From Micromonospora sp. NBC_01796 (GTDB lineage: Bacteria > Actinomycetota > Actinomycetes > Mycobacteriales > Micromonosporaceae): a DNA stretch of 64,000 nucleotides. Of the stretch, positions 1-64,000 are shown piece after piece. Below the pieces are notes generated by a model that was not told the DNA's origin, did no database searches, and was given only the letters and a program-made list of their open reading frames with translations. A program made the position numbers and the translations under genes. The stretch lies in the NCBI RefSeq assembly GCF_035917455.1, contig NZ_CP109078.1:6804001-6868000 (forward strand). Direction: 5' to 3'. Positions within the stretch are counted from its first letter, which is position 1, and every line of letters starts with the position of its first letter.

Positions 1-1171
1 GCACCGGTACGGTGACCGCCTCGGCGCCGGGCAGGGCGAGCAGTTCCACCTCGGCGCCCTGCCAGCCCGGCGGTACGACCGCCAGGGCGTGCGCCTCGGC
101 CGCGCCCCAGAGCAGTCCGGGGCGGTCGTGACCGACCGGAACCACCACCGAGCCGACCCGCGCGACCGGTACCAGCCGGGTGTCCCGGTCGAGCACCTTC
201 ACCGGTCCGGTCAGCCGGGCCGTCACCGGGGGCCGGTCTGCGCGGCCGGCGAGCCGACCGAGCAGCGGGGCGAGCAGGGTGAGCCCGGCGACGAGCGCCG
301 CGTACGGGTTTCCGGGCAGTCCGATCACCGCCCGCCCGTCCGTCAGCGTGGCGAGCAGTTGCGGGTGGCCGGGCCGGCACGCCACCCCGTGCACCCGGAC
401 CAGCGCCGACACCGCCTCCAGGGCGGTGCGGAGATGGTCGGCGGCACCGACAGAGGTGGCCCCGCACACCACCGTCACGTCGGCACCGGGCCGGCGGATC
501 GCCTCGACCAGGGCGGCCCGGTCGTCGGTCACCCGTACGGTCCAGGCGATCTCGCCCCCGGCCGCGTGCACCAGGCCGGGCAGCAGCGGGCCGATCGCGT
601 CCCGGACCCGTCCCGGTGACGGCAGCCCGGCGGAGAGCAGTTCGGCGCCGGTGACCACCACCCCGACCCGGGGCCGGCGGAACACGGCGAGCCGGTCGTG
701 CCCGAGGCTCGCGGCGAGACCGAGCAGTGCGGGGGTGACCAGGCTGCCGGCCGGCAGTACCTGCTCACCGAGGGGACAGTCGTCGCCTCGGCGGCGGATG
801 TGCCGGCCGGTCTCGATCTCGCCGTGCATCCGGTCGGCCCGGCACCGGGCCCGCTCGTACGGCAGGACCGCCTCGGCCCCGGCGGGGACCAGGGCGCCGG
901 TGGCGATCTCCACCGCGGTGCCGGGGCGCAGCGGGTCGACCGGGGTGGGGTCCCCGGCGAGCACCCGCCCGACCACCCGCCACGGGCCGGTGCCGGCCAC
1001 GGCGTACCCGTCCATCGCGGCGGCGTCGTACGCCGGCAGCGGGGAGAGGGCCACCAGTGGTGCGGCGAGGGTGGCGCCGAGCGCGTCGGTCAGTGCGACG
1101 TCGATCCGGTCCAGCGGGCTGCCGGCCGCCCGGGCGATCCGTCGGGCCTCGGGCCAGCCGATGGTGCTCAC
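1..1171 (-). CDS. moeA: molybdopterin molybdotransferase MoeA (3' end cut by window)
   Basis: Inserts molybdate into adenylylated molybdopterin to make the molybdenum cofactor (cytosolic). The minus strand reads from GTG at 1171 as MSTIGWPEARRIARAA and stays open to the window edge, about 390 residues. Family marks seen are YDAAAMDGYAVAG near residue 50, the central GVVVTGAELLSAGLPSPGRV segment, and AVIGLPGNPYAALV near residue 290. The C-terminal beta domain runs off the edge. It is divergent from the OFA carrier at 1401 and shares its 229-bp intergenic region, which holds a GntR-type palindrome. With fdhD nearby it suggests provision of a molybdenum formate dehydrogenase, whose structural gene is not in the window. 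The GTG start was chosen because homology begins there; an upstream start cannot be excluded. Confidence 0.9.
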   Translation of the reverse strand, partial: MSTIGWPEARRIARAAGSPLDRIDVALTDALGATLAAPLVALSPLPAYDAAAMDGYAVAGTGPWRVVGRVLAGDPTPVDPLRPGTAVEIATGALVPAGAEAVLPYERARCRADRMHGEIETGRHIRRRGDDCPLGEQVLPAGSLVTPALLGLAASLGHDRLAVFRRPRVGVVVTGAELLSAGLPSPGRVRDAIGPLLPGLVHAAGGEIAWTVRVTDDRAALVEAIRRPGADVTVVCGATSVGAADHLRTALEAVSALVRVHGVACRPGHPQLLATLTDGRAVIGLPGNPYAALVAGLTLLAPLLGRLAGRADRPPVTARLTGPVKVLDRDTRLVPVARVGSVVVPVGHDRPGLLWGAAEAHALAVVPPGWQGAEVELLALPGAEAVTVPV

Positions 1172-1310
1172 GACCGGGTCTCCCGGTCCTGCAACTGGCT
1201 CATCAGCGTCCCTCGCAGTCTTCCGGTCGGTTGCCGGGCCGGCCAGTCCATCGTGCCCGACCCGAGGGGCGGAAATCGATTGATCCTGGACAGCCGTGCG
1301 TCGCTGGTAG

Positions 1311-1340
1311 ACACTAGTGCACGTAACATACAGTATACAA
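1311..1340 (-). promoter_or_regulatory. moeA promoter overlapped by GntR-type operator
   Basis: On the minus strand TTGTAT (1340-1335) and TAGTGT (1316-1311) are separated by 18 bp, a fair promoter for moeA. The palindrome ATAC-A-GTAT (1328-1336, extended CATACAGTATA 1327-1337) covers the -35 and the start of the spacer. On the plus strand TACAAT at 1336-1341 could be the -10 of the OFA carrier gene, so one operator may control both divergent genes. Confidence 0.55.
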
Positions 1341-1400
1341 TGGCCGACGACCGGGGGTTCCTGACGCGCGGCCGCACGGTGACAGGTGGAGGTGCCAGTG

Positions 1401-2771
1401 ATGCCGGACGCCAGGAACGCCGTTCCCACGCGGGAGGTACGCGACGTGTACGGGCGCCGCTACCGCGTCGGGGAGACCGACTTCGACCTGATGGGACGCT
1501 CACGCGCCTGGATGCTCCGGCTGTCCTGGGCCTCGATGCTGGCGATCAGCCTGTTCCAGTACGGCTTCGGCGCCGCGATCCCGGCCCTCGTCCGGGCCAA
1601 CGGGTGGACCCTGTGGGAGGCGTTCACCGTACTGGCGGTGTGGATCGTCTGCCAGGCGGGCACCGCGCTCCCGGCGGTCTGGCTCTACCGGCGGGTCCGG
1701 GTCCGGCTCGCCGTACCGATGCTGACCGGTGCGACCCTGGGCCTGGTCGCCCTCGTCACGCTCGGGCACAGCCGGGACCTGACCACGGTGCTGCTGGGCT
1801 ACTCGGTGCTCGGCGGGATCGGCACCGGGCTGGTCTACCTGACCTGCATCGCCACCGTCAGCGAATGGTTCCCCGAGCGGAGCGCGACCATGGTCGGCGT
1901 GGTCAGCGGAGCCTTCGGTTACGGGGCGATCCCGTTTGTCGTCGTCGCCGCGTACGCGCTGGGACCGGTGAACCTTCCGGTGGTCCTGGACACCACGGCG
2001 GTCGCCGTTTTTGCCGTGGTCGCGGTCAGCGGACTGCTGCTGCGCAAGCCGCCCCGGCACTGGTGGCCGGCGCACCTCGACCCGCAGCGGTGGGCGGTCG
2101 ACCGACGGCTCAACCGCAGCATCCCGAACAACATGCCCGCCATGCGTCCCTACTCGCCCCGGGCGGCGGTCCGCAGTGGGATGCTGCCGGTGATGTTCCT
2201 CCTCGTCGTGCTGACCGCCGCGATGGCCCTGTTCGACATCGCGTACCTGGTCGGGTTCGCCCACCACCGGGCAGACCAGCCGTTCCTGGTCGTCGCCTCG
2301 ATCGGCGTACTGGCCGCCGCCACCGGGGTCGGCCGGGCGGTCACCAGTTCGCTCTCCGACCGGCTGGGTCGCCGCCGTACGCTCGGGCTCGCCCTGGCGA
2401 TCGGGGGAGTGGCCCAGTTCGGCCTGCTCGCCGCCGTACAGGCGGAGCAGGTGGTGGCGGTGGTGGCGTTCGCCGGACTCGCCGGCGCGGGCACCGGCGC
2501 CGGATACTCTCTGCTGGTCAGCCTGGTACGCGACTGGTTCGGCGGCGAGGCGACCCTGCTGAACTACGGCATCGTCTACACCGGCAAGGTCGTCGGCGGG
2601 CTGGTGGGCATCGGGTTCGCCGGACTGGTGATCGGCACACCCGGCGCCATCGCGGCGTTTGTCGTGGCTGGCTGTCTGGGGCTGGTCGGCGCACTGTTGA
2701 CGAGCGGGATGCGGCAACCGGGCCGGCCGACGCTGTCGGTCCTGCCCCGACTGCGTCCCGACGAGTACTGA
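1401..2771 (+). CDS. MFS carrier of the oxalate/formate antiporter (OFA) type
   Basis: Predicted inner-membrane carrier of 456 residues with about 12 hydrophobic segments, most likely moving oxalate in, possibly in exchange for formate. MFS marks are the loop after TM2 and the central SDRLGRRRTLGLAL segment (about residue 315), equivalent to the loop 2/3 signature repeated in the second half. The start is ATG at 1401 because GGAGGT (1388-1393) sits 7 bases before it; the GTG at 1386 lies before that site. Downstream is fdhD, upstream divergent moeA, and a GntR-type palindrome lies about 65 bp upstream. The OFA assignment rests on overall resemblance and on the oxalate context, not on a tested substrate. 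Confidence 0.75.
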   Translation: MPDARNAVPTREVRDVYGRRYRVGETDFDLMGRSRAWMLRLSWASMLAISLFQYGFGAAIPALVRANGWTLWEAFTVLAVWIVCQAGTALPAVWLYRRVRVRLAVPMLTGATLGLVALVTLGHSRDLTTVLLGYSVLGGIGTGLVYLTCIATVSEWFPERSATMVGVVSGAFGYGAIPFVVVAAYALGPVNLPVVLDTTAVAVFAVVAVSGLLLRKPPRHWWPAHLDPQRWAVDRRLNRSIPNNMPAMRPYSPRAAVRSGMLPVMFLLVVLTAAMALFDIAYLVGFAHHRADQPFLVVASIGVLAAATGVGRAVTSSLSDRLGRRRTLGLALAIGGVAQFGLLAAVQAEQVVAVVAFAGLAGAGTGAGYSLLVSLVRDWFGGEATLLNYGIVYTGKVVGGLVGIGFAGLVIGTPGAIAAFVVAGCLGLVGALLTSGMRQPGRPTLSVLPRLRPDEY

Positions 2772-2832
2772 TCGGGCGGGCCGCCGTCGCGCCCCGCCGG
2801 AGTGGATACGAAGCGATGATGGGTGGTGGCAG

Positions 2833-3690
2833 ATGGGACGCGTGACAAGCCGACGTCGTGTGGTGCGGGTGGTCGACGGAACGGTCACCGAGCCGGTGGA
2901 CACGCTGGTGGCCGAGGAGCCGCTGGAGATCCGGGTCAACGGGCGGGCGCTCACCATCACCATGCGTACGCCGGGCGACGACTTCGACCTGGCCGCGGGG
3001 TTCCTGGTGAGCGAGGGCGTGGTGCAGCGCTCCGAGCACGTCGCCGGGATCCGCTACTGCGCCGGGGCGACCGACGACGGGGTCAACACGTACAACGTGG
3101 TCGACGTGGTGCTCGGCGCCGGGGTGCCGGCGCCGGACCCGTCCCTGGAGCGCAACTTCTACACCACGTCCTCGTGCGGGCTCTGCGGCAAGGCCAGCCT
3201 GGACGCCGTGCGTACCACCGCGGCCTGGTCGGTCGCGGAGGATCCGCTCCGCGTCACCCCGGAACTGGTCGCCGAACTGCCCGACCGGCTGCGCGCCGCG
3301 CAGCGGGTGTTCGACCGTACCGGCGGGTTGCACGCCGCCGGGCTGTTCGACACCGCCGGCCAGCTTCTCTGTCTGCGCGAGGACGTCGGCCGGCACAACG
3401 CCGTCGACAAGGTGGTGGGCTGGGCGTTGCGCTCCGGTCGGGTGCCGCTGCGCGGCACGCTGCTGCTGGTCAGCGGCCGGGCCTCGTTCGAACTGGTGCA
3501 GAAGGCGGTGATGGCCGGCGTACCGGCGCTCGCCGCGGTGTCGGCGCCGTCCTCGCTCGCGGTCGATCTCGCCGAGGACTCGGGCCTCACCCTGGTCGGT
3601 TTCCTGCGCGGTTCGTCGATGAACGTCTACACCGGCGCGCACCGGCTGGGGCTCGTCGACCGGGCGCCGGCCGCCGGCGCACTGTCCTGA
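2833..3690 (+). CDS. fdhD: formate dehydrogenase accessory sulfurtransferase FdhD
   Basis: 285 residues. FdhD transfers sulfur to the molybdenum cofactor before insertion into formate dehydrogenase. The catalytic CxxC is present as SSCGLCGKAS near residue 117. Other family segments are GDDFDLAAGFLVSEG (about 48-62), the LREDVGRHNAVDKVVG segment (about 183-198) and LVSGRASFELVQKAVMAG (about 213-230). It follows the OFA carrier by 61 bp on the same strand, so the two are probably co-transcribed, and a strong hairpin follows it. The only formate dehydrogenase in the window is the metal-free NAD enzyme at 24,031, which does not need FdhD; the client enzyme must be encoded elsewhere. Confidence 0.95.
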   Translation: MGRVTSRRRVVRVVDGTVTEPVDTLVAEEPLEIRVNGRALTITMRTPGDDFDLAAGFLVSEGVVQRSEHVAGIRYCAGATDDGVNTYNVVDVVLGAGVPAPDPSLERNFYTTSSCGLCGKASLDAVRTTAAWSVAEDPLRVTPELVAELPDRLRAAQRVFDRTGGLHAAGLFDTAGQLLCLREDVGRHNAVDKVVGWALRSGRVPLRGTLLLVSGRASFELVQKAVMAGVPALAAVSAPSSLAVDLAEDSGLTLVGFLRGSSMNVYTGAHRLGLVDRAPAAGALS

Positions 3691-3709
3691 CCACGGGTAC
3701 GACCACAGC

Positions 3710-3750
3710 CTCCCGTCCTCCCCCGCGCATCAACCGGGGGAGGACGGGAG
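3710..3750. terminator. bidirectional hairpin terminator between fdhD and sucD
   Basis: Perfect 16-bp inverted repeat (arms 3710-3725 and 3735-3750) with a 9-base loop, lying between the converging ends of fdhD and sucD. It is very GC-rich and can fold in both transcripts. Confidence 0.85.
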
Positions 3751-3758
3751 TTCGCGTC

Positions 3759-4655
3759 TTAGCGGGTGGCCATCCGGGACAGCAGCGTCTCGCGCATCAG
3801 CCGGGCGGTCTCCGACGGTGTCCTGCCCACCCGTACCCCGACCGCCTCCAGTGCCTCCTGCTTCGCCGCGGCGGTGCCGGACGAGCCGGAGACGATGGCG
3901 CCGGCGTGTCCCATGGTCTTGCCCTCCGGTGCGGTGAAGCCGGCCACGTAACCCACCACGGGCTTGGTGATGTGGGCCGCGATGTACTCCGCGGCCCGTT
4001 CCTCGGCGTCGCCGCCGATCTCCCCGATCATCACGATCGCGTCGGTCTCCGGGTCGTCCTGGAACGCCTGGAGGCAGTCGATGTGGGTGGTCCCGACGAT
4101 CGGGTCGCCGCCGATCCCGACGCAGGTGGAGAACCCGAAGTCGCGCAGCTCGTGCATGAGCTGGTAGGTCAGCGTGCCACTCTTGCTGACCAGTCCGATC
4201 CGCCCCCGTTCGGTGATGTCGGGCGGGATGATGCCGGCGTTGGACTGTCCCGGGCTGATCAGGCCGGGACAGTTCGGGCCGATGATCCGGGTCCGGTTGC
4301 CGGCCGCGCACGCGTACGCCCAGAACGTGGCGGTGTCGTGCACCGGGATGCCCTCGGTGAGCACGACGACCAGGGCCAGTTCGGCGTCGATCGCCTCGAT
4401 CACCGCGGCCTTGGCGAACCGGGGCGGGACGAAGACGACCGAGGTGTCGGCCCCGGTGGCCGCGACCGCCTCGGCGGTGCTGTTGAAGACCGGAATCCCG
4501 TCGACCTGCTGGCCGCCCTTGCCCGGGGTGACCCCGGCGACGATGTTGGTGCCGGCGGCGACCATCCGCCGGGTGTGCTTCGTGCCCTCGGTGCCGGTGA
4601 TGCCCTGGACCAGTACGCGGCTGGATTCGGTCAGGAAGATTGCCATCGCTGTCAT
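3759..4655 (-). CDS. sucD: succinate-CoA ligase alpha subunit SucD
   Basis: 298 residues. Alpha subunit of ADP/GDP-forming succinyl-CoA synthetase, carrying the CoA-binding Rossmann domain and the phosphohistidine. Visible motifs are [16 protein letters not shown] near residue 16, [12 protein letters not shown] near 124, and the active-site histidine in [12 protein letters not shown] near 248. Its ATG overlaps the sucC stop as ATGA, so translation is coupled. The pair sits back-to-back with frc instead of in a TCA operon. I infer a role in supplying succinyl-CoA as a CoA donor for oxalate, or recovering it; it may equally be the housekeeping copy or act on another dicarboxylate. Confidence 0.93.
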
Positions 4656-5830
4656 GCCCCCTTGGTGGCGAGTTGGGCGGCGAGGCGAGCCGCACCGTCC
4701 ATCGTGTCCACGGTCCGTACGCAGTCGAGTGCGGCGGCGGTGAGGATCCGTCGACCCTCCTCGGCGTTGTTGCCGTCCAGGCGCACCACCAGCGGCTTGG
4801 TGATCTGCGCACCGTCGCGGGTGAGCAGCTCGATCGCCTGCAGGATGCCGTTGGCCACCGCGTCGCAGGCGGTGATGCCGCCGAAGACGTTGACGAAGAC
4901 GCTGCGCACCGCCGGGTCGCCGAGGATGATCTCCAGTCCGTTCGCCATCACCTCGGCCGAGGCGCCACCGCCGATGTCGAGGAAGTTGGCCGGCTTCACC
5001 CCGCCGAACTCCTCGCCGGCGTACGCGACCACGTCGAGGGTGCTCATCACCAGGCCGGCGCCGTTGCCGATGACCCCGACCTCGCCGTCGAGCTTGACGT
5101 AGTTGAGGTGCTTCTCGGCCGCCAGTGCCTCCAGCGGGTCGGCCGCGGCGGTGTCGACGAACTCCGCGTGCCCGGGGTGGCGGAAGCGGGCGTTGTCGTC
5201 CACGGTGACCTTGCCGTCGAGGGCGCGTACGGACCCGTCGGCCAGCTTCGCCAGCGGATTGATCTCCACCAGGGTCGCGTCCTCCGCCTGGAACACCGTC
5301 CAGAGCCGGACCAGCACGTCCCGTACGCCGTCGTGCACGTCGGACGGCAGGTTGGCGTCGACGCAGAGTCGGGTGGCGGTCTCGGCGGTGACCCCCTCGG
5401 CGGGGTCGATCGGCAGCCGGATCAACGCGTCCGGGTTCTCCACCGCCACCTGCTCGATCTCCATCCCGCCCTCGCGGGACACCATGGCGAGAAACGATCG
5501 GTTGGACCGGTCGAGCAGCAGCGAGACGTAGTACTCGTCGGCGATGTCGCTGGCCTCGGTGACCAGCACCCGGCCGACGGTGTGTCCCTTGATGTCCATG
5601 CCGAGGATCGCGCTCGCCGTGTCGTACGCCGAGTCCGGGCCGTCGGCCAGCTTGACCCCGCCGGCCTTGCCCCTGCCCCCGGTTTTCACCTGGGCCTTCA
5701 CCACGACCCGGCCGCCGATCTCGGCGGCGGCCTCGCGGGCCTGTTCGGCGGTGTCGGCCACGCGGTACCTACCCACAGGTACGCCGTGTTTGGCGAACAG
5801 ATCCTGTGCCTGGTGCTCCAACAGATCCAC
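4652..5830 (-). CDS. sucC: succinate-CoA ligase beta subunit SucC
   Basis: 392 residues, normal length. N-terminal ATP-grasp domain ([12 protein letters not shown] onward; [20 protein letters not shown] near 46) and a C-terminal ligase domain with [12 protein letters not shown] and [13 protein letters not shown]. The start is GTG at 5830 with a GGAGAGGGAGG ribosome site about 6 bases upstream. It is first gene of a sucC-sucD operon divergent from frc. A minus-strand promoter (TTGCAT, 18 bp, TATCGT) lies inside the 67-bp repeat about 110 bp upstream, overlapped by the GntR-type palindrome, so this copy is probably induced with the oxalate genes. Confidence 0.93.
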
Positions 5831-5909
5831 AGAGGGCCTCCCTCTCCTTGACCTTCGTGGTGGTGGCGTCCGAGTCGAGGTCCGCGGAGGGTCAACCGGA
5901 ATTCGTTTT

Positions 5910-5976
5910 GCTACCCCCTAGACACCCCGCTGTTACATGCGCCACGATATTGCCTACCCCATACGGTATGCAATCC
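5910..5976. repeat. 67-bp duplicated promoter/operator block, copy 1 (sucC/frc intergenic)
   Basis: Bases 5910-5976 match 13887-13953 with one mismatch (5940 C versus A). The block contains the palindrome CCATACGGTATGC (5959-5971). On the minus strand it contains a good promoter for sucCD: TTGCAT at 5973-5968 and TATCGT at 5949-5944, spacer 18. On the plus strand TACGGT (5962-5967) could serve as the frc -10, but no convincing -35 precedes it, which suggests help from an activator. Both copies point the same way relative to a downstream plus-strand CoA-pathway gene. Confidence 0.9.
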
Positions 5977-6094
5977 CCGAGGGCGCGGAGGGTGCCGATG
6001 ATCCGACGGTCGGCCCGGACCCGCGCGGAGCACACCTCGGGTCTGAATCCCCTGATCAGCAACACGTGGCGTGTCACGTACAGGAGGTTGGCTC

Positions 6095-7324
6095 ATGGGT
6101 AAGGCACTGGAGGGCATCCGCGTCCTCGACATGACACACGTGCAGTCCGGTCCCTCGTCCACACAGATCCTGGCGTGGCTGGGCGCCGACGTCATCAAGC
6201 TGGAGGCACCGGGAACGGGTGACATCACCCGCGCCCAGCTGCGCGACCTGCCCGGTGTGGACAGCCTCTACTTCACGATGCTCAACGCCAACAAGCGGAG
6301 CATCACGCTGAACATGAAGAGCGAGCAGGGCAAGGAGATCTTCACCTCGCTGGTGTCCGGCGTGGACATCCTGGTGGAAAACTTCGGGCCCGGTGTGGTG
6401 GAGCGCTTCGGCTTTCCCTGGGAACGGCTGCAGGAAATCAACCCCGGCCTGGTCTACGCCTCGATCAAGGGCTTCGGACCGGGCCGCTACGCCAACTTCA
6501 AGGCGTACGAGGTGATCGCCCAGGCGATGGCCGGCTCGATGAGCACCACCGGCTTCGAGGGTGGCCCGCCGACCGCCACCGGCGCCCAGATCGGCGACTC
6601 CGGCACCGGCATCCACCTGGTCGCCGGCATCCTCGCCGCGCTCTACCAGCGCACCAACACCGGCCGGGGTCAGCGGGTCCAGGTCGCCATGCAGGACGCG
6701 GTGCTCAACCTGTGCCGGGTGAAGCTGCGCGACCAGCAGCGGCTGGCGCACGGACCGCTGGGGGAGTACCCCAACGAGAACTTCGGCGACGAGGTGCCGC
6801 GTTCGGGGAACGCCTCCGGCGGCGGACAACCCGGCTGGGCCGTGCGCTGCGCACCGGGCGGACCGAACGACTACATCTATGTGATCATCCAGCCGGTCGG
6901 CTGGAAGCCGATCACGGAACTGATCGGCAAGCCGGAGCTGGCCGACGACCCGGCCTGGAACACCCCGGCGGTACGGCTCGCCAAACTCGACAAGGCCTTC
7001 GCGCTGATCGAGGAGTGGACCGAGAAGCACACCAAGTGGGAGGTCATGGAGAAGCTCAACGCCCACAACATCCCGTGCGGGCCGATCCTGTCGACCAAGG
7101 AACTGATCGAGGACACCACCCTGGCCGAGCTCGGCTCGGTGGTCGAGGTCGAGCACCCCGAGCGGGGTGCCTACAAGACCGTCGGCAACCCGATCAAGCT
7201 GTCCGACTCGACCGTCGAGATCGAGCGGTCCCCGCTGCTCGGTGAGCACACCGTGCAGGTCCTCGGCGAGCTCGGTTACGACGAGAGCCAGGTCGCCGAA
7301 CTGCGTACCGCCGGTGTGATCTGA
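6095..7324 (+). CDS. frc: formyl-CoA:oxalate CoA-transferase
   Basis: 409 residues, class III CoA-transferase. It moves CoA from formyl-CoA (or succinyl-CoA) to oxalate, giving oxalyl-CoA. It resembles Oxalobacter FRC along its whole length: [10 protein letters not shown] at 11-20, VDSLYFTM near 55, VENFGPG near 94, catalytic Asp168 in [17 protein letters not shown] near 198, and the glycine loop SGGGQPGW. Two active-site differences from the Oxalobacter enzyme are visible: Gln48 where FRC has Trp48, and Ser for the first Gly of the mobile loop. The start is ATG at 6095 with AGGAGG at 6082-6087. The 67-bp promoter block lies about 120 bp upstream. It heads the run frc, acyl-CoA synthetase, Nramp-like, membrane protein, terC. 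Confidence 0.94.
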
Positions 7325-7391
7325 CCATCCCGCTGTTCACAGGCGTCCGCCGCGACCGGCGGTGCGTTCGGTCCGAAGGAGAGACGAGGAA

Positions 7392-9560
7392 ATGTCAGAT
7401 AACGCAACCAGCTACGACCGCGAGGCGGTACGCCGGGTTCTCGACCAGGTCCGGGCCGAGGGCCGCGACTCGCTGACCGCGCCCGAGGGTCGGCTGGTCG
7501 TCGAGGCGTACGGCATCGCGACGCCCCGGGAGGGGCTGGCCGAAAGCGCCGACGAGGCGGTGACCCTGGCCGGGCAGATCGGCCTCCCGGTGGTGCTGAA
7601 GATCGTCTCGCCGGACATCCTGCACAAGACCGAGGCCGGCGGCGTCCTGGTCGGGCTGAAGACGCCGGCCGAGGTCGCCGACGGCTTCCGGACCATCGTG
7701 GACAACGCCAAGGCGTACCGGGCCGACGCCCGGATCGTCGGGGTGCAGGTGCAGCAACTGCTCACCTCCGGCCACGAGGTGATCGTCGGCACGGTGACCG
7801 ACAAGACCTTCGGCAAGGTGGTCGCGTTCGGGCTCGGCGGCGTGCTGGTCGAGGTGCTCAAGGACGTGACCTTCCGGCTCGCCCCGGCCGACCACGAGAC
7901 CGCGCTGTCGATGATCGACGGGATCGCCGCGGCCGAGATCCTGCGCGGCGTACGCGGCGCCGAGCCGGCCAACCGCGAGGTCCTGGCCGGGCTCATCCAG
8001 CGGCTGTCCGACCTGGTCACCGACTTCCCCGAGCTGGCCGAGGTCGACCTCAACCCGGTCCTGGCGACCGCCTCCGGCGCGACCGCGGTCGACGTGCGGA
8101 TCCTGGTCGACGACGAGGCCGCGAAGACGCCGGAACGGTTCTCCGAGGAGGAGATCCTGGCCAGCATGAACCGGATCATGCGGCCCGCGGCGGTCGCCGT
8201 GATCGGTGCCTCCGCCGAAACCGGCAAGATCGGCAACTCGGTGATGAAGAACCTGGTGAACGGCGGCTACCAGGGCGAGATCTACCCGATCAACCCTAAG
8301 GCCGACGAGATCCTGGACCGCAAGGCGTTCAAGAGCATCGCCGACGTACCCGGCCCGGTGGACGTCGCGGTCTTCGCCATCCCGGCGAAGTTCGTCCCGC
8401 AGGCACTCGAGGAGGTCGGCGCCAAGGGTGTCGCCGGGGCGATCCTGATCCCGTCCGGCTTCGGCGAGACCGGCAACCACGAGCTGCAGGACGAGGTCGT
8501 GGCCATCGCCCGCCGGCACGGCGTACGCATCCTCGGGCCGAACATCTACGGGTACTACTACACCCCGGAGAACCTCTCCGCGACCTTCTGCACGCCGTAC
8601 GACGTCAAGGGTGGCGTCGCCCTCTCCTCGCAGAGCGGCGGGATCGGCATGGCGATCCTCGGCTTCAGCCGGTCCGCGAAGATGGGCGTCTCCTCGATCG
8701 TCGGCGTAGGGAACAAGGCCGACATCGACGAGGACGACCTGCTGACCTTCTTCGAGACCGACCCCAACACCCAGTTGATCGCGATGCACCTGGAGGACCT
8801 CAAGGACGGCCGGGCCTTCGCCGAGACCGCCAAGCGGGTGTCGAAGACCAAGCCGGTGCTGGTTCTCAAGGCCGGCCGGACCGACCAGGGTGCCAAGGCC
8901 GCCAGCTCGCACACCGGCGCACTCGCCGGCAACGACAAGGTGTACGACGACATCCTGCGGCAGAGCGGCGTGATCCGCGCCCCCGGCCTCAACGACCTGC
9001 TCGAGTACGCCCGCGGCATCCCGCTCCTGCCGACCCCGCAGGGCGAGAACGTCGTCATCATCACCGGCGCGGGCGGTTCCGGCGTACTGCTCTCCGACGC
9101 GTGCGTCGACAACAGCCTGCGTTTGATGGAGATCCCCCCGGATCTCGACGAGGCGTTCCGCAAGTTCATCCCGCCCTTCGGCGCGGCCGGCAACCCGGTG
9201 GACATCACCGGCGGCGAACCGCCGTCGACCTACCGGAACACCATCGCGCTCGGCCTGTCCGACCCCCGGATCCACTCGCTGATCCTCGGTTACTGGCACA
9301 CCATCGTCACCCCGCCGATGGTCTTCGCCGAACTGGTGGTCGACGTGGTCGAGGAGTTCCGGGCCAAGGGCATCCACAAGCCCGTCGTCGCCTCGCTCGC
9401 CGGCGACGTGGAGGTCGAGCAGGCAAGCGAGCACCTGTACCGGCACGGGATCGTGGCCTACCCGTACACCACGGAGAAGCCGGTCGCCGTACTCGGTGCG
9501 AAGTACCGCTGGGCCCGGGCCGCAGGCCTCGTCGGGGCCGACCCGAGCACCGGCGGCTGA
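7392..9560 (+). CDS. fused ADP-forming acyl-CoA synthetase (acetate-CoA ligase type)
   Basis: 722 residues. NDP-forming acyl-CoA synthetase in beta-alpha order: an ATP-grasp half (about 1-240; VVLKIVSPDILHKTEAGGV near 75), then a CoA-binding half (PAAVAVIGASAETGKIGNSV near 273) and ligase domains. The phosphohistidine candidate is in the SSHTGALAG segment near residue 512. Such enzymes interconvert acyl-CoA plus ADP and phosphate with acid, CoA and ATP. The start is ATG at 7392 after GAGACGAGGAA. It follows frc by 67 bp. By context it could recover ATP from formyl-CoA, or activate oxalate or another small acid; the sequence does not settle the substrate. Confidence 0.85.
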   Translation: MSDNATSYDREAVRRVLDQVRAEGRDSLTAPEGRLVVEAYGIATPREGLAESADEAVTLAGQIGLPVVLKIVSPDILHKTEAGGVLVGLKTPAEVADGFRTIVDNAKAYRADARIVGVQVQQLLTSGHEVIVGTVTDKTFGKVVAFGLGGVLVEVLKDVTFRLAPADHETALSMIDGIAAAEILRGVRGAEPANREVLAGLIQRLSDLVTDFPELAEVDLNPVLATASGATAVDVRILVDDEAAKTPERFSEEEILASMNRIMRPAAVAVIGASAETGKIGNSVMKNLVNGGYQGEIYPINPKADEILDRKAFKSIADVPGPVDVAVFAIPAKFVPQALEEVGAKGVAGAILIPSGFGETGNHELQDEVVAIARRHGVRILGPNIYGYYYTPENLSATFCTPYDVKGGVALSSQSGGIGMAILGFSRSAKMGVSSIVGVGNKADIDEDDLLTFFETDPNTQLIAMHLEDLKDGRAFAETAKRVSKTKPVLVLKAGRTDQGAKAASSHTGALAGNDKVYDDILRQSGVIRAPGLNDLLEYARGIPLLPTPQGENVVIITGAGGSGVLLSDACVDNSLRLMEIPPDLDEAFRKFIPPFGAAGNPVDITGGEPPSTYRNTIALGLSDPRIHSLILGYWHTIVTPPMVFAELVVDVVEEFRAKGIHKPVVASLAGDVEVEQASEHLYRHGIVAYPYTTEKPVAVLGAKYRWARAAGLVGADPSTGG

Positions 9561-9705
9561 TCCGAGAAGACCCGCGGCACCGGTCTTGCCGAGGGGAAAC
9601 CTGCGACAGCGACCGCTGCGCGGCCAGGAGGCGAACAGGACATGACGTCGGGGTCTGGTTCCGTCCCCCAGACCCCCCAGCCACTAGGTCCCGAGGAGGT
9701 CCAAC

Positions 9706-11244
9706 GTGGACGCTTCAAACGATCCTGCCCCCCGTCCCCAGGGGGGAAGTGCCACGGCCCCACCCAGCACCACCACGTCCATCCCCACACCCCGGTCCGG
9801 CGAACAACGCGTCTGGCGGGCCGGCAAGCTCGAACCGATGCCGATCCGGGAACTGCCGGACGCACCCCCCTCCGTCCACCTGCTCGGCCCCACCGTGTTC
9901 CTCGTCGCGCTCGGCGTGGGCATGGGCGAGGCGTACATGTGGCCCCGACTGGTCCTGGTCTTCGGCCCGGAGATCCGGTGGCTGTTCCTCATCGGTGTGA
10001 CCCTCCAGGCGTTCGTGATGCTCGAGATGGCCCGGTACGCCATGGCCACCGGCGAGAGCATCTTCTTCGGCGCCGCCCGGGTGTTCAAACCACTGATGTG
10101 GTTCTTCTTCGGGGTCGCGATCCTGGTCTACATCTGGCCGGGCCATCTGTCCACCGGCGCCGCCGCCTTCGAGGAGGTGAGCGGCGTACCCTGGGTCGTC
10201 ACCGCGTGTATCGGCCTGATCCTGGTCGGCATCCTGTTCAGCCTCGCCTCGGTGATCTACCCCCTGCTGGAGAGCCTGCTCGGCATCCTGATCGGGGTAC
10301 TGGTGGTCGGCACCTCGGTGGCGGCCTCGCTGGTCGGTCAGTGGAGCGACGTCACCGCCACCCTCGGCGGCATGTTCCGGTTCGGCTACCTGCCGGACGA
10401 GGCGATGTCGGCGGCCTGGTTCCCGGTCCTGGTCGGCGCGATCGCGTTCGCCGGACCGTCCGGCATGCAGCAGATGTGGTACACGCTGCACCTGCGTGAC
10501 TCGGGTGCCGGCATGGGCGCGCACATTCCGAAGATCCGTGGACTCCGGTCGGCGGGTGCGGAGGACGAGATGCCGTCGCGCGGGTTCATGTTCGACACCG
10601 ACAACCCGGCCGAGATGCGCAAGTGGAAGGGCTGGCGCAAGTGGGTGACCTTCGACGCGGTGCTGCTCTTCTGGGGCATCACGATGCTGGTCACCATCTC
10701 GTTCACCGTGTTGGCCCAGACCGCGGCGCGGGAGAGTCCCAACGTCGCCGGCCTGATCCGCGACGGTGACCGGGAGGTCGCCCTGACCGCGATGGCGGAC
10801 GCCTTCGCCTCGGCCGGCGCGCCGGTGCTGCGCGGCATCTTCCTCGGCTTCATCGCGCTGATCGGTCTGAACGCCACGCTGGGTCTGTTCGACTCGTTCT
10901 CCCGTGGCCAGGCGGACATGAGCTACCACTTCATCCGTGGGGCGAAGAAGTTCGGCATGTCGAAGCTCTACGCCGGCTTCCTCTGGGGCGTGATCACGTT
11001 CGGGATCCTGATCCTGCTGTTCGGCCCCGCCGACGGTCCGGGCGCGATCCTCGACGTACTGGCCTTCCTGTCCACGTTCGCCATGGGCACCTACTGCGTG
11101 GTGCTGCTCCTGGTGAACAACCGGATGCTGCCCAAACCGATCCGCCCGGGGATCGTGCAGAACCTGGTCATCGGGTTCGGTGCGGTGTTCTACCTGGGCA
11201 TGTTGGTCTACAGCCTGGTCCGGTTCGGCGTGGTGGTGGGTTGA
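9706..11244 (+). CDS. divergent Nramp-fold transporter
   Basis: 512 residues with about 11-12 membrane segments, related to Nramp divalent-metal transporters. The metal-binding DPGN of TM1 is replaced (VALGVGMGEAYMWPR near residue 70) and the TM6 MPH region reads GPSGMQQMWYTLHL near 250, so classical Mn/Fe ligands are missing. A long soluble loop follows TM6 (about 263-310), and the N-terminus has a 50-residue Pro/Thr-rich tail. The GTG start at 9706 has GAGGAGG at 9693-9699. It lies 145 bp after the acyl-CoA synthetase and directly before a small membrane protein and TerC. It may carry oxalate, a metal-oxalate complex or another small substrate; a metal role is possible but not supported by the ligand residues. 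Confidence 0.75.
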   Translation: MDASNDPAPRPQGGSATAPPSTTTSIPTPRSGEQRVWRAGKLEPMPIRELPDAPPSVHLLGPTVFLVALGVGMGEAYMWPRLVLVFGPEIRWLFLIGVTLQAFVMLEMARYAMATGESIFFGAARVFKPLMWFFFGVAILVYIWPGHLSTGAAAFEEVSGVPWVVTACIGLILVGILFSLASVIYPLLESLLGILIGVLVVGTSVAASLVGQWSDVTATLGGMFRFGYLPDEAMSAAWFPVLVGAIAFAGPSGMQQMWYTLHLRDSGAGMGAHIPKIRGLRSAGAEDEMPSRGFMFDTDNPAEMRKWKGWRKWVTFDAVLLFWGITMLVTISFTVLAQTAARESPNVAGLIRDGDREVALTAMADAFASAGAPVLRGIFLGFIALIGLNATLGLFDSFSRGQADMSYHFIRGAKKFGMSKLYAGFLWGVITFGILILLFGPADGPGAILDVLAFLSTFAMGTYCVVLLLVNNRMLPKPIRPGIVQNLVIGFGAVFYLGMLVYSLVRFGVVVG

Positions 11245-11245
11245 G

Positions 11246-11824
11246 ATGACCACCAAGCGGATGAGAGATCTCGGTCAGATCGCGATCCCCGGCGCCGGTA
11301 TCGGGGCCAGCGCCGGACTGGCGGCACTGGGACTCGCCCTGATCGTGGGCCAGCCGATCGGCTGGGCGGTGGCCACCGGTGTCGCCCTCGGCCTACCGCT
11401 GGCGCTGCTCGGCGGCGGGTTCGGCGCACTGCTCGGGGCGAGGATCATCACGCCCGGGGTGTTCGCGCCGGCCGGGCTCTACTGGTTCGTCGGCTTCCCG
11501 GTGGCCAGACTCGTCCACGAGGTGCTGGCCGGTCTGCTGATCGCGGGCCGGCCGGCGCTGCCGCCGGACGTGCTCGGTTTCCTCGCCTACCAGGCGATGA
11601 TCAGTCTCGGGTTCGCCATCGGGTTCAGTTGGCTGCACGAGCGGTTCGCACCGGGCTGGCTGCGCCGGATCGCGCCGGACAACCCGCCCGCCGACCGGCT
11701 GTACGGCTTCTACGTCCAACACGCGCAGGCGCAGTGGCAGGCGCGGGAGAACCGGCGGCGCGACCGCGGCGCCGGGCAGGGGTTGGGCCGGCTGATCCGG
11801 CCCCGGACCGGAGGTAGGGCATGA
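11246..11824 (+). CDS. small multi-pass membrane protein, unknown function
   Basis: 192 residues, not recognised. Starts MTTKRMRDLGQIAIPGAG one base after the stop of the Nramp-like gene, so it is translated with it. It has roughly four hydrophobic segments (about 10-35, 37-60, 75-100, 110-130) and a basic Arg/Gln-rich cytosolic tail (about 150-192). Its stop overlaps the terC start as ATGA. The tight sandwich between two transporters suggests a partner or stabilising subunit of the Nramp-like protein, which is inference from position only. Confidence 0.8.
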   Translation: MTTKRMRDLGQIAIPGAGIGASAGLAALGLALIVGQPIGWAVATGVALGLPLALLGGGFGALLGARIITPGVFAPAGLYWFVGFPVARLVHEVLAGLLIAGRPALPPDVLGFLAYQAMISLGFAIGFSWLHERFAPGWLRRIAPDNPPADRLYGFYVQHAQAQWQARENRRRDRGAGQGLGRLIRPRTGGRA

Positions 11825-12858
11825 ATCTGCCCGGCTGGGTGTGGGCGGTGACGATCATCGCCTTCATCGTGATGATCGCGATCGACTTCTACCTGGTGGC
11901 CCGCAATCCACGCGACCCGTCCTTCCGGGAGTGCGTGACGTGGGTGAGCTTCTACATCCTGGCGGCGGTCGCCTTCGGCCTGGTCCTGACCGGGACGGCC
12001 GGCGCCACGTACGGCGGGCAGTTCTTCGCGGGTTGGCTCACCGAGTACTCGCTCAGTGTCGACAACCTGTTCGTGTTCGTCATCATCATGAGCCGGTTCG
12101 CGGTGCCGGTGCAGTACCGGCAGAAGGTGCTGCTCATCGGCATCGTGATCGCGCTGCTGCTCCGGGGCGTCTTCATCGCCGCGGGGGCCCAGGCGATCAC
12201 CCGGTTCGACTGGCTCTTCTACCTGTTCGGCGCGTTCCTGGTCTACACCGCGATCAAACTGGTCGGGCCGCAGCAGGAGGACGAGTTCTCGGAGAACGTC
12301 GCGCTGCGTACGGTCCGCCGGGTGCTCCCGACGACCGAGTCCTACCACGGCGCGTCGGTGTTCGCCCGGATCGACGGTCGGCGGATGGTGACCCCGATGC
12401 TGATCGTCATGGTCGCCATCGGTACCACCGACCTGCTGTTCGCGCTCGACTCCATTCCGGCGATCTTCGGCCTGACCCAGGAGCCGTACCTGGTCTTCAC
12501 CGCGAACACGTTCGCGTTGATGGGCCTGCGGCAGCTCTACTTCCTGATCGGTGCCCTCCTGGACCGGCTGGTGTACCTCAGCAAGGGGCTGGCGCTCATC
12601 CTCGCCTTCATCGGCGTGAAGCTGGTCCTGGAGGCACTGCACCACGACGGTGTCGGGTGGGCGCCCGAGGTGCCGATCCTCGTCTCACTCGGCGTCATCC
12701 TCGGTACGCTGCTGGTCACCACGGTGGCCAGCCTGTTGAAGACCCGGCGGGACGGACGACGGGCGGCAGAACCCGCCGCCGTCCCGGCCGGTGGTGCTAC
12801 GGACGACGATCAGCCACGGGCTCCGGAAGTCGCCATGGCGGAACGTGATGCGTCCTGA
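11821..12858 (+). CDS. TerC-family membrane protein
   Basis: 345 residues with about 8-9 membrane segments. TerC/Alx proteins are linked to Mn2+ export and metal homeostasis. The two paired acidic motifs of the family are present: EYSLSVDNLFVF near residue 75 and TTDLLFALDSIPAIFG near 208. The last about 45 residues are a polar Ala/Pro/Asp-rich tail. Translationally coupled to the preceding membrane gene. In this run it may adjust cytosolic Mn2+ or Mg2+ during oxalate uptake, since oxalate binds divalent metals. It ends 7 bases from the stop of a convergent small gene with no clear terminator between. Confidence 0.88.
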   Translation: MNLPGWVWAVTIIAFIVMIAIDFYLVARNPRDPSFRECVTWVSFYILAAVAFGLVLTGTAGATYGGQFFAGWLTEYSLSVDNLFVFVIIMSRFAVPVQYRQKVLLIGIVIALLLRGVFIAAGAQAITRFDWLFYLFGAFLVYTAIKLVGPQQEDEFSENVALRTVRRVLPTTESYHGASVFARIDGRRMVTPMLIVMVAIGTTDLLFALDSIPAIFGLTQEPYLVFTANTFALMGLRQLYFLIGALLDRLVYLSKGLALILAFIGVKLVLEALHHDGVGWAPEVPILVSLGVILGTLLVTTVASLLKTRRDGRRAAEPAAVPAGGATDDDQPRAPEVAMAERDAS

Positions 12859-12865
12859 TCGGTTG

Positions 12866-13072
12866 TCACAACTTTACGAGGTCGTCCTCGGTGTGCTCGT
12901 TGAGCAGCCGTGCGATCTCCTCGTCGGTCGGCCGGGTGGCTCGCCGCTGGGATTCCAGGGCGAGCGCCAGGCCGAGCCCGAGAGTACGACCGTCGGCGTT
13001 GAATCCACGCGGGAGGTTGAGCCCGCGCTGGATCCGGTTGAGGAAACGTTGGAACTCTCCTTGGGTTGCCAT
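12866..13072 (-). CDS. 68-residue protein of unknown function in the oxalate regulon
   Basis: Starts ATG at 13072 (MATQGEFQRFLNRIQRGLNL) after GAGGTGAAGAGGTC, which gives a good ribosome site. The C-terminus reads DEEIARLLNEHTEDDLVKL. It has no cysteine, signal peptide or membrane segment and looks mostly helical and charged, with a basic first half and an acidic tail. The frame stays open upstream for over 200 codons, but that part is low-complexity Arg/Pro/Thr and unlikely to be coding. A promoter with a double GntR-type half-site lies about 490 bp upstream on the same strand. I do not recognise the family; a small regulator or enzyme partner is possible. Confidence 0.7.
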   Translation of the reverse strand: MATQGEFQRFLNRIQRGLNLPRGFNADGRTLGLGLALALESQRRATRPTDEEIARLLNEHTEDDLVKL

Positions 13073-13557
13073 GACCTCTTCACCTCGTCGGTTATAGGCG
13101 TTCCCGTGGGACGACGCCCCGCGGGAGGGTGCGTACCGGCTGCGCGTCCAGGGCTGGGTGCCGCGTTGCTCCCAGCGGGACGGGCGCGTCTGCTCGATGT
13201 GGTCGCCGAGGGTCCGAGCTGGCAGGCTCGGGCCCTCCGGCGTCCCGGTGATGGCCGGGGTGTGCCGCCCGGTACCGGATTCGGCCCGGCGGCTGGTTGC
13301 GGTCACCTCGGAGGTGGGGGCTCCCAGGTGCGGTCCGGGGCGCGACGCGCCGGACCGGGGTCGGCCCGTCCTCGGCGCTGATTCACCGGTGCGGGCCGTC
13401 CATGGTGGTGCGGGGGTTCGAGGACGGTGCGTGGTCGTCGGTTGGTACGGCTCCCCGTGTCGGTGCCGGGTGTTGGTGTCCCGGCCCGTCGTGGGGGAGA
13501 GGATTCCGTTCACCGCAGACCTGCTTCGTTGGCTCGATTCCCGTGGGCCTGGCTCCA
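13073..13557 (-). other. long untranslated leader or unassigned stretch upstream of the 68-aa gene
   Basis: About 485 bp between a candidate promoter and the 68-residue gene. Open frames exist on both strands but encode low-complexity Arg/Pro/Gly text with no start plus ribosome site. It could be a structured leader, an RNA gene or a decayed gene; nothing firmer can be said. Confidence 0.4.
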
Positions 13558-13598
13558 GCATACAGGCTTTTGTATGCAAAGTTTGATCCAGTGACCAA
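13558..13598 (-). promoter_or_regulatory. promoter with paired GntR-type half-sites facing the 68-aa gene
   Basis: GCATACA (13558-13564) and TGTATGC (13571-13577) form a perfect 7-bp inverted repeat with a 6-base spacer. On the minus strand TTGGTC (13598-13593) and TACAAA (13574-13569) are 18 bp apart, so the half-sites flank the -10. The flank GATCCAGTG (13585-13593) also recurs next to the aldehyde dehydrogenase operator. From 13599 to 13886 I see no gene. Confidence 0.55.
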
Positions 13599-13886
13599 GG
13601 CCACGACCCCGCCGACCGGGCACCGCCGGGTTCCCGGGTGGACCGGCGACGCCCGCGCGCTTCCTCCGGGACGGCCGCCGGTGGCCGAGCTGCTCCGCTA
13701 CTCGCGGTGAGGTCCATGCCGGACACCTCGGCGGTCGTTCGGTTGTAGATCCAGCTCCGTGCCGTCAGGGCTGGTGCTTCGGGGTCGAGGGAAGGGGGAG
13801 CGTGCGAGCTGAGCGTGATCCGCTTCCGGTAGCCGCCGTCGAGGCGTACGGGGAGGGGCGGGTGCCGCTCCGGCGGAAAACCTGCC

Positions 13887-13953
13887 GCTACCCCCTAGAC
13901 ACCCCGCTGTTACATGAGCCACGATATTGCCTACCCCATACGGTATGCAATCC
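13887..13953. repeat. 67-bp duplicated promoter/operator block, copy 2 (upstream of the ThDP gene)
   Basis: Second copy of the block at 5910-5976, differing at one base (13917). It contains palindrome CCATACGGTATGC at 13936-13948. The minus-strand TTGCAT/TATCGT promoter is also conserved and would read toward the 68-aa gene. Similarity fades right after the palindrome. Confidence 0.9.
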
Positions 13954-14258
13954 TCAGGGTGGCGGAGGAAGCCCATGACTCGTCAGCGACATCGAGCCCG
14001 TGCCGCGACCACCGCCGGCGCCACATTTCACCCGCGATCCGTGCCGCCCGGCCCGTCCCGGCCGTCGGCGCGCGACCGTGCCCACCCGTGGACAGGGGAG
14101 GTTGCCCTGGTCGAGCAGCCGATGTGGAGCCGTGCGCCGAGCGCGCCCGCCGCGCCGCGCCCGCACGCGTCCCGGAGCAGTTTTCCAGCCCAACACCGCC
14201 GGACCCGCCGCATCCGTGCACGCAGGTCTCCGGTGGCGACTCAAGGGAGTTGAGAAAC
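13954..14258 (+). other. 305-bp leader of the ThDP gene
   Basis: No gene seen. The frame of the ThDP enzyme stays open through this stretch, but the encoded text is Arg/Pro/Ala-rich and unlike any ThDP N-terminus. It lies between the duplicated promoter and a clear ribosome site (GGGAG, 14245-14249). A long untranslated leader is the simplest reading. Confidence 0.5.
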
Positions 14259-15986
14259 ATGGTTCAGACCGCGAGGGAATCCGCCGTGGACCCGATCCTG
14301 GCCGAGCCGAGTCGCGACCCGGAGCGGATCTCCGGTGGACACCTGGTGGCCAAGGCGCTCAAGGCCGAGGGCGTCGACGTCATCTTCACGCTCTGCGGTG
14401 GCCACATCATCGACATCTACGACGGTTGTGTCGACGAGGGCATCGCGGTGGTCGACGTACGGCACGAGCAGGTCGCCGCGCACGCGGCCGACGGTTACGC
14501 GCGGGCCACCGGCAAGCCGGGGTGCGCGGTCGTCACCGCGGGACCCGGCACCACCGACGCCGTCACCGGTGTGGCGAACGCGTTCCGGGCGGAGAGCCCG
14601 ATGCTCCTGATCGGCGGTCAGGGCGCGCTCAACCAGCACAAGATGGGGTCACTGCAGGACCTGCCGCACGTCGACATGATGACGCCGATCACCAAGTTCG
14701 CCGCCACGGTGCCGCACACCGCCCGCGCGGCCGACATGGTCTCGATGGCGTTCCGCGAGGCGTACAACGGTGCTCCGGGCCCGTCCTTCCTGGAGATCCC
14801 GCGCGACGTGCTCGACGCCGAGGTGCGCCTGTCCGACTGCACCATCCCGCAGCCCGGTCGCTACCGCGCCTCGACCAAGAGCATCGGTGACCCGGCGGCC
14901 ATCCAGCAGCTCGCCGACATCCTGGTCAAGGCCAAGAAGCCGACCGTGCTGCTGGGCACCCAGGTCTGGACCGCGCGGGGCAGTGACGCCGCGATCGACT
15001 TCGTCCGGACGCTCAACATCCCCGCGTACATGAACGGCTCGGCGCGCGGCACGCTGCCGCCCGGCGACCCGCACCACTTCCACCTGTCGCGGCGGTACGC
15101 GTTCAACAACGCCGACGTCATCATCATCGTCGGCACCCCGTTCGACTTCCGGATGGGCTACGGCCGGCGGCTGCCGAAGAACGCGACCGTGGTGCAGATC
15201 GACCTGGACTACCGCACCGTCGGCAAGAACCGCGACATCGACCTCGGCCTGGTCGGCGACCCGGGTGCGATCCTCGCCGCGGTGGCCCAGGCCGCGTCCG
15301 GCCGGATCGACAACGGCGCCGCGGGCCGCAAGCCCTGGTTCGCCGAGCTGCGGGCCGAGGAGACCGCGGCGTACGAGAAGCGGCTCCCGCGCCAGCTCTC
15401 CGACGCCAGCCCCATCCACCCGCTGCGGCTGGCCCACGAGATCAACGAGTTCCTCACCGAGGACTCGATCTACATCGGCGACGGCGGCGACATCGTGACC
15501 TTCTCCGGTGGCGTGGTGCAGCCGAAGTCGCCGGGACACTGGATGGACCCCGGTCCCCTGGGCACCCTCGGCGTCGGCATCCCGTTCGTGCTCGCCGCGA
15601 AGTACGGCCGGCCGGACAAGGAGGTCGTCGCGCTCTTCGGCGATGGTGCCTTCAGCCTCACCGGGTGGGACTTCGAGACGCTGGTCCGGTTCAACCTCCC
15701 GTTCGTCGGCGTGGTCGGCAACAACTCGTCGATGAACCAGATCCGCTACGGCCAGGCGCAGAAGTACGGCGCCGCCCGTGCCCGCGTCGGCAACACCCTG
15801 GGCGACGTCCGCTACGACGAGTTCGCCCGGATGCTCGGCGGGTACGGCGAGGAGGTGCGCAACCCGGAGGACATCGGCCCGGCCATGCAGCGGGCCCGGG
15901 AGTCCGGGCTCCCCTCGCTGATCAACGTCTGGGTCGACCCCGACGCGTACGCCCCGGGCACCATGAACCAGACCATGTACAAGTAA
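14259..15986 (+). CDS. ThDP-dependent enzyme, candidate oxalyl-CoA decarboxylase (IlvG-like clade)
   Basis: 575 residues, acetolactate-synthase superfamily: N-terminal PYR domain with catalytic Glu70 in VRHEQVAAHAADG, a central domain (about 205-345), and a C-terminal PP domain with GDGAFSLTGWDFETL and VGNNSS for Mg-ThDP binding. It sits where oxalyl-CoA decarboxylase is expected and shares its promoter block with frc, so conversion of oxalyl-CoA to formyl-CoA plus CO2 is likely. However it resembles the mycobacterial IlvG group (FTLCGGHIIDIYDG) more than Oxalobacter OXC, and the Tyr120-Glu121 pair of OXC aligns with Leu132-Gln133. A 2-hydroxyacyl-CoA lyase or synthase role is possible. Start ATG 14259 has GGGAG upstream. 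Confidence 0.72.
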   Translation: MVQTARESAVDPILAEPSRDPERISGGHLVAKALKAEGVDVIFTLCGGHIIDIYDGCVDEGIAVVDVRHEQVAAHAADGYARATGKPGCAVVTAGPGTTDAVTGVANAFRAESPMLLIGGQGALNQHKMGSLQDLPHVDMMTPITKFAATVPHTARAADMVSMAFREAYNGAPGPSFLEIPRDVLDAEVRLSDCTIPQPGRYRASTKSIGDPAAIQQLADILVKAKKPTVLLGTQVWTARGSDAAIDFVRTLNIPAYMNGSARGTLPPGDPHHFHLSRRYAFNNADVIIIVGTPFDFRMGYGRRLPKNATVVQIDLDYRTVGKNRDIDLGLVGDPGAILAAVAQAASGRIDNGAAGRKPWFAELRAEETAAYEKRLPRQLSDASPIHPLRLAHEINEFLTEDSIYIGDGGDIVTFSGGVVQPKSPGHWMDPGPLGTLGVGIPFVLAAKYGRPDKEVVALFGDGAFSLTGWDFETLVRFNLPFVGVVGNNSSMNQIRYGQAQKYGAARARVGNTLGDVRYDEFARMLGGYGEEVRNPEDIGPAMQRARESGLPSLINVWVDPDAYAPGTMNQTMYK

Positions 15987-16037
15987 GGGCCGTTCCGGCC
16001 CGGAATCGGAATAGTGGTCCGGGTGGGATTGGCCGGA

Positions 16038-16081
16038 CCGGCGTCGACCGGCGCGGCGGGAGCCGTACCGGTCGACGCCGG
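16038..16081 (+). terminator. hairpin downstream of the ThDP gene
   Basis: Perfect 14-bp inverted repeat (16038-16051 with 16068-16081) and a 16-base loop, about 50 bp after the stop. Confidence 0.7.
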
Positions 16082-16131
16082 CGTGTGTGCGGGATGGACT
16101 CCGATCCTCCGGCCGAAGCGTCCAACGCAGA

Positions 16132-16167
16132 TACCCGCCACCACCCGACGAGGGGTGGTGACGGGTA
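16132..16167 (-). terminator. hairpin downstream of gntR
   Basis: 15-bp inverted repeat with one mismatch (16132-16146 with 16153-16167) and a 6-base loop, 15 bp beyond the gntR stop at 16182. Confidence 0.7.
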
Positions 16168-16181
16168 CCGGTCGTTGTCGG

Positions 16182-16937
16182 TCAGGCCAGAGCCTCCCGC
16201 TCAGCGGCCTCCTTGCGCCGCTTGTGGTAGCTCTCCCGGGTCCGTTCGGTGTGCCGGCGCATCATGTCGCCCGCGCGCTTGCCGTTGCGGCTGGCGATGA
16301 CCTCGATCAGGGCCGCGTGCTCGTCCCAGGCCTCCCGGCCGCGTGACCGCGCGATCGGCAGGTAGTACCAGCGCACCCGGCGGTCCACCAGCGCGATCAG
16401 CTCGGCCAGCACGTTGTTGCCCGACATCGACACCACGTACGCGTGCAGGGCGGCGTTCGCGGCGACCATGCCCTCCTGGTCGTCGTCGCTGAGCGCCTTC
16501 TCACCGGCGCGCTGCAGGCCCCAGAGATGCTCGATGTGCTCCGGGGTGGCCCCACGCGCGGCCAACCGGGCAGACTCGGTCTCGAGCAGCGTACGGGCGG
16601 CCAGGAGCTGGTCCGCCTCGGCCTCGGTCGGCACGTGGACGAACGCGCCGAGAGCGGGGCGCAGGTCGACCCAGCCCTCGCTGTGCAGCCGTTGCAGCGC
16701 CTCGCGTACCGGTTGCCGGCTCACTCCGAGCTGGGCGGCCAGCTCGTTCTCGACCAGGTGCTCACCCGGTTGCAGCTCCCGGTTGATGATCATCTCGGCG
16801 ATCACGTCGTAGACCGCCTGGCGCAGGGGTGCGGGACGCTCCAACGGCTGGCGTACGGCCCGAGCCTCGGCTCGTGCGGCGGCGAGCCGTCGTCCACCGC
16901 TGGCGGCGGCTGGCGGGCTCGAGTCCCAGTCCGTCAT
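16182..16937 (-). CDS. GntR-family regulator with FCD ligand domain (candidate oxalate-regulon repressor)
   Basis: 251 residues. A 30-residue charged N-terminal tail is followed by a winged helix (about 35-105; LAAQLGVSRQPVREAL is the recognition region) and an all-helical FCD effector domain (about 110-235) with the usual polar and His residues (NAALHAYVV, DEHAALIEVI, RRHTERT). FCD proteins bind small carboxylates, and the ligand releases the operator. It lies tail-to-tail with the ThDP gene. Its own promoter carries the 13-bp site, implying autoregulation. Seven such sites within 22 kb make it the obvious regulator of the island; oxalate, oxalyl-CoA or glyoxylate are guesses for the ligand. 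Confidence 0.9.
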   Translation of the reverse strand: MTDWDSSPPAAASGGRRLAAARAEARAVRQPLERPAPLRQAVYDVIAEMIINRELQPGEHLVENELAAQLGVSRQPVREALQRLHSEGWVDLRPALGAFVHVPTEAEADQLLAARTLLETESARLAARGATPEHIEHLWGLQRAGEKALSDDDQEGMVAANAALHAYVVSMSGNNVLAELIALVDRRVRWYYLPIARSRGREAWDEHAALIEVIASRNGKRAGDMMRRHTERTRESYHKRRKEAAEREALA

Positions 16938-16988
16938 GGAAACCTCCGGCTCTGTTGGATCGATCGGACGCTACGCCGCCCGAATGTG

Positions 16989-17016
16989 TTCATAGCATAC
17001 AGTCGCCGAGATGCAA
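16989..17016 (-). promoter_or_regulatory. gntR promoter with one-armed operator in the spacer
   Basis: On the minus strand TTGCAT (17016-17011), 16 bp, TATGAA (16994-16989). The sequence GCATACAGTCGCC at 16995-17007 fills the spacer: one perfect arm and one degenerate arm. From 17017 to 17101 nothing else is seen. Confidence 0.55.
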
Positions 17017-17101
17017 TGGTTCTTCGCGCTTGCGGCGAGCCTGGGCTGCGTCGATGCGCTGGCAGCGCCGACGGCTGTGCCCGTACGTGTTCGGGTAACC
17101 G

Positions 17102-17135
17102 CCGGCGCACGTCCACGGGGGTGGACGTGCGCCGG
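17102..17135 (-). terminator. strong hairpin terminator after gcl
   Basis: Perfect 15-bp stem (17102-17116 with 17121-17135) closed by GGGG, 138 bp beyond the gcl stop. It separates hyi-gcl from gntR. Confidence 0.8.
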
Positions 17136-17272
17136 GTGCCGGCGGCCGACCGGGGCGGGTCGGCGGTCCGGCGGGCAGCGCGGTCCCCGCTCGGGTGCCG
17201 CGGGCCGCGACGCCCGCGGGTGCCGGGACCGGCCGCCGGATGGGATCGGGCAACCGGTTGGGAGCGGACCGG

Positions 17273-18997
17273 TCAGTCGGCGCTCGCCTGCGCCGGCACG
17301 CTCTCGGGCACCGGCTCGTACTCGTTGACCTTTGCGATGGAGAGGCCGTGTGCGGTGTTCGCCTCACGTTCGACCATCACCTCGACCAGCACCGGTCGGC
17401 TGGTCCGCCTGGCCTCCTTGCTGGCCCAGGCGAGCGCGTCGCCGATCTCGCCCGGCTCGGTGACCCGGCGACCGGAGCAGCCGTACGCTTCCATGATCTT
17501 GACGTTGTCGGTGCCGTACTCGTCGTAGTGGATGTCCACCTCGAAGTTCATGCCGTAGCCGATCTCGGCCTGCCGGATCAGGCCGAGATACTCGTTGTTG
17601 AGCATCACCAGCACGAACGGCACGTTGTACTGGGCGGCGACGGCGAGCTCCTCGACCAGGAACTGGAACGAGTAGTCGCCCACCACGCCGACCACCTCGG
17701 CGTCGGGTCTGGCCGACTTGACCCCGATCGCGGCCGGGATCTCCCAACCGAGCGGCCCGGCCTGGCCGCAGACCTGGTAGTGCCGGGGCTTGAAGACGTT
17801 CTGGAACTGCCCGGACCAGATCTGGTAGAGCCCGATCGCGGTGACGAAGTACGTCTCCGGACCGAAGAACTCGTTGATCTCCCGGAAGACCCGGGGTGCC
17901 TTGATCGGCACCGAGTCGAAGTCGTCCCGACGGGTCAGTGTCCGGCGCAGCGTACGCACCCGCGACACCCACTGCCCACGGTCGACCTCGGCGCCGCGGC
18001 GCCGGACCGCGTCGAGCAGTGCCGCCAGGAACGCGCCGGTGTCCGACACGACACCGAGGTCCGGGCCGAACACCTTGCCGATCTGGGTGGGCTCGATGTC
18101 GACGTGGATGAACTTCCGGTCGCCCCGGTAGGTCTCCAGGTCACCGGTGTGCCGGTCACCGAACCGGGCGCCGAGCGCGAGCACCAGGTCGGACTCCAGG
18201 AAGGACGCGTTGCCGTAGCGCTGCGTGGTCTGGATCCCGGTCATCCCGGCGAACAGGTCGTGGTCCTCCGGCAGCGAACCCTTGCCCATCAGGGTGACCT
18301 GGACCGGGATGTTCAGCGTCTCGGCGACCTCGCGCAACAGGTCGGTGGCCTCGCCGAGGATGACCCCGCCACCGGCCAGGATGAGCGGGCGCTCGGCGGC
18401 CAGCAGCAGGTCCAGGGCGCGTTCCACCCGTGGCGGGTGCGGTTCGACCCGGGTGACCGGCAGCGGGGCGTCGATGGTGGCGTCCCACTCGATCTCCTGG
18501 CGTTGCACGTCCAACGGCAGGTCGATCAGGACCGGGCCGGGGCGCCCGGACCGGGCGATCCGGAACGCCTCCCGGAAGATCCAGGGTGCCTGCGCGGCCT
18601 CCTTCACCTGCACCGCCCACTTGGTCACCGGCTTGGCGATCTCGACGATGTCCACCGCCTGGAACGCCTCCTGGTGCAGCTTCGTGGTGGGCGCCTGCCC
18701 GGTGATGCAGATCATCGGGATGGAGTCCGCCTGCGCGGTGTAGAGCCCCGTGATCATGTTGGTCCCGGCCGGGCCGGAGGTGCCGATGGCGACACCGACC
18801 CGCCCGTTGGTACGGGCCCAGCCGTCCGCCATGTGGGTGGCGCCCTCCTCGTGCCGGACGATGAGGTGCCTGATGTCGCTGTTCTTCAACGCGGCGTACA
18901 GCGGCAGGATGGCGGCGCCGGGACAGCCGAACGCGATGTCCACGCCCTCCGATCTGAGCACGGTGACCACCGCTTCCATGCAGGGGATCTTGGCCAT
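17273..18997 (-). CDS. gcl: glyoxylate carboligase (tartronate-semialdehyde synthase)
   Basis: 574 residues. ThDP enzyme joining two glyoxylates into tartronate semialdehyde with loss of CO2. It follows E. coli Gcl closely: FGCPGAAILPLY near 23, GTSGPAGTNMITGLY, ADSIPMICITGQAP, FQAVDIVEIAKPV, HVDIEPTQIGKVF, CGQAGPLGWEIPAAIGV, and GDYSFQFLVEELAV as the Mg-ThDP site. Position 50 is Glu (RHEEGATHMADG), whereas E. coli Gcl has its hallmark Val51 there, so the canonical ThDP glutamate is present. The start is ATG at 18997 with GAGAGG 10 bases upstream; the ATG at 19006 is too close to that site. It is downstream of hyi (59 bp) in one operon. Confidence 0.88.
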   Translation of the reverse strand: MAKIPCMEAVVTVLRSEGVDIAFGCPGAAILPLYAALKNSDIRHLIVRHEEGATHMADGWARTNGRVGVAIGTSGPAGTNMITGLYTAQADSIPMICITGQAPTTKLHQEAFQAVDIVEIAKPVTKWAVQVKEAAQAPWIFREAFRIARSGRPGPVLIDLPLDVQRQEIEWDATIDAPLPVTRVEPHPPRVERALDLLLAAERPLILAGGGVILGEATDLLREVAETLNIPVQVTLMGKGSLPEDHDLFAGMTGIQTTQRYGNASFLESDLVLALGARFGDRHTGDLETYRGDRKFIHVDIEPTQIGKVFGPDLGVVSDTGAFLAALLDAVRRRGAEVDRGQWVSRVRTLRRTLTRRDDFDSVPIKAPRVFREINEFFGPETYFVTAIGLYQIWSGQFQNVFKPRHYQVCGQAGPLGWEIPAAIGVKSARPDAEVVGVVGDYSFQFLVEELAVAAQYNVPFVLVMLNNEYLGLIRQAEIGYGMNFEVDIHYDEYGTDNVKIMEAYGCSGRRVTEPGEIGDALAWASKEARRTSRPVLVEVMVEREANTAHGLSIAKVNEYEPVPESVPAQASAD

Positions 18998-19056
18998 AGT
19001 TTCCATACCTCTCGAATGGGCGGGGGAGACGCTCGGCTGTGGACGGACGGTGGCGG

Positions 19057-19893
19057 TCAGAGCCGGGCCGACGAACGGCGTTCCCGGGGAAGCCACCCGA
19101 AGCTGTCCGCGCTCGGCCCGAGCGGCTTGTACTCACAGCCCACGTAGCCGCGGTAGCCGGCCCGTTCGAGCTGGGCGAGCAACCCGTCGAGGTCGAGCTC
19201 ACCGGTGCCGGGCTGGTTGCGTCCCGGCGCGTCGGCGATCTGTACGTGACCGATGTGGCCGGTGTGGGTGGTGATCACCTTTTCCAGGTCCTCACCGTTG
19301 CTGGCCAGGTGGTACAGATCGCAGAGCAGCCGTACGTTGTGCTGCCCGGAGCCGACCCGTACCCGGTCGATCACCGCGCGCACGTCGGTGGCGGTGGCCA
19401 GCGGGTAGGCCGGGTTCTGCGCGCTGTTCAGCGGTTCGAGCAGCACGATCGCGCCGGCACCGGCGGCTGCCTCGGCGGCCAGCGCCAGGTTCTCCGCCGC
19501 CAGGTCGTCCTGCTCGGCCGGATCGACCCCGTCGACCCGGTTGCCGTACAGCGCGTTCAGGGCCCGGCAGCCGGTCGCCTCGGCGATCCCGACCGCCGAG
19601 GCGATGTTGGCCCGGAACCGGGCCGAGTTCGCCGGCTGGGAAAGCAGACCGCGGTCGCCGGCGGGCATGTCACCGGCGTCGAAGTTCAGCCCGACGAGCC
19701 GTACCCCGGCGTGGTCGAGCGCGTTGAGGAAGGCCGTGACGTCGCGGTCGGCCGGGACCGGCTCGGCGAACGGCCACCAGAACTCGACCGCGTCGAAACC
19801 GGCCGCGGCGGCCGCCGCCGGCCGTTGGAGCAGCGGAAGTTCGGTGAACAGGATGGAGAGGTTCACGTCGAACCGGAGGTCGTGTGCCGTCAT
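19057..19893 (-). CDS. hyi: hydroxypyruvate isomerase family protein
   Basis: 278 residues, TIM-barrel sugar-isomerase fold (AP endonuclease 2 superfamily). Interconverts hydroxypyruvate and tartronate semialdehyde. Marks are FDVNLSILFTELPLLQR at the N-terminus, GFDAVEFWWPF near 32, VLLEPLN with the metal-ligand Glu near 150, LLCDLYHLASNGED near 189, and HVQIADAPGRNQPGTGELD near 217. First gene of a hyi-gcl operon. No tartronate-semialdehyde reductase or glycerate kinase is in the window, so the product presumably flows to a hydroxypyruvate reductase elsewhere. No GntR-type site was seen directly upstream. Confidence 0.87.
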   Translation of the reverse strand: MTAHDLRFDVNLSILFTELPLLQRPAAAAAAGFDAVEFWWPFAEPVPADRDVTAFLNALDHAGVRLVGLNFDAGDMPAGDRGLLSQPANSARFRANIASAVGIAEATGCRALNALYGNRVDGVDPAEQDDLAAENLALAAEAAAGAGAIVLLEPLNSAQNPAYPLATATDVRAVIDRVRVGSGQHNVRLLCDLYHLASNGEDLEKVITTHTGHIGHVQIADAPGRNQPGTGELDLDGLLAQLERAGYRGYVGCEYKPLGPSADSFGWLPRERRSSARL

Positions 19894-19949
19894 GCGCGGG
19901 AACTCCTTGCGGACCGGGCCGGTGGGCCGGCAGATGGGGGTGGACCGGT

Positions 19950-19988
19950 GCCGCCGCCCGCGCCGGTCGCGACGGCACGGGCGGCGGC
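19950..19988 (-). terminator. hairpin between the aldehyde dehydrogenase and hyi
   Basis: Perfect 11-bp arms (19950-19960 with 19978-19988) with an internal 17-base loop, just beyond the aldehyde dehydrogenase stop at 20002. Confidence 0.65.
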
Positions 19989-20001
19989 TGGCGGTGGGGA
20001 C

Positions 20002-21543
20002 TCACACCGCCGGATACCGGGCGTGCGAGGGGAAGTTGCCATACAACCGCTCGTCGGCGGGTCCCTCGGTGACCGCGTGGACGAGCAGCGCGCCGCCGAC
20101 GAAGGCGCCCCGCCAGGACGCGCCCTTGCCGCCGAAGACCTCCTGCCGGTCCCCGCGCGAACGGGGCCGGTTGACGCCGACCTTGAACGCCTGGAGTTCG
20201 GCGCCGAGCCGGTACGCGGTCGCCTCGTCGTCACAGGCGATCGAGGCGACCAGCGCCCCGTTGCTGGCGTTCATCGCGGCCAGCAGTTCCGCCTCGGTGT
20301 CGACCAGCACGATGGTGTCGACCGGCCCGAACGGCTCGGCGTGGAACAGCGGCGAGGACGGCGGTGGGGCCAGGATCGCCGTCGGCGGGAGGTACGCCGA
20401 GGTGTCCTGACCCGGCAGGAAGCTCCCGCTGTCCAACGAGCCCCGGTAGATCGGTACGCCGCCCTTGTCGATCGCCTCGTTCACCGCGTCGTTGAGCTCC
20501 TTGACCTTGGCGTCCTTGATCAGCGGGCCGAAGTCGAGCTCGGGGAAGTCCTCCTGACCGGGCTCGATCGCCAGCGGGTGCCCGAACCGCACCCCCCGCA
20601 CCGCGGGCAGGTACGCGTTGAGGAACCTGTCGAACAGCGACCGCTGCACCACGTACCGGGGGTAGGCGGTGCAGCGCTGCTTGGCGTACTCGAAGGACTT
20701 GCGGACGTTGGCGGTGAGCAGGTCCCAGTCGGTGAACTCCCACACCCCCCAGCAGTTGAGTCCCTCCTGTTCGAGGACGTGCCGCTTGTCCGAGTCGACC
20801 AGTCCGGCGGCCACCTGGCCACCGACGTCGCGACCGCCGACGAAGAAGACGCAGCCGATCTCCGGCGCGGCGACCAGGACCGAGGAGAGTTCCGCGCCGC
20901 CGCCGCTGATCAGGGTGAACGGCAGTCCGTGCCGGGCGGCGATGGCCACGGCCAGGGTCAGGCAGCTCACCCCGCCGTCGGAGGGTGCCTTGGCGATCAC
21001 CGCGTTTCCGGCGAGCGCCTGGACCAGCATCGCGTGCACGATGACGCTCATCGGGTAGTTCCAGCTCGCGATGTTGCTGATCGGCCCGGCCAACGGGGTC
21101 CGCCCGTCGAGCATGTCGTCGATCTCGTCGACGTACCAGCGGACCCCCTCGATGCACCGGTCGACGTCGGCCCGGGCCAGCCGCCAGGGCTTGCCGATCT
21201 CCCAGACCAGGAGCAGGGCGAGCAGGTCACGGTGCTCCGCCAGAGCGTCCAGGGTGGTGCCGACCCGCGCCTTGCGTTCGGCCAGCGGCAGGGCGGACCA
21301 GGTTCGGTGGGTGTCGAGTGAGGCCCGGACCGCGGCGGTCGCGGTTTCCCCGGTGACCCGGGGCGGGCCGGCGATGGGCGTCCCGTCCACGGGGGAGGTG
21401 GCCAGGGCGGGCACACCGTCGGGTTGCCACCGGCCATCCCAGTAGTTGCAGAGGCGGCCGTCGAGGAACGCCTCGGGCGCCACCGTCCGGCAGCGGGCAT
21501 AGACGTCTGGCCAGGCGGTGCCAGGCTTGAGGATCAGGGGCAC
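20002..21543 (-). CDS. aldehyde dehydrogenase family protein in the oxalate regulon
   Basis: 513 residues, ALDH superfamily. Cofactor-site motif ISNIASWNYP (about 155-163), FFVGGRDVGG (about 233-242) in place of the usual FTGS, Glu260 in LEQEGLNCWG and the likely catalytic Cys291 in AKQRCTAYP. The surroundings of the Cys and the missing FTGS mark an uncommon subfamily. It has its own promoter with the best GntR-type palindrome of the window and a terminator after it, so it is a single-gene unit. Candidate reactions are CoA-acylating interconversion of oxalyl-CoA and glyoxylate, oxidation of formyl or glyoxylyl groups, or oxidation of a semialdehyde; the sequence does not decide. Confidence 0.82.
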   Translation of the reverse strand: MPLILKPGTAWPDVYARCRTVAPEAFLDGRLCNYWDGRWQPDGVPALATSPVDGTPIAGPPRVTGETATAAVRASLDTHRTWSALPLAERKARVGTTLDALAEHRDLLALLLVWEIGKPWRLARADVDRCIEGVRWYVDEIDDMLDGRTPLAGPISNIASWNYPMSVIVHAMLVQALAGNAVIAKAPSDGGVSCLTLAVAIAARHGLPFTLISGGGAELSSVLVAAPEIGCVFFVGGRDVGGQVAAGLVDSDKRHVLEQEGLNCWGVWEFTDWDLLTANVRKSFEYAKQRCTAYPRYVVQRSLFDRFLNAYLPAVRGVRFGHPLAIEPGQEDFPELDFGPLIKDAKVKELNDAVNEAIDKGGVPIYRGSLDSGSFLPGQDTSAYLPPTAILAPPPSSPLFHAEPFGPVDTIVLVDTEAELLAAMNASNGALVASIACDDEATAYRLGAELQAFKVGVNRPRSRGDRQEVFGGKGASWRGAFVGGALLVHAVTEGPADERLYGNFPSHARYPAV

Positions 21544-21863
21544 GGGAGCCTCCAGGGCGTCGGGTGTCCTGCGAAGGTGCTGGCGGGCCGGGTCGCGTCA
21601 GGCGTCTGGTACGCCGAGGACGCCGGCGTCGCGCCGCTGGCTGGCCGGCACCGGATCCCGGTGTGCACGGCTGGAGCCAATCGGCGTACTGCATACAGTA
21701 TGCTGTTCGTGGATCCAGTGCAAGCTTCCCGTGCCGGACAACAGCTTCTGGCGTGCGGTTTTGTACCCGTCCCGGTGGCGGATCGACCGCACCGGTCCAT
21801 GTGGAGCGATGATGCGGGGTTCGCCGGGGGCGAGGCCGGGTCCCGCGACAGGCGGCCGGTGGA
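21544..21863. other. 320-bp intergenic region holding the aldehyde dehydrogenase control region
   Basis: No gene is seen. The only clear structure is the palindrome and promoter at 21691-21723; the 148 bp between it and the start codon would be an untranslated leader. Confidence 0.5.
21691..21723 (-). promoter_or_regulatory. aldehyde dehydrogenase promoter with perfect GntR-type operator
   Basis: GCATACAGTATGC at 21691-21703 is a perfect 13-bp palindrome about one central base. On the minus strand TTGCAC (21723-21718), 17 bp, TACTGT (21700-21695) places the -10 inside the palindrome, a classic repressor layout. Confidence 0.7.
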
Positions 21864-22859
21864 TCAGGCCGCGGTGGGTACCGCCGCCCGCCGGGCCACG
21901 GACCGGGCCAGCAGATCGGTGGCGGCGTACACGGTACGGAGGGTGGGTGCCGGGGCACTGGTGATGTCGGCCATCTCCACCACCGCCGCGACGATGGCGT
22001 CCAGTTCCAGTTCCTTGCCCGCCTCCAGGTCCTGCAACATGGAGGTCTTGTGGTGGCCGACCCGCTGCGCACCGTCGATCCGCTTGGCGATGGAGATCTC
22101 CGGATTGCTGCCCACCCGGGCGGCGATGTCCAGCGTCTCCTCCATCATCTGCGCGACCACCTGACGGGTGCCGGGGTTCTCGCAGATCTCGATCATCGTG
22201 GCCCGGGTCAGGGCGCTGATCGGGTTCAGTGAGACGTTGCCCATCAACTTGATCCAGATGTCGTCCCGCAGCCGGGGTTCGACCGGGCACTTCAGGCCAC
22301 CGGCGATCATCGCGGCGCTGAACTCCGTACAGCGTCGCGAGATGGTGCCGTCCGGTTCCCCGATCGAGAACCGGGTGCCCTCCAGGTGGCGGATCACCCC
22401 GGGTGACTCGATCACGGTGGCCGGATAGACCACGCAGCCGATCGCCCGCTCCGGTTCCATCACCGCCGAGGTCTGGCCGTCCGGATCCACCGCCTGGATG
22501 CGCTGGTTCTCGTACGGCCCGTCGAGCTTGTGGAAGTACCACCACGGGATGCCGTTCTGGGCCGCGATGAGCGCGGTCTGCGGCCCGAGCAGGGGAGCGA
22601 GCAGCGGCCCCGCCGAGGCGTAGGAGTGTGCCTTGAGCCCCAGGAACACGTAGTCCACCGGGCCGACCGCGGCGGGATCGTCGGTGGCGTGCGGATGTGC
22701 CGAGAAGTCCCCTCGGGGACTGAGGATCCGGACTCCGTTCTGTTGCAGGGCGGCCAGGTGCGCACCGCGGGCGATCAGGTGAACGTCCACTCCGGCGCGG
22801 CAGAGGGCCGCGCCAACGTAGGCGCCGATGGCGCCTGCTCCGAGCACTGCGACTCGCAC
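21864..22859 (-). CDS. PanE-family reductase, candidate oxalyl-CoA reductase
   Basis: 331 residues. N-terminal Rossmann domain (MRVAVLGAGAIGAYVGAAL) and C-terminal ketopantoate-reductase helical domain (WIKLMGNVSLNPISALTR near 221 with the catalytic Lys; MLQDLEAGKELELDAIV near 276). It carries AQNGIPWWYF near 102, typical of a PanE-like subgroup. In Methylobacterium extorquens a PanE-family protein (PanE2) was identified as the oxalyl-CoA reductase that makes glyoxylate, so the same role is plausible here beside frc, gcl and hyi. The start is GTG at 22859 after AGGGAG; the GTG at 22883 lies before that site. Its promoter region carries two GntR-type sites. Confidence 0.78.
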   Translation of the reverse strand: MRVAVLGAGAIGAYVGAALCRAGVDVHLIARGAHLAALQQNGVRILSPRGDFSAHPHATDDPAAVGPVDYVFLGLKAHSYASAGPLLAPLLGPQTALIAAQNGIPWWYFHKLDGPYENQRIQAVDPDGQTSAVMEPERAIGCVVYPATVIESPGVIRHLEGTRFSIGEPDGTISRRCTEFSAAMIAGGLKCPVEPRLRDDIWIKLMGNVSLNPISALTRATMIEICENPGTRQVVAQMMEETLDIAARVGSNPEISIAKRIDGAQRVGHHKTSMLQDLEAGKELELDAIVAAVVEMADITSAPAPTLRTVYAATDLLARSVARRAAVPTAA

Positions 22860-22893
22860 GGGCTGCTCCCTTCGAGCGCACACAAAAAGACCA

Positions 22894-22929
22894 GGCTTCT
22901 GTATGCGTTATGGGGAGTACAGTATGCAA
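22894..22929 (-). promoter_or_regulatory. panE-like promoter with two GntR-type sites
   Basis: On the minus strand TTGCAT (22929-22924), 18 bp, CATACA (22905-22900). Site 1, 22894-22906, and site 2, 22915-22927 (GAGTACAGTATGC), each have one perfect GTATGC arm and one degenerate arm, and they cover the -10 and the -35. Confidence 0.55.
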
Positions 22930-23098
22930 TAGGGGTTCGTCACTGACAAGCCTCGACGACCAGCGCCCGGAACGGGCGCCGGTGACGCCTTGCCGCGTAC
23001 GGCCCGCTGTAGGGTCTGCCTCTGACGACATGCCGCCACCCGACGCACCCAGCAGGGACGCGGCCGGGGGCGGGTGGCGAGGAGGGTTGTTCCACAGC

Positions 23099-23920
23099 GT
23101 GGCGAAGACGTTGAAGATCACCAGCAGGAACGCGAGCTACCAGCAGTGGCAGGCGTTGCTGACCAACCGCACCAAGCGCCAACGGGCGGGCGAGTTCCTG
23201 GTCCAGGGCGTACGACCGATCACCCTCGCGGTGCAGTACGGGTGGACCATCCGCGCCCTGCTCCACCCGTACGGCCAGGGGTTGTCGAGGTGGGGGCGGG
23301 ACCTGCTCGACCAGGTCGACGCCACCCGCGTCCTGCTCGCCCCGGAGCTGATGCGCGAACTCGGCGGCAAGGACGACGAGTCACCCGAGATGCTCGCCGT
23401 GGTGGAACTGCCCGAGGACCGGCTCGATCGGCTGCCCGAGCGGGCCGACCTGCTGGTGGTGGTCTTCGACCGGCCGACCACGCCCGGCAACATAGGCACG
23501 CTGGTCCGGTCGGCGGACGCGTTCGGGGCCACCGGAGTGGTGATCACCGGACACGCGGCCGATCCCTACGACCCGAAGGCGGTCCGGGCCAGCACCGGTT
23601 CGCTGTTCGCCACCCCGGTGGTCCGGGTCGCCACCCACCGCGAAGTGGTCGACTGGGTGAGCGACCTACGCGTCCGGGACCTCCCGGTGGAGATCGTCGG
23701 CACCGACGAGCACGGTGAGGTCGACGTCGCCGACTACGACCTCACCGGGCCGAGGGTGGTGCTCGTCGGCAACGAGACCCACGGGCTCAGCGCCGCCTGG
23801 CGGGACGCGGCCGACCGGACCGTCCGGATCCCCATCACCGGTGCCGCCAGCTCCCTGAACGCGGCGGCGGCCGGGACGGTCGTCCTCTACGAGGCCGCCC
23901 GCCAGCGGGCACGGAGGTAA
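23099..23920 (+). CDS. TrmH/SpoU-family RNA 2'-O-methyltransferase
   Basis: 273 residues. N-terminal substrate-binding domain (SRNASYQQWQALLTNRTKR near 10, RAGEFLVQGVRPI near 30) and a SPOUT knot domain with the three motifs: VFDRPTTPGNIGTLVRSADA near 122, VVLVGNETHGLS near 221, and IPITGAASSLNAAAAGTVVL near 243. It methylates ribose in tRNA or rRNA using SAM; the exact site is unknown. GTG at 23099 is preferred because homology starts there and GGAGGG lies about 12 bases upstream; ATG at 23030 is an alternative. It is divergent from the panE-like gene and probably unrelated to oxalate use. Confidence 0.85.
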   Translation: MAKTLKITSRNASYQQWQALLTNRTKRQRAGEFLVQGVRPITLAVQYGWTIRALLHPYGQGLSRWGRDLLDQVDATRVLLAPELMRELGGKDDESPEMLAVVELPEDRLDRLPERADLLVVVFDRPTTPGNIGTLVRSADAFGATGVVITGHAADPYDPKAVRASTGSLFATPVVRVATHREVVDWVSDLRVRDLPVEIVGTDEHGEVDVADYDLTGPRVVLVGNETHGLSAAWRDAADRTVRIPITGAASSLNAAAAGTVVLYEAARQRARR

Positions 23921-24030
23921 CCGGGCTCGGCGCGACGGGCGGCGGCACGGTGCAGTGAACGCCCTCGACGGCGCAGGCCGGCGGGGGGACCACCGGACTA
24001 CGCCGTCACGGGGCGGTACGGCGCGGGGGA

Positions 24031-25188
24031 CTACGCCGCGCTGTACGAGTGCTGGCCCGTCCCGGCCAGACTCCCGCCGTCCACGATCAGGTACTCGTCC
24101 CGGATCGGCCGACCCTGGAAATAGGACTCCAGGATCTCCCGGGTGCCGGCGGCGTAACGTGCCTGCGCCGACAGGGTGGTGCCGGAGGTGTGCGGCGTCA
24201 TGCCGTGGTGCGGCATCGTCCGCCACGGGTGGTCGGCCGGCGCTGGCTGCGGGTACCAGACGTCGCCCGCGTAGCCGGCGAGCTGGCCGGACTCCAGGGC
24301 ACGTACCACCGCGTCCCGGTCGACGATCTTCCCACGGGCGGTGTTGATCAGGTACGACCCGCGCCGCATCTTGCCCAGCAGCGCCTCGTCGAACATGTTC
24401 TCGGTCTCCGGGTGCAACGGGCAGTTGATCGTCACCACGTCGCAGACCCGGACCATCGACTCCGCGTCCGGGTGCCAGGTGAGGTTCAGTTCCGCCTCGA
24501 TCTCCGGGGCGAGCCGGTGCCGGTCGGTGTAGTGCAGCGCGACGTCGAACGGCTTGAGCCGGCGCAGCACCGCCAGACCGATCCGGCCGGCGGCGACCGT
24601 ACCGACGGACATCGCCTCCAGGTCGTACGCACGGGCCGAGCAGTCGGCGATGTTCCAGCCGCCGTCGCGTACCCACTGGTGCGAGGGGAGGTAGTTGCGG
24701 ACCAGCGCCAGGGTCATCATGACCACGTGTTCGGCCACGCTGATGCTGTTGGAGTAGGTCACCTCGGCGACCGTGATGCCCCGGTTGATCGCGGCGGTCA
24801 GGTCGACGTGGTCCGAGCCGATGCCGGCGGTCACGGCCAGCTTCAGGTTCGGCGCCTTCGCGATCCGCTCCGCCGTCAGGTACGCCGGCCAGAACGGCTG
24901 GGAGATGACGATCTCGGCGTCGGCGAGCTCCCGCTCGAAGGTTGAGTCGGGGCCCTCCTTGTCCGAGGTGACAACGAGGGTGTGGCCCAGCGATTCGAGA
25001 TAGGACCGCAGTCCGAGCTCACCGGAGACACTGCCGAGCAGCTCACCCGGCGTGAAGTCGATCTTCTCCGGGCTCGGTACGGTCTGACCGCCGGGGTAGT
25101 GGTTGATCTGCGGCACGCTGTCCCGGGCGTAGGAACTCGGGTATCCGGTGACCGGGTCGTCGTAGAGCACGCACAGCACTTTCGCCAT
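24031..25188 (-). CDS. fdh: NAD-dependent formate dehydrogenase (metal-free)
   Basis: 385 residues. D-2-hydroxyacid dehydrogenase superfamily enzyme oxidising formate to CO2 with NAD+. Nearly full match to the Pseudomonas-type enzyme: N-terminal DDPVTGYPSSYARD segment, AVTAGIGSDHVDL near 119, SNSISVAEHVVMM near 145, nucleotide loop VGTVAAGRIGLAVL near 196, YTDRHRL near 221 with the Asp that favours NAD+ over NADP+, NTARGKIVDRDAV near 282, and catalytic His in TPHTSGTTL near 332. It removes the formate made from oxalate and yields NADH. A same-strand LysR gene lies 177 bp upstream. No GntR-type site is seen. Confidence 0.95.
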   Translation of the reverse strand: MAKVLCVLYDDPVTGYPSSYARDSVPQINHYPGGQTVPSPEKIDFTPGELLGSVSGELGLRSYLESLGHTLVVTSDKEGPDSTFERELADAEIVISQPFWPAYLTAERIAKAPNLKLAVTAGIGSDHVDLTAAINRGITVAEVTYSNSISVAEHVVMMTLALVRNYLPSHQWVRDGGWNIADCSARAYDLEAMSVGTVAAGRIGLAVLRRLKPFDVALHYTDRHRLAPEIEAELNLTWHPDAESMVRVCDVVTINCPLHPETENMFDEALLGKMRRGSYLINTARGKIVDRDAVVRALESGQLAGYAGDVWYPQPAPADHPWRTMPHHGMTPHTSGTTLSAQARYAAGTREILESYFQGRPIRDEYLIVDGGSLAGTGQHSYSAA

Positions 25189-25365
25189 GAGCGGTTCCTC
25201 TTCTCATTGCGATTGGGACGGACGGCGGTCCGGAAATGGAGAGGGCAGTAGGAATGTCGCCCCGTGGTGGGTGGATTTCCGTGGCCGCTTCCTGAACACT
25301 TCCCAGCCTGCGCCGCGTACGCGCCGGTCACAATGAGCAGTTCCCGAACGGCCGATCGGCGGAAC

Positions 25366-26343
25366 CTATCGAGACAGGTCGGTGCCGTCGTCGGCGACGA
25401 AGGTCGATCCGGTGGCCGCGAAGGTCCCGGCGGGGACCAGGTCGTCCAGGCTGCGTTGCAGGTCGAGGCCCTCCGCGACGTGCAGCAGCGCGCTGGCCAC
25501 CAGCGGGGGAGGGTCGCGGTCGAGCACGACCAGCCCGACGGTGCTGGTCGCGGTCGGTCCGGTCAGCGGCAGCACCCGGGTCCCCGGTGGCACCCCGAGC
25601 AGGCAGAGCCAGGCCTGCGGGATCACGCTCGCCCAGCGCCCACCGCGTACGTGCGAGCAGAGGGTGGAGATCGAGTTGGTCTCCATCCGTGGAGTCACCG
25701 TCACCCCGGCCCGGTGGAACAGTCCGTCGAGGATGCGTCGGTTCTGCATGTCCGGGGTGAGCAGGCACAGCGGTAGCCGGGCCACCTCGGCCCAACCGAC
25801 CTCGGATCGGCCGGCGAAGTCGCCGTTCTCGCTGGTGAGCAGGAGGTAACGCTCGTCGTAGAGGGGTACGGTCCGGAAGCCGGTCAGCGGTTCGTCGGTC
25901 AGATAGGTGAGTCCGGCGTCGAGTTCGAAGTCGGTCAACCGGCGCAGGATCTCGTCCGAGGTGAGCGACAGCACGGTGAGGCTGGTCCCCGGATGGCGGT
26001 CGCAGAACGGGCCGGTGAGCAGGGAGACCGGTGGCAGCGAGGCCGGTACGGCGCCCAGGCGCAACTGTCCGGTCAGGCCCTCGTGACTGGTCCGGCCGAA
26101 CTGGGCCAGTAGCTGTTCCCGGTCGGCGAGCACCCGCCGGGACCAGGCGAGCAGTTGCTCGCCCTCCGGGGTGAAGCCCTCGAAGCGGTTTCCCCGTCGT
26201 ACCACCGCCACGCCGAACTCGGCCTCCAGCTTGCGGATGCCGTCGGACAGGGTGGGCTGGCTGACCCAGCACGCTGCCGCCGCCCGTCCGAAGTGACCTT
26301 CCCGGGCGAGCGCGGTGAGGTATTCCAGGTGCCGCAGAAACAC
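25366..26343 (-). CDS. LysR-family transcriptional regulator next to fdh
   Basis: 325 residues. N-terminal HTH (FLRHLEYLTALAREGHFGR, then ACWVSQPTLSDGIRKLE near 32) and a C-terminal periplasmic-binding-like effector domain (LRLGAVPASLPPV near 90 onward). The start is GTG at 26343 with GAGGGG 9 bases upstream; the frame is open 18 codons further. It lies upstream of fdh on the same strand and most likely controls it, perhaps responding to formate, which is an inference from position. A LysR effector domain next to a GntR/FCD regulon implies separate control of the formate step. Confidence 0.9.
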   Translation of the reverse strand: MFLRHLEYLTALAREGHFGRAAAACWVSQPTLSDGIRKLEAEFGVAVVRRGNRFEGFTPEGEQLLAWSRRVLADREQLLAQFGRTSHEGLTGQLRLGAVPASLPPVSLLTGPFCDRHPGTSLTVLSLTSDEILRRLTDFELDAGLTYLTDEPLTGFRTVPLYDERYLLLTSENGDFAGRSEVGWAEVARLPLCLLTPDMQNRRILDGLFHRAGVTVTPRMETNSISTLCSHVRGGRWASVIPQAWLCLLGVPPGTRVLPLTGPTATSTVGLVVLDRDPPPLVASALLHVAEGLDLQRSLDDLVPAGTFAATGSTFVADDGTDLSR

Positions 26344-26455
26344 CGTGTACCAACCCCTCGGTGTGCCGGTGGTGCGCCGCAGTAAGCATGGCACCACCGG
26401 CGCCCCCGATCCGTCATCAGTTCAAGCAGGGGTGCGATCGCCCCGAGAGCACGGC

Positions 26456-27322
26456 TCAGTCTCCGGTCCCGGCGTCCCAGACGCCGGTGTGGGCGGTGTC
26501 GCGGACGTAGTCGCGGAAGTCCCTCGGTGCCCGCCCGAGCGCCCTTTGGACGCCGTCGGTGGTGGCGGCGTTGCGGCCGTCGAAGAGGGCGGTGAACAGG
26601 TCGGCGACGAATCCGGCCTCCTCGACCGGCACACCGGCCCGCACCATGCTGGCGGCGAACTCTTCGGTCGTGACGGGCTCGTACCGCACGGATCGACCGG
26701 AGGCGGCCGCGACCTCGGTGACCGCCTCGGCGAAGGTCAGGGAGTGTGGTCCCGAGACCTCGTAGACCTGCCCGGCATGGCCCTGCTCGGTGAGGGCGGC
26801 GGCTGCGACGTCGGCGACGTCCTCGGCGTCGACGAACGGCTCGGCCACGTCGCCGGCGGGGACGGCGACCAGGCCGCTGCGGACCGGCCCGAGCCAGAAC
26901 GCCTCGCTGAAGTCCTGGTTGAACACCGAGGAGCGCACCACGGTCCACTCCCACGGAAAGCTCCGCACCACCTCCTCGCAGCGCTGCGCCATCGGCTCGT
27001 TCCGCCCCGACAGCAGCACCACCCGTCGGACTCCCAGCCCGGTCGCGAGGTCACCGAAGGCGGTGATGTCGTCGGCGGCCTGGGGTGCGCCGATGTCCGG
27101 GAGGTAGGCCAGATAGACGGCGTCGACGTCTGCGAGGGCGGCGGCCCAGGTCTCGCGGTTGGACCAGTCGAACGGCGGGTCGCCGGCCCGCGAGCCGACC
27201 CGAACGGGACGGCCTCGATCGGTCAGCCGCTGCACCACGCGGCGACCGGTCTTACCGGTTCCGCAGGTGACGAGGGTCAGTCGCGGGTGCGGTGTGCTCT
27301 GTTGCTGTGAGTGGAGGTTCAT
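26456..27322 (-). CDS. NmrA-like NAD(P)-binding protein
   Basis: 288 residues. Atypical short-chain dehydrogenase fold: TLVTCGTGKTGRRVVQRL near residue 16, then DVDAVYLAYLPD, RRVVLLSGRNEP and FVDAEDVADVAAAALTEQG. It resembles NAD(P)H-binding sensor or quinone-reductase-like proteins (QOR2/NmrA type). Divergent from an AraC gene 80 bp away, a common regulator/target pair, so the AraC protein probably controls it. Substrate unknown. Confidence 0.82.
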   Translation of the reverse strand: MNLHSQQQSTPHPRLTLVTCGTGKTGRRVVQRLTDRGRPVRVGSRAGDPPFDWSNRETWAAALADVDAVYLAYLPDIGAPQAADDITAFGDLATGLGVRRVVLLSGRNEPMAQRCEEVVRSFPWEWTVVRSSVFNQDFSEAFWLGPVRSGLVAVPAGDVAEPFVDAEDVADVAAAALTEQGHAGQVYEVSGPHSLTFAEAVTEVAAASGRSVRYEPVTTEEFAASMVRAGVPVEEAGFVADLFTALFDGRNAATTDGVQRALGRAPRDFRDYVRDTAHTGVWDAGTGD

Positions 27323-27402
27323 GCATCCAGTGAAGTCTCACCACGCTGGAGTCTCCATGGTCAAGGGCCTCGAATACATGCGTACGCGTCTAGGCTCGGT
27401 GA

Positions 27403-28347
27403 ATGGATGCGTTGACGCGCCTGCTCGATGGGCCACGGGGCGGTGGGGCGTACCTGGTGCGGGCACGGATGGAGCCCCCGTGGGGTGTGCGGATTCAGGA
27501 TCGGGCGCCGGTCGGTCTGATGGCGGTGCTCCAGGGCACGGCGTGGGTCTCGGACCACACGGGGGAGTCGGTGGCCCTGCGGCAGGGCGACGTCGCGGTG
27601 CTCCGCGGACCGGACGAGTTCACGGTCGGCGACGACCCCTCGACCCGGCCCCAGGTCATCCTCCACCCGGGACTGCGTTGCACCAGTCACGACGGGGAGG
27701 AGATCACCGACCGGTTCACCCTCGGCCCGCGTCTGTGGGGGAACAGCGCGGGTGGCTCGACCACCCTGTTGCTGGGCTGCCAGCAGCTGCGCGGCGAGGT
27801 CAGCAAGAGGCTCCTCGCCGCGCTGCCGACGATGCTCACCCTCCCCGAGGCAGAACTCGACCCTCCGTTGATTCCGCTCCTGGCCGACGAGATGACCAAG
27901 GACGGCCCCGGCCAGGGTGCCGTGCTCGATCGGCTCTTCGATCTGGTCTTCGCCGCCGTCCTGAGGACGTGGTTCTCCCGGGACGTGGCGCAGGGACCTG
28001 CCTGGTACCGGGCGTACGGCGATCCCGTCGTCGCCCGCGCGCTGCGGCTGCTGCACGACGAACCCGCCCGCCCGTGGACCGTCGCCCGCCTCGCCGCGTG
28101 CGTCGGTGTCTCCCGGGCGGCCCTGGCGAAGCGGTTCACCGAGACCGTCGGCGAGGCGCCGATGGCCTACCTGACCGGGTGGCGCCTTGCCCTGGCGGCG
28201 GACCGCGTGCGCGACCGGGACGCCACCCTGGAGGCGGTGGCCCGTGAGGTTGGTTACGGCAGCGGCTTCGCCCTCAGTGCCGCGTTCAAACGGGAACGCG
28301 GCATCAGTCCCAGGGAGCACCGCGCTCGGATGACCAGGACAACCTGA
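27403..28347 (+). CDS. AraC-family transcriptional regulator
   Basis: 314 residues. N-terminal cupin-type sensor domain (AraC-binding cupin_6 style; about 1-180, GLMAVLQGTAWVSDHTGE near 38) and a C-terminal pair of HTH motifs: WTVARLAACVGVSRAALAKRF near 226 and EAVAREVGYGSGFALSAAFK near 276, ending ISPREHRARM. Divergent from the NmrA-like gene, whose promoter it probably controls. The start MDALTRLLDG is typical for this group, whose neighbours are often oxidoreductases. Confidence 0.9.
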   Translation: MDALTRLLDGPRGGGAYLVRARMEPPWGVRIQDRAPVGLMAVLQGTAWVSDHTGESVALRQGDVAVLRGPDEFTVGDDPSTRPQVILHPGLRCTSHDGEEITDRFTLGPRLWGNSAGGSTTLLLGCQQLRGEVSKRLLAALPTMLTLPEAELDPPLIPLLADEMTKDGPGQGAVLDRLFDLVFAAVLRTWFSRDVAQGPAWYRAYGDPVVARALRLLHDEPARPWTVARLAACVGVSRAALAKRFTETVGEAPMAYLTGWRLALAADRVRDRDATLEAVAREVGYGSGFALSAAFKRERGISPREHRARMTRTT

Positions 28348-28527
28348 ACGTCGCGGGCGACTCGAACGGGCGCTGCCGCCTTCGTTCCGTAAAATCTAGC
28401 CTCCTAGGACGCTTTAGGGGTGGTGCGTCCGGCCACCCGAGGCAGAAGTGCGCCGGTCGGGGCGACAGGCGAGAGTCGTTCGCGTACGGCATAGGCAATA
28501 GAAACCTGATCTTGAAAGACTGTAGCG

Positions 28528-29931
28528 GTGTATGACTTCGATCTCCTCGTAATCGGCTCCGGTCCGGGTGGACAGAAGGCGGCGGTCGCGGCGGCGAAGC
28601 TCGGCCGGCGGGTCGCCGTCGTCGAGCGCGTCGACATGGTCGGCGGCGTCTGCATCAACACCGGAACCATCCCGTCGAAGACGCTGCGTGAAGCCGTCCT
28701 CTACCTGACCGGCCTCAGTCAGCGCGAGACCTACGGCCAGAGCTACCGGCTCAAGGACGACATCACGGTCGCCGACCTCGCCGCCCGTACCCAGCATGTG
28801 ATCCGGCGCGAGATCGACGTCATCCGCAACCAGCTCTCCCGCAACCGGATCCGGCTGATCGGGGGGACCGGTCGGTTCGCCGACCCGCACACCATCACGG
28901 TCACCGACCACAACGGACGCGAGTCGTCGGTCACCGCCGCGAAGATCGTGATCGCGGTGGGCACCCGTCCGGCGAGACCGGCCGGGGTCGCGTTCGACGA
29001 GCGTACGGTGGTCGACTCCGACGGCATCCTCAACCTCGAACAGGTCCCCAACTCGATGGTGGTGGTCGGCGCGGGCGTGATCGGGATCGAGTACGCCTCG
29101 ATGTTCGCCGCGCTCGGCACCAAGGTCACCGTGGTCGAGCGACGCGACCGGATGCTCGACTTCTGCGACCTGGAGATCGTCGAGGCGTTGAAGTACCACC
29201 TGCGCGACCTCGCCGTCACGTTCCGGTTCGGGGAGGCGGTGGCGTCGGTGGAGCGGCACCCGCGCGGCGCGATCGCCGTACTGGAGAGCGGCAAGCGGAT
29301 CGCGGCGGACACGGTGATGTACTCCGCCGGGCGGCAGGGCACCGCCGACGCCCTGTCACTGGAGAAGGCCGGACTGAGCGCGGACTCGCGGGGGCGGATC
29401 AAGGTCGACGAGTGGTTCCGCAGCGACGTACCGCACATCTACGCGGTCGGTGACGTGATCGGCTTTCCCGCGCTCGCCTCGACCTCGATGGAGCAGGGCC
29501 GGCTGGCCGGACACCACGCCTGCGACGAGCCGGTACGGGAGCTGTCCCAGCAGCAGCCGATCGGGATCTACTCGATCCCGGAGATCAGTTTCATCGGACG
29601 GACCGAGGACGAGCTCACCGCAGCCCGGGTGCCGTTCGAGGTGGGCGTCGCCCGCTACCGGGAACTCGCCCGGGGACAGATCATCGGTGACTCGTACGGC
29701 ATGCTCAAGCTGCTGGTGTCCCCGTCGGACCGGAGCCTGCTCGGGGTGCACATCTTCGGCACCGACGCCACCGAGCTCGTACACATCGGACAGGCGGTGA
29801 TGGGCTGCAACGGCAGCGTCGACTACCTGGTCGACGCCGTGTTCAACTACCCGACGCTGGCCGAGGCGTACAAGGTCGCCGCGCTCGACGCGATGAACAA
29901 ACTGCGGCACATCGCCCAGCTACCGCAGTGA
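28528..29931 (+). CDS. sthA: soluble pyridine nucleotide transhydrogenase SthA
   Basis: 467 residues. FAD flavoprotein that exchanges reducing equivalents between NADPH and NADH. Domains in order: FAD site [19 protein letters not shown] (8-26), [14 protein letters not shown] (about 39-52) with one Cys of the usual disulfide replaced by Thr, as in SthA, NAD(P) site [16 protein letters not shown] near 180, [15 protein letters not shown] near 298, and a C-terminal dimerisation domain ending near [18 protein letters not shown]. The GTG start at 28528 has only a weak GAAAG ribosome site. Convergent with meaB, 8 bp apart. It could handle NADH from fdh, though nothing shows co-regulation. Confidence 0.9.
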
Positions 29932-29939
29932 GCGGTGGT

Positions 29940-30932
29940 TCAGGCGCGGCCGGTGAAGGCGGCCAGCAGGCGCTCGGCGGCGAGGGTCGGGGTCAGGCTG
30001 CCGTCGAGGACCCGGCGTTCGAGTTCCGGGGCGAGCGCGGTGACCGCCGGGTGTTCCCGCAGCTCGTCGAGCAGGCCCGTCCGGACCATCGCCCAGAGCC
30101 AGCCGACCTGTTGGCGACGACGTCGGGCGGCGAACTCACCCGAGGCGTGCAGGGTCTCCTGGTGCCGGACCAGTTGCTGCCACACCTCGGTCAGGCCGGT
30201 GCCCTCCAGCGCGCTGCAGGTCAGTACGGGTGGTTGCCAGCCGGCTTCGCCCGTACGCAGCAACCTCAGCGCCCCGCCGAGTTCCCGGGCGGCGGCACGG
30301 GCGTCGTTGGCATGCGGGCCGTCCGCCTTGTTGACCGCGATCACGTCGGCGAGTTCGAGGACACCCTTCTTGATGCCCTGGAGCTGGTCGCCGGTCCGGG
30401 CCAGGGCGAGGAGCAGGAACGAGTCGACCATCTCGGCGACCGTGGTCTCGGACTGCCCGACCCCGACGGTCTCGACCAGGACCACGTCGTAACCGGCGGC
30501 CTCCACCACGACCATCGCCTCACGGGTCGCCTTGGCGACGCCGCCGAGGGTGCCGGCGGTGGGGGAGGGACGGACGAAGGCGGCCGGATCGGTGGCGAGC
30601 CGGGTCATCCGGGTCTTGTCGCCGAGGATGCTGCCGCCGGTACGGGTGGAGGACGGGTCGACCGCCAGCACCGCAACCCGGTGTCCCGCCCCGGTGAGAT
30701 GGCTGCCCAGCGCGTCGATGAAGGTCGACTTGCCGACCCCCGGTACCCCGGTGATCCCGACCCGGCGGGTGTTGCCCGCGTGCGGGGTCAGCGCGACCAG
30801 GAGTTGCTGGGCCAGCGCCCGGTGGTCCGGGCGTCGCGACTCCACCAGGGTGATCGCCCGCGCGATCCAGGCGGGCGCACCGGCGAGCACCCCGGCGGTG
30901 TAGTCCTCGACGTCCGGCATCGATCGCGTCAT
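29940..30932 (-). CDS. meaB: methylmalonyl-CoA mutase GTPase chaperone MeaB/ArgK
   Basis: 330 residues. G3E GTPase that protects and reloads B12 in methylmalonyl-CoA mutase. Visible: P-loop [17 protein letters not shown] near 56, [19 protein letters not shown] near 86, [10 protein letters not shown] near 147 and NKAD near 184, with a helical C-terminal dimerisation arm. The ATG at 30932 overlaps the mutB stop as ATGA. Third gene of mutA-mutB-meaB. Confidence 0.93.
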
Positions 30933-33139
30933 GCGACGGTCGGGTGGCCGAGTCGCTTGGAGAGTTCGGTGAGCAGGTCGAGCGCAGCGTCGGGGATGAC
31001 GGTTCCGGGCGGGAAGATCGCGGTGGCACCTGCGGCCCGGAGGGTGTCGAAGTCCTGTTCGGGGATGACTCCACCGACGATGATCATGATGTCGGAGCGG
31101 CCGAGCGCGGCGAGTTCGTCGCGCAGCGCCGGTACGAGCGTGAGGTGTCCGGCGGCGAGGGAGTTCACGCCGACGATGTGGACGTCGGCCTCGACCGCCT
31201 GCCGGGCGACCTCGGCCGGGGTCTGGAACAGCGGGCCCACGTCGACGTCGAAGCCGAGGTCGGCGAAGGCGGTGGCGATGACCTTCTGCCCCCGGTCGTG
31301 CCCGTCCTGGCCCATCTTCGCCACCAGGATGCGGGGCTGGCGACCCTCGGCGTCGGCGAACGCGGCCGTGGCGGCCCTGGTCTGCTCGACGGCGGTGCTG
31401 TCGCCGGCCTCGTTCCGGTACACACCGGTGATCGTACGGATCTGCGCGGTGTGCCGGCCGTAGACGTCCTCCAGCGCGTCGGAGATTTCCCCGACGGTGG
31501 CCTTCGCGCGGGCGGCGTCGACGGCGAGGGCGAGCAGGTTGCGGCTCAGGTCCCCCTGCCCGGCGGGGCCGGCGGCAGCGGCCCTGCGCAGGTTGTCGAG
31601 GGCGGCGGCCCACGCCTGCGGGTCACGTTCGGCGCGCAACCGGCGGAGCTTGTCGACCTGCTCGGTCCGTACGGCGGTGTTGTCGACGCGGAGGACGTCG
31701 ATGGGTTCGTCGGTGGCCGGCCGGTAGGTGTTGACGCCGATGACGGGCTGCCGCCCGGAGTCGATCCGCGCCTGGGTACGGGCCGCCGCCTCCTCGATCC
31801 GCAGCTTGGGGATGCCGGCGTCGATCGCGGCGGCCATCCCACCGGCGGCCTCGACCTCCCGGATGTGCTCCCAGGCGCGGGTGGCGAGGTCGTGGGTGAG
31901 GCGTTCGACGTAGGCGCTGCCACCCCAGGGGTCGATGACGCCGGTGGTCCCGGATTCCTGGGCGATGACGAGCTGGGTGTTGCGGGCGATCCGGGCGGAG
32001 AAGTCGGTGGGCAGGGCCAGTGCCTCGTCCAGGGCGTTGGTGTGCAGGGACTGGGTGTGGCCCTGGGTGGCGGCCATCGCCTCGACGCAGGTACGGATGA
32101 CGTTGTTGAACACGTCCTGGGCGGTCAGCGACCACCCCGAGGTCTGGCAGTGCGTCCGCAGCGACAACGACTTCGGGTTCTTCGGCTCGAACTCGCGGAC
32201 CAGTTTGGCCCAGAGGAGCCGGGCGGCGCGGAGCTTCGCGACCTCCATGAAGAAGTTCATGCCGACGGCCCAGAAGAACGACAGTCGCGGGGCGAAGGCG
32301 TCGATGTCCAGCCCGGCGGCCCGACCGGCGCGCAGGTATTCGATGCCGTCGGCGAGGGTGTACGCGAGTTCGAGGTCGGCGGTCGCCCCGGCTTCCTGGA
32401 TGTGGTAGCCGGAGATGGAGATCGAGTTGAACCGGGGCATCCGGGTCGAGGTGTAGGCGAAGATGTCGGAGATGATCCGCATCGACGGTCCGGGCGGGTA
32501 GATGTAGGTGTTGCGGACCATGAACTCCTTGAGGATGTCGTTCTGGATCGTCCCCGAGAGTTGTTCCGGTGCCACACCCTGTTCCTCGGCGGCCACGATG
32601 TACAGCGCGAGGATCGGCAGGACCGCGCCGTTCATGGTCATCGACACGCTCATCCGGTCCAACGGGATCCCGTCGAACAGCTCCCGCATGTCGTAGATGG
32701 AGTCGATCGCCACCCCGGCCATGCCGACGTCACCGACGACCCTGGGGTGGTCGGAGTCGTAACCCCGGTGCGTCGGCAGGTCGAACGCGACCGACAGCCC
32801 CTTCTGCCCGGCGGCCAGGTTCCGCCGGTAGAAGGCGTTCGACTGCTGGGCGGTGGAAAAGCCGGCGTACTGGCGGATCGTCCACGGCTGGGTGGTGTAC
32901 ATCGTCGGGTACGGCCCGCGCAGGAACGGGGCGATGCCCGGGTACGTGCCCAGGAAGTCCAGTCCCTCGAGGTCGGCGGCGGTGTACAGCGGGGGGACGG
33001 TGATCCCCTCCGGGGTCTCCCAGGCCAGCGCCTCGGCTTCGGTGCCGGTCTGGTCGCGTACGGCGTCGTGCCACCGGTCCGGGTCCACGGTGGGATCCGG
33101 TGTGCCGAGTTCCAGGTTGGAGAAGTCCGGGATCATCAC
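30929..33139 (-). CDS. mutB: methylmalonyl-CoA mutase large subunit
   Basis: 736 residues. Adenosylcobalamin enzyme interconverting methylmalonyl-CoA and succinyl-CoA. N-terminal TIM barrel ([20 protein letters not shown] near 77, [20 protein letters not shown] near 115, HCQTSGWSL near 334) and C-terminal B12 domain with the base-off motif [12 protein letters not shown] near 613. Full length. Both ends overlap neighbours by four bases. It links propionyl-CoA breakdown to succinyl-CoA. Confidence 0.95.
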
Positions 33140-34992
33140 GCCACCCCCAGGTCACGTAGCGTCGTTTCGATTACCCGTACGGCGTCGCAGCCCGTGTACA
33201 GGTAGGAGTCCACCCCGTCGTGTTCGCCGGGTGGGCCGGCCAGCCAGATCCGTTGTGCACCCGCGGCGGTCAGCGCCGCCGCGACCGGTGCGGCCAGTGT
33301 CGCGTACGCCTTGTCGGTGCCGCAGAGGCAGGCGACGGTGGCTCCGCTGGCGGTGAAGGCGGCGGCGATCTCGTCCGCGTCGGTTGCCGGGCCGCTGCGT
33401 GTCGTGGTGATCCCACCGGCGGCGAAGAGGTTCGCCGCGAACGACGCCCGACCGGTGTGCGCGGCGATCGGGCCGAGGGTGGCCAGGAACACGGTCGGCC
33501 GGGTGCCGGTGTCCGTGGTGTGGGTGTCGGCCCGGTCGCGTAGGTCCTCGAACAGTTCGGCGTACCGGTGCCGGGGCAGGCCGCCCCCGACCGGTGCCGG
33601 TGCCGGGGAACGGACCGGACGGCGCTCCTCCAGGTTGGGGAACTCGCTGACACCGGTGATCGGATCCCGCCGGTGGGCGAGGTTGTCCGTACGCCGGTCC
33701 CAGGTCGTGGCGAGCCGGTCGGCGACCAGCCCGCTGGCCAGGGCGGCGGAAAGTCCACCGGCGCGCTCGATCTCGGTGAACCACGCCCAGGCGGCGTGGG
33801 CGAGGTCCTCGGTCAGGCGTTCGACGTACCAGGAACCCCCGGCGGGGTCGACGACCCGGCCGACGTTGGCCTCGGCCAGCAGCAACGACTGGGTGTTGCG
33901 GGCGATCCGGCGGCTGAATCCGTCCGGAAGCCCGAGTCGGGAGTCGAACGGTGCGACGGTGACCGCGTCCGCACCGCCGACCCCGGCGGCGAAGCAGGCG
34001 AGGGTGGTCCGGAGCATGTTCACCCAGGGGTCGCGGGCGGTCATCATCGCCGCCGAGGTGACCGCGTGCTGGCGCTGGGCGCCGGCGGCCGGAACACCGC
34101 ACACCTCGGCGACGCGGGCCCAGAGCCGCCGGGCGGCGCGCAGCTTCGCGATGGTGAGGAACTGGTCGGCGGTGGCCGCGTAGCGGAACTCCACCTGGCC
34201 GAGGGCGGTGGCGGGGTCGAGACCGGCGTCGGTCGACGCCCGCAGGTAGGCCACGCCCGCCGCGATCGAGCACCCGAGTTCCTCGGCGTCGCTGCCACCG
34301 GCGTCGTGGAAGACGGTCGCGTCGACGGTCATCGCCCGCAGGCCGGGGTGGTCCGCCGCGCACCGGGCGGCGAGGGCGGCGGCGGGTCGCAGGTCGGCGA
34401 CGTCACCGGTACGGGCCTGCCAGCCGAGCGGGTCGGCGCCCAGGTTGCCGCTCAGTTGCGCCGGTGCGAGGCCTGCGTCGGAGGCGAGCGCGAACAGTGC
34501 GGTCGCCGCCTGTTCGGTCGCGGGGCCGGCGTCCAGCACCAGCCCGACCAGGTCGAGGTAGACCCCGTCGAGTGCCGCCGGCAGCGCTGCCGGGTCCAGG
34601 CCGCCCGGTCCGAGGGCCAGCCAGATCGAGGTGCCGCCGTTTTCCAGGTCGGCCAGGATCGCCTCGTTGGTGGCGGCCGGATCCGGATCGGTGTGCCGTT
34701 GCCGGATGTCCCAGCCCGACCGGACCGGTCCGGTCGGTTGTCCACCGCGGGTGAACGGCCACAGTCCGGGCAGGCCGGCGGGTGCCGGGGCGTCGGTGGC
34801 GGTGTGCAGGGGCGCCACGCGGATGCCGTCGTACGTGGTCCGGCCCAGTAGCTCGTCGACTGCCTCGGGGGCGGTGTTCTCGTCGGCCGCGCCACTCTTG
34901 CGCAGTACGGCGAGCGCCAGTTCCTGCCACTGGGCCAGCGTCGCGGGTGCGAAATCAGCGGCCAGGCTCGGCTCTCCTGGTGACCGGGTCAT
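33136..34992 (-). CDS. mutA: methylmalonyl-CoA mutase small subunit
   Basis: 618 residues. Non-catalytic partner of MutB with the same barrel-plus-flavodoxin layout ([20 protein letters not shown] near 75, [20 protein letters not shown] near 385) but without the DxHxxG base-off motif in the C-terminal domain. First gene of the operon; divergent from the alpha/beta hydrolase, with 224 bp between the two start codons. Confidence 0.93.
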
Positions 34993-35216
34993 GAACGGAG
35001 ACTAAGGGTGGTGCCCGGCGGGCCGCTCACCGGTGGGCCTCCCGGCGGTCTCGGATCGTGCCAGTCCGGTGCTGTTCATCCGGATTGTCCTGTTCCTGGC
35101 GTCGTTCCCTGCTCGGGAAGGCATGGATCGCGGTACGGGATTGGCGGGTCCGGCGGCGGGTAAGCGGCCCGCGGCGTTCGTCCACGCGTACGCACGCGAC
35201 CTGCCAGGAGGGGAAC

Positions 35217-36083
35217 ATGAGCAGCAGTCCCGCCGATCGCAGCTCGGCCGACACCATCGTGCTGATCCACGGGCTGTGGATGACACCACGCAGTTGGGAG
35301 CAGTGGGTCGACCACTACTCCGCCGCCGGCTTCCGTGTGCTCGCGCCGGCCTGGCCGGGAATGGAGGGGGAGGTCGAGCAACTGCGCCGGGACCCGTCGC
35401 CGATCGCGAAACTCAACGTCACCAGGATCGTCGACCACTACGACCGGATCATCCGGGACCTGGACCGGCCGCCGATCATCATGGGTCACTCCTTCGGCGG
35501 GTCGTTCACCCAGATGCTGGCCGACCGGGGCCTCGGTGCCGCCGCCGTGGCGATCGACTCCGCGCCGGTCAAGGGCGTGCTGCGGGTGCCGTTCTCGTCG
35601 CTGCGGGTCGCGCTCCCGATCCTGCGCAGTTTCGGCAACCGGCGCCGGGCGGTGCCGCTGAGCCCCGAACAGTTCCACTACGCCTTCACCAACACGATGA
35701 GCCGGGAGGAGTCCGATCGGGTCTACGGGCGCTATCACGTACCCGGCGCCGGGGGAGTGCTCTGGGAGAGCGCGCTGGCGAACCTGAACCCGAGGTCGGC
35801 GATCCGGGTCAACTTCGCCAACAGCGACCGGGCCCCGCTGCTGTTCATCGCCGGTGGCGCCGACCACGTCGCGCCGCCGGTACAGAACAAGTCGAACGCC
35901 GGCCGTTACCGCCGGTCCAGGGCGATCACCGGCTACCACGAGTTCCCCGGCCGAGCCCACTTCACCCTCGGGCAACCGGGCTGGCAGGCGGTCGCCGACT
36001 ACGCGCTCGAGTGGGCGGTCGAGGCCACCGCCTCGCACAAGCCGGAGTACCAGCGCCAGCCGGCACCGGTGGCGGGTCAGTAG
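35217..36083 (+). CDS. alpha/beta hydrolase
   Basis: 288 residues. Fold marks: oxyanion region VLIHGLWMTPRSWEQW near 16, nucleophile Ser in MGHSFGGSF near 92, acid in AGGADHVAPP near 222 and catalytic His in GRAHFTLGQPGW near 254. Cytosolic, no signal peptide. Start ATG at 35217 with AGGAGGGG just upstream. Likely an esterase, or a haloalkane or lactone hydrolase; the substrate cannot be told. A single-gene unit. Confidence 0.87.
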   Translation: MSSSPADRSSADTIVLIHGLWMTPRSWEQWVDHYSAAGFRVLAPAWPGMEGEVEQLRRDPSPIAKLNVTRIVDHYDRIIRDLDRPPIIMGHSFGGSFTQMLADRGLGAAAVAIDSAPVKGVLRVPFSSLRVALPILRSFGNRRRAVPLSPEQFHYAFTNTMSREESDRVYGRYHVPGAGGVLWESALANLNPRSAIRVNFANSDRAPLLFIAGGADHVAPPVQNKSNAGRYRRSRAITGYHEFPGRAHFTLGQPGWQAVADYALEWAVEATASHKPEYQRQPAPVAGQ

Positions 36084-36262
36084 CGGCCACGGCTCTCACA
36101 CCACGCGCGTCCCGATGTCCGTCGGGGCGCGCACTGGCGTGCGACCACACTCGTACGCGGTGAGACATGTCACGTACGACGGTGTCGGGGCGACCGATGC
36201 GCTCCTAGCCTCGGTGCACGCCGCGCCCCACCGCCGGCGTCTTCCCATCAGGAGGGCGTCCC

Positions 36263-37297
36263 ATGAGGTTCCTCGTACGCACCGTCACGGCCGCTGCCGT
36301 GGCCCTGTCCCTGCTCGTCCCCGGCCCCGCCCCGGCCCTGGCCGCCGCCGACCCGTACACGAAGACGCCGGTCGCCGGCTCGCTCGGCACGTACCAGGTG
36401 TCCGGGGTGTACGTCGCCGGGGTCTCGTCCGGCGGATACCTGGCGACCCAGTTGCAGGTCGCCTACTCCGGCCGGATCAAGGGGGCGGCGATCTTCGCCG
36501 CCGGGCCGTACTACTGCGCCCAGAACAACGTCAGCCAGGCCCTGTACGCCTGCGCCGACAACACCCTGCCGACGTACCTGACCAATCTGGAGGCGTACAC
36601 CCGGACCTGGGCGGCGTACGGCTGGGTCGACCCGGTCAGCCGGCTGTCCGGGCAGCCCGTCTACGTCTACCACGGCAACAACGACACGGCGATCAGGAAG
36701 TCCGTCACCGACGACCTGGTCCGCTACTACCAGCACTTCGGCGCCAGTGTCCAGTACGACAGCGGCTCGTCCGCCGGTCACGCCTGGGTCACCCCGTACG
36801 GCACCGGGGCCTGCACCGCGACGGTGTCACCGTTCCTCAACGACTGCGGTACGGACCCGCAGAACACCTTCCTGCGCAAGCTGCTCGGCTCGGTCAGCGC
36901 ACCGAACACCGGCCCGCTCGGCGGCACCCTGACCAGCTTCAACCAGAGCACGTTCGCGGTGAACGGGAACGCGGCCGGGTTGAGCATGGGCGGGACCGGG
37001 TTCGCGTACGTGCCGTCGAGTTGTGCGTCCGGGCAGTCCTGCAGGCTGCTGGTCGCGCTGCACGGCTGCCAGCAGGGCTACAACAGCGTCGGTACGGCCT
37101 TCGTGGACCGCGCCAACCTCAACCAGTACGCCGACACCAACCGGCTGATCGTGCTCTACCCGCAGGCCACCGCCTCGGCGGTGAACCCGAACGGCTGCTG
37201 GGACTGGTGGGGTTACCTCGGCAGCACCGCCTATCCGATCAAGGGCGGGCCGCAGTTGGAGACCGTGATGAACATGGTGCGCCGGCTCGGCGGCTGA
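36263..37297 (+). CDS. secreted PHB-depolymerase-like esterase
   Basis: 344 residues. Sec signal peptide (MRFLVRTVTAAAVALSLL through ALAAAD, cleavage near 28). Lipase box GVSSGGYLA near 54, later YVYHGNNDTAIRKS near 134, SSAGHAWVTP near 173 and VALHGCQQGYN near 264. Cysteines are plentiful, in line with an exported fold. Related to extracellular poly(3-hydroxybutyrate) depolymerases that lack an obvious substrate-binding domain. The Ser in the lipase box, an Asp in GNNDTAI and the His in AGHAW would form the triad. Confidence 0.82.
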   Translation: MRFLVRTVTAAAVALSLLVPGPAPALAAADPYTKTPVAGSLGTYQVSGVYVAGVSSGGYLATQLQVAYSGRIKGAAIFAAGPYYCAQNNVSQALYACADNTLPTYLTNLEAYTRTWAAYGWVDPVSRLSGQPVYVYHGNNDTAIRKSVTDDLVRYYQHFGASVQYDSGSSAGHAWVTPYGTGACTATVSPFLNDCGTDPQNTFLRKLLGSVSAPNTGPLGGTLTSFNQSTFAVNGNAAGLSMGGTGFAYVPSSCASGQSCRLLVALHGCQQGYNSVGTAFVDRANLNQYADTNRLIVLYPQATASAVNPNGCWDWWGYLGSTAYPIKGGPQLETVMNMVRRLGG

Positions 37298-37355
37298 GTC
37301 GCCGGACAGCCCGTGGAACCGTACGTCGATGCGGAACCCGGCCCTAGCCTACTCA

Positions 37356-37374
37356 ACCGATAGGAATTATCGGT
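37356..37374 (+). promoter_or_regulatory. inverted repeat upstream of the sulfonate-type ABC operon
   Basis: ACCGATA (37356-37362) and TATCGGT (37368-37374) form a perfect 7-bp inverted repeat with spacer GGAAT, 89 bp before the first start codon. It probably binds a sulfur-responsive regulator; no regulator gene is adjacent. Confidence 0.55.
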
Positions 37375-37462
37375 AAGGTGTGCGGGTCAGGTTCCGCATC
37401 GGGCGCAGCAGGGCTGCCCCCGGTGCCGCCGGGGCGTCGTCGGCGCCAGGGGAGGGGTCACG

Positions 37463-38344
37463 GTGTCGATCGTGGAGCGTCCGGTACCGGCGTCGGCCTC
37501 CACCAGCCGACCGCCGCTCACCCGACCCGCGCCCGTACGGCTGGCCCGGATCGGACGCGCGTTCGGACGCGGCACCGGCCGCCGCGTTGTGTTGCGGGAC
37601 GTCACCCTCGACGTCGCGGCCGGCGAGGTGGTGGCCCTGCTGGGCCCGTCCGGCTGCGGGAAGTCGACCCTGCTGCGGCTCGTCGCCGGACTCGACCGGG
37701 CCACCGAGGGCCTGGTCGAGGTGGACGGGCGGGAGGTGCACGGGGTCGAGTCACGCACCGCCGTGGTGTTCCAGGAACCCCGCCTGCTGCCCTGGCGGAC
37801 GCTGACCCGCAACGTCGCCTTCGGACTGCCGAGCGGTACCGGCCGGGCCGAGGGGCGGGCCGAGGTGAGCCGCCTGCTTGCCGTCATGGGCCTGTCCGAG
37901 TTCGCCGGGCACCGCCCCCGGCAGATCTCCGGTGGCATGGCCCAACGCACCGCCCTGGCCCGCGCCCTGGCCCGTCGCCCGGGGGTGCTGCTGCTCGACG
38001 AGCCGTTCGCCGCCCTGGACGCGCTCACCCGGCTGCGCATGCAGGACCTGGTCGACGACGTGCAGCGGGCTGCCGGTACCACCGTGCTCCTGGTCACCCA
38101 CGACGTCGACGAGGCGCTGCAACTCGCCGACCGGATCGTCCTGCTCGGCCCGTCGGAGCCCGGTACGGCGGACGCGGCCGAATCCGGCTCGACCATCCAA
38201 CTGGTGATCGACGTGCCGGTCGTCCGCCCACGCGACCGCGCGGACCCCGTCCTGACCTCGCTACGCGCCGAGTTGCTGGACCGCCTCGGCGTGCCCCGGC
38301 GTACCGGTGCCGCCGTCGGCGGCGAAGCGATCCCGTCGAGCTAG
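37463..38344 (+). CDS. ssuB: sulfonate/nitrate-type ABC transporter ATPase
   Basis: 293 residues. ABC ATPase: Walker A LLGPSGCGKSTLLRL near 55, Q-loop VVFQEPRLLPWRT near 98, signature ISGGMAQRTALARAL near 155, Walker B VLLLDEPFAALDA near 175, H-loop LVTHDVDEAL near 211. GTG start. Energises the permease at 39440. The grouping with a SsuA-like lipoprotein and SsuC-like permease suggests uptake of alkanesulfonates; taurine, nitrate or thiamine precursors are alternatives. Confidence 0.85.
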   Translation: MSIVERPVPASASTSRPPLTRPAPVRLARIGRAFGRGTGRRVVLRDVTLDVAAGEVVALLGPSGCGKSTLLRLVAGLDRATEGLVEVDGREVHGVESRTAVVFQEPRLLPWRTLTRNVAFGLPSGTGRAEGRAEVSRLLAVMGLSEFAGHRPRQISGGMAQRTALARALARRPGVLLLDEPFAALDALTRLRMQDLVDDVQRAAGTTVLLVTHDVDEALQLADRIVLLGPSEPGTADAAESGSTIQLVIDVPVVRPRDRADPVLTSLRAELLDRLGVPRRTGAAVGGEAIPSS

Positions 38345-38426
38345 CGACCACCGGCGTCACCGACCGCCGTAGAACGTCACCCGGCCGGCACCGGCCGGGT
38401 GGTCCCCCTCACCGAAGGAATCCCCT

Positions 38427-39443
38427 GTGCGAAAAGTTACCGGCGTCCCGGTCCGGGTCGCGCTCGCGATGACCGCCGTGGTGGCCCTGTTGACCGGCTG
38501 CGTGGCCGGCGAGGACTCCGGGTCCGACACCCCGGACGGCACCGGGGTCGCGCTGCGGCTCGACTACGCGTACTGGAACCCGGAGAGCCTCGTGCTGCGG
38601 GACCAGAAGTGGCTGGAGACCGAGCTGGCCGACAAGCGCGTCTCGGTGACCTGGCAACTCTCCGCCGGCAGCAACAAGGCCAACGAGAACCTGCGCGCGG
38701 CGGTGATCGACATCGGTTCCACCGCCGGGGTGGCCGCGCTCGTCGCCCGGGCCAACGGCTCGCCGATCAAGACGGTCGAGGTCTTCAGCCAGCCGGAGTG
38801 GGCCGCGATCGTGGTGGCGAAGAACTCGCCGATCGCCTCGGTGGCCCAGCTCAAGGGCCGCAAGATCGCCGCGACCAAGGGCACCGACCCGTACTTCTTC
38901 CTGCTCCAGGCGCTCGACCAGGCGGGCCTGAAGCCGTCGGACGTCACGGTGGTCAACCTTCAGCACGCCGACGGCAAGACCGCCCTCGAACGCGGTGACG
39001 TCGACGCCTGGGCCGGGCTCGACCCGCACATGGCACAGAGCCAGGTCGACGCGGGCTCCAAGCTGATCTACCGCAACCTCGACTTCAACACCTACGGGGT
39101 GCTCAACGCCCGCGAGGACTTCATCGCCGCGCACCCCGAACTGGTGCAGGCGGTGGTCAACGCCTACGAGCGGGCCCGTGCCTGGCTCACCGAGCACCCC
39201 GACCAGGCGGTCGAACTGCTCGCCCGGGAATCCAAGGTCTCCGCCGAGGTGGCCCGGGTCGTCCTCGCCGAACGGACCCGGCTCGCGGTGGACCCGGTGC
39301 CCGGGGCGGCGCAGCGGCAGGTCTTCGAACGGGTACTGCCGATCCTGGTCGCCGACGGCAACGTACGCAGCGCCGACGAGGCCCGTACCGCGCTGGACTC
39401 GCTGCTCGAACCGAGGTTCGCCCAGGACCGGGCCAAGCCGTGA
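38427..39443 (+). CDS. ssuA: sulfonate-type ABC substrate-binding lipoprotein
   Basis: 338 residues. Lipoprotein signal with lipobox LLTGC near residue 24, then a NMT1/SsuA-type periplasmic-binding fold (LRLDYAYWNPESLVL near 46, GSTAGVAALVARANG near 92, KGRKIAATKGTDPYFFLLQ near 145, ALERGDVDAWAGLDPHMAQS near 190). Membrane-anchored receptor of the ABC system; it starts 82 bp after ssuB. Confidence 0.87.
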   Translation: MRKVTGVPVRVALAMTAVVALLTGCVAGEDSGSDTPDGTGVALRLDYAYWNPESLVLRDQKWLETELADKRVSVTWQLSAGSNKANENLRAAVIDIGSTAGVAALVARANGSPIKTVEVFSQPEWAAIVVAKNSPIASVAQLKGRKIAATKGTDPYFFLLQALDQAGLKPSDVTVVNLQHADGKTALERGDVDAWAGLDPHMAQSQVDAGSKLIYRNLDFNTYGVLNAREDFIAAHPELVQAVVNAYERARAWLTEHPDQAVELLARESKVSAEVARVVLAERTRLAVDPVPGAAQRQVFERVLPILVADGNVRSADEARTALDSLLEPRFAQDRAKP

Positions 39444-40270
39444 GCGTGGCGCCGGTCCGGTCCGCCCCGGCGTCACCGCCGGCACCGGCCACGTCCCGCC
39501 CGGCCCGGTCCGGCATCCGCCGGCGGCTGCTGCACGCCGGGGCCGGCCTGCTGGTGCCGCTCGCGCTGCTCGCGACGTGGCAGGCGGTGGTCGCCGCGCA
39601 CGTGTACGCGCCGGCCCAACTGCCCCCGCCGTACGACGTGGTGCTGGCGCTGCGTGAACTGCTCGGCCGGGGCGAGCTGTGGCACCACGTCGCGATCAGC
39701 ACCCAGCGGGTCCTGATCGGGTTCGTCCTCGGCAGCGGGGCCGGTCTGGCGCTGGGCGGCCTGGTCGGGCTCTCCGCGCCGGTGCGGGTCCTGCTCAGCC
39801 CGACGGTGCAGGCACTGCGGGCGATCCCGTCCCTGGCCTGGGTGCCGCTGCTGCTGCTCTGGCTGGGCATCGGCGAGACCCCCAAGGTCGTGCTGGTGGC
39901 GATCGGGGCGTTCTTCCCGGTCTACACCACCGTCGCGTCCGCGCTGGCGCATGTGGATCCGCACTTCATCGAGGTCGGCCGGGCCTACGGTCGCACCGGC
40001 GTACGGCTGCTCGGCACCGTGCTGCTGCCGGCCGCGACCCCGCCGGTGCTCGCCGGCCTGCGGCTGGCGATGGCCCAGTCGTGGCTGTTCCTGGTCGCGG
40101 CCGAGCTGATCGCCTCCTCGATGGGCCTGGGTTTCCTGCTCATCGACAGCCAGAACACCGGCCGTACCGACGTGATCCTGCTGGCGATCCTGATGCTCGC
40201 CCTGCTCGGCAAGCTCAGTGACACCCTGCTGGCCCTCGCCGAGCGGCGGCTGCTCGCCGGGCGGAGCTGA
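39440..40270 (+). CDS. ssuC: sulfonate-type ABC permease
   Basis: 276 residues with about six membrane segments. Permease signature region RAIPSLAWVPLLLLWLGIGE near 130 and the EAA-like loop VGRAYGRTGVRLLGTVLLPA near 177. The GTG start overlaps the ssuA stop as GTGA. A Pro/Ala-rich N-terminal tail of about 30 residues precedes TM1. Confidence 0.88.
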   Translation: MSVAPVRSAPASPPAPATSRPARSGIRRRLLHAGAGLLVPLALLATWQAVVAAHVYAPAQLPPPYDVVLALRELLGRGELWHHVAISTQRVLIGFVLGSGAGLALGGLVGLSAPVRVLLSPTVQALRAIPSLAWVPLLLLWLGIGETPKVVLVAIGAFFPVYTTVASALAHVDPHFIEVGRAYGRTGVRLLGTVLLPAATPPVLAGLRLAMAQSWLFLVAAELIASSMGLGFLLIDSQNTGRTDVILLAILMLALLGKLSDTLLALAERRLLAGRS

Positions 40271-40288
40271 CCGGGACCGACGGGTGGT

Positions 40289-40320
40289 CCGGGGGCACGG
40301 GTCGCTGCCCGTGCCCCCGG
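40289..40320 (+). terminator. terminator after the ABC operon
   Basis: Perfect 13-bp stem (40289-40301 with 40308-40320), loop TCGCTG, 19 bp after the ssuC stop. Confidence 0.85.
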
Positions 40321-40384
40321 ATCATTGATTGATCGACAATTCCTGGTCAACCGTGGTTCAACCGGGACGCCTACCGTGCCGCCC

Positions 40385-41632
40385 ATGACAGCTACCGCTC
40401 GACGGCTCGGGCTCGGCCTCGGTATCGGCGCGTTGACGCTCGCCGTACTCGCCGTGCCCACCGCCGCGGCCAACCTCATCGGGGCCGACCGCACCGAGGT
40501 CAACCTCACCGGGCAGGGTGGATCGGCGAAGCCGTTCCACCAGGCCACGCTCACCAACTTCGCCGCACTGCCGGCCATGTCCTTCGTACCGGCCAGCGAG
40601 CCGTCCGGGTCGCTGCTCGGCACCGCCCCGGTCAACGGGGTCGTCGCGCCCTTCGCCGACCAGCCGGTGCAGGGCTTCAGCGGCGTGCAGCGCAACGCCG
40701 ACGGCACCTTCGACGTACTCACCGACAACGGCTTCGGCAACAAGGCCAACAGCGCCGACTTCGTCCTGCGGATCCAGCGGATCGCGCCGAGCTTCGGCAC
40801 CGGATCCGTCGACGTCCTCGGCGGTCTGAACCTGACCGACCCGAACGGGCTGGTGCCGTTCGCGCTGACCCGTCCGGACCGGGTGCTCACCGGCTCCGAC
40901 TTCGACATCGAGTCGATGGTCAAGGCCAAGGACGGGTCGTACTGGCTCGGTGACGAGTTCGGCCCGTATCTGCTGCACTTCGACCGGGCCGGTCGCCTGG
41001 TGCAGGCACCGGTGCCACTGCCCGGCGTACGGGCCCCGGAGAACCCGGCGGGCCAGCCGAACCTGCCGAGCAGCAAGGGCTTCGAGGGCATGGCGCTCGC
41101 CCCGGACGGTCGTTCGCTCTACCCGCTGCTGGAGGGAACCGTCGCCGGTGACCCGGCGGGTGCGCTGCGGCTGTACCAGTACGACCTGACCGCCGGCCGG
41201 TACACCGACAACTGGTGGACCTACCAGCTCGACTCGCCCGGCAACGCCATCGGCGACGCGATCAGCGTCGACAACAACCGGATGCTGATCATCGAGCGGG
41301 ACAACGGCGAGGGTGCCTCCGCCCTGTTCAAGAAGATCTACCTGATCGACCGGCGGGACCGGGACCGGGACGGCAAGGTCGACAAGACCCTCGTCGCGGA
41401 CCTGCTCAACATCAACAACCCGCACAACATCGGCGGCTTCGGGTCGGTGTTCCGGTTCCCGTTCACCACCATCGAGGGCCTGGTCATCCTGGACGACCGG
41501 ACGCTCGGTGTGCTCAACGACAACAACTTCCCGTCGTCGAACGGGCGTACGCCGGGCAAGCCGGACAACAACGAGTTCATCACCATCCGGTTGAGCGCGA
41601 ACCTCGACGCGGACAAGCGCGTACTGCCGTAA
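40385..41632 (+). CDS. secreted esterase-like-activity-of-phytase family protein
   Basis: 415 residues. Signal peptide (MTATARRLGLGLGIGALTLA, cleavage after TAAA near 27). The body resembles the phytase-like beta-propeller family (PF13449): GVQRNADGTFDVLTDNGFG near 102, FDIESMVKAKDGSYWLGDEF near 176, LIIERDNGEGAS near 301 and TIEGLVILDDRTLGVLNDNN near 360. Exported. Substrate not known; phosphate-ester or other extracellular hydrolysis is inferred from the family name only. Start ATG at 40385 was chosen because the signal peptide begins there. Confidence 0.8.
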   Translation: MTATARRLGLGLGIGALTLAVLAVPTAAANLIGADRTEVNLTGQGGSAKPFHQATLTNFAALPAMSFVPASEPSGSLLGTAPVNGVVAPFADQPVQGFSGVQRNADGTFDVLTDNGFGNKANSADFVLRIQRIAPSFGTGSVDVLGGLNLTDPNGLVPFALTRPDRVLTGSDFDIESMVKAKDGSYWLGDEFGPYLLHFDRAGRLVQAPVPLPGVRAPENPAGQPNLPSSKGFEGMALAPDGRSLYPLLEGTVAGDPAGALRLYQYDLTAGRYTDNWWTYQLDSPGNAIGDAISVDNNRMLIIERDNGEGASALFKKIYLIDRRDRDRDGKVDKTLVADLLNINNPHNIGGFGSVFRFPFTTIEGLVILDDRTLGVLNDNNFPSSNGRTPGKPDNNEFITIRLSANLDADKRVLP

Positions 41633-41647
41633 CCACCGGACGATCCA

Positions 41648-41686
41648 AAGGTGCCCCGGCCCGAGAGTTGCGGACCGGGGCACCTT
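41648..41686. terminator. bidirectional hairpin between the phytase-like and carbonic anhydrase genes
   Basis: Perfect 12-bp stem (41648-41659 with 41675-41686), 15-base loop, with A/T ends that give a U-run on either strand. Lies between two converging genes. Confidence 0.85.
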
Positions 41687-41736
41687 GCCGTCGGCGGTCG
41701 GGGGGAGCCGGGCCGACGGTGGTCGTACCGGAAGGA

Positions 41737-42447
41737 TCAGCCGAGCAGGGTGACCTTGCCGTTGTCGAGGTCGTAGCGGGCACCGACGACGCCGAGGGCG
41801 CCCTCGTGGACCTTCTCCCGGACGATCTCGCTCTGGTCGAACAGGGCCTGCACCTGGGCGAGGACGTTGGCCTTCACCGCGGCCTCGACCACGTCACCGG
41901 GGCCGCCCACCAGGGGCTCGACCACCGGGCGCAGCGCCTCGACGATCGTGCCGATGTGGCCGGGGGCCTCACCGCCGTTCTCGATCGCGTCGACGGTGGC
42001 GGAGATGGCGCCGCACCGCTCGTGGCCGACGACCACGATCAGCGGGACGCCGAACTCCTCGATCGCGAACTCGATGCTGCCGAGCAGCAGGTCGTCCACG
42101 ATGTTGCCGGCGACCCGGTTGTCGAACAGGTCACCCAGGCCCTGGTCGAACAGGATCTCCGGGGAGACGCGGGAGTCGGCGCAGCCGAGGGTGATCGCGA
42201 ACGGGTGCTGTCCGCTGGCCAGTTCGTGCAGGTCCTTCAGGGACTGGTGCGGGTGCCGGGCCTCGCCCTTGTAGAAGCGCTTGTTGCCGGCGATGAGCCG
42301 GTTCAGGGCGGTGGTGGGGGTGGGTGCGGGCGGCTCGGTCGGGTGGGCCGAAGCCGGGGTGGCGAGTCCGAGGACGCCGGCCACGCCGGCGGCGGTGAGA
42401 CCACCGGCGGCGAGCACCGAGCGGCGGGACACGGTCTGCGAAGACAA
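41737..42447 (-). CDS. Tat-exported beta-carbonic anhydrase
   Basis: 236 residues. Interconverts CO2 and bicarbonate. The zinc ligands are present: CADSR near 88 (Cys and Asp) and GHERCGA near 144 (His and Cys). The N-terminus is a twin-arginine signal, SRRSVLAAGGLTAAG, with a probable cut at ASA-HP near 33, so the enzyme is exported folded. TTG at 42447 is taken as start because GAGGAG lies 7 bases before it. From 42448 to 42692 no gene is seen. Confidence 0.86.
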   Translation of the reverse strand: MSSQTVSRRSVLAAGGLTAAGVAGVLGLATPASAHPTEPPAPTPTTALNRLIAGNKRFYKGEARHPHQSLKDLHELASGQHPFAITLGCADSRVSPEILFDQGLGDLFDNRVAGNIVDDLLLGSIEFAIEEFGVPLIVVVGHERCGAISATVDAIENGGEAPGHIGTIVEALRPVVEPLVGGPGDVVEAAVKANVLAQVQALFDQSEIVREKVHEGALGVVGARYDLDNGKVTLLG

Positions 42448-42692
42448 GGGGTGTCTCCTCGTGGTGGGAACGAACGGGGAAGAGGAAGGGCTCTCGCCGG
42501 CGGGTGACCCGTGACCCGGTGAGGACCCCGCAGATATTGCGCCCACCGGCCGACCTCGCGAAACCCCGATTTCGTACGGCCGAGCAAGTCGATCGAGGCG
42601 ACCTGCGCAAAGACGCCCAGTCAGAAACCTGACAGTGATCTGGACGACGACCGGGCGGCACCGGCGAGTGCCGTCGTCGATGCCGTCGGTGA

Positions 42693-43223
42693 TCAGATCA
42701 GGCCGGCGAGCTTGTAGAGGACCAGCGAACCGGCCACCGCCACGTTGAGGCTCAGCCCGCTGCCGACCATCGGGATCTCGACAACCGCGTCGAGGGCGTC
42801 CAGGGCTTCGGCCGGGATTCCGGTCGACTCGTGACCGAGGAGCATCACCGTACGGCGACGGGCGGTGGGCAGGTCCGCGAGCCGGACCGCCTCCTCGGCC
42901 AACTCCACGCCGAGGATGTGCGAGCCGCGGGCCCGTTCGGTGGCCAACCAGCGCAGCGGGTCGCCGACCCGGTGCACACAGGTCGGGCGGCGCAGGGTGT
43001 TGCCCCTGTCCATCGCCCGGTCCACCCAGCCGAACGGCGGTACGGCCAGGCACGCGCCGACCGCGTCGCAGGTGCGCAACAGGGTGCCGAGGTTCGCCTC
43101 GTGCATCGGCCAGAGCGGGGCCGCGATCAGATGTCCCCAGCAGCGGTGGGATCGGGGACGGCGGACGGCACGCAGGTCGGTACGGGAGCGGATCCGGACG
43201 CTCGGCCGGTTCTCCGGCCTCAT
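42693..43223 (-). CDS. SpoU-family RNA methyltransferase
   Basis: 176 residues. SPOUT-knot methyltransferase without a separate RNA-binding domain: EANLGTLLRTCDAVGACLAV near 45, VMLLGHESTGIP near 118 and IPMVGSGLSLNVAVAGSLVLY near 143. TrmL/TrmH-like, so tRNA ribose methylation is likely. ATG at 43223 has a poor ribosome site, and the frame stays open upstream, so the start is unsure. Confidence 0.78.
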   Translation of the reverse strand: MRPENRPSVRIRSRTDLRAVRRPRSHRCWGHLIAAPLWPMHEANLGTLLRTCDAVGACLAVPPFGWVDRAMDRGNTLRRPTCVHRVGDPLRWLATERARGSHILGVELAEEAVRLADLPTARRRTVMLLGHESTGIPAEALDALDAVVEIPMVGSGLSLNVAVAGSLVLYKLAGLI

Positions 43224-43412
43224 CCGACGGTGGCGGACCCGCCACTTCGGTTGTCGTTCACATGGGACGTGCTTCGCGGCGCACGCGGGCCATCGACGGG
43301 GATACCGAGTCGAGCATAGCGGGCCGCGAGCCGGCACGACCCTCCCGGCCGCTGCCGGTGCCGGTGCCGGACGGGTCGCGGGCAGCGGCCGGGCATCGGT
43401 TACCCTCGTCCG

Positions 43413-44402
43413 GTGTCCGGGGCGGATCGTCGGTCGGCCGGCGTCCGCGCGGTTGCCGTACTCGGTGTGCTGCTACTGCTGGTGGCGGCGGTCGCCGGAC
43501 AGGCGCTCGTCCGGCCCGGCCCGCCTCGGGCGGAGGTCGAGCCGGCGCCGGGGGTGCGGGCGTTCTGCCCGGAGGCGGGCCGGGGGCCATGCGCCGAGCT
43601 GGGCGGGTTGGATGGCGCCGTCGACCGCCGCGATCCGGACCTGCCCTCGGCGCCGCCCGAGCAGGTTCCGTTCGGGGTGCTGCAACTCAACCTCTGCAAC
43701 AGCGGTTTCGCCGGCTGTTACGCGGCGCTCAACAACGGTAGAGCGGTCGAGGAGGCGTACGCGACGATCACGGCGCTGCGCCCGCAGGTCGTGACCCTCA
43801 ACGAGATCTGCCGCGACGACGTGGCAACCGCACTGCACCCGGCGATGGTCCGCAACTTCCCGGACGACCAGGTCTTCTGGGCGTTCCAGCCGGCGGGTGA
43901 CCTGCCCGACGGTGCGCGGCCCTACCGGTGCCGCAACGGCGACGAGTACGGCATCGGGATCCTCGGCCGGGTGCCGTCGGCGCACACCGACGCCGTGTCG
44001 GTGTTCAACGGCCTCTACCCCGACCAGGGCGGCTACCCGGACGAGATGCGGGTATGGCTCTGCGTCGCCGCTCCCGGCGCCTACTACGCCTGCACGACGC
44101 ACCTGACGTACATCTCGCCGTCGATCGCGATGCGGCAGTGCCGACGACTGCTGGACGTCGAGCTGCCCGCGATGCGGGCGACGGTCGGATCGGCCGCCCC
44201 GGTGGTGGTGGCGGGTGACTTCAACCTCGCCTCCGGCGGCTCCCCGGACGTCCGGGACTGTGTCCCCGCCGGCTACCACCACACCGGCGACGGCGGCGTC
44301 CAACAGCTCATGACCAGCACCGATCTCGGCGTGCCGGAACCGCGTTCGCACCCGATGCAGCACACCGACCACCCCGGCTGGTTCGTCGGCTTCCAGCCCT
44401 GA
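43413..44402 (+). CDS. membrane-anchored endonuclease/exonuclease/phosphatase-fold protein
   Basis: 329 residues. A hydrophobic N-terminal segment (about 11-30) serves as anchor or signal, and the EEP fold follows outside the membrane: VLQLNLCNSGF near 89, VVTLNEICRDD near 124, HLTYISPS near 231, VVVAGDFNLASG near 268 and a C-terminal TDHPGWFVG. The Asn, Glu, Asp and His of a Mg-dependent phosphoesterase are present. Several Cys suggest exported disulfides. Substrate unknown (nucleic acid, lipid or inositol phosphate). GTG start. Confidence 0.78.
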   Translation: MSGADRRSAGVRAVAVLGVLLLLVAAVAGQALVRPGPPRAEVEPAPGVRAFCPEAGRGPCAELGGLDGAVDRRDPDLPSAPPEQVPFGVLQLNLCNSGFAGCYAALNNGRAVEEAYATITALRPQVVTLNEICRDDVATALHPAMVRNFPDDQVFWAFQPAGDLPDGARPYRCRNGDEYGIGILGRVPSAHTDAVSVFNGLYPDQGGYPDEMRVWLCVAAPGAYYACTTHLTYISPSIAMRQCRRLLDVELPAMRATVGSAAPVVVAGDFNLASGGSPDVRDCVPAGYHHTGDGGVQQLMTSTDLGVPEPRSHPMQHTDHPGWFVGFQP

Positions 44403-44429
44403 CCACTCAGGCGTCCGTCACCGGGCCTG

Positions 44430-45641
44430 TCAGGCGTCCGCCACCGGGCCCCGGTCCAGGTCCTCCGGGGTGCCGCGGTCGGGTCCCTCGGCGGCACTCG
44501 CGTCGGGACCCTGGTCGTCCCCGGAGTCACCCCGCAGGAGGCGCCGGTTCATCTCCTCCGCCGCGCCGAGCCCGGCCACCACCAGGGTCAGCAGCCCGAG
44601 CGCGGCCAGCGCCGGCAGCAGGGCGGTCAGCGGCAGCAGGGCCAGGCAGCCGACGCTCGCCCCGACCCGCCGCCAGGTGATCCTCCGGTGGATCCGCCAG
44701 TCGGTGTAGGCGAAGGTGGCGAGGAAGAGGGCGCAGCCGCCGAAAAGCAGCCCCGCCTCGCCCCCGTGCAGCGGCTCGACCGGTCCCATCACCACGTGGC
44801 CCAGGCCGTCGGCGATCGCGATGATCGCCAGGCTGAACGGCACGTGCCCGTACACCAGGATCGCCCGCCGCAGGGTTGCCTGGTCGTCGGCCCGCTCCAG
44901 CGCCGACCGGAAGGCCCGTACGCCGTAGCCGAAGTAACACCACCACAGCGCGCAGACCAGGGCGTACGCGGCGGCGATGGCGGTCAGCCGGATGTTGGTG
45001 AGTGATTCGTTGACGGCCACCGCCCCGAGCTGGATCACGGACTCGCCGATCACCAGCATGATCAGTAGTCCGTAGCGGTGCGCGTAGTGCCGGGACTGCA
45101 CCCGGATCTTCCCCACCGTCATCCGGGCCAACCAGGGACTCGACACGTCGATGACGGCGGCGACCGCCCAGAGCACGATCCGGGCCGCCCCCTCCAGCGC
45201 GGCGCCGGTCAGCAGCAGCGGGGCGGTCACCAGGACCACCCCGTGCGGACCGAGGACGAAGGCCCGCCACCGCGGTCGGCTGCGCAGCGTCACGATGCCG
45301 AGCAGGATGCGGCCGGACAGGGCGAGGCAGACGAAGGACAGACCGCGTTCGCCGTACGCCTCGGGGATGGTCATGGCCAGCAGCAGACTGTCGAAGCCGA
45401 GGGCGAGGATCACCGCCCGGCCCCGGGCCATGCCGACGTCCTGCTGGTCGGTGTAGAGGACGACCCCGCCCCAGACCCAGTAGACGGTGATGAAGAGGAT
45501 CAGGACCTTGCCGATCCCCGCCCAGCTGTGCTCGTCGTGCAGCAGGTGGGAGAACTGGGTGAGGGCGAAGACGAAGGCCAGGTCGAAGAAGAGCTCCTCC
45601 CAGGTCACCCACTTATCCGCCGGCCGGCGCTCCACCGCCAC
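44430..45641 (-). CDS. LtrA-family (low temperature requirement A) membrane protein
   Basis: 403 residues, about 11 membrane segments. LtrA start pattern VTWEELFFDLAFVFALTQ near 13 and LLIMLVIGESVIQLGAVA near 193, with an acidic C-terminal tail of about 40 residues. Function of the family is not established. A second LtrA protein lies at 49641. It follows the enolase-superfamily gene by 59 bp on the same strand. Confidence 0.85.
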   Translation of the reverse strand: MAVERRPADKWVTWEELFFDLAFVFALTQFSHLLHDEHSWAGIGKVLILFITVYWVWGGVVLYTDQQDVGMARGRAVILALGFDSLLLAMTIPEAYGERGLSFVCLALSGRILLGIVTLRSRPRWRAFVLGPHGVVLVTAPLLLTGAALEGAARIVLWAVAAVIDVSSPWLARMTVGKIRVQSRHYAHRYGLLIMLVIGESVIQLGAVAVNESLTNIRLTAIAAAYALVCALWWCYFGYGVRAFRSALERADDQATLRRAILVYGHVPFSLAIIAIADGLGHVVMGPVEPLHGGEAGLLFGGCALFLATFAYTDWRIHRRITWRRVGASVGCLALLPLTALLPALAALGLLTLVVAGLGAAEEMNRRLLRGDSGDDQGPDASAAEGPDRGTPEDLDRGPVADA

Positions 45642-45700
45642 ACCATACCGAGCGCCTGACCAGGGCAGACCCGCTTCGGGCCCGGTCGATCCTCATTCGC

Positions 45701-46975
45701 TCAGGGCGCCTCGATGCCGCCATCGGGGCGGCGCACCCGCGCCGACCAGCGTTCGTGCTGGAGGGTGACCGGCGGGTACTTCGCCGCGGCCCGCTCGTCC
45801 AGCTCGATTCCCCAGCCCGGCGCGTCGTTCGGGTAGAGGTAGCCGTCGCGGGTGACCAGGGTGCCGGGAAAGACCTCCCGGGCGGCGTCGTTGTACTCGT
45901 GCCCCTCCTGGATACCGAACGCGGGCGTGGTGACGTCGAGCGCCACGTTCGCCGCCGCACCGATCGGGGAGACGTCGGCCGGTGCGTGCCAGGCGGTCTT
46001 CACCCCGGTCAGCTCGCAGAGCGCCACCAGCTTCCGGGTGGGGGTCAGCCCGCCGACCGCGGTGATGTGCAACCGGAGCAGGTCCACCCCGCCGCCGAGG
46101 ACCAGCCGGGTGGCGTCCGCGACCGAACTGACCTGCTCACCGACCGCGATCGGCACCGGTGAGTCTGCGCGGACCTGCGGCAGCCGGTCGTACTCCTCGG
46201 GTGCGACGACGTCCTCCAGGAAGAACAACCGGTACGGCTCCAGCGCGCGGGCCAGCAGCACCACCTGCTTCGGCGTGAGTCGGCTGTGTACGTCGTGCAG
46301 CAGCTCGACCTCCTCGCCCAGCTCGGCACGGGCGGCGGCGAACAGGGCCGGGGTGGTCCGCAGGTACTGCTGGACGTCCCAGCCGTCCGGGTACGGCTGC
46401 CCCGGATACCCACCGCCGACCGCCGGAGCGCCGTACGCGCCCAGGCCCGGCTGACCCACCTGGAGGCGGATGTGCCGGTAGCCGGCCGCCATGAACTCCC
46501 GCGCCTGGTCCAGGGTTTCCGCCACGGTGGCCCCGCCCGCGTGGATGTAACACTGGGCGGCGGTGCGTACCCGCCCGCCGAGCAGTTCGTAGACCGGCAT
46601 CCCGGCCCGTTTGCCGGCGATGTCCCACAGGGCCAGGTCCACCCCGGCGAGCGCGTTGTTCGTCACCGGACCGTTTCGCCAGTACGACGAGAAGTGGACC
46701 ATCCGGAAGATGTCCTCGATGTCGGCCGGGTGCCGGCCGATCAGCATCGGGGCCACGTGCTGCTCGATGGTGGCGACGACGGCGGTGAAGCGTTGGGTGA
46801 AGGTGGCGCAACCGAGTCCGTACAGGCCGGGTTCGTTGGTGTCGATCCGGACCACCACCAGCGGCGGGCCCTCGGGTGCGGTGACGATCGCCCGTACCCG
46901 GGTGATCCGCAGGCCGCCCCGGGCCGGCCAGGGCGCCTGGGTCTCGGGCAGTACGGGCAGTTCGGCCTCGGTCAT
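45701..46975 (-). CDS. enolase-superfamily sugar-acid dehydratase (mannonate-dehydratase-like)
   Basis: 424 residues. N-terminal capping domain and C-terminal (beta/alpha)7 barrel. It resembles the ManD/RspA group: LAGVDLALWDIAGKRAGMPV near 108, LLHDVHSRLTPKQ near 226 with a metal-binding Asp, FFLEDVVAPEEYDRL near 252 with a metal-binding Glu, AVGEQVSS near 277 with the third Glu, and HITAVGGLTPTRKL near 304. Expected reaction: dehydration of an aldonic acid such as D-mannonate. It follows an epimerase by 60 bp in the same operon, fitting uronate or aldonate breakdown. Confidence 0.83.
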   Translation of the reverse strand: MTEAELPVLPETQAPWPARGGLRITRVRAIVTAPEGPPLVVVRIDTNEPGLYGLGCATFTQRFTAVVATIEQHVAPMLIGRHPADIEDIFRMVHFSSYWRNGPVTNNALAGVDLALWDIAGKRAGMPVYELLGGRVRTAAQCYIHAGGATVAETLDQAREFMAAGYRHIRLQVGQPGLGAYGAPAVGGGYPGQPYPDGWDVQQYLRTTPALFAAARAELGEEVELLHDVHSRLTPKQVVLLARALEPYRLFFLEDVVAPEEYDRLPQVRADSPVPIAVGEQVSSVADATRLVLGGGVDLLRLHITAVGGLTPTRKLVALCELTGVKTAWHAPADVSPIGAAANVALDVTTPAFGIQEGHEYNDAAREVFPGTLVTRDGYLYPNDAPGWGIELDERAAAKYPPVTLQHERWSARVRRPDGGIEAP

Positions 46976-47035
46976 CGATCCTCTTCGGCTCGTACGGGCA
47001 CGCCGATCAGCCGGCGGTGCGGTGGGGGTGCCCGG

Positions 47036-47911
47036 TCAGGGCAGGAGTGCCGGATCGGCGACGAAGCGGTGTTCCGCCTCGAAGCCCAGGACGTCGCGGG
47101 CGGCCTGGACGTCGATCGCCGAGGTCCGTCCGGGCAGTTTCGCCCGCCGGGGCACGTCGGGGTGGTACCGGTCGAGCAGCTCCTCGGTCGGGAACGGGGC
47201 GAGGATGTCGTCGGCGGCGACGAAGAGCACGTGCGCTCCCGGCCCCGGCCGGGTCAGCCCGAGCCAGCAGGCCCGCGCGGCGTCGCGTACGTCGAGGTAG
47301 CTCCAGAGATCCTTTGCGCCGGAGCCCGGGTCCTGGGCGAACTCGGCGGCCCGGCGGGCCAGCCGGTCGTCGTGCTGGCCGACGAAAGGCAGCCGGAGCG
47401 CGACGACGCTGCCACCGTGGCGGTGGGCCATCATCTCGGCGGTCGCCTCGTCGGTCTGCTTGCTCAGCGCGTACGCGTCGGTCACCTGCAACGGCAGCCG
47501 CTCGTCGACCGGCACGTACGCGGGATGCAGGTCGACGTCGGCCCAGGGCAGGCCGGTGACGGAGAAGCTGGACGCGATCACCGCGCGCCGTACCCCGGCC
47601 CGGCCGGCCTCCTCCAGCACGGCGAAGGTCGCCCGGGTGTTGCGGGTGAAGACCGCCTGCGCGGTGTCCAGGTGCGGCGCCGGGATCGCGGCCAGGTGCA
47701 CCACGGCGTCCACTCCCGCCAGCGCGGCGCGGACGATCTCCGGATCCCCGGCGTCGCCGACCACCACCCGGTTCGCGGCCAGGTCGTCGGCGGCCTCCAG
47801 GACGAGTGCGGTCGCAGGTACTCCCCGGTCGGCGAGGTCGGCCAGGACCGCGCGGCCGATCAGTCCGGCGGCGCCGGTCACCAGGACCCGTTGCGGAACT
47901 GCACTGGTCAC
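47036..47911 (-). CDS. NAD-dependent epimerase/dehydratase family protein
   Basis: 291 residues. Extended SDR: RVLVTGAAGLIGRAVLADL near residue 7, VVHLAAIPAPH near 72, active-site YALSK near 150. The GTG start at 47911 has GAAAGG 10 bases upstream. The pairing with a sugar-acid dehydratase suggests an aldose or uronate dehydrogenase or epimerase. Confidence 0.8.
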   Translation of the reverse strand: MTSAVPQRVLVTGAAGLIGRAVLADLADRGVPATALVLEAADDLAANRVVVGDAGDPEIVRAALAGVDAVVHLAAIPAPHLDTAQAVFTRNTRATFAVLEEAGRAGVRRAVIASSFSVTGLPWADVDLHPAYVPVDERLPLQVTDAYALSKQTDEATAEMMAHRHGGSVVALRLPFVGQHDDRLARRAAEFAQDPGSGAKDLWSYLDVRDAARACWLGLTRPGPGAHVLFVAADDILAPFPTEELLDRYHPDVPRRAKLPGRTSAIDVQAARDVLGFEAEHRFVADPALLP

Positions 47912-47990
47912 GTCTGTGGTGCCTTTCGCTGGGCGGTGCGGTCCCGGTTCCACCGTGGAGCGGGCCGAGCGGTCGGGATCGGGGCGGGGA

Positions 47991-48302
47991 CTATTCTCCG
48001 CCCCTCGGCTCGATGCCGAGCGCGTGGCACGCTTCCCGGTACATCCGGACCACCTCCCGGCGTACCTCGGCGCGTTCGGTCAGCCGGCCCCGGAACGGGA
48101 TCCGGACCGGCACGATGATGCCGTCGACGGCGGCGTCGAACTCGATGCCGTCGGCGTCCAGGCCGCTGACCCGGGCACCGGTCGCGGCCGGTTGGCCGCC
48201 GAGGGTACGGCAGATGAGCAGCGAGTCGTCGGCGTGGTCGTCGTTCATGTGCCGCCCGATCGCGGCGACCACCTCCGGGCCGAAGACGTCCGTGTCGCTC
48301 AT
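47991..48302 (-). CDS. DUF2470 protein
   Basis: 103 residues, a single DUF2470 domain: IGRHMNDDHADDSLLICR near 15. The same domain forms the C-terminal part of HugZ/HutZ-type haem-utilisation proteins, but here it stands alone. Its ATG overlaps the stop of the M20 hydrolase gene as ATGA. A haem link is known for the domain only and is unproven here. Confidence 0.82.
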   Translation of the reverse strand: MSDTDVFGPEVVAAIGRHMNDDHADDSLLICRTLGGQPAATGARVSGLDADGIEFDAAVDGIIVPVRIPFRGRLTERAEVRREVVRMYREACHALGIEPRGGE

Positions 48303-49504
48303 GCCGCCGTCCCGTCGGTCGCGGCCAGCCGGCGGGCGGCGAGTTCGGCGAGCAGGGCGGCCCCGTCGGCGAGGACGCTGTCGTCGAACGCGGCCCGGGG
48401 GGAGTGGTTGCTCGGTGCGGTCTTCGGGTCGTCGCCGGCGCAGGCGCCGAGGAAGACGTACGCCCCCGGCACCAGGTCCAGTACGCGGGAGAAGTCCTCG
48501 GAGCCGGTCATCGGGTTGGTCAGATCCTCGAACCGATCCGGGCCGAACACGTCCCGTACGGTCGCCGCCGCGAACTCGTGCTCGGTGACGTCGTTGACCG
48601 TCGCCGGGTACTCCTGCTCGAACCGGACCTCGACCCGCATCCCGTGCGCGGCGGCGATGTGCTCACAGAGCGCGACCGCGTACTCGCCCGCCTGCGCGTT
48701 CGTGGCGGAGGAGAAGCTCCGTACGGTCGCCTCGAAGTTCGCGTCGTCCGGGATGATGTTGCGCCGGGTGCCGGCCTGGAACACCCCGACGGTCAGCACC
48801 ACCGGGTCGAACACGTCGAACCGTCGGGTGACCATGGCCTGCAACGCGGTGACCATCTCGGCGGCGACCGGGATCGGGTCGAGCGTGTGGTGCGGGGTGG
48901 AGCCGTGCCCACCGGCGCCGACGACCCGGACGAACAGTCCGGCGGAGGCGGCCATCAGCGGACCGGGCCGGGAGGAGAAGACACCCCGGTCGAGGGTGCC
49001 GGAGAGCACGTGCAGCCCGTACGCGGCGGTGACCGGCCGGCCGGCGGCGCTCAGCACCCCCTCGGAGATCATGTGGCTGGCGCCGTCGAACCCCTCCTCG
49101 CCGGGCTGGAACATGAACACCACGTCGCCGGCCAGTTCGTCGCGCCGGGCGCTGAGCAGCCGGGCGGCCCCGACCAGTCCGGCGGTGTGCAGGTCGTGGC
49201 CGCAGGCGTGCATGACCCCGTCGTGCCGGGAGGTGTAGGGCAGGCCGGTGTTCTCGGCGACCGGTAGGGCGTCCATGTCACCCCGGAGCAGCACCGCCGG
49301 GCCGGGGCGACCGCCGCGCAGCACCGCGGTGATCGAGGTCAGGTCGGTCCCGGTGCTGATCTCCAGCGGCAGCGGGGCGAGCGCGGCGAGCACCCGTTCC
49401 TGGGTCCGCGGCAGGTGCAGACCGATCTCCGGGATCTGGTGCAGCTCCCGGCGCAGTGCCGCCAACTCGTCCTGCAGTGTCGCGGCGTCCTCGCGCAGGC
49501 CCAT
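48299..49504 (-). CDS. M20-family amidohydrolase/aminoacylase
   Basis: 401 residues. Zinc peptidase-like hydrolase of the hippurate/IAA-amide type: LRRELHQIPEIGLHLPRTQ near 17, HACGHDLHTAGLVGAARLL near 100 with metal-ligand Cys, His and His, FMFQPGEEGFDGASHMI near 131, a lid domain (about 185-295) and GSEDFSRVL near 338. Cytosolic. It cleaves N-acyl or amide bonds; exact substrate unknown. ATG 49504 is preferred, but GTG 49534 is possible. Confidence 0.85.
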   Translation of the reverse strand: MGLREDAATLQDELAALRRELHQIPEIGLHLPRTQERVLAALAPLPLEISTGTDLTSITAVLRGGRPGPAVLLRGDMDALPVAENTGLPYTSRHDGVMHACGHDLHTAGLVGAARLLSARRDELAGDVVFMFQPGEEGFDGASHMISEGVLSAAGRPVTAAYGLHVLSGTLDRGVFSSRPGPLMAASAGLFVRVVGAGGHGSTPHHTLDPIPVAAEMVTALQAMVTRRFDVFDPVVLTVGVFQAGTRRNIIPDDANFEATVRSFSSATNAQAGEYAVALCEHIAAAHGMRVEVRFEQEYPATVNDVTEHEFAAATVRDVFGPDRFEDLTNPMTGSEDFSRVLDLVPGAYVFLGACAGDDPKTAPSNHSPRAAFDDSVLADGAALLAELAARRLAATDGTAA

Positions 49505-49640
49505 CTTCTCCCCATCTCCGCCGCCGACGGGCACCGGTCCGACAGATGCGCCGGTGCCGGGCAGCTCACCGGTCGAATCCTAACGACCTTGGAGCGCGAT
49601 GCGCCCGTACCGATCACGGGAGCCTGCACACGGGCCGTCG

Positions 49641-50939
49641 TCACCGGTGCTGGCGGCGCCACGCGGTCTCCCGGGCCTCGCTCGCCAGACGTTCCTCCAG
49701 CACGGCTTCCCGGATGCTGCGCCGGGAGCCGGCGAGCAGGACGAGTTCGCTGCCGACCAGCGCGACGCTGACCGCGGCCAGCAGCCCCAACGCCACCAGT
49801 CCGGGCACGTTGATGGCGAGCGGGATCAGCGCGGCGGTCAGGATGACCGCACCGACCCGGGTCCAGGTCACCGTGCCGAGCATGCGCAACTGGAAACCGA
49901 GGTGGCCCAGCAGGTAGAGGACCATGCCGCCGTACAGCAGGGTGACGGCGATCGGATGCATCGGGCCGTGGGCGATCTTCGGGTCGCCGATGTGCTTGAG
50001 TGCCTCCTTGCCGCCGAGCGACAGCAGCATCAGCCCGGCGATCATCGGCAGGTGCAGGTAGATGTAGGCGTCCCGGGCGAGCATCACCCGTTGGAGCCCG
50101 TGCGCGGCGTGCAGCGCCTGCTCGGCGGCGAGCGCCACGATGTCGAAGTACGCCCACCAGAGGGCGGCGGTCACCACGATGCCGAGGACCGCGGCGATGA
50201 CCAGCGGCCAGGTGATCGGATGGGGGAGTTGGGTGCCGCCCACCCCGACCGAGATGATCAGCTCGCCGAACGCGACCAGCAGGATCAGGGAGAACCGTTC
50301 GGCCCAGTGGTCGGCCGAGGCGATCCGCCAGCCGCGCGGGGCGCCCAGGTATCCGGACCCGTACTCGACCACGATGGCGAGCATCCAGAAGCCGATCTGG
50401 GTCCAGGTACGGGCCGACCCTTCCGGCAGGTGCGGCGGCACCAGGGCGGCGAGCAGCAGGAACGCGGTGGAGACCACGATCGTCAGGCTCACCCGGGGGA
50501 GCTGTGCACGCAGCAGCGGCTGATCGACGGCGACGTGCCACTGCAACACCACGAACAGGATCCGGATCACGAAGTAACAGCAGGCGAAGACGAGTGGCCC
50601 GGACAGGCCGCCGGGGATGTCGACGAAGGCCTCCGAGATGGTCAGCGCCACCACGAAGATCGCGGCCATGACCGTGAACAGCACCGCCGGCACCATTCCC
50701 TCGCTGGCCCGGATCGAGTTGCCGGCCCAGGCGTAGGCGATCCAGCACCACCAGAGCAGCGAGATGATCAGCAGGGCGTGCAGCAGTCCGATGCCGGTGA
50801 GGTTGTCGGTGGTCGCCCGGGCGATGTTGAAGAAGGCGTAGACGAAGACCAGGTCGAAGAAGAGTTCCAGGCGGTTGACCCGGGTGCCCTCCCCGGCGGC
50901 CCGGATCCGCAGCGGTCGCCGCGCCTCTCTCTTGCCCAC
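49641..50939 (-). CDS. LtrA-family membrane protein (second copy)
   Basis: 432 residues, about 12 membrane segments. VNRLELFFDLVFVYAFFNIA near 22 and FSLILLVAFGELIISVGVGG near 208 mark LtrA. It ends in a basic tail. Only distantly similar to the protein at 44430, so not a recent duplicate. It stands alone, with 119 bp to its downstream neighbour. Confidence 0.85.
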   Translation of the reverse strand: MGKREARRPLRIRAAGEGTRVNRLELFFDLVFVYAFFNIARATTDNLTGIGLLHALLIISLLWWCWIAYAWAGNSIRASEGMVPAVLFTVMAAIFVVALTISEAFVDIPGGLSGPLVFACCYFVIRILFVVLQWHVAVDQPLLRAQLPRVSLTIVVSTAFLLLAALVPPHLPEGSARTWTQIGFWMLAIVVEYGSGYLGAPRGWRIASADHWAERFSLILLVAFGELIISVGVGGTQLPHPITWPLVIAAVLGIVVTAALWWAYFDIVALAAEQALHAAHGLQRVMLARDAYIYLHLPMIAGLMLLSLGGKEALKHIGDPKIAHGPMHPIAVTLLYGGMVLYLLGHLGFQLRMLGTVTWTRVGAVILTAALIPLAINVPGLVALGLLAAVSVALVGSELVLLAGSRRSIREAVLEERLASEARETAWRRQHR

Positions 50940-51058
50940 CCCGCGAGTCTGGCAGCCTGTACGCCGCGAATATGGCGTCTTGCCCGACTCGCTCCGAGCC
51001 GACCTCGCTTACGGCGCGTCCGCGTTCCCAGGCTCACCGCGCTCCGGGCCGGTCCCGC

Positions 51059-52666
51059 TTACGAGCCGGCCTCGGTGGGGAGCAGGTGGCGTACCTGCGG
51101 GGGGCCGTCGGCGAGCGCCACCGCCCGCCGCTCCGCCTCCCGGTCCGTACCGGTCAACCGGCCGCCGTGCTGACGCAGGTGCTCGTCCCAGGAGGGGAGC
51201 TGGTAGACCTCGACGAAACACGCCGGGGACTCGCCCTCGCGGTACAGACCCCACCGGGTCGCACCGGTACGCTGCCGCGAGCCCCGTACCAGTTCCATCG
51301 CGTCGACGAACTCCGTCTCGTGCTCGGCCCGCACCACGTACGTCACCAGGATCACCACCGGTCCGATCCGCGGATCGGGTTCGTGGGTCAGCCGCAGGGC
51401 CGGCCAGTACGCCTCCGGGTCCTGGTTGTTGCCGCGCAGGTCCGGCAGGGGCCACAGCCGTACCGTCACCGCGCCGAGCACCATCAGCACCGCCGCGGCG
51501 AGGTGCGCGACGACCAGTCCGGCCATGTCGCCGACCACACCCCAGGCCAGGGCGCCGACCGCCTGCCCACCGGCGAAGACCACCTGGTAGACCGCGAGCC
51601 CTCGGGCGCGTACCCAGCCGGGCAGGTAGAGCTGGATCTCCGCGTTCAGGTTCGACAGCACGGTCACCCAGGCCAGCCCGGCCGGGACCAGCGCGATCAG
51701 CACCACCGGGAGGCTCGACACGAGCGCCACCACGACCAGCGCCAGGCCGTAGAGCAGGCCGGCGGTGAGCAGGAACTGGCCGGCGGTCAGGTGCACCCGT
51801 ACCCAGGGCAGGATCACGCCACCGGCGATCGCGCCGACACCGAGGGCGGCGAGGAGCACTCCGTACCCGCTGGAGTTCAGGTGCAGTTGCCGGTTGGCCA
51901 CCAGCGGCAGCAGCGCCCACAACGCGCTGCCGGGTACGAGGAACAGCAGCGCCCGCAACAGCAGTCGGCGGACCACGGGGGAGTGGCGGACGAACCGGCC
52001 ACCGGCGCGCAGGGCGGCGGTGAACCGCTCCGGCACCTCGACCGCGCGTGCGTGGTCCGTACGCCAGCGCAGCAGCGCGAACCCGAAGACGAGTACGGTG
52101 ATCGCGTTGATCGCGAAGACCGGCGCCACACCCGCTCGGGCGATCAGCAGTCCGGCGATGGCCGGGCCGATCGACCGGGCCGCGTTGACGCTGATCGAGC
52201 CGAGTGCCGAGGCGGACTGCAACTGGTTGCGGGGCACCAGTTCGGGGATGATCGCCGCCCAGCACGGCAGCGTCAGCGCCTGCCCGACCCCGATCGCGAA
52301 GGTGAGGGTGAGCAGCAGTGCCGGCGGCATCCGGCCGGTCGCGGTCAGGACGGTCAGCAGCAGGCCGACCGCGGCGAGGTAGACCTGCACCGCGATCAGC
52401 AGGTGGCGCCGGTCGAACGCGTCGGCCAGCGCCCCCGCCGGCAGCGCCAGCAGCAGGATCGGCAGCATGCTCGCCGTCTGTACGAGCGAGACCAGGGTCG
52501 AGGCATTGCGTTCGTCGATCAGCAGCCACTGCGCGCCGACGGTCTGCATCCAGGTGCCGATGTTCGCGGCGAGCAGCGCCAGCCACAGGTTGCGGTACGC
52601 GGCACCGCGCAGCGGTGCCCAGGCCGAGGTGGACGGCTCGGCGGTCGCGGGTCCGGCGCTTACCAC
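51059..52666 (-). CDS. MFS exporter of the MFS_3 (DUF894) type
   Basis: 535 residues. Twelve-segment MFS domain (about 20-415; LAANIGTWMQTVGAQWLLID near 34, ALADAFDRRHLLIAVQVYLA near 80) followed by a C-terminal soluble domain of about 100 residues (VVILVTYVVRAEHETEFVDA near 435) resembling a small ferredoxin-like monooxygenase/sensor fold. This layout is usual for the family. GTG 52666 lies inside the end of the preceding SDR gene (7-base overlap), so the two are coupled. Substrate unknown. Confidence 0.82.
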   Translation of the reverse strand: MVSAGPATAEPSTSAWAPLRGAAYRNLWLALLAANIGTWMQTVGAQWLLIDERNASTLVSLVQTASMLPILLLALPAGALADAFDRRHLLIAVQVYLAAVGLLLTVLTATGRMPPALLLTLTFAIGVGQALTLPCWAAIIPELVPRNQLQSASALGSISVNAARSIGPAIAGLLIARAGVAPVFAINAITVLVFGFALLRWRTDHARAVEVPERFTAALRAGGRFVRHSPVVRRLLLRALLFLVPGSALWALLPLVANRQLHLNSSGYGVLLAALGVGAIAGGVILPWVRVHLTAGQFLLTAGLLYGLALVVVALVSSLPVVLIALVPAGLAWVTVLSNLNAEIQLYLPGWVRARGLAVYQVVFAGGQAVGALAWGVVGDMAGLVVAHLAAAVLMVLGAVTVRLWPLPDLRGNNQDPEAYWPALRLTHEPDPRIGPVVILVTYVVRAEHETEFVDAMELVRGSRQRTGATRWGLYREGESPACFVEVYQLPSWDEHLRQHGGRLTGTDREAERRAVALADGPPQVRHLLPTEAGS

Positions 52667-53355
52667 CTGCCGTCGGCGCGGAGGACTTCCTGGCCCGAGA
52701 GGTACAGCTCGTCGGGTTCCAGGAGCAACAGCCGTACGACCTCCCGGGCCACCTGCTCCGGCTCGGCGTAGATCTCGTCGAGGAACTCGGCGCCGACGCG
52801 TTCCTGGAGCCTGGTGTGCATCGGGCCGGGGTGGATCTGCATCACCTTGATGCCGTCGCTTCCCTCGGCCTGGGCGAGCGACTCCACCAGGCTCTTGCCG
52901 AAGTTCTTGCCGGCCCGGTAGACGGGGATGCCGGGGCGGGGTTTGTCGACCGCCATCGCGCCGATGTAGACGATGTTGCCCCGCCCCCGCTCGCGCATCC
53001 GGATCAGCGCCTCGCGCAGCAGGTACGCCGTGCCCAGCACGTTCACGTCGATGACCGTGCGCAGCGCTTCCGGTGACATCTCCTCCAGCGACCCGCCGGC
53101 CCACATGCTCGCGCAGTGCGCCAACCCGTCGAGCGCCCCGTACCGCCGGGTCACCTCGTCGAGCGCGTGCGCCACCTGGTCGTACGAGGAGACGTCGCAG
53201 GTCGCGCCGGCACACTCGAGCTCGCTGGTGGTGGCGGCGACCTCGTCGGCGACGTTGCCGAGCACGAACACCCGGTGGTCGGTGGTGAGCTTGCGGGCGA
53301 CCTCCAACCCGAGACCGCTGGTGCCGCCGGCCACGACGAACGTCCTGGCGCCCAT
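52660..53355 (-). CDS. short-chain dehydrogenase/reductase
   Basis: 231 residues. Classical SDR: VVAGGTSGLGLEVARKL near 7, NVLGTAYLLREAL near 104, VYRAGKNFGKSLVE near 147 with Tyr148 and Lys152 of the YxxxK site, then HPGPMHTRL near 177. The start ATG 53355 follows GGAGGG. The nucleotide loop is VVAGGTSGLG instead of the usual TG-led one. Coupled to the MFS exporter gene. Confidence 0.87.
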   Translation of the reverse strand: MGARTFVVAGGTSGLGLEVARKLTTDHRVFVLGNVADEVAATTSELECAGATCDVSSYDQVAHALDEVTRRYGALDGLAHCASMWAGGSLEEMSPEALRTVIDVNVLGTAYLLREALIRMRERGRGNIVYIGAMAVDKPRPGIPVYRAGKNFGKSLVESLAQAEGSDGIKVMQIHPGPMHTRLQERVGAEFLDEIYAEPEQVAREVVRLLLLEPDELYLSGQEVLRADGRW

Positions 53356-53462
53356 GCACCCTCCAGCCCTGGTCACGGTGGTGCCCCGTCCTCCAGACCC
53401 TGTCATCGGAGTGCCCGGTCGTAGGCATCCGATCGGATATGTCGCCCGATCGGGGCGCTGAG

Positions 53463-54713
53463 CTATCCGGCGAGGCGGTCGACCGCCCGTACCACCGCAC
53501 CCGCGCCGTCCTCGGCGGCCAGGCGGGCCGCGACCGCGCGGGCCCGGTCGGCGAAGGCCGGGTCGGTGACCGCGGCGCGGATCGCGGTGGCGAGCCGGGC
53601 CTGGTCGAGTCGCCCGGCCGGCACGGTGTCCGGGCTGACCCCGAGTACGGCGAGCCGAGCCGCCCAGAACGGCTGGTCGGCCATCATCGGGATCGGGATC
53701 GCCGGCACCCCGGCCCGGAGACCGGCTGCGGTGGTCCCGCAGCCGGCGTGGTGCACGAGGGCGGCCATCCGGGGAAAGAGCCAGCTGTGCGGCGCCTCCC
53801 CGATGGTGATCACGTCGTCGGTCACCGCCCGGACGACTTGCGCCCCACCGTCGACCTGGATCACCCCGCGTACGCCGGCCCGGCGCAGCGCGGCCGTGAT
53901 CAGCGTACGGAACCGCTCGTCGCCGCCGACCATGCTGCCGAAGCCGACGTAGACCGGGGGCGGCCCGGCGTCGAGGAAGTCGACCAGGATCGGCGGTGGC
54001 CGCCAGCCGGGTGACTCCGCCGGCCACCAGTAGCCGACGACCTCCAGGCCGGGCCGCCAGTCCGCCGGTCGGGGCAGCACGCTCGGGCTGAAGCCGTGCT
54101 GGATCGGCCATCCGCGCGCCGTCGCGGCCTCGAGCAGGGTGTGCAGCCTGGTCGGGGGGAGGCCCAACCGGGTCCGCAGCCGCCGGGAGGCGTTCGCGTA
54201 GACCCGTCGGGCGATCACCTGTGCCAGCCGTGCGGCGTTCCGGTTGCCCCACCCACCCAGCGACCGTGCGCCGAGCAGCATCGGCGGGAACTCCCGGGTC
54301 GGGTGGAGCGGTTGCAGGAACGCCCCCATGCTCGGCACCCCGTGCCGCTCGGCCACCGAGTAACCCAGCGGGGCCGTGGTGGTCGAGCAGAGCAGGAGGT
54401 CCACCCCGGGTTCGGCGGCGACCTGGATGCCGTCGCCGAGTTCGTCGACGAACCGGGTGCCCAGCCGGACGAACCCGGCCAGGCTCCGGGTTTCGGCGCC
54501 GAAGCGGTGCCGCCGCCGGCCGCCGGCCGCCCGCAGCGCCGCCAGATCGCCGGGAAGCGGCGCGAAGTCCAGGCCGCAGCCGGTCACCAGGGCGGCGAAC
54601 GAGGGCTGCGCGGCGACCGTGACCCGGTGCCCGGCCGCTTGCAGCCGGGCACCCAGCCCGGTGTACGGCGCCACGTCACCGCGTGATCCGGCGGTGACGA
54701 TCAGCACCCGCAT
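53463..54713 (-). CDS. GT1-family glycosyltransferase
   Basis: 416 residues. GT-B fold of the sterol/macrolide glucosyltransferase type: MRVLIVTAGSRGDVAPYTGL at the start, VYVGFGSMVGGDERF near 250, PHSWLFPRMAALVHHAGCGT near 304 and MADQPFWAARL near 344 for the nucleotide-sugar site. Many relatives decorate natural products or lipids. It stands alone, 107 bp upstream of the SDR, with no biosynthetic cluster seen. Confidence 0.87.
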   Translation of the reverse strand: MRVLIVTAGSRGDVAPYTGLGARLQAAGHRVTVAAQPSFAALVTGCGLDFAPLPGDLAALRAAGGRRRHRFGAETRSLAGFVRLGTRFVDELGDGIQVAAEPGVDLLLCSTTTAPLGYSVAERHGVPSMGAFLQPLHPTREFPPMLLGARSLGGWGNRNAARLAQVIARRVYANASRRLRTRLGLPPTRLHTLLEAATARGWPIQHGFSPSVLPRPADWRPGLEVVGYWWPAESPGWRPPPILVDFLDAGPPPVYVGFGSMVGGDERFRTLITAALRRAGVRGVIQVDGGAQVVRAVTDDVITIGEAPHSWLFPRMAALVHHAGCGTTAAGLRAGVPAIPIPMMADQPFWAARLAVLGVSPDTVPAGRLDQARLATAIRAAVTDPAFADRARAVAARLAAEDGAGAVVRAVDRLAG

Positions 54714-54944
54714 CGGTGCGCCGCGACCCTGTGCAGCATGTCGCGAGCCTCGCACGCGGGCGCCGGTGCGTCCGCCGGGTACGGAAATTGCGGCATTCGA
54801 CGGTGTGACCGTCCGGTCGGCCGGCGCCCGACCGGCCCGTGGGGCCTCGGCCGCTGACCACGTGGTCGGCACGACGGCCGACGTCATCTAGGGTTGCCGG
54901 AGACTTGGCAGACAGGCTCTACCTCTCCTTCAGGATGAAACTTC

Positions 54945-56603
54945 ATGGTGAACCCCGCGATCCTGACCGTCGACGACGATCCCGCGGTGTCGCGCGCTGT
55001 GGCTCGTGACATCCGGCGGCGCTACGGCGACCGGTACCGGGTGGTGCGGGCCGACTCCGGCGACGCGGCACTGGACGCGCTCCGGGAGCTCAAGCTCCGG
55101 GGCGAGCAGGTTGCCGTGCTCCTCGCGGACTACCGGATGCCGCAGATGAACGGCATCCAGTTCCTCGAAGCGGCGATGGACCTCTTTCCGCAGGCCCGCC
55201 GGGTGCTGCTGACCGCGTACGCGGACACCGACGCGGCCATCGACGCGATCAACGTGGTCGACCTCGACCACTACCTGCTCAAGCCCTGGGACCCGCCGGA
55301 GGAGAAGCTCTACCCGGTGCTCGACAACCTGATCGAGGCTTGGTTGGCGACGCCGGACGCCACGACCACCGAGACCCGGGTGATCGGGCACCGCTGGTCC
55401 GCGCCGTCGTTCGCGATGCGGGACTTCCTGGCCCGCAACCTGGTGCCGTTCCGGTGGCTGCTCGCCGACGAGCCGGAGGGCGAGCGGTTGCTGGCCGCCG
55501 CCCACCTCACCGCCGCCGACGTGCCCGTGGTGATCACCCCGGACGGCAAGGTGCTCGCCTCGCCGACCGAGGCCGACCTGGCCGGCCACGTCGGCCTGAG
55601 CACCACACCGGCATCCGACTTCTACGACGTGATCGTGGTCGGCGCCGGCCCGGCCGGACTGGGCGCCGCGGTCTACGCCGCCTCCGAGGGCCTGCGTACG
55701 GTCCTGGTCGAGCAGCGGGCCACCGGCGGGCAGGCGGGGCAGAGCAGCCGGATCGAGAACTACCTCGGCTTCCCGGAGGGGGTGTCCGGGGCGCAGTTGA
55801 CCGACCGGGCCCGCCGGCAGGCGCTGAAGTTCGGCGCGGAGATTCTCAGCACCCGTGAGGTCGTCGGCCTGGAGGCGGCCGGCACCGCCCGCCTGCTCCG
55901 GTTCGGCGACGGGACCTCGCTCGCCGCGCACTCCGCGGTGCTGGCCACGGGCGTCTCCTACCGGATGCTCGACGCCCCCGGACTGGCCGAGTTGACCGGT
56001 CGGGGCGTCTTCTACGGCTCCGCCGCGACCGAGGCGCCCAGTTGCAGCGGCGAGGAGGTCTACATCGTCGGCGGCGCGAACTCGGCCGGCCAGGCGGCGC
56101 TGCACTTCGCCCGGTACGCCCACCGGGTCAACATCGTCATCCGTGGCGACAGCCTGGCGGCGTCGATGTCCCGGTACCTGATCGAGCAGGTCGAACGGAC
56201 GCCCAACATCACCGTGCACCCGAACACCGAGGTGGTCGGCGGTTCGGGCGAGGAGCACCTGGAGCGGCTGACGCTCTGCCAGCGGCGTACCGGCAGCACG
56301 CGTACGGTCGACACCTCCTGGTTGTTCATCTTCATCGGGGCCGAGCCCCGGACGAACTGGCTCGACGGGGTGGTCTCCCGCGACGAGCGGGGCTTCATCG
56401 TGACCGGCCCGGCGTTGTTGCGTGACGGGCAGCGCCCGGCCGGCTGGTCGTTGCCCCGGGACCCGTACCACCTCGAGTCGAGCCTGCCGGGGGTGTTCGC
56501 CGCCGGTGACGTACGGGCCGACTCGGTGAAGCGGGTCGCCTCGGCGGTCGGCGAGGGCGCGATGGCGGTCACCGTGGTACACCGGTATCTGGAGGCGCAA
56601 TGA
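54945..56603 (+). CDS. response-receiver fused to thioredoxin-reductase-like flavoprotein
   Basis: 552 residues. Receiver domain (1-125): acidic pocket Asp10-Asp11-Asp12, phospho-acceptor Asp62 in LLADYRMP, Thr90 and Lys113 in LLKPWDP. A linker domain (about 145-220) with a thioredoxin-like look follows. Then a thioredoxin-reductase-type FAD/NAD(P) module: VVGAGPAGLGAAVYAASEG near 231, NYLGFPEGVSG near 272, VYIVGGANSAGQAALHFARY near 372 and GVFAAGDVRADSVKRVASAV near 525. The redox CxxC is missing; only Cys367 lies at that place. Its stop overlaps the kinase start as ATGA. It probably senses or sets redox state under control of the partner kinase. Confidence 0.9.
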   Translation: MVNPAILTVDDDPAVSRAVARDIRRRYGDRYRVVRADSGDAALDALRELKLRGEQVAVLLADYRMPQMNGIQFLEAAMDLFPQARRVLLTAYADTDAAIDAINVVDLDHYLLKPWDPPEEKLYPVLDNLIEAWLATPDATTTETRVIGHRWSAPSFAMRDFLARNLVPFRWLLADEPEGERLLAAAHLTAADVPVVITPDGKVLASPTEADLAGHVGLSTTPASDFYDVIVVGAGPAGLGAAVYAASEGLRTVLVEQRATGGQAGQSSRIENYLGFPEGVSGAQLTDRARRQALKFGAEILSTREVVGLEAAGTARLLRFGDGTSLAAHSAVLATGVSYRMLDAPGLAELTGRGVFYGSAATEAPSCSGEEVYIVGGANSAGQAALHFARYAHRVNIVIRGDSLAASMSRYLIEQVERTPNITVHPNTEVVGGSGEEHLERLTLCQRRTGSTRTVDTSWLFIFIGAEPRTNWLDGVVSRDERGFIVTGPALLRDGQRPAGWSLPRDPYHLESSLPGVFAAGDVRADSVKRVASAVGEGAMAVTVVHRYLEAQ

Positions 56604-58066
56604 GTGACCAGGGGACCGACCGGCTGGACCGGGAGCAGTTACGCACCCTGTTCCTGTTCGAGGCGCTGACCGACGAGCAGCTCGACTGGCTCGCCGAGCA
56701 GGGCCGGGTGGAGCGGCGGGAGGCGGAGACCTGCATCTTCGCCGAGGGCGAGCTGGCGACCTGCTTCTACGTCCTGCTCAGCGGCACCGTGATGCAGTCC
56801 GGCCGGGTGCGCGGCGAGGAGGTCGAGGTCATCCGGACCAGCCAGCGGGGCGTCTACGGCGGGGCGATCCGGGCGTACATGCCCGACGACCCCGACCAGC
56901 GGTACGCCAACACGCTGCGGGCGATCTCCGACTGCGAGCTGTTCGTGCTGCCGGCGGAGGTGTTCGCCAAGGCGATGCGGAAGTGGTTCCCGATGGCGGT
57001 GCACCTGCTGGAGGGGCTGTTCTACGGCATGCGGCGGACCCAGTCGCTGCTCGGTGAGCGGGAGCGGTTGCTGGCCCTGGGCGCGCTCTCCGCCGGGCTG
57101 ACCCACGAGCTGAACAATCCCGCCGCGGCGGCCGTACGGGCCACGTCGACGCTTCGTGGCCACGTCACCGGGATGCGGCACAAGCTCGCCATGATCGCCG
57201 ACGGTCGGCTCGACGGCACCCGGCTGCACGACCTGGTCGAGTTGCAGGACGACGCGGTGAAGCGGGCCGCGACCGCCCCCGAACTCTCCGCGCTGGATGC
57301 CAGCGACGCCGAGGACACGTTGACCGACTGGCTCGACGAGCACCACTTCGCCGACGGCTGGCGGCTGGCGCCGACCCTGGTCGCCGGCGGCATCGACACC
57401 GACTGGCTGGACCAGGTCGCGCTCGCCGTCGGCGAGGAGAACCTCGACCCGGCGGTCCGGTGGCTGACGTACACGGTCGAGACCGAGCAGCTCATGCGGG
57501 AGATCGACGACGCGGTCGGGCGGATTTCCGGCCTGGTCGGCGCGGCGAAGCAGTACACCCAGTTGGACCGGGCGCCGTACCAGACGGTGGACGTGCGCGA
57601 CCTGCTCAACGCGACGCTCACCATCATGAAGGCGAAGATCCCGGCGGGGGTCCGCAAGGAGAAGCACTACGACCCGAACCTGCCCGCCATCCCCGCGTAC
57701 GCGGCGGAGCTGAACCAGGTCTGGACCAACCTGATCGACAACGCGCTCGGCGCGATGGGCGACAGCGGCACCCTTTCGGTGCGCACCAGCCGCGAGGGCG
57801 ACATGTTGGTGGTCGAGATCGGTGACACCGGGCCGGGTATCCCGGACGCGATCCGGGACCGGATCTTCGAGCCGTTCTTCACCACCAAGCCGGTGGGTGA
57901 GGGGACCGGTCTGGGGCTGGACATCTCGTACCGGATCGTGGTCACCAAGCACCGGGGGGACATCCGGGTCTCCTCGACGCCGGGCGACACCCGGTTCCGG
58001 GTCTACCTGCCGATCACCCCGCCGCCGGTGGTGCTCGCCGACGCGGAGGCGCCCGCCACGGCGTAA
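56600..58066 (+). CDS. histidine kinase with cyclic-nucleotide-type sensor domain
   Basis: 488 residues. N-terminal cNMP-binding fold (about 12-135; CIFAEGELATCFYVLLSGTV near 45), a helical middle, a H-box with His169 in SAGLTHELNNPAAAAV, then HATPase: VWTNLIDNALGAMGD near 374, VEIGDTGPGIP near 405, FEPFFTTKPVGEGTGLGLDI near 424. No membrane segment, so cytosolic. The gene pair implies that the receiver of the preceding flavoprotein is its substrate. The Arg-containing phosphate cassette of true cAMP receptors is not obvious, so the ligand may be something else. Confidence 0.9.
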   Translation: MSDQGTDRLDREQLRTLFLFEALTDEQLDWLAEQGRVERREAETCIFAEGELATCFYVLLSGTVMQSGRVRGEEVEVIRTSQRGVYGGAIRAYMPDDPDQRYANTLRAISDCELFVLPAEVFAKAMRKWFPMAVHLLEGLFYGMRRTQSLLGERERLLALGALSAGLTHELNNPAAAAVRATSTLRGHVTGMRHKLAMIADGRLDGTRLHDLVELQDDAVKRAATAPELSALDASDAEDTLTDWLDEHHFADGWRLAPTLVAGGIDTDWLDQVALAVGEENLDPAVRWLTYTVETEQLMREIDDAVGRISGLVGAAKQYTQLDRAPYQTVDVRDLLNATLTIMKAKIPAGVRKEKHYDPNLPAIPAYAAELNQVWTNLIDNALGAMGDSGTLSVRTSREGDMLVVEIGDTGPGIPDAIRDRIFEPFFTTKPVGEGTGLGLDISYRIVVTKHRGDIRVSSTPGDTRFRVYLPITPPPVVLADAEAPATA

Positions 58067-58143
58067 CCACCCGGTTGTCGGTCTCACGGGATCGGGCCGG
58101 TCGGTCGGGAAAACGGGTTGTCCGGCCGACTACGGTGCGAAGG

Positions 58144-58419
58144 GTGGGTAGTGACCGGGAAAAGGTGTTGCGGACGTTTCTCAGGGACGACCGGCTGGTG
58201 ATGATCCCGGCGAAGGCCGGCAAGCGTCGTGTCCTGCTGGAACACATCGTCACCGCGTTCGAGCCCGGGGTGCGGTTTCCCGAGCGGGAGGTCGACGCGG
58301 TGCTCCGGGCGTTCTACGAGACGGACTGGGTCTCGTTGCGGCGTTACCTGATCGCCGAGGGGCTGATGGCCCGCGAGGACGGCTGGTACTGGCGTACCGG
58401 CGGCCCGGTCGAGGTGTGA
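58144..58419 (+). CDS. small DUF2087 protein
   Basis: 91 residues: MGSDREKVLRTFLRDDRLVM at the start, LLEHIVTAFEPGVRFPEREV in the middle, YETDWVSLRRYLIAEGLM near 63. DUF2087 is a winged-helix-like unit often attached to HTH regulators; here it stands alone, with GTG as start. It may bind DNA or nucleotide, which is unproven. Confidence 0.78.
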   Translation: MGSDREKVLRTFLRDDRLVMIPAKAGKRRVLLEHIVTAFEPGVRFPEREVDAVLRAFYETDWVSLRRYLIAEGLMAREDGWYWRTGGPVEV

Positions 58420-58443
58420 CGACCGGGCCGGACGTGGGGAGCC

Positions 58444-59370
58444 TCAGCTTCCGGTCAGTACCGGCGCCAGCGTCCTGAGCTGGGCCAGTTGCTCACCGAC
58501 GGTGCCGCCGAGCGGCTGTACGCAGACGTGGTCGGCTCCGGCGTCGTGGTGTGCCCGGATCCGTTCGGCGATCTGTTCCGGTTCGCCCCAGGCCACGATC
58601 GCATCGACCAGCTTGTCGCTGCCCCCGTCGGCCAGATCCCGTTCGTCCCAGCCGAGAGCGCGCAGGTGGTTGGCGTAGTTCGGCATTGCCAGGTAGCCGG
58701 TGGTGAAGACCCGGCCGATCGCCCTGGCCCGGTCCGGGTCGGTGGTGAGCACGACGGTCTGTTCCGGTGCGAGCACCGGGTCGGGGCCGAGGAGCGTGCG
58801 GGCCCGGGCGGTGTGCTCGGGGGTGACGAAGTAGGGGTGGGCGCCCTCGGTGCGGGTGCCGGCCAGTTCGAGCATGCCCGACCGCAGCGCGGCCAGCATC
58901 CGGGGCGCGGGAGCGGACACCGGACCCTCGTACGGGGTGGCGTCCATGGCGTCGAGGTAGGCGCGCATCGCCGCCAGCGGTTTGCGGTAGTCGTGCCCGC
59001 GGCTGGAGACGAGCGGAGCGTGACTCACGCCGAGCCCGAGGATGAAGCGGTCGCCGGACGCCTCGGCCAGGGCCTTCGCGCCGTTCGACGCGGCGGTGGC
59101 GTCGCGACCCCAGATGTTGACGATGCCGGTGGCGATCATGATCTGTGAGGTGGCGTTGAGCAGGATGCCGGAGTGGACCAGCGCTTCCTTGCTGGCCGGG
59201 GTCTCGCCCACCCAGACGGTGCCGTAGCCCAGGTCTTCGAGTTCGCTGACCGCCGCACCGGCGGTAGCCGCCGACTCCAGGCTGAGCCGACTGCTCCAGA
59301 CCCCGACCCGGCCCATCCGCTGTTTCAACCGGGCGAGATCCACTCCGCCGGGGCGTTCCTGCTGCTGCAT
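58444..59370 (-). CDS. LLM-class F420-dependent oxidoreductase
   Basis: 308 residues. Luciferase-like TIM barrel: GRVGVWSSRLSLESAATA near 19, LEDLGYGTVWVGETPASKEA near 46, DRFILGLGVSHAPLVSSRGH near 107. It resembles the actinobacterial F420 subfamily rather than FMN monooxygenases. Substrate unknown. Convergent with the DUF2087 gene and divergent from the drug exporter. Confidence 0.85.
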   Translation of the reverse strand: MQQQERPGGVDLARLKQRMGRVGVWSSRLSLESAATAGAAVSELEDLGYGTVWVGETPASKEALVHSGILLNATSQIMIATGIVNIWGRDATAASNGAKALAEASGDRFILGLGVSHAPLVSSRGHDYRKPLAAMRAYLDAMDATPYEGPVSAPAPRMLAALRSGMLELAGTRTEGAHPYFVTPEHTARARTLLGPDPVLAPEQTVVLTTDPDRARAIGRVFTTGYLAMPNYANHLRALGWDERDLADGGSDKLVDAIVAWGEPEQIAERIRAHHDAGADHVCVQPLGGTVGEQLAQLRTLAPVLTGS

Positions 59371-59478
59371 CCGACCCTCACCGCCTCACGTCTCCGGTCG
59401 TCGACCCCTGCGCGACCGCGAAATTGATCTTAGGGTCCGCGGTCCGTGCCGAGCCGTCGGCGCGACCGGAGGAGCGAA

Positions 59479-59511
59479 TTGACAGTCACTCGATTTTGAG
59501 AGCTACTATCA
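59479..59511 (+). promoter_or_regulatory. promoter and candidate TetR operator of the drug exporter
   Basis: TTGACA (59479-59484) and TACTAT (59504-59509), spacer 19. The 15-base imperfect palindrome TGAGAGCTACTATCA (59497-59511) covers the -10 and is the natural candidate site for the TetR protein encoded downstream. Confidence 0.55.
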
Positions 59512-59545
59512 TTTCAGTTCGTCTCCTACTTTCCCTGGAGTTGGC

Positions 59546-61057
59546 ATGAAGACCCCATCCAGCCGGTGGTGGGCGCTGGCCGCCCTCGCCCTGGCCATGC
59601 TCACCATCGGGCTCGACACCACCGTGCTGACCGTGGCGATGCCCACCCTGGCCACCGACCTCGGTGCCACCACGGCCCAACTGCAGTGGTTCAGCAGCGC
59701 GTACACGCTGGTGCTGGCGGCGACGCTGCTCCCGGCCGGGGCACTCGGCGACCGGTACGGCCGGCGCCGGCTCCTGCTCGGCGCCCTGGTCCTGTTCGGC
59801 GCCGCCTCCGTGCTCTGCGCCTACGCCGGATCCGCCGACGGACTGATCGCCGCCCGCGCGGTGCTGGGACTCGGGGCGGCGATCATGATGCCGCTCTCCA
59901 TGGCGGTGCTACCGGTGATCTTCACCGACGCCGCCGAACGGGCCCGCGCCCTCACCGTCTGGGTCACCGCGACCGCCATCGGCCTGCCGCTCGGCCCGAT
60001 CCTCGGCGGCTGGCTGCTCACCCACTTCTGGTGGGGCTCCATCTTCCTGATCAACGTGCCGCTGGTGGTTCTCGGCGTGATCGCGGTCGCGCTGTTCGTA
60101 CCCGAATCGCGCAGCGACCGGCCCACCCCGCTCGACCTGGTCGGCGTGGCGCTCTCCTCGCTCGGCCTGCTCGGGCTGACCTACGGCTTCATCCGCGCCG
60201 GACAGGACGGCTGGGGCGACCCGGGTACGCCGCTCACCATCGCCGTCGGACTGCTCCTGCTGGTCGGGTTCGTGGCCTGGCAGCGCCGTACGCCCCACCC
60301 GCTGATCGACCTCGCCCTGTTCCGGAGTCGCGGCTTCACCTGGGGCAGCATCCTCGCCACCGGGGTCAACTTCGCCCTGTTCGGACTCCTGTTCGCGGTG
60401 CCGCAGTTCCTCCAGTCGGTCACCGGAGCCACCGCCCTCGGCACCGGCGTCCGGCTCCTCCCACTCATCGCCGGCCTGCTCGTCGGCACCCGACTCGCCG
60501 ACCGGCTGGTCCGGACCTTCGCCCCCGGCCCGGTGCTCGCGGTCGGATTCGTGCTGCTCACCATCGGCCTCGCCCTCGGCGCCAACACCGGCACCGACAC
60601 CGCCTACTGGTACACCGGCACCTGGATCGCCCTCGTCGGCGCGGGCATGGGGGTGGCCCTGCCCACCGCCATGAACGCCGCCCTCGGCGCGCTGTCCACC
60701 GAACGGTCCGGATCGGGTTCGGCGCTGATCCAGGCCCTGCGACAGGCCGGGGGCACCATCGGCGTCGCCATCCTCGGCACGATCCTGAGCTCCGGATACC
60801 GCTCCGGGCTCGGCGACGAGGTACGGCTGCCGGTCACCGACAGCGTCACCACCGGTGTGGCGGTGGCCCGGCAACTGGGCCGGCCCGACCTGCTCGACAC
60901 GGTCCGGTCCGCGTACGTGCACGGTATGGACCTGATGCTCTGGACCTGCGCCGGCATCTGCATCGTCGCCGCCATAACAGCGGTGATCGTGCTCCCTCGA
61001 CGGCGGCCAGCGGTGCGACCCGTGGTGGATGAGCCAGAATCTATGCATGTCGGCTGA
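59546..61057 (+). CDS. DHA2-family MFS drug exporter
   Basis: 503 residues, 14 predicted membrane segments (EmrB/QacA type). TM1 motif D LGLDTTVLTVAMPTLATDL-like region near 20 (key residues Leu, Asp, Thr, Val), GALGDRYGRRRLLL near 68, and a motif C-type GLPLGPILGGWLLTHFWW near 150. Start ATG follows GGAG. It exports toxic compounds with proton exchange; its drug range is unknown. It overlaps the TetR gene. Confidence 0.9.
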   Translation: MKTPSSRWWALAALALAMLTIGLDTTVLTVAMPTLATDLGATTAQLQWFSSAYTLVLAATLLPAGALGDRYGRRRLLLGALVLFGAASVLCAYAGSADGLIAARAVLGLGAAIMMPLSMAVLPVIFTDAAERARALTVWVTATAIGLPLGPILGGWLLTHFWWGSIFLINVPLVVLGVIAVALFVPESRSDRPTPLDLVGVALSSLGLLGLTYGFIRAGQDGWGDPGTPLTIAVGLLLLVGFVAWQRRTPHPLIDLALFRSRGFTWGSILATGVNFALFGLLFAVPQFLQSVTGATALGTGVRLLPLIAGLLVGTRLADRLVRTFAPGPVLAVGFVLLTIGLALGANTGTDTAYWYTGTWIALVGAGMGVALPTAMNAALGALSTERSGSGSALIQALRQAGGTIGVAILGTILSSGYRSGLGDEVRLPVTDSVTTGVAVARQLGRPDLLDTVRSAYVHGMDLMLWTCAGICIVAAITAVIVLPRRRPAVRPVVDEPESMHVG

Positions 61058-61667
61058 ACCAGAGACGCTCGGGCTGCGCGAACGCAAGAAGATCCGGACC
61101 CGCGCGACGATCCGCGAGCACGCCATGCGGCTCTTCGCCGAGCAGGGCTACGCGGAGACGACGGTCGAGCAGATAGCCGAGGCGGCCGAGGTCTCACCCA
61201 GCACCCTGTTCCGGTACTTCCCGTCCAAGGAACGCCTGGTCCTGACCGACGACCTCGACCCCGTCCTGCTGACCTCGTTCGTCGACCAGCCGGCCGACCT
61301 TCCGCTACTGACCGCGTTCCGGCGGTCCATCGAGTCGGTGTTCCTCCGCCTGTCGCCGGAGGAGCGCGAGCAGGAGGAGCGGCGGCAACGCCTGATCTAT
61401 TCGGTGCCGGAGCTGCGGGCGGCCCAGATGGACGAGCTCCTCCGTACCATCGACCTGCTGGGCCAGGCGGTCACCGATCGGCTGGGCGGGGACGCCGACC
61501 CGTTCGAGGTACGGGTCTTCGCGGGCGCGCTGGCCGGTGCGGTGCTCGGCACCGTACGCGGCGAGCCGCCCCGGATCTCCGAACTGCTCCGCGCCATCGA
61601 AGTGCTGGAATCGGGATTTCCGCTGGTACGGGCGATCGAGGCCGCCCGTACCAGCGGGTCGGCCTGA
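61047..61667 (+). CDS. TetR-family regulator of the drug exporter
   Basis: 206 residues. N-terminal HTH (KIRTRATIREHAMRLFAEQG near 15, TTVEQIAEAAEVSPSTLFRY near 37) and a helical ligand domain. Starts 11 bases before the exporter stop, so the two form one transcript and probably a feedback loop. ATG at 61029 in the same frame is an alternative start. Confidence 0.9.
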   Translation: MSAEPETLGLRERKKIRTRATIREHAMRLFAEQGYAETTVEQIAEAAEVSPSTLFRYFPSKERLVLTDDLDPVLLTSFVDQPADLPLLTAFRRSIESVFLRLSPEEREQEERRQRLIYSVPELRAAQMDELLRTIDLLGQAVTDRLGGDADPFEVRVFAGALAGAVLGTVRGEPPRISELLRAIEVLESGFPLVRAIEAARTSGSA

Positions 61668-61777
61668 CCGCCGCGTCGGACCACCCGGCCGGCGGTGGGC
61701 TGGCCACGGGGGCAACCGTCGATCCTGGCAGGATCTGACCGGGCAGCACCGGCGACCGACACGGAGGACGAGCGCGG

Positions 61778-62398
61778 ATGCGCGACGAGACGATCGGGGA
61801 CTTCCTGGACCGGCTCGCCGACCGGGTCCCGGCACCCGGCGGCGGCGCGACCGCCGCGTTGCACGCCGCCCAGGCGGCCGCGCTGCTCGGCATGGTCGCC
61901 CGGTACAGCACGGGGGAGAGGTACGCCGAGCACCGGGACGTCATCGACCGGATCCGGGAGAGCGCCGACGAGCTGCGCGGCACCGCACTCCGGCTCGCCG
62001 CCGACGACGCTTCCGCCTTCACCGCGGTCACCGACGCCTACCGGCTGCCCAAGGAGTCCGAGGCGCAGCGGACCGCCCGTTCGCAGGCCATCGCATCCGC
62101 CCTGGTCGGTGCGGCACAGCCACCGGCCCGGGTGATCGCGGCCGCCACGACCCTCATCACGCTGGCGGAGGAGCTGCTGCCGGTCGGCAACCCGAACGTC
62201 AGCTCCGACGTGGCCGCCGCCGTCGAGGCCGCCCGCGCCGCCGCCACCACCGCGCGGGTCAACGTCGAGATCAACCTCAGCGGCGTACGCGACGACGCCG
62301 CCCGCGCGGAACTCGTCGCCGCCACGGACCGGGTCGACGAGCTGGCCGACCGGGCGGACCGGGTCACCGCCGCCGTTCGGGCGGGAATCGCCGGATGA
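61778..62398 (+). CDS. fchA: cyclodeaminase/cyclohydrolase family protein (FchA-like)
   Basis: 206 residues, all-helical fold of formiminotransferase-cyclodeaminase and methenyl-THF cyclohydrolases: IGDFLDRLADRVPAPGGGAT near 6, then NPNVSSDVAAAVEAARAAA near 140. It overlaps folD as ATGA, so both act in the tetrahydrofolate one-carbon pathway (methenyl-THF to 10-formyl-THF). GGAGG lies about 10 bases upstream of the start. Confidence 0.82.
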   Translation: MRDETIGDFLDRLADRVPAPGGGATAALHAAQAAALLGMVARYSTGERYAEHRDVIDRIRESADELRGTALRLAADDASAFTAVTDAYRLPKESEAQRTARSQAIASALVGAAQPPARVIAAATTLITLAEELLPVGNPNVSSDVAAAVEAARAAATTARVNVEINLSGVRDDAARAELVAATDRVDELADRADRVTAAVRAGIAG

Positions 62399-63252
62399 GC
62401 GGGCTCCTGCTCGGCGGCCGTGAACTGGCCGCCGCCATCCGCGCCGAGACCGCGCAACGGGCCGCCCTGCTCACCGCCGCCGGCACACCGCCCCAGCTCA
62501 CCGTCGTGGTCGCCACCGACGACGAGGCGAGCGCCTGGTACGTACGGTCGATCAGCACCGCGGCGGTGAAGATCGGAATCAGCTGTACGGTGATCGAGCT
62601 GGGCGCCGACGCCGACGCCGCGACGATCCGCGCCACCCTGGCCCGGCTCAGCGCCGACGAGCTGGTGCACGGCATCATCCTGCAGACCCCGCTGCCCGCC
62701 GGGGCGAGACTGGAGGACCTGGCCGGGGCGATCGCCGTGGAGAAGGACGTCGACGGGGCGAACCCGCTCAGCCTCGGCCGGCTCGCGGCCGGACTGCCCG
62801 CGTACCCGCCCGCGACGGCTGCGGCGGTGCTGGCGATCCTCGACCACCACGGGGTCGAGCTGGCCGGGCGGCGGGCTGCCGTGATCGGGCGCTCCACCGT
62901 GGTCGGCAAGCCCGTCGCGCATCTGCTGCTGGACCGGCACGCCACGGTGACCGTCTGCCATTCCCGTACGCCCGACCTGGCTGCTGCCACCTCGACGGCC
63001 GACATCCTGGTGGCCGCCGTGGGCCGGGCCGGACTGGTCACCGCCGAGCACGTCAAGCGGGGCGCGGTGGTGGTCGACGTCGGCACCAACCCGACGCCGG
63101 CCGGCGGCCTGGTCGGAGACGTGGACGCGGATTCGGTCGCGGAGCATGCCGGCGGGCTCACCCCGGTACCCGGCGGCGTCGGTCCGGTGACCACGGCACT
63201 GCTGCTGAACCACACCGTACGGGCCGCGGCGGCGCAGGTCGGTTCGGCGTAA
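62395..63252 (+). CDS. folD: methylene-THF dehydrogenase/cyclohydrolase FolD
   Basis: 285 residues. NADP-dependent oxidation of methylene-THF and hydrolysis of methenyl-THF. Marks: DDEASAWYVRSISTAAVKIG near 40 (Tyr and Lys of the active site), GIILQTPLPAG near 94, EKDVDGANPLSLGRL near 115, GRSTVVGKPVAHLLL near 163 and TPVPGGVGPVTTALLL near 258. It links formate-level carbon to biosynthesis. Confidence 0.95.
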   Translation: MSGLLLGGRELAAAIRAETAQRAALLTAAGTPPQLTVVVATDDEASAWYVRSISTAAVKIGISCTVIELGADADAATIRATLARLSADELVHGIILQTPLPAGARLEDLAGAIAVEKDVDGANPLSLGRLAAGLPAYPPATAAAVLAILDHHGVELAGRRAAVIGRSTVVGKPVAHLLLDRHATVTVCHSRTPDLAAATSTADILVAAVGRAGLVTAEHVKRGAVVVDVGTNPTPAGGLVGDVDADSVAEHAGGLTPVPGGVGPVTTALLLNHTVRAAAAQVGSA

Positions 63253-63533
63253 CCGGGGCCCCGTCCCGCCGGTACGCCGAACGGATCGACGGGAACCCAT
63301 TGACCGGGTGCTGCCGGGCATGCTCCGATGGTCGGTATCGCCACGGTGTCGGGGGCAACCACGCCGGTCGGCGGAGCCGGATCAGGCACAGGCGGTGGTC
63401 GTCGCGTTGAGCGGCGCCCCCGGACCGGGTTTGTGACCAGAGCTCAGCCAACGCCCCGGCACCGCAGGAACACCACCACGCGACACGACCGTGCTGGCGT
63501 TCCCCGCCGGGGTCCGACCGGTGATGGGAAGAC

Positions 63534-64000
63534 ATGCGAGTTTCTCCGGAAGATGTCGAGCCGGCCACGGCGTCGGCCTGGTGGCGCAACCGCTTCGTCT
63601 GGGTTAGCGTCATCCTGTTGGCGGTGTCGGCCACGGTCGTACTCCTGGTCAACACCGCCGGTTCGCAGCCGGCGCCGGCCGACGACCTCAACAGTCAACT
63701 CGGCCGCCGCCTGGTCGGGGTGCTCGAACAGCTCGAACCGGAGCAGCACCAGGGCCACGGCGAGCACGCCCGGGACGTGGCGGCGGAGACGAAGGTCGTC
63801 TGCGGGGCACGCGTCTTCGGCTTCGAGCCGGCCGAGGCGACCACCGTCTCCGAGGTACGGACGGCGTACGGTTTCCACCTCTGCGGGGTCGCCGAGCCGA
63901 ATCGGCCCTGGGACTGGGCGGTCAAGCTCGTCGGGCCGATCGTGGTGGCGATGGGCACCGAGCCGCCGACCGTGCAGGTGGCCGAGGCGACCAACGAGAT
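63534..64000 (+). CDS. membrane-anchored protein of unknown function (3' end cut by window)
   Basis: The first 155 residues from ATG 63534 (MRVSPEDVEPATASAWWRNR). One membrane segment (about 22-42) is followed by an outside domain with two Cys (about 89 and 116). No family recognised. The region 63253-63533 before it shows no gene. Confidence 0.7.
   Translation, partial: MRVSPEDVEPATASAWWRNRFVWVSVILLAVSATVVLLVNTAGSQPAPADDLNSQLGRRLVGVLEQLEPEQHQGHGEHARDVAAETKVVCGARVFGFEPAEATTVSEVRTAYGFHLCGVAEPNRPWDWAVKLVGPIVVAMGTEPPTVQVAEATNE

Follow-up and report, generated by a model that had tools for sequence, protein, structure and literature searches.

The oxalate genes of Micromonospora sp. NBC_01796 carry a rare DNA signature that recurs in many relatives and is most likely the target of a single dedicated control protein. 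Plants and fungi make oxalate as a major product, and soil actinobacteria consume it. In a survey of open-licence PMC literature, mostly of titles and abstract openings, we saw no transcriptional regulator named for the frc/oxc pathway. We analyzed a stretch of 64,000 nt (NZ_CP109078.1, 6,804,001–6,868,000; "the window" denotes this whole stretch) and showed by computation that the sites exist, are restricted to this cluster, are conserved and are coupled to gntR and frc. We read the sites as operators of the FCD-type GntR regulator encoded at 16182–16937, which would repress the oxalate genes until an acid of the pathway releases it (probability about 0.77); the sequences support this regulon reading. 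The motif points to a candidate regulator and its targets across several actinobacterial families, suggests new candidate pathway genes (a 68-aa ORF, an NRAMP/TerC row and glxR), and makes control of oxalate use in these actinobacteria open to direct testing.

Results

The left part of the cluster encodes import and activation functions. An MFS carrier of OFA type (1386–2771, + strand; Pfam MFS_1) scored 117.5 bits against TIGR00890 (cut-off 374.85) and 85.2 against TIGR04259 (335 needed); with both oxalate/formate antiporter models below threshold, its sequence identifies it only as an OFA-like MFS protein and candidate oxalate importer. It is followed by fdhD, for a formate dehydrogenase accessory protein (2833–3690, +; Pfam FdhD-NarQ), and, on the minus strand, by sucD (3759–4655) and sucC (4652–5830; both by Pfam). 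A formate dehydrogenase alpha gene was not found in the window or the preceding 20 kb with a Streptomyces FdhA-like query. The formyl-CoA:oxalate CoA-transferase gene frc (6095–7324, +) exceeded the TIGR03253 cut-off (654.6 versus 504.2 bits) and precedes an acdAB-like ADP-forming acyl-CoA ligase (7362–9560, +; Pfam) and a single row comprising an NRAMP-type transporter, a 192-aa ORF and a TerC-like membrane protein (9706–12858, +; family searches). A conserved 68-aa ORF of unassigned function (12866–13069, −; recognized by sequence conservation) has its own operator; a search of viral contigs returned no relatives.

The ThDP enzyme encoded at 14259–15986 (+), here called oxc, is placed in the oxalyl-CoA decarboxylase/2-hydroxyacyl-CoA lyase group by its families, nearest structures and frc neighbourhood. 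It reached 227.1 of the 739.4 bits needed for TIGR03254 and no family cut-off among the 25 of 51 families listed; among solved chains the nearest are 2-hydroxyacyl-CoA lyases, followed by oxalyl-CoA decarboxylases, and an oxc-type gene adjoins frc in most of 30 frc loci of the class. The remaining genes, all on the minus strand, are gntR (16182–16937), glyoxylate carboligase gcl (17273–19003; TIGR01504, 715.7 bits, cut-off 711.2), a hydroxypyruvate isomerase family gene, hyi-like (19057–19893; TIGR03234, 294 bits, below the cut-off of 353), an aldehyde dehydrogenase family gene (20002–21543; Pfam Aldedh) and a PanE/ApbA-family reductase gene, panE-like (21864–22859; family searches). Methylobacterium uses PanE2 as an oxalyl-CoA reductase, with glyoxylate as the next step, a parallel that would account for a panE-like gene inside the regulon.

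All 13-bp sites that an earlier note had listed for a repeated GCATAC-N-GTATGC operator lie where it placed them, with 0 (21691), 1 (5959, 13936), 2 (1326, 22915) or 3 (16995, 22894) mismatches to GCATACNGTATGC. At up to 3 mismatches the window holds 27 matches where 12.0 are expected, a number reached in 0 of 100 shuffles. Its remark that none occur in the remaining 41 kb holds at up to 2 mismatches and fails at 3, as 13 of these matches, each with 3 mismatches, are located past 29 kb. Neither 16995 nor 22894 exceeds chance expectation on its own when taken as a 13-bp site, and both are weak under the N8 model described below.

Across the 8.56-Mb genome, a matrix built from other genomes only found five places (four sites), all in this cluster, and a second matrix gave one match, in the same cluster (scoring covered 150 of the 306 and 150 of the 288 candidates from the first look, respectively). 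Even spread over the genome, named beforehand as evidence against a regulon, was thus not seen. SCATACNGTATGS occurs exactly three times in the genome, each time in the window; 0.16 occurrences of GCATACNGTATGC are expected genome-wide at an assumed 71% GC. With at most one mismatch the real and reversed patterns are equally frequent (9 each), so one-mismatch matches outside the cluster carry no meaning. Within the candidates scored, the matrix search rules out a chance origin and confirms that the oxalate-cluster sites are real.

The palindrome extends well beyond this genome. Among all palindromes enumerated in 80 gntR loci, CATAC-N1-GTATG was the most over-represented (91 seen, 0.1 expected) and CATAC-N8-GTATG ranked second by ratio; 40 class loci chosen without regard to the motif, one of them shared with the first set, gave 74 N1 and 47 N8 instances, with counts of 2–15 at other spacings. 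Pair-distance counts in both sets revealed a 7-bp register, in which adjacent boxes give N1 and every other box gives N8. The motif of the earlier note stands, although its single 13-bp form calls for correction: judged from these sequences, hexamer boxes, GCATAC or GTATGC, on a 7-bp register describe the operator better. N8 is typical upstream of gntR, while N1 and composites lie upstream of catabolic genes; the central GTATAC occurs only in some composites, and many N8 sites have no middle box. Off-register distances were also raised in the first set (forward–reverse 11, 28 versus 10 in the control; reverse–forward 9, 32 versus 15), for which lineage-specific copies and word overlaps may account, the only explanation we can offer. 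In the spacer controls the reversed pattern peaked at spacer 6 (23 and 28 counts), because it has the CATAC...GTATG arms in common with N8 sites. The N8 alignment was built from 36 of 60 unique sequences after removal of 24 rows that were composite, of oxc/frc or panE type, or near-duplicates; all 54 N1 sequences entered the N1 alignment, and their selection for an exact core makes that model strict. A looser search for TGCATAC-N0-20-GTATGC over 150 genomes was abandoned as too noisy (at least 88 of 150 genomes matched), many of the matches listed arising from interspersed repeats such as TGCATACCGGTGTTGTATGC and from N2 matches. An enriched AACTT-N10-AAGTT palindrome was also set aside, since in the 27 loci listed its distance from panE is similar throughout and its position is seemingly coding.

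In these terms, the strongest site of all is a predicted N8 operator, TTGCATAC-N8-GTATGCT (13557–13579, −; genome E 3.9e-5), upstream of the 68-aa ORF, which matches a consensus derived from gntR promoters of other genera. The sequence at 13558–13577, earlier described as paired half-sites, is upheld as a site and now reads as this single operator (13556–13580, 27.1 bits). Between sucC and frc lies a composite, TTGCCTAC-CC-CATAC-G-GTATGCAA (5950–5973, +; genome E 0.0027), consisting of the N1 core at 5959–5971 and a degenerate third box 7 bp upstream. Its copy upstream of oxc (13927–13950, +; matrix match) belongs to a 67-bp repeat with one difference (5910–5976 and 13887–13953), so the sites at 5959 and 13936 cannot be treated as independent. 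The perfect N1 site (21691–21703) forms part of a composite, GCGTAC-T-GCATAC-A-GTATGC (21684–21703, unstranded; genome E 0.019), upstream of the aldh-hyi-gcl row. Weaker candidates comprise a two-mismatch N1 site upstream of the OFA-type carrier gene (1326–1338, +; window E 0.86), which was among the six genome-wide matches of one search; a degenerate N8 site, TTGCATCTCGGCGACTGTATGCT, upstream of gntR (16994–17016, −; window E 1.3, weak alone), similar in form in Micromonosporaceae relatives; and, upstream of panE-like, a two-mismatch N1 site (22915–22927, +; window E 0.058, genome E 7.9) and a weak half operator, GTATGC (22894–22906, −; N8 model at 22892–22906, window E 0.46). A further candidate lies upstream of glxR, 2.4 kb left of the window.

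Related genomes couple the motif to gntR. Of 150 family genomes, 16 contained the motif and 15 gntR, with 13 containing both, three the motif only and two gntR only (Fisher 3e-14, kinship ignored). In the 13 genomes with both, all 21 sites lay within 16.6 kb of gntR and 20 within 13 kb. All 14 genomes with frc also had gntR, leaving none with frc only and one with gntR only. At class level, 12 of 30 frc loci gave N1/N8 matches (3 for the reversed control); these matches seem to fall inside or next to coding sequence and were therefore discarded in favour of stretches upstream of frc, taken from 20 of the 30 genomes. Nineteen of these 20 contained oxc, and in all 19 an N1 site (at most 2 mismatches in 12) lay within 200 bp of the oxc match.

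Several observations run against the GntR reading. Twelve of the 40 class gntR loci had no N1 or N8 within their stretch. Of the 40 genomes with gntR in the class sample, only two contained exact TTGCATACNGTATG, which also occurred in three genomes without gntR (G196, G262 and G401). In one genus, probably Streptomyces, a different repeat, GTAGACTGTAGAC, was seen by eye in the gntR promoter in 9 of the 11 upstream regions printed. The glxR site recurred in 3 of 38 glxR upstream regions, all from one genus (matches of at least 55% identity reaching the query start only). Some loci carry two gntR paralogues, and there N1 and N8 might each belong to a different protein.

The GntR protein has the FCD-type architecture, an N-terminal winged helix-turn-helix (wHTH) and a C-terminal FCD domain: Pfam GntR (71.3 bits) and FCD (82.0 bits) both exceeded their gathering scores, and the structure model displays a wHTH with wing followed by an all-helical domain. 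The gene is the single match in its genome at E ≤ 1e-60. Histidines H165, H207 and H229 are invariant in 26 sequences, and may be the FCD metal ligands, by analogy to HypR and TM0439. The 38 residues ahead of the wHTH are not conserved in sequence (pLDDT <50 for residues 1–25). Scores against the NCBIfam NanR model NF003011 (86.4 bits, cut-off 260) and the TIGR03338 equivalog for Burkholderia PhnR (104 bits, cut-off 271.5) fell below threshold.

Discussion

We propose that GntR dimers would bind the GCATAC/GTATGC hexamers on their 7-bp register at promoters for import (OFA carrier), activation and decarboxylation (frc with the acyl-CoA ligase, sucCD, oxc) and glyoxylate assimilation (aldh-hyi-gcl, panE-like and, outside the window, glxR), and also at the 68-aa ORF and gntR itself. 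Bound protein would cover the promoter or start region and keep the genes off, until a pathway acid, at a guess oxalate or glyoxylate, binds the FCD domain and releases it. Binding by GntR, repression, the effector and cooperative binding are all points that we infer from sequence.

The sign of control could differ: GntR might act as an activator, or with dual sign, adjacent to RNA polymerase instead of blocking it. FCD regulators such as CitO can activate according to published accounts, and site positions vary relative to the −35-like TAGACA (CATAC is 35 bp away in the case of frc and oxc and 13 bp away for the OFA carrier). In many relatives, however, the boxes, inspected by eye, lie just downstream of −35/−10-like sequences (TGGACA, ~17–20 bp, then TAACAA, TAGCAA or TCCAAT), the usual place of a repressor, and we regard activation as unlikely.

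Less probable still, at about the level of an outside chance, is that another regulator of the cluster binds the boxes and gntR is a mere passenger of an oxalate island. Linkage of frc and gntR is nearly perfect, so the motif would accompany any gene of the cluster, and a LysR-type gene adjoins a site in one Streptomyces locus (L070). Against this, the three motif-only family genomes, which have no frc, keep the motif 40–50 bp ahead of the matching region of an FCD-gntR paralogue (38–40% identical) near which no oxalate gene was found; its start codon is assumed to lie 3′ of the site, because the longest open frame includes the site. Moreover, N8 lies upstream of gntR in many lineages, and N1 or N8 (at most 2 mismatches) was present within 330 bp upstream of gntR in 64 of the 80 loci and absent from 16. 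That the boxes are conserved core-promoter elements, i.e. sigma-factor sites, is very improbable: TACNGT conforms to TANNNT and TTGCAT is similar to a −35 box, but the boxes have palindromic arms and two fixed spacings, are confined to one cluster in 8.56 Mb, and in relatives have separate −35/−10-like sequences upstream (by eye).

We tentatively suggest, at somewhat less than even odds, that this FCD-GntR clade reads a modular array of hexamers, in either orientation and stepped by 7 bp, in which the arrangement of occupied and vacant positions (adjacent, skip-one or triple) sets the hold on each promoter. Skip-one (N8) arrays would be the mark of gntR itself and, within this genus, of the 68-aa ORF, and adjacent and triple arrays that of catabolic genes. 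With a 7-bp step, neighbouring centres fall on different helix faces, so binding would take either several dimers wrapped around the DNA or a regulator whose two DNA-binding domains can span two distances. The register and the inverted polarity, if true, would be an unusual DNA reading for an FCD protein.

The view that FCD-GntR proteins usually bind palindromes of this form is contradicted by the consensus reported for the FadR subfamily, TKGT-ACMA with 2–3 nt between GT and AC (Suvorova et al. 2015, PMC4494728). The enriched CATAC-N1-GTATG and CATAC-N8-GTATG do not fit GT-N2 to N3-AC; the boxes here read AC-N-GT, of opposite polarity. Protein architecture and palindromic sites near regulator and targets are shared with the systems described there; 13 FadR groups have extra weaker half-sites 7–12 nt from the site centre, in contrast to the fixed 7-bp step here, and the words "oxalate" and "glyoxylate" are absent from that paper's main text. 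Escherichia coli NanR, as described in PMC8012715, is likewise an FCD GntR with an N-terminal extension and closely spaced GTAT-containing boxes, but these are direct repeats, (GGTATA)3, whereas the outer oxalate boxes are inverted. Streptomyces HypR, in the account of PMC6608401, is an autoregulated actinobacterial FCD GntR repressor with metal-binding histidines and a local catabolic regulon; its operator, CTNTGC(A/C)ATGTCAC, and its substrate, L-hydroxyproline, are unlike those here. PmiR, the Brucella GntR 7u5q, Atu1419/VanR and TM0439 are among the top fold matches of the GntR model (E 1.5e-10 to 6e-9). These proteins serve other pathways and share 26–30% identity with GntR across the aligned part.

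Gene cluster and predicted control

The window lies on a single contig of 8,562,983 bases. The cluster encodes a carrier of OFA type, fdhD, sucCD and frc, together with an ADP-forming acyl-CoA ligase, an NRAMP-type transporter, a TerC-like protein and a 68-aa ORF. It also includes a ThDP enzyme (assigned as oxc), gntR (an FCD-type GntR regulator gene, 16182-16937, minus strand), gcl and genes for a hyi-like protein, an aldehyde dehydrogenase and a panE-like reductase. The frc product exceeded its curated family cut-off; oxc and the OFA-type carrier both fell below theirs in profile comparison, and their names rest on gene neighbourhood and nearest solved relatives. The panE-like gene may encode an oxalyl-CoA reductase, the role of panE2 in Methylobacterium. 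At 1-1171, where the earlier note had read moeA, an open frame is present and was seen as such only.

We conclude from sequence comparison that this GntR probably controls the cluster through GCATAC/GTATGC boxes, paired either as neighbours (CATAC-N1-GTATG, hereafter N1) or as every other box (CATAC-N8-GTATG, N8). It would most likely repress the cluster genes, and oxalate or glyoxylate would release this repression. Its predicted structure (mean pLDDT 84.7) has a wHTH, a second domain made up entirely of helices and an N-terminal stretch that is disordered; its best fold matches include PmiR, Brucella GntR, Atu1419 and TM0439. The recognition region SRQPVREALQRL is nearly invariant across gntR loci, and H165, H207 and H229 are invariant in 26 sequences. 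Assignment as NanR or PhnR was rejected, both family cut-offs being missed.

Predicted operator sites in the window and genome

All sites proposed in the earlier note were found where it had placed them, namely 13-bp sites starting at 1326, 5959, 13936, 16995, 21691, 22894 and 22915 and paired half-sites at 13558-13577. Of the seven 13-bp sites, those at 16995 and 22894 are at chance level as such, and the accompanying statement that the remaining 41 kb held none is true only at ≤2 mismatches, since 13 matches as weak as these two are found elsewhere in the window. The whole genome has exactly three copies of SCATACNGTATGS, every one in the window, and TTGCATACNGTATGCAA (≤3 mismatches) has six genomic sites, four of them in the window, against five in the genome for a reversed control pattern. 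The sites at 5959 and 13936 belong to a 67-bp promoter segment present twice with a single difference; the two segments (5910-5976, frc promoter; 13887-13953, oxc promoter) look like a duplicated or gene-converted promoter.

Sequence models were built exclusively from other genomes (54 unique exact N1 sites; 36 of 60 unique N8 sites). With about half of the first-look candidates scored in each whole-genome search, the N1 model returned five places at E ≤ 10, corresponding to four sites, one of which was hit on each strand, all in the cluster, and the N8 model a single place, also in the cluster (E 3.9e-5). This best N8 operator of the genome belongs to the 68-aa ORF (12866-13069, minus strand). 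In an unfiltered window scan the two models together recovered every previously proposed site, although E was close to 1 or higher for some; one additional weak place appeared at 60921.

Coupling of motif, regulator and frc

Across 150 family genomes, related ones among them not being independent samples, exact TTGCATACNGTATG occurred in 16, gntR (E ≤ 1e-60) in 15 and both in 13; the reversed control occurred in one. All 21 sites of the double-positive genomes lay no more than 16.6 kb from gntR, and 20 lay no more than 13 kb away. Each of the 14 genomes with frc also carried gntR. The gntR-only genomes were G021 and G024, the latter with a box triple before a second gntR as well as a near-exact site ahead of oxc. 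The three motif-only genomes, all of one genus and without a match to frc, each had a single site; it stood 40-50 bp ahead of the matched part of an FCD-gntR that shares 38-40% identity with the query. In one such genome the gene's longest open frame includes the site, so its start codon is assumed to lie after it. Genes for an ABC transporter and a substrate-binding protein lie near it in one locus (L150), and the TTGCATACCGTATGCA site before the paralogue in L150 and L151 (genus g12) perhaps marks a sister regulon that uses this operator too. Several Micromonosporaceae genomes (G040, G062, G012, G085, others) carry an interspersed repeat, TGCATACCGGTG(T/C)(T/C)GTATGC, and near forms.

In named genomes, the nearest gntR genes came from Micromonospora, Plantactinospora and Actinoplanes relatives. 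A first set of 80 gntR loci (56 to 85% identity) covered Micromonosporaceae, Mycobacterium and relatives, Amycolatopsis, Lentzea and relatives, Streptomyces and others; partners within the fetched stretches were frc (62), panE (58), ligase (56), oxc (53), sucC (50) and carrier (45). When all palindromes with 5-base arms and spacers of 0-12 were listed, N1 ranked first (91 sites in 66/80 loci, 0.1 expected) and by ratio N8 came next (34 sites, 28 loci). N1 lay upstream of oxc, frc, panE and on the carrier/fdhD side; N8 was mostly upstream of gntR, and in Lentzea between gntR and terC, the place of the 68-aa ORF in Micromonosporaceae. That ORF, which lacks a Pfam match, had no match in these Lentzea loci; it was found in congeners and, close to terC, in 5/80 loci, all Micromonosporaceae, and is possibly a pathway accessory protein. 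Sites also stood directly ahead of the matched parts of two other genes: one for a formate dehydrogenase alpha subunit (Lentzea L054) and one of LysR type adjoining formate dehydrogenase genes (Streptomyces L070). Two gntR homologues per locus were seen in L152, L071, L070, L077, L089, L020 and L048.

A 7-bp box register

The oxc and frc promoters share the consensus TGCCTACC-n-CATACGGTATGCAATC, in which TGCCTAC, 7 bp ahead of CATAC, serves as a degenerate third box and forms an N8 pair with GTATGCA; loci of a wider class set (40 gntR loci) showed triples such as GCATAC-T-GTATAC-A-GTATG. Allowing one mismatch and counting each distinct stretch once, forward-reverse distances peaked at 7 and 14 (95 and 78 in the first set, 73 and 42 in the class set; reversed control 7 and 13, both sets). 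Same-orientation pairs peaked at 7 (36 and 47; 37 and 47; against 24 and 19 in the reversed control, both sets pooled), and a few further distances also rose. Upstream of gntR, spacers 1, 8 and 15 were prominent (40, 84 and 17). Site 13557-13579 matches TTGCATACNAAANNCTGTATNCT, a pattern drawn from gntR promoters of other genera and present in only 2/394 class genomes, ours and G355, there 93 bp before the gntR match. According to PMC4494728, GT precedes AC in FadR-subfamily sites, separated by 2-3 bases, and 13 groups have additional, weaker half-sites at 7-12 nt from the site centre; the cluster boxes have the reverse order, AC-N-GT.

Wider class sample

The exact N1 pattern occurred in 5/394 class genomes, just two of them with gntR, making it a poor marker outside the family. 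gntR itself (E ≤ 1e-50) was present in 40/394; the class loci came from the 39 other gntR genomes, one duplicating a first-set locus. At ≤2 mismatches in 12, spacer 1 gave 74 pairs, spacer 8 gave 47 and every other spacer 2 to 15; 12/40 loci had neither N1 nor N8. frc was found in 30/39 genomes, and of the upstream stretches taken from 20 of these, 19 contained oxc, and in each an N1 pair (≤2 mismatches) lay no more than 200 bp from the oxc match. Eight of the 19 were from one genus, g70 (probably Streptomyces), and showed words such as TTCATACAGTATTCG; in five of these eight the gntR stretch lacked both N1 and N8, and in three it had one N8. Upstream of gntR in this genus (L175, L177, L178, L186, L190, L191, L194, L196, L200) we observed a shared GTAGACTGTAGAC, a 7-bp-step repeat of a different word. 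In the class sequences read by eye, the boxes come after TGGACA, which is followed at a distance of 17-20 bases by TAACAA, TAGCAA or TCCAAT; these promoter-like words suggest that the boxes cover the probable start region.

A site before glxR

A scan of the 20 kb left of the window gave ten matches at ≤3 mismatches, three of which form one operator-like box triple, CCATAC-T-GCATAC-A-GAATCC (L251:17133-17152, genome 6801632-6801651), the sole one with 2 mismatches. It lies 2.4 kb left of the window and 70-90 bp before glxR (TIGR01505, 387.3 vs cut-off 340.75), the gene for tartronate semialdehyde reductase, whose step comes after gcl. A pyruvate-kinase-like frame follows, its match beginning only at profile position ~168. 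Two congeners, whose glxR genes are 93 and 91% identical, retain the site, and it is absent from 35/35 other glxR upstream regions; among those regions, glxR adjoins hyi in four family loci.
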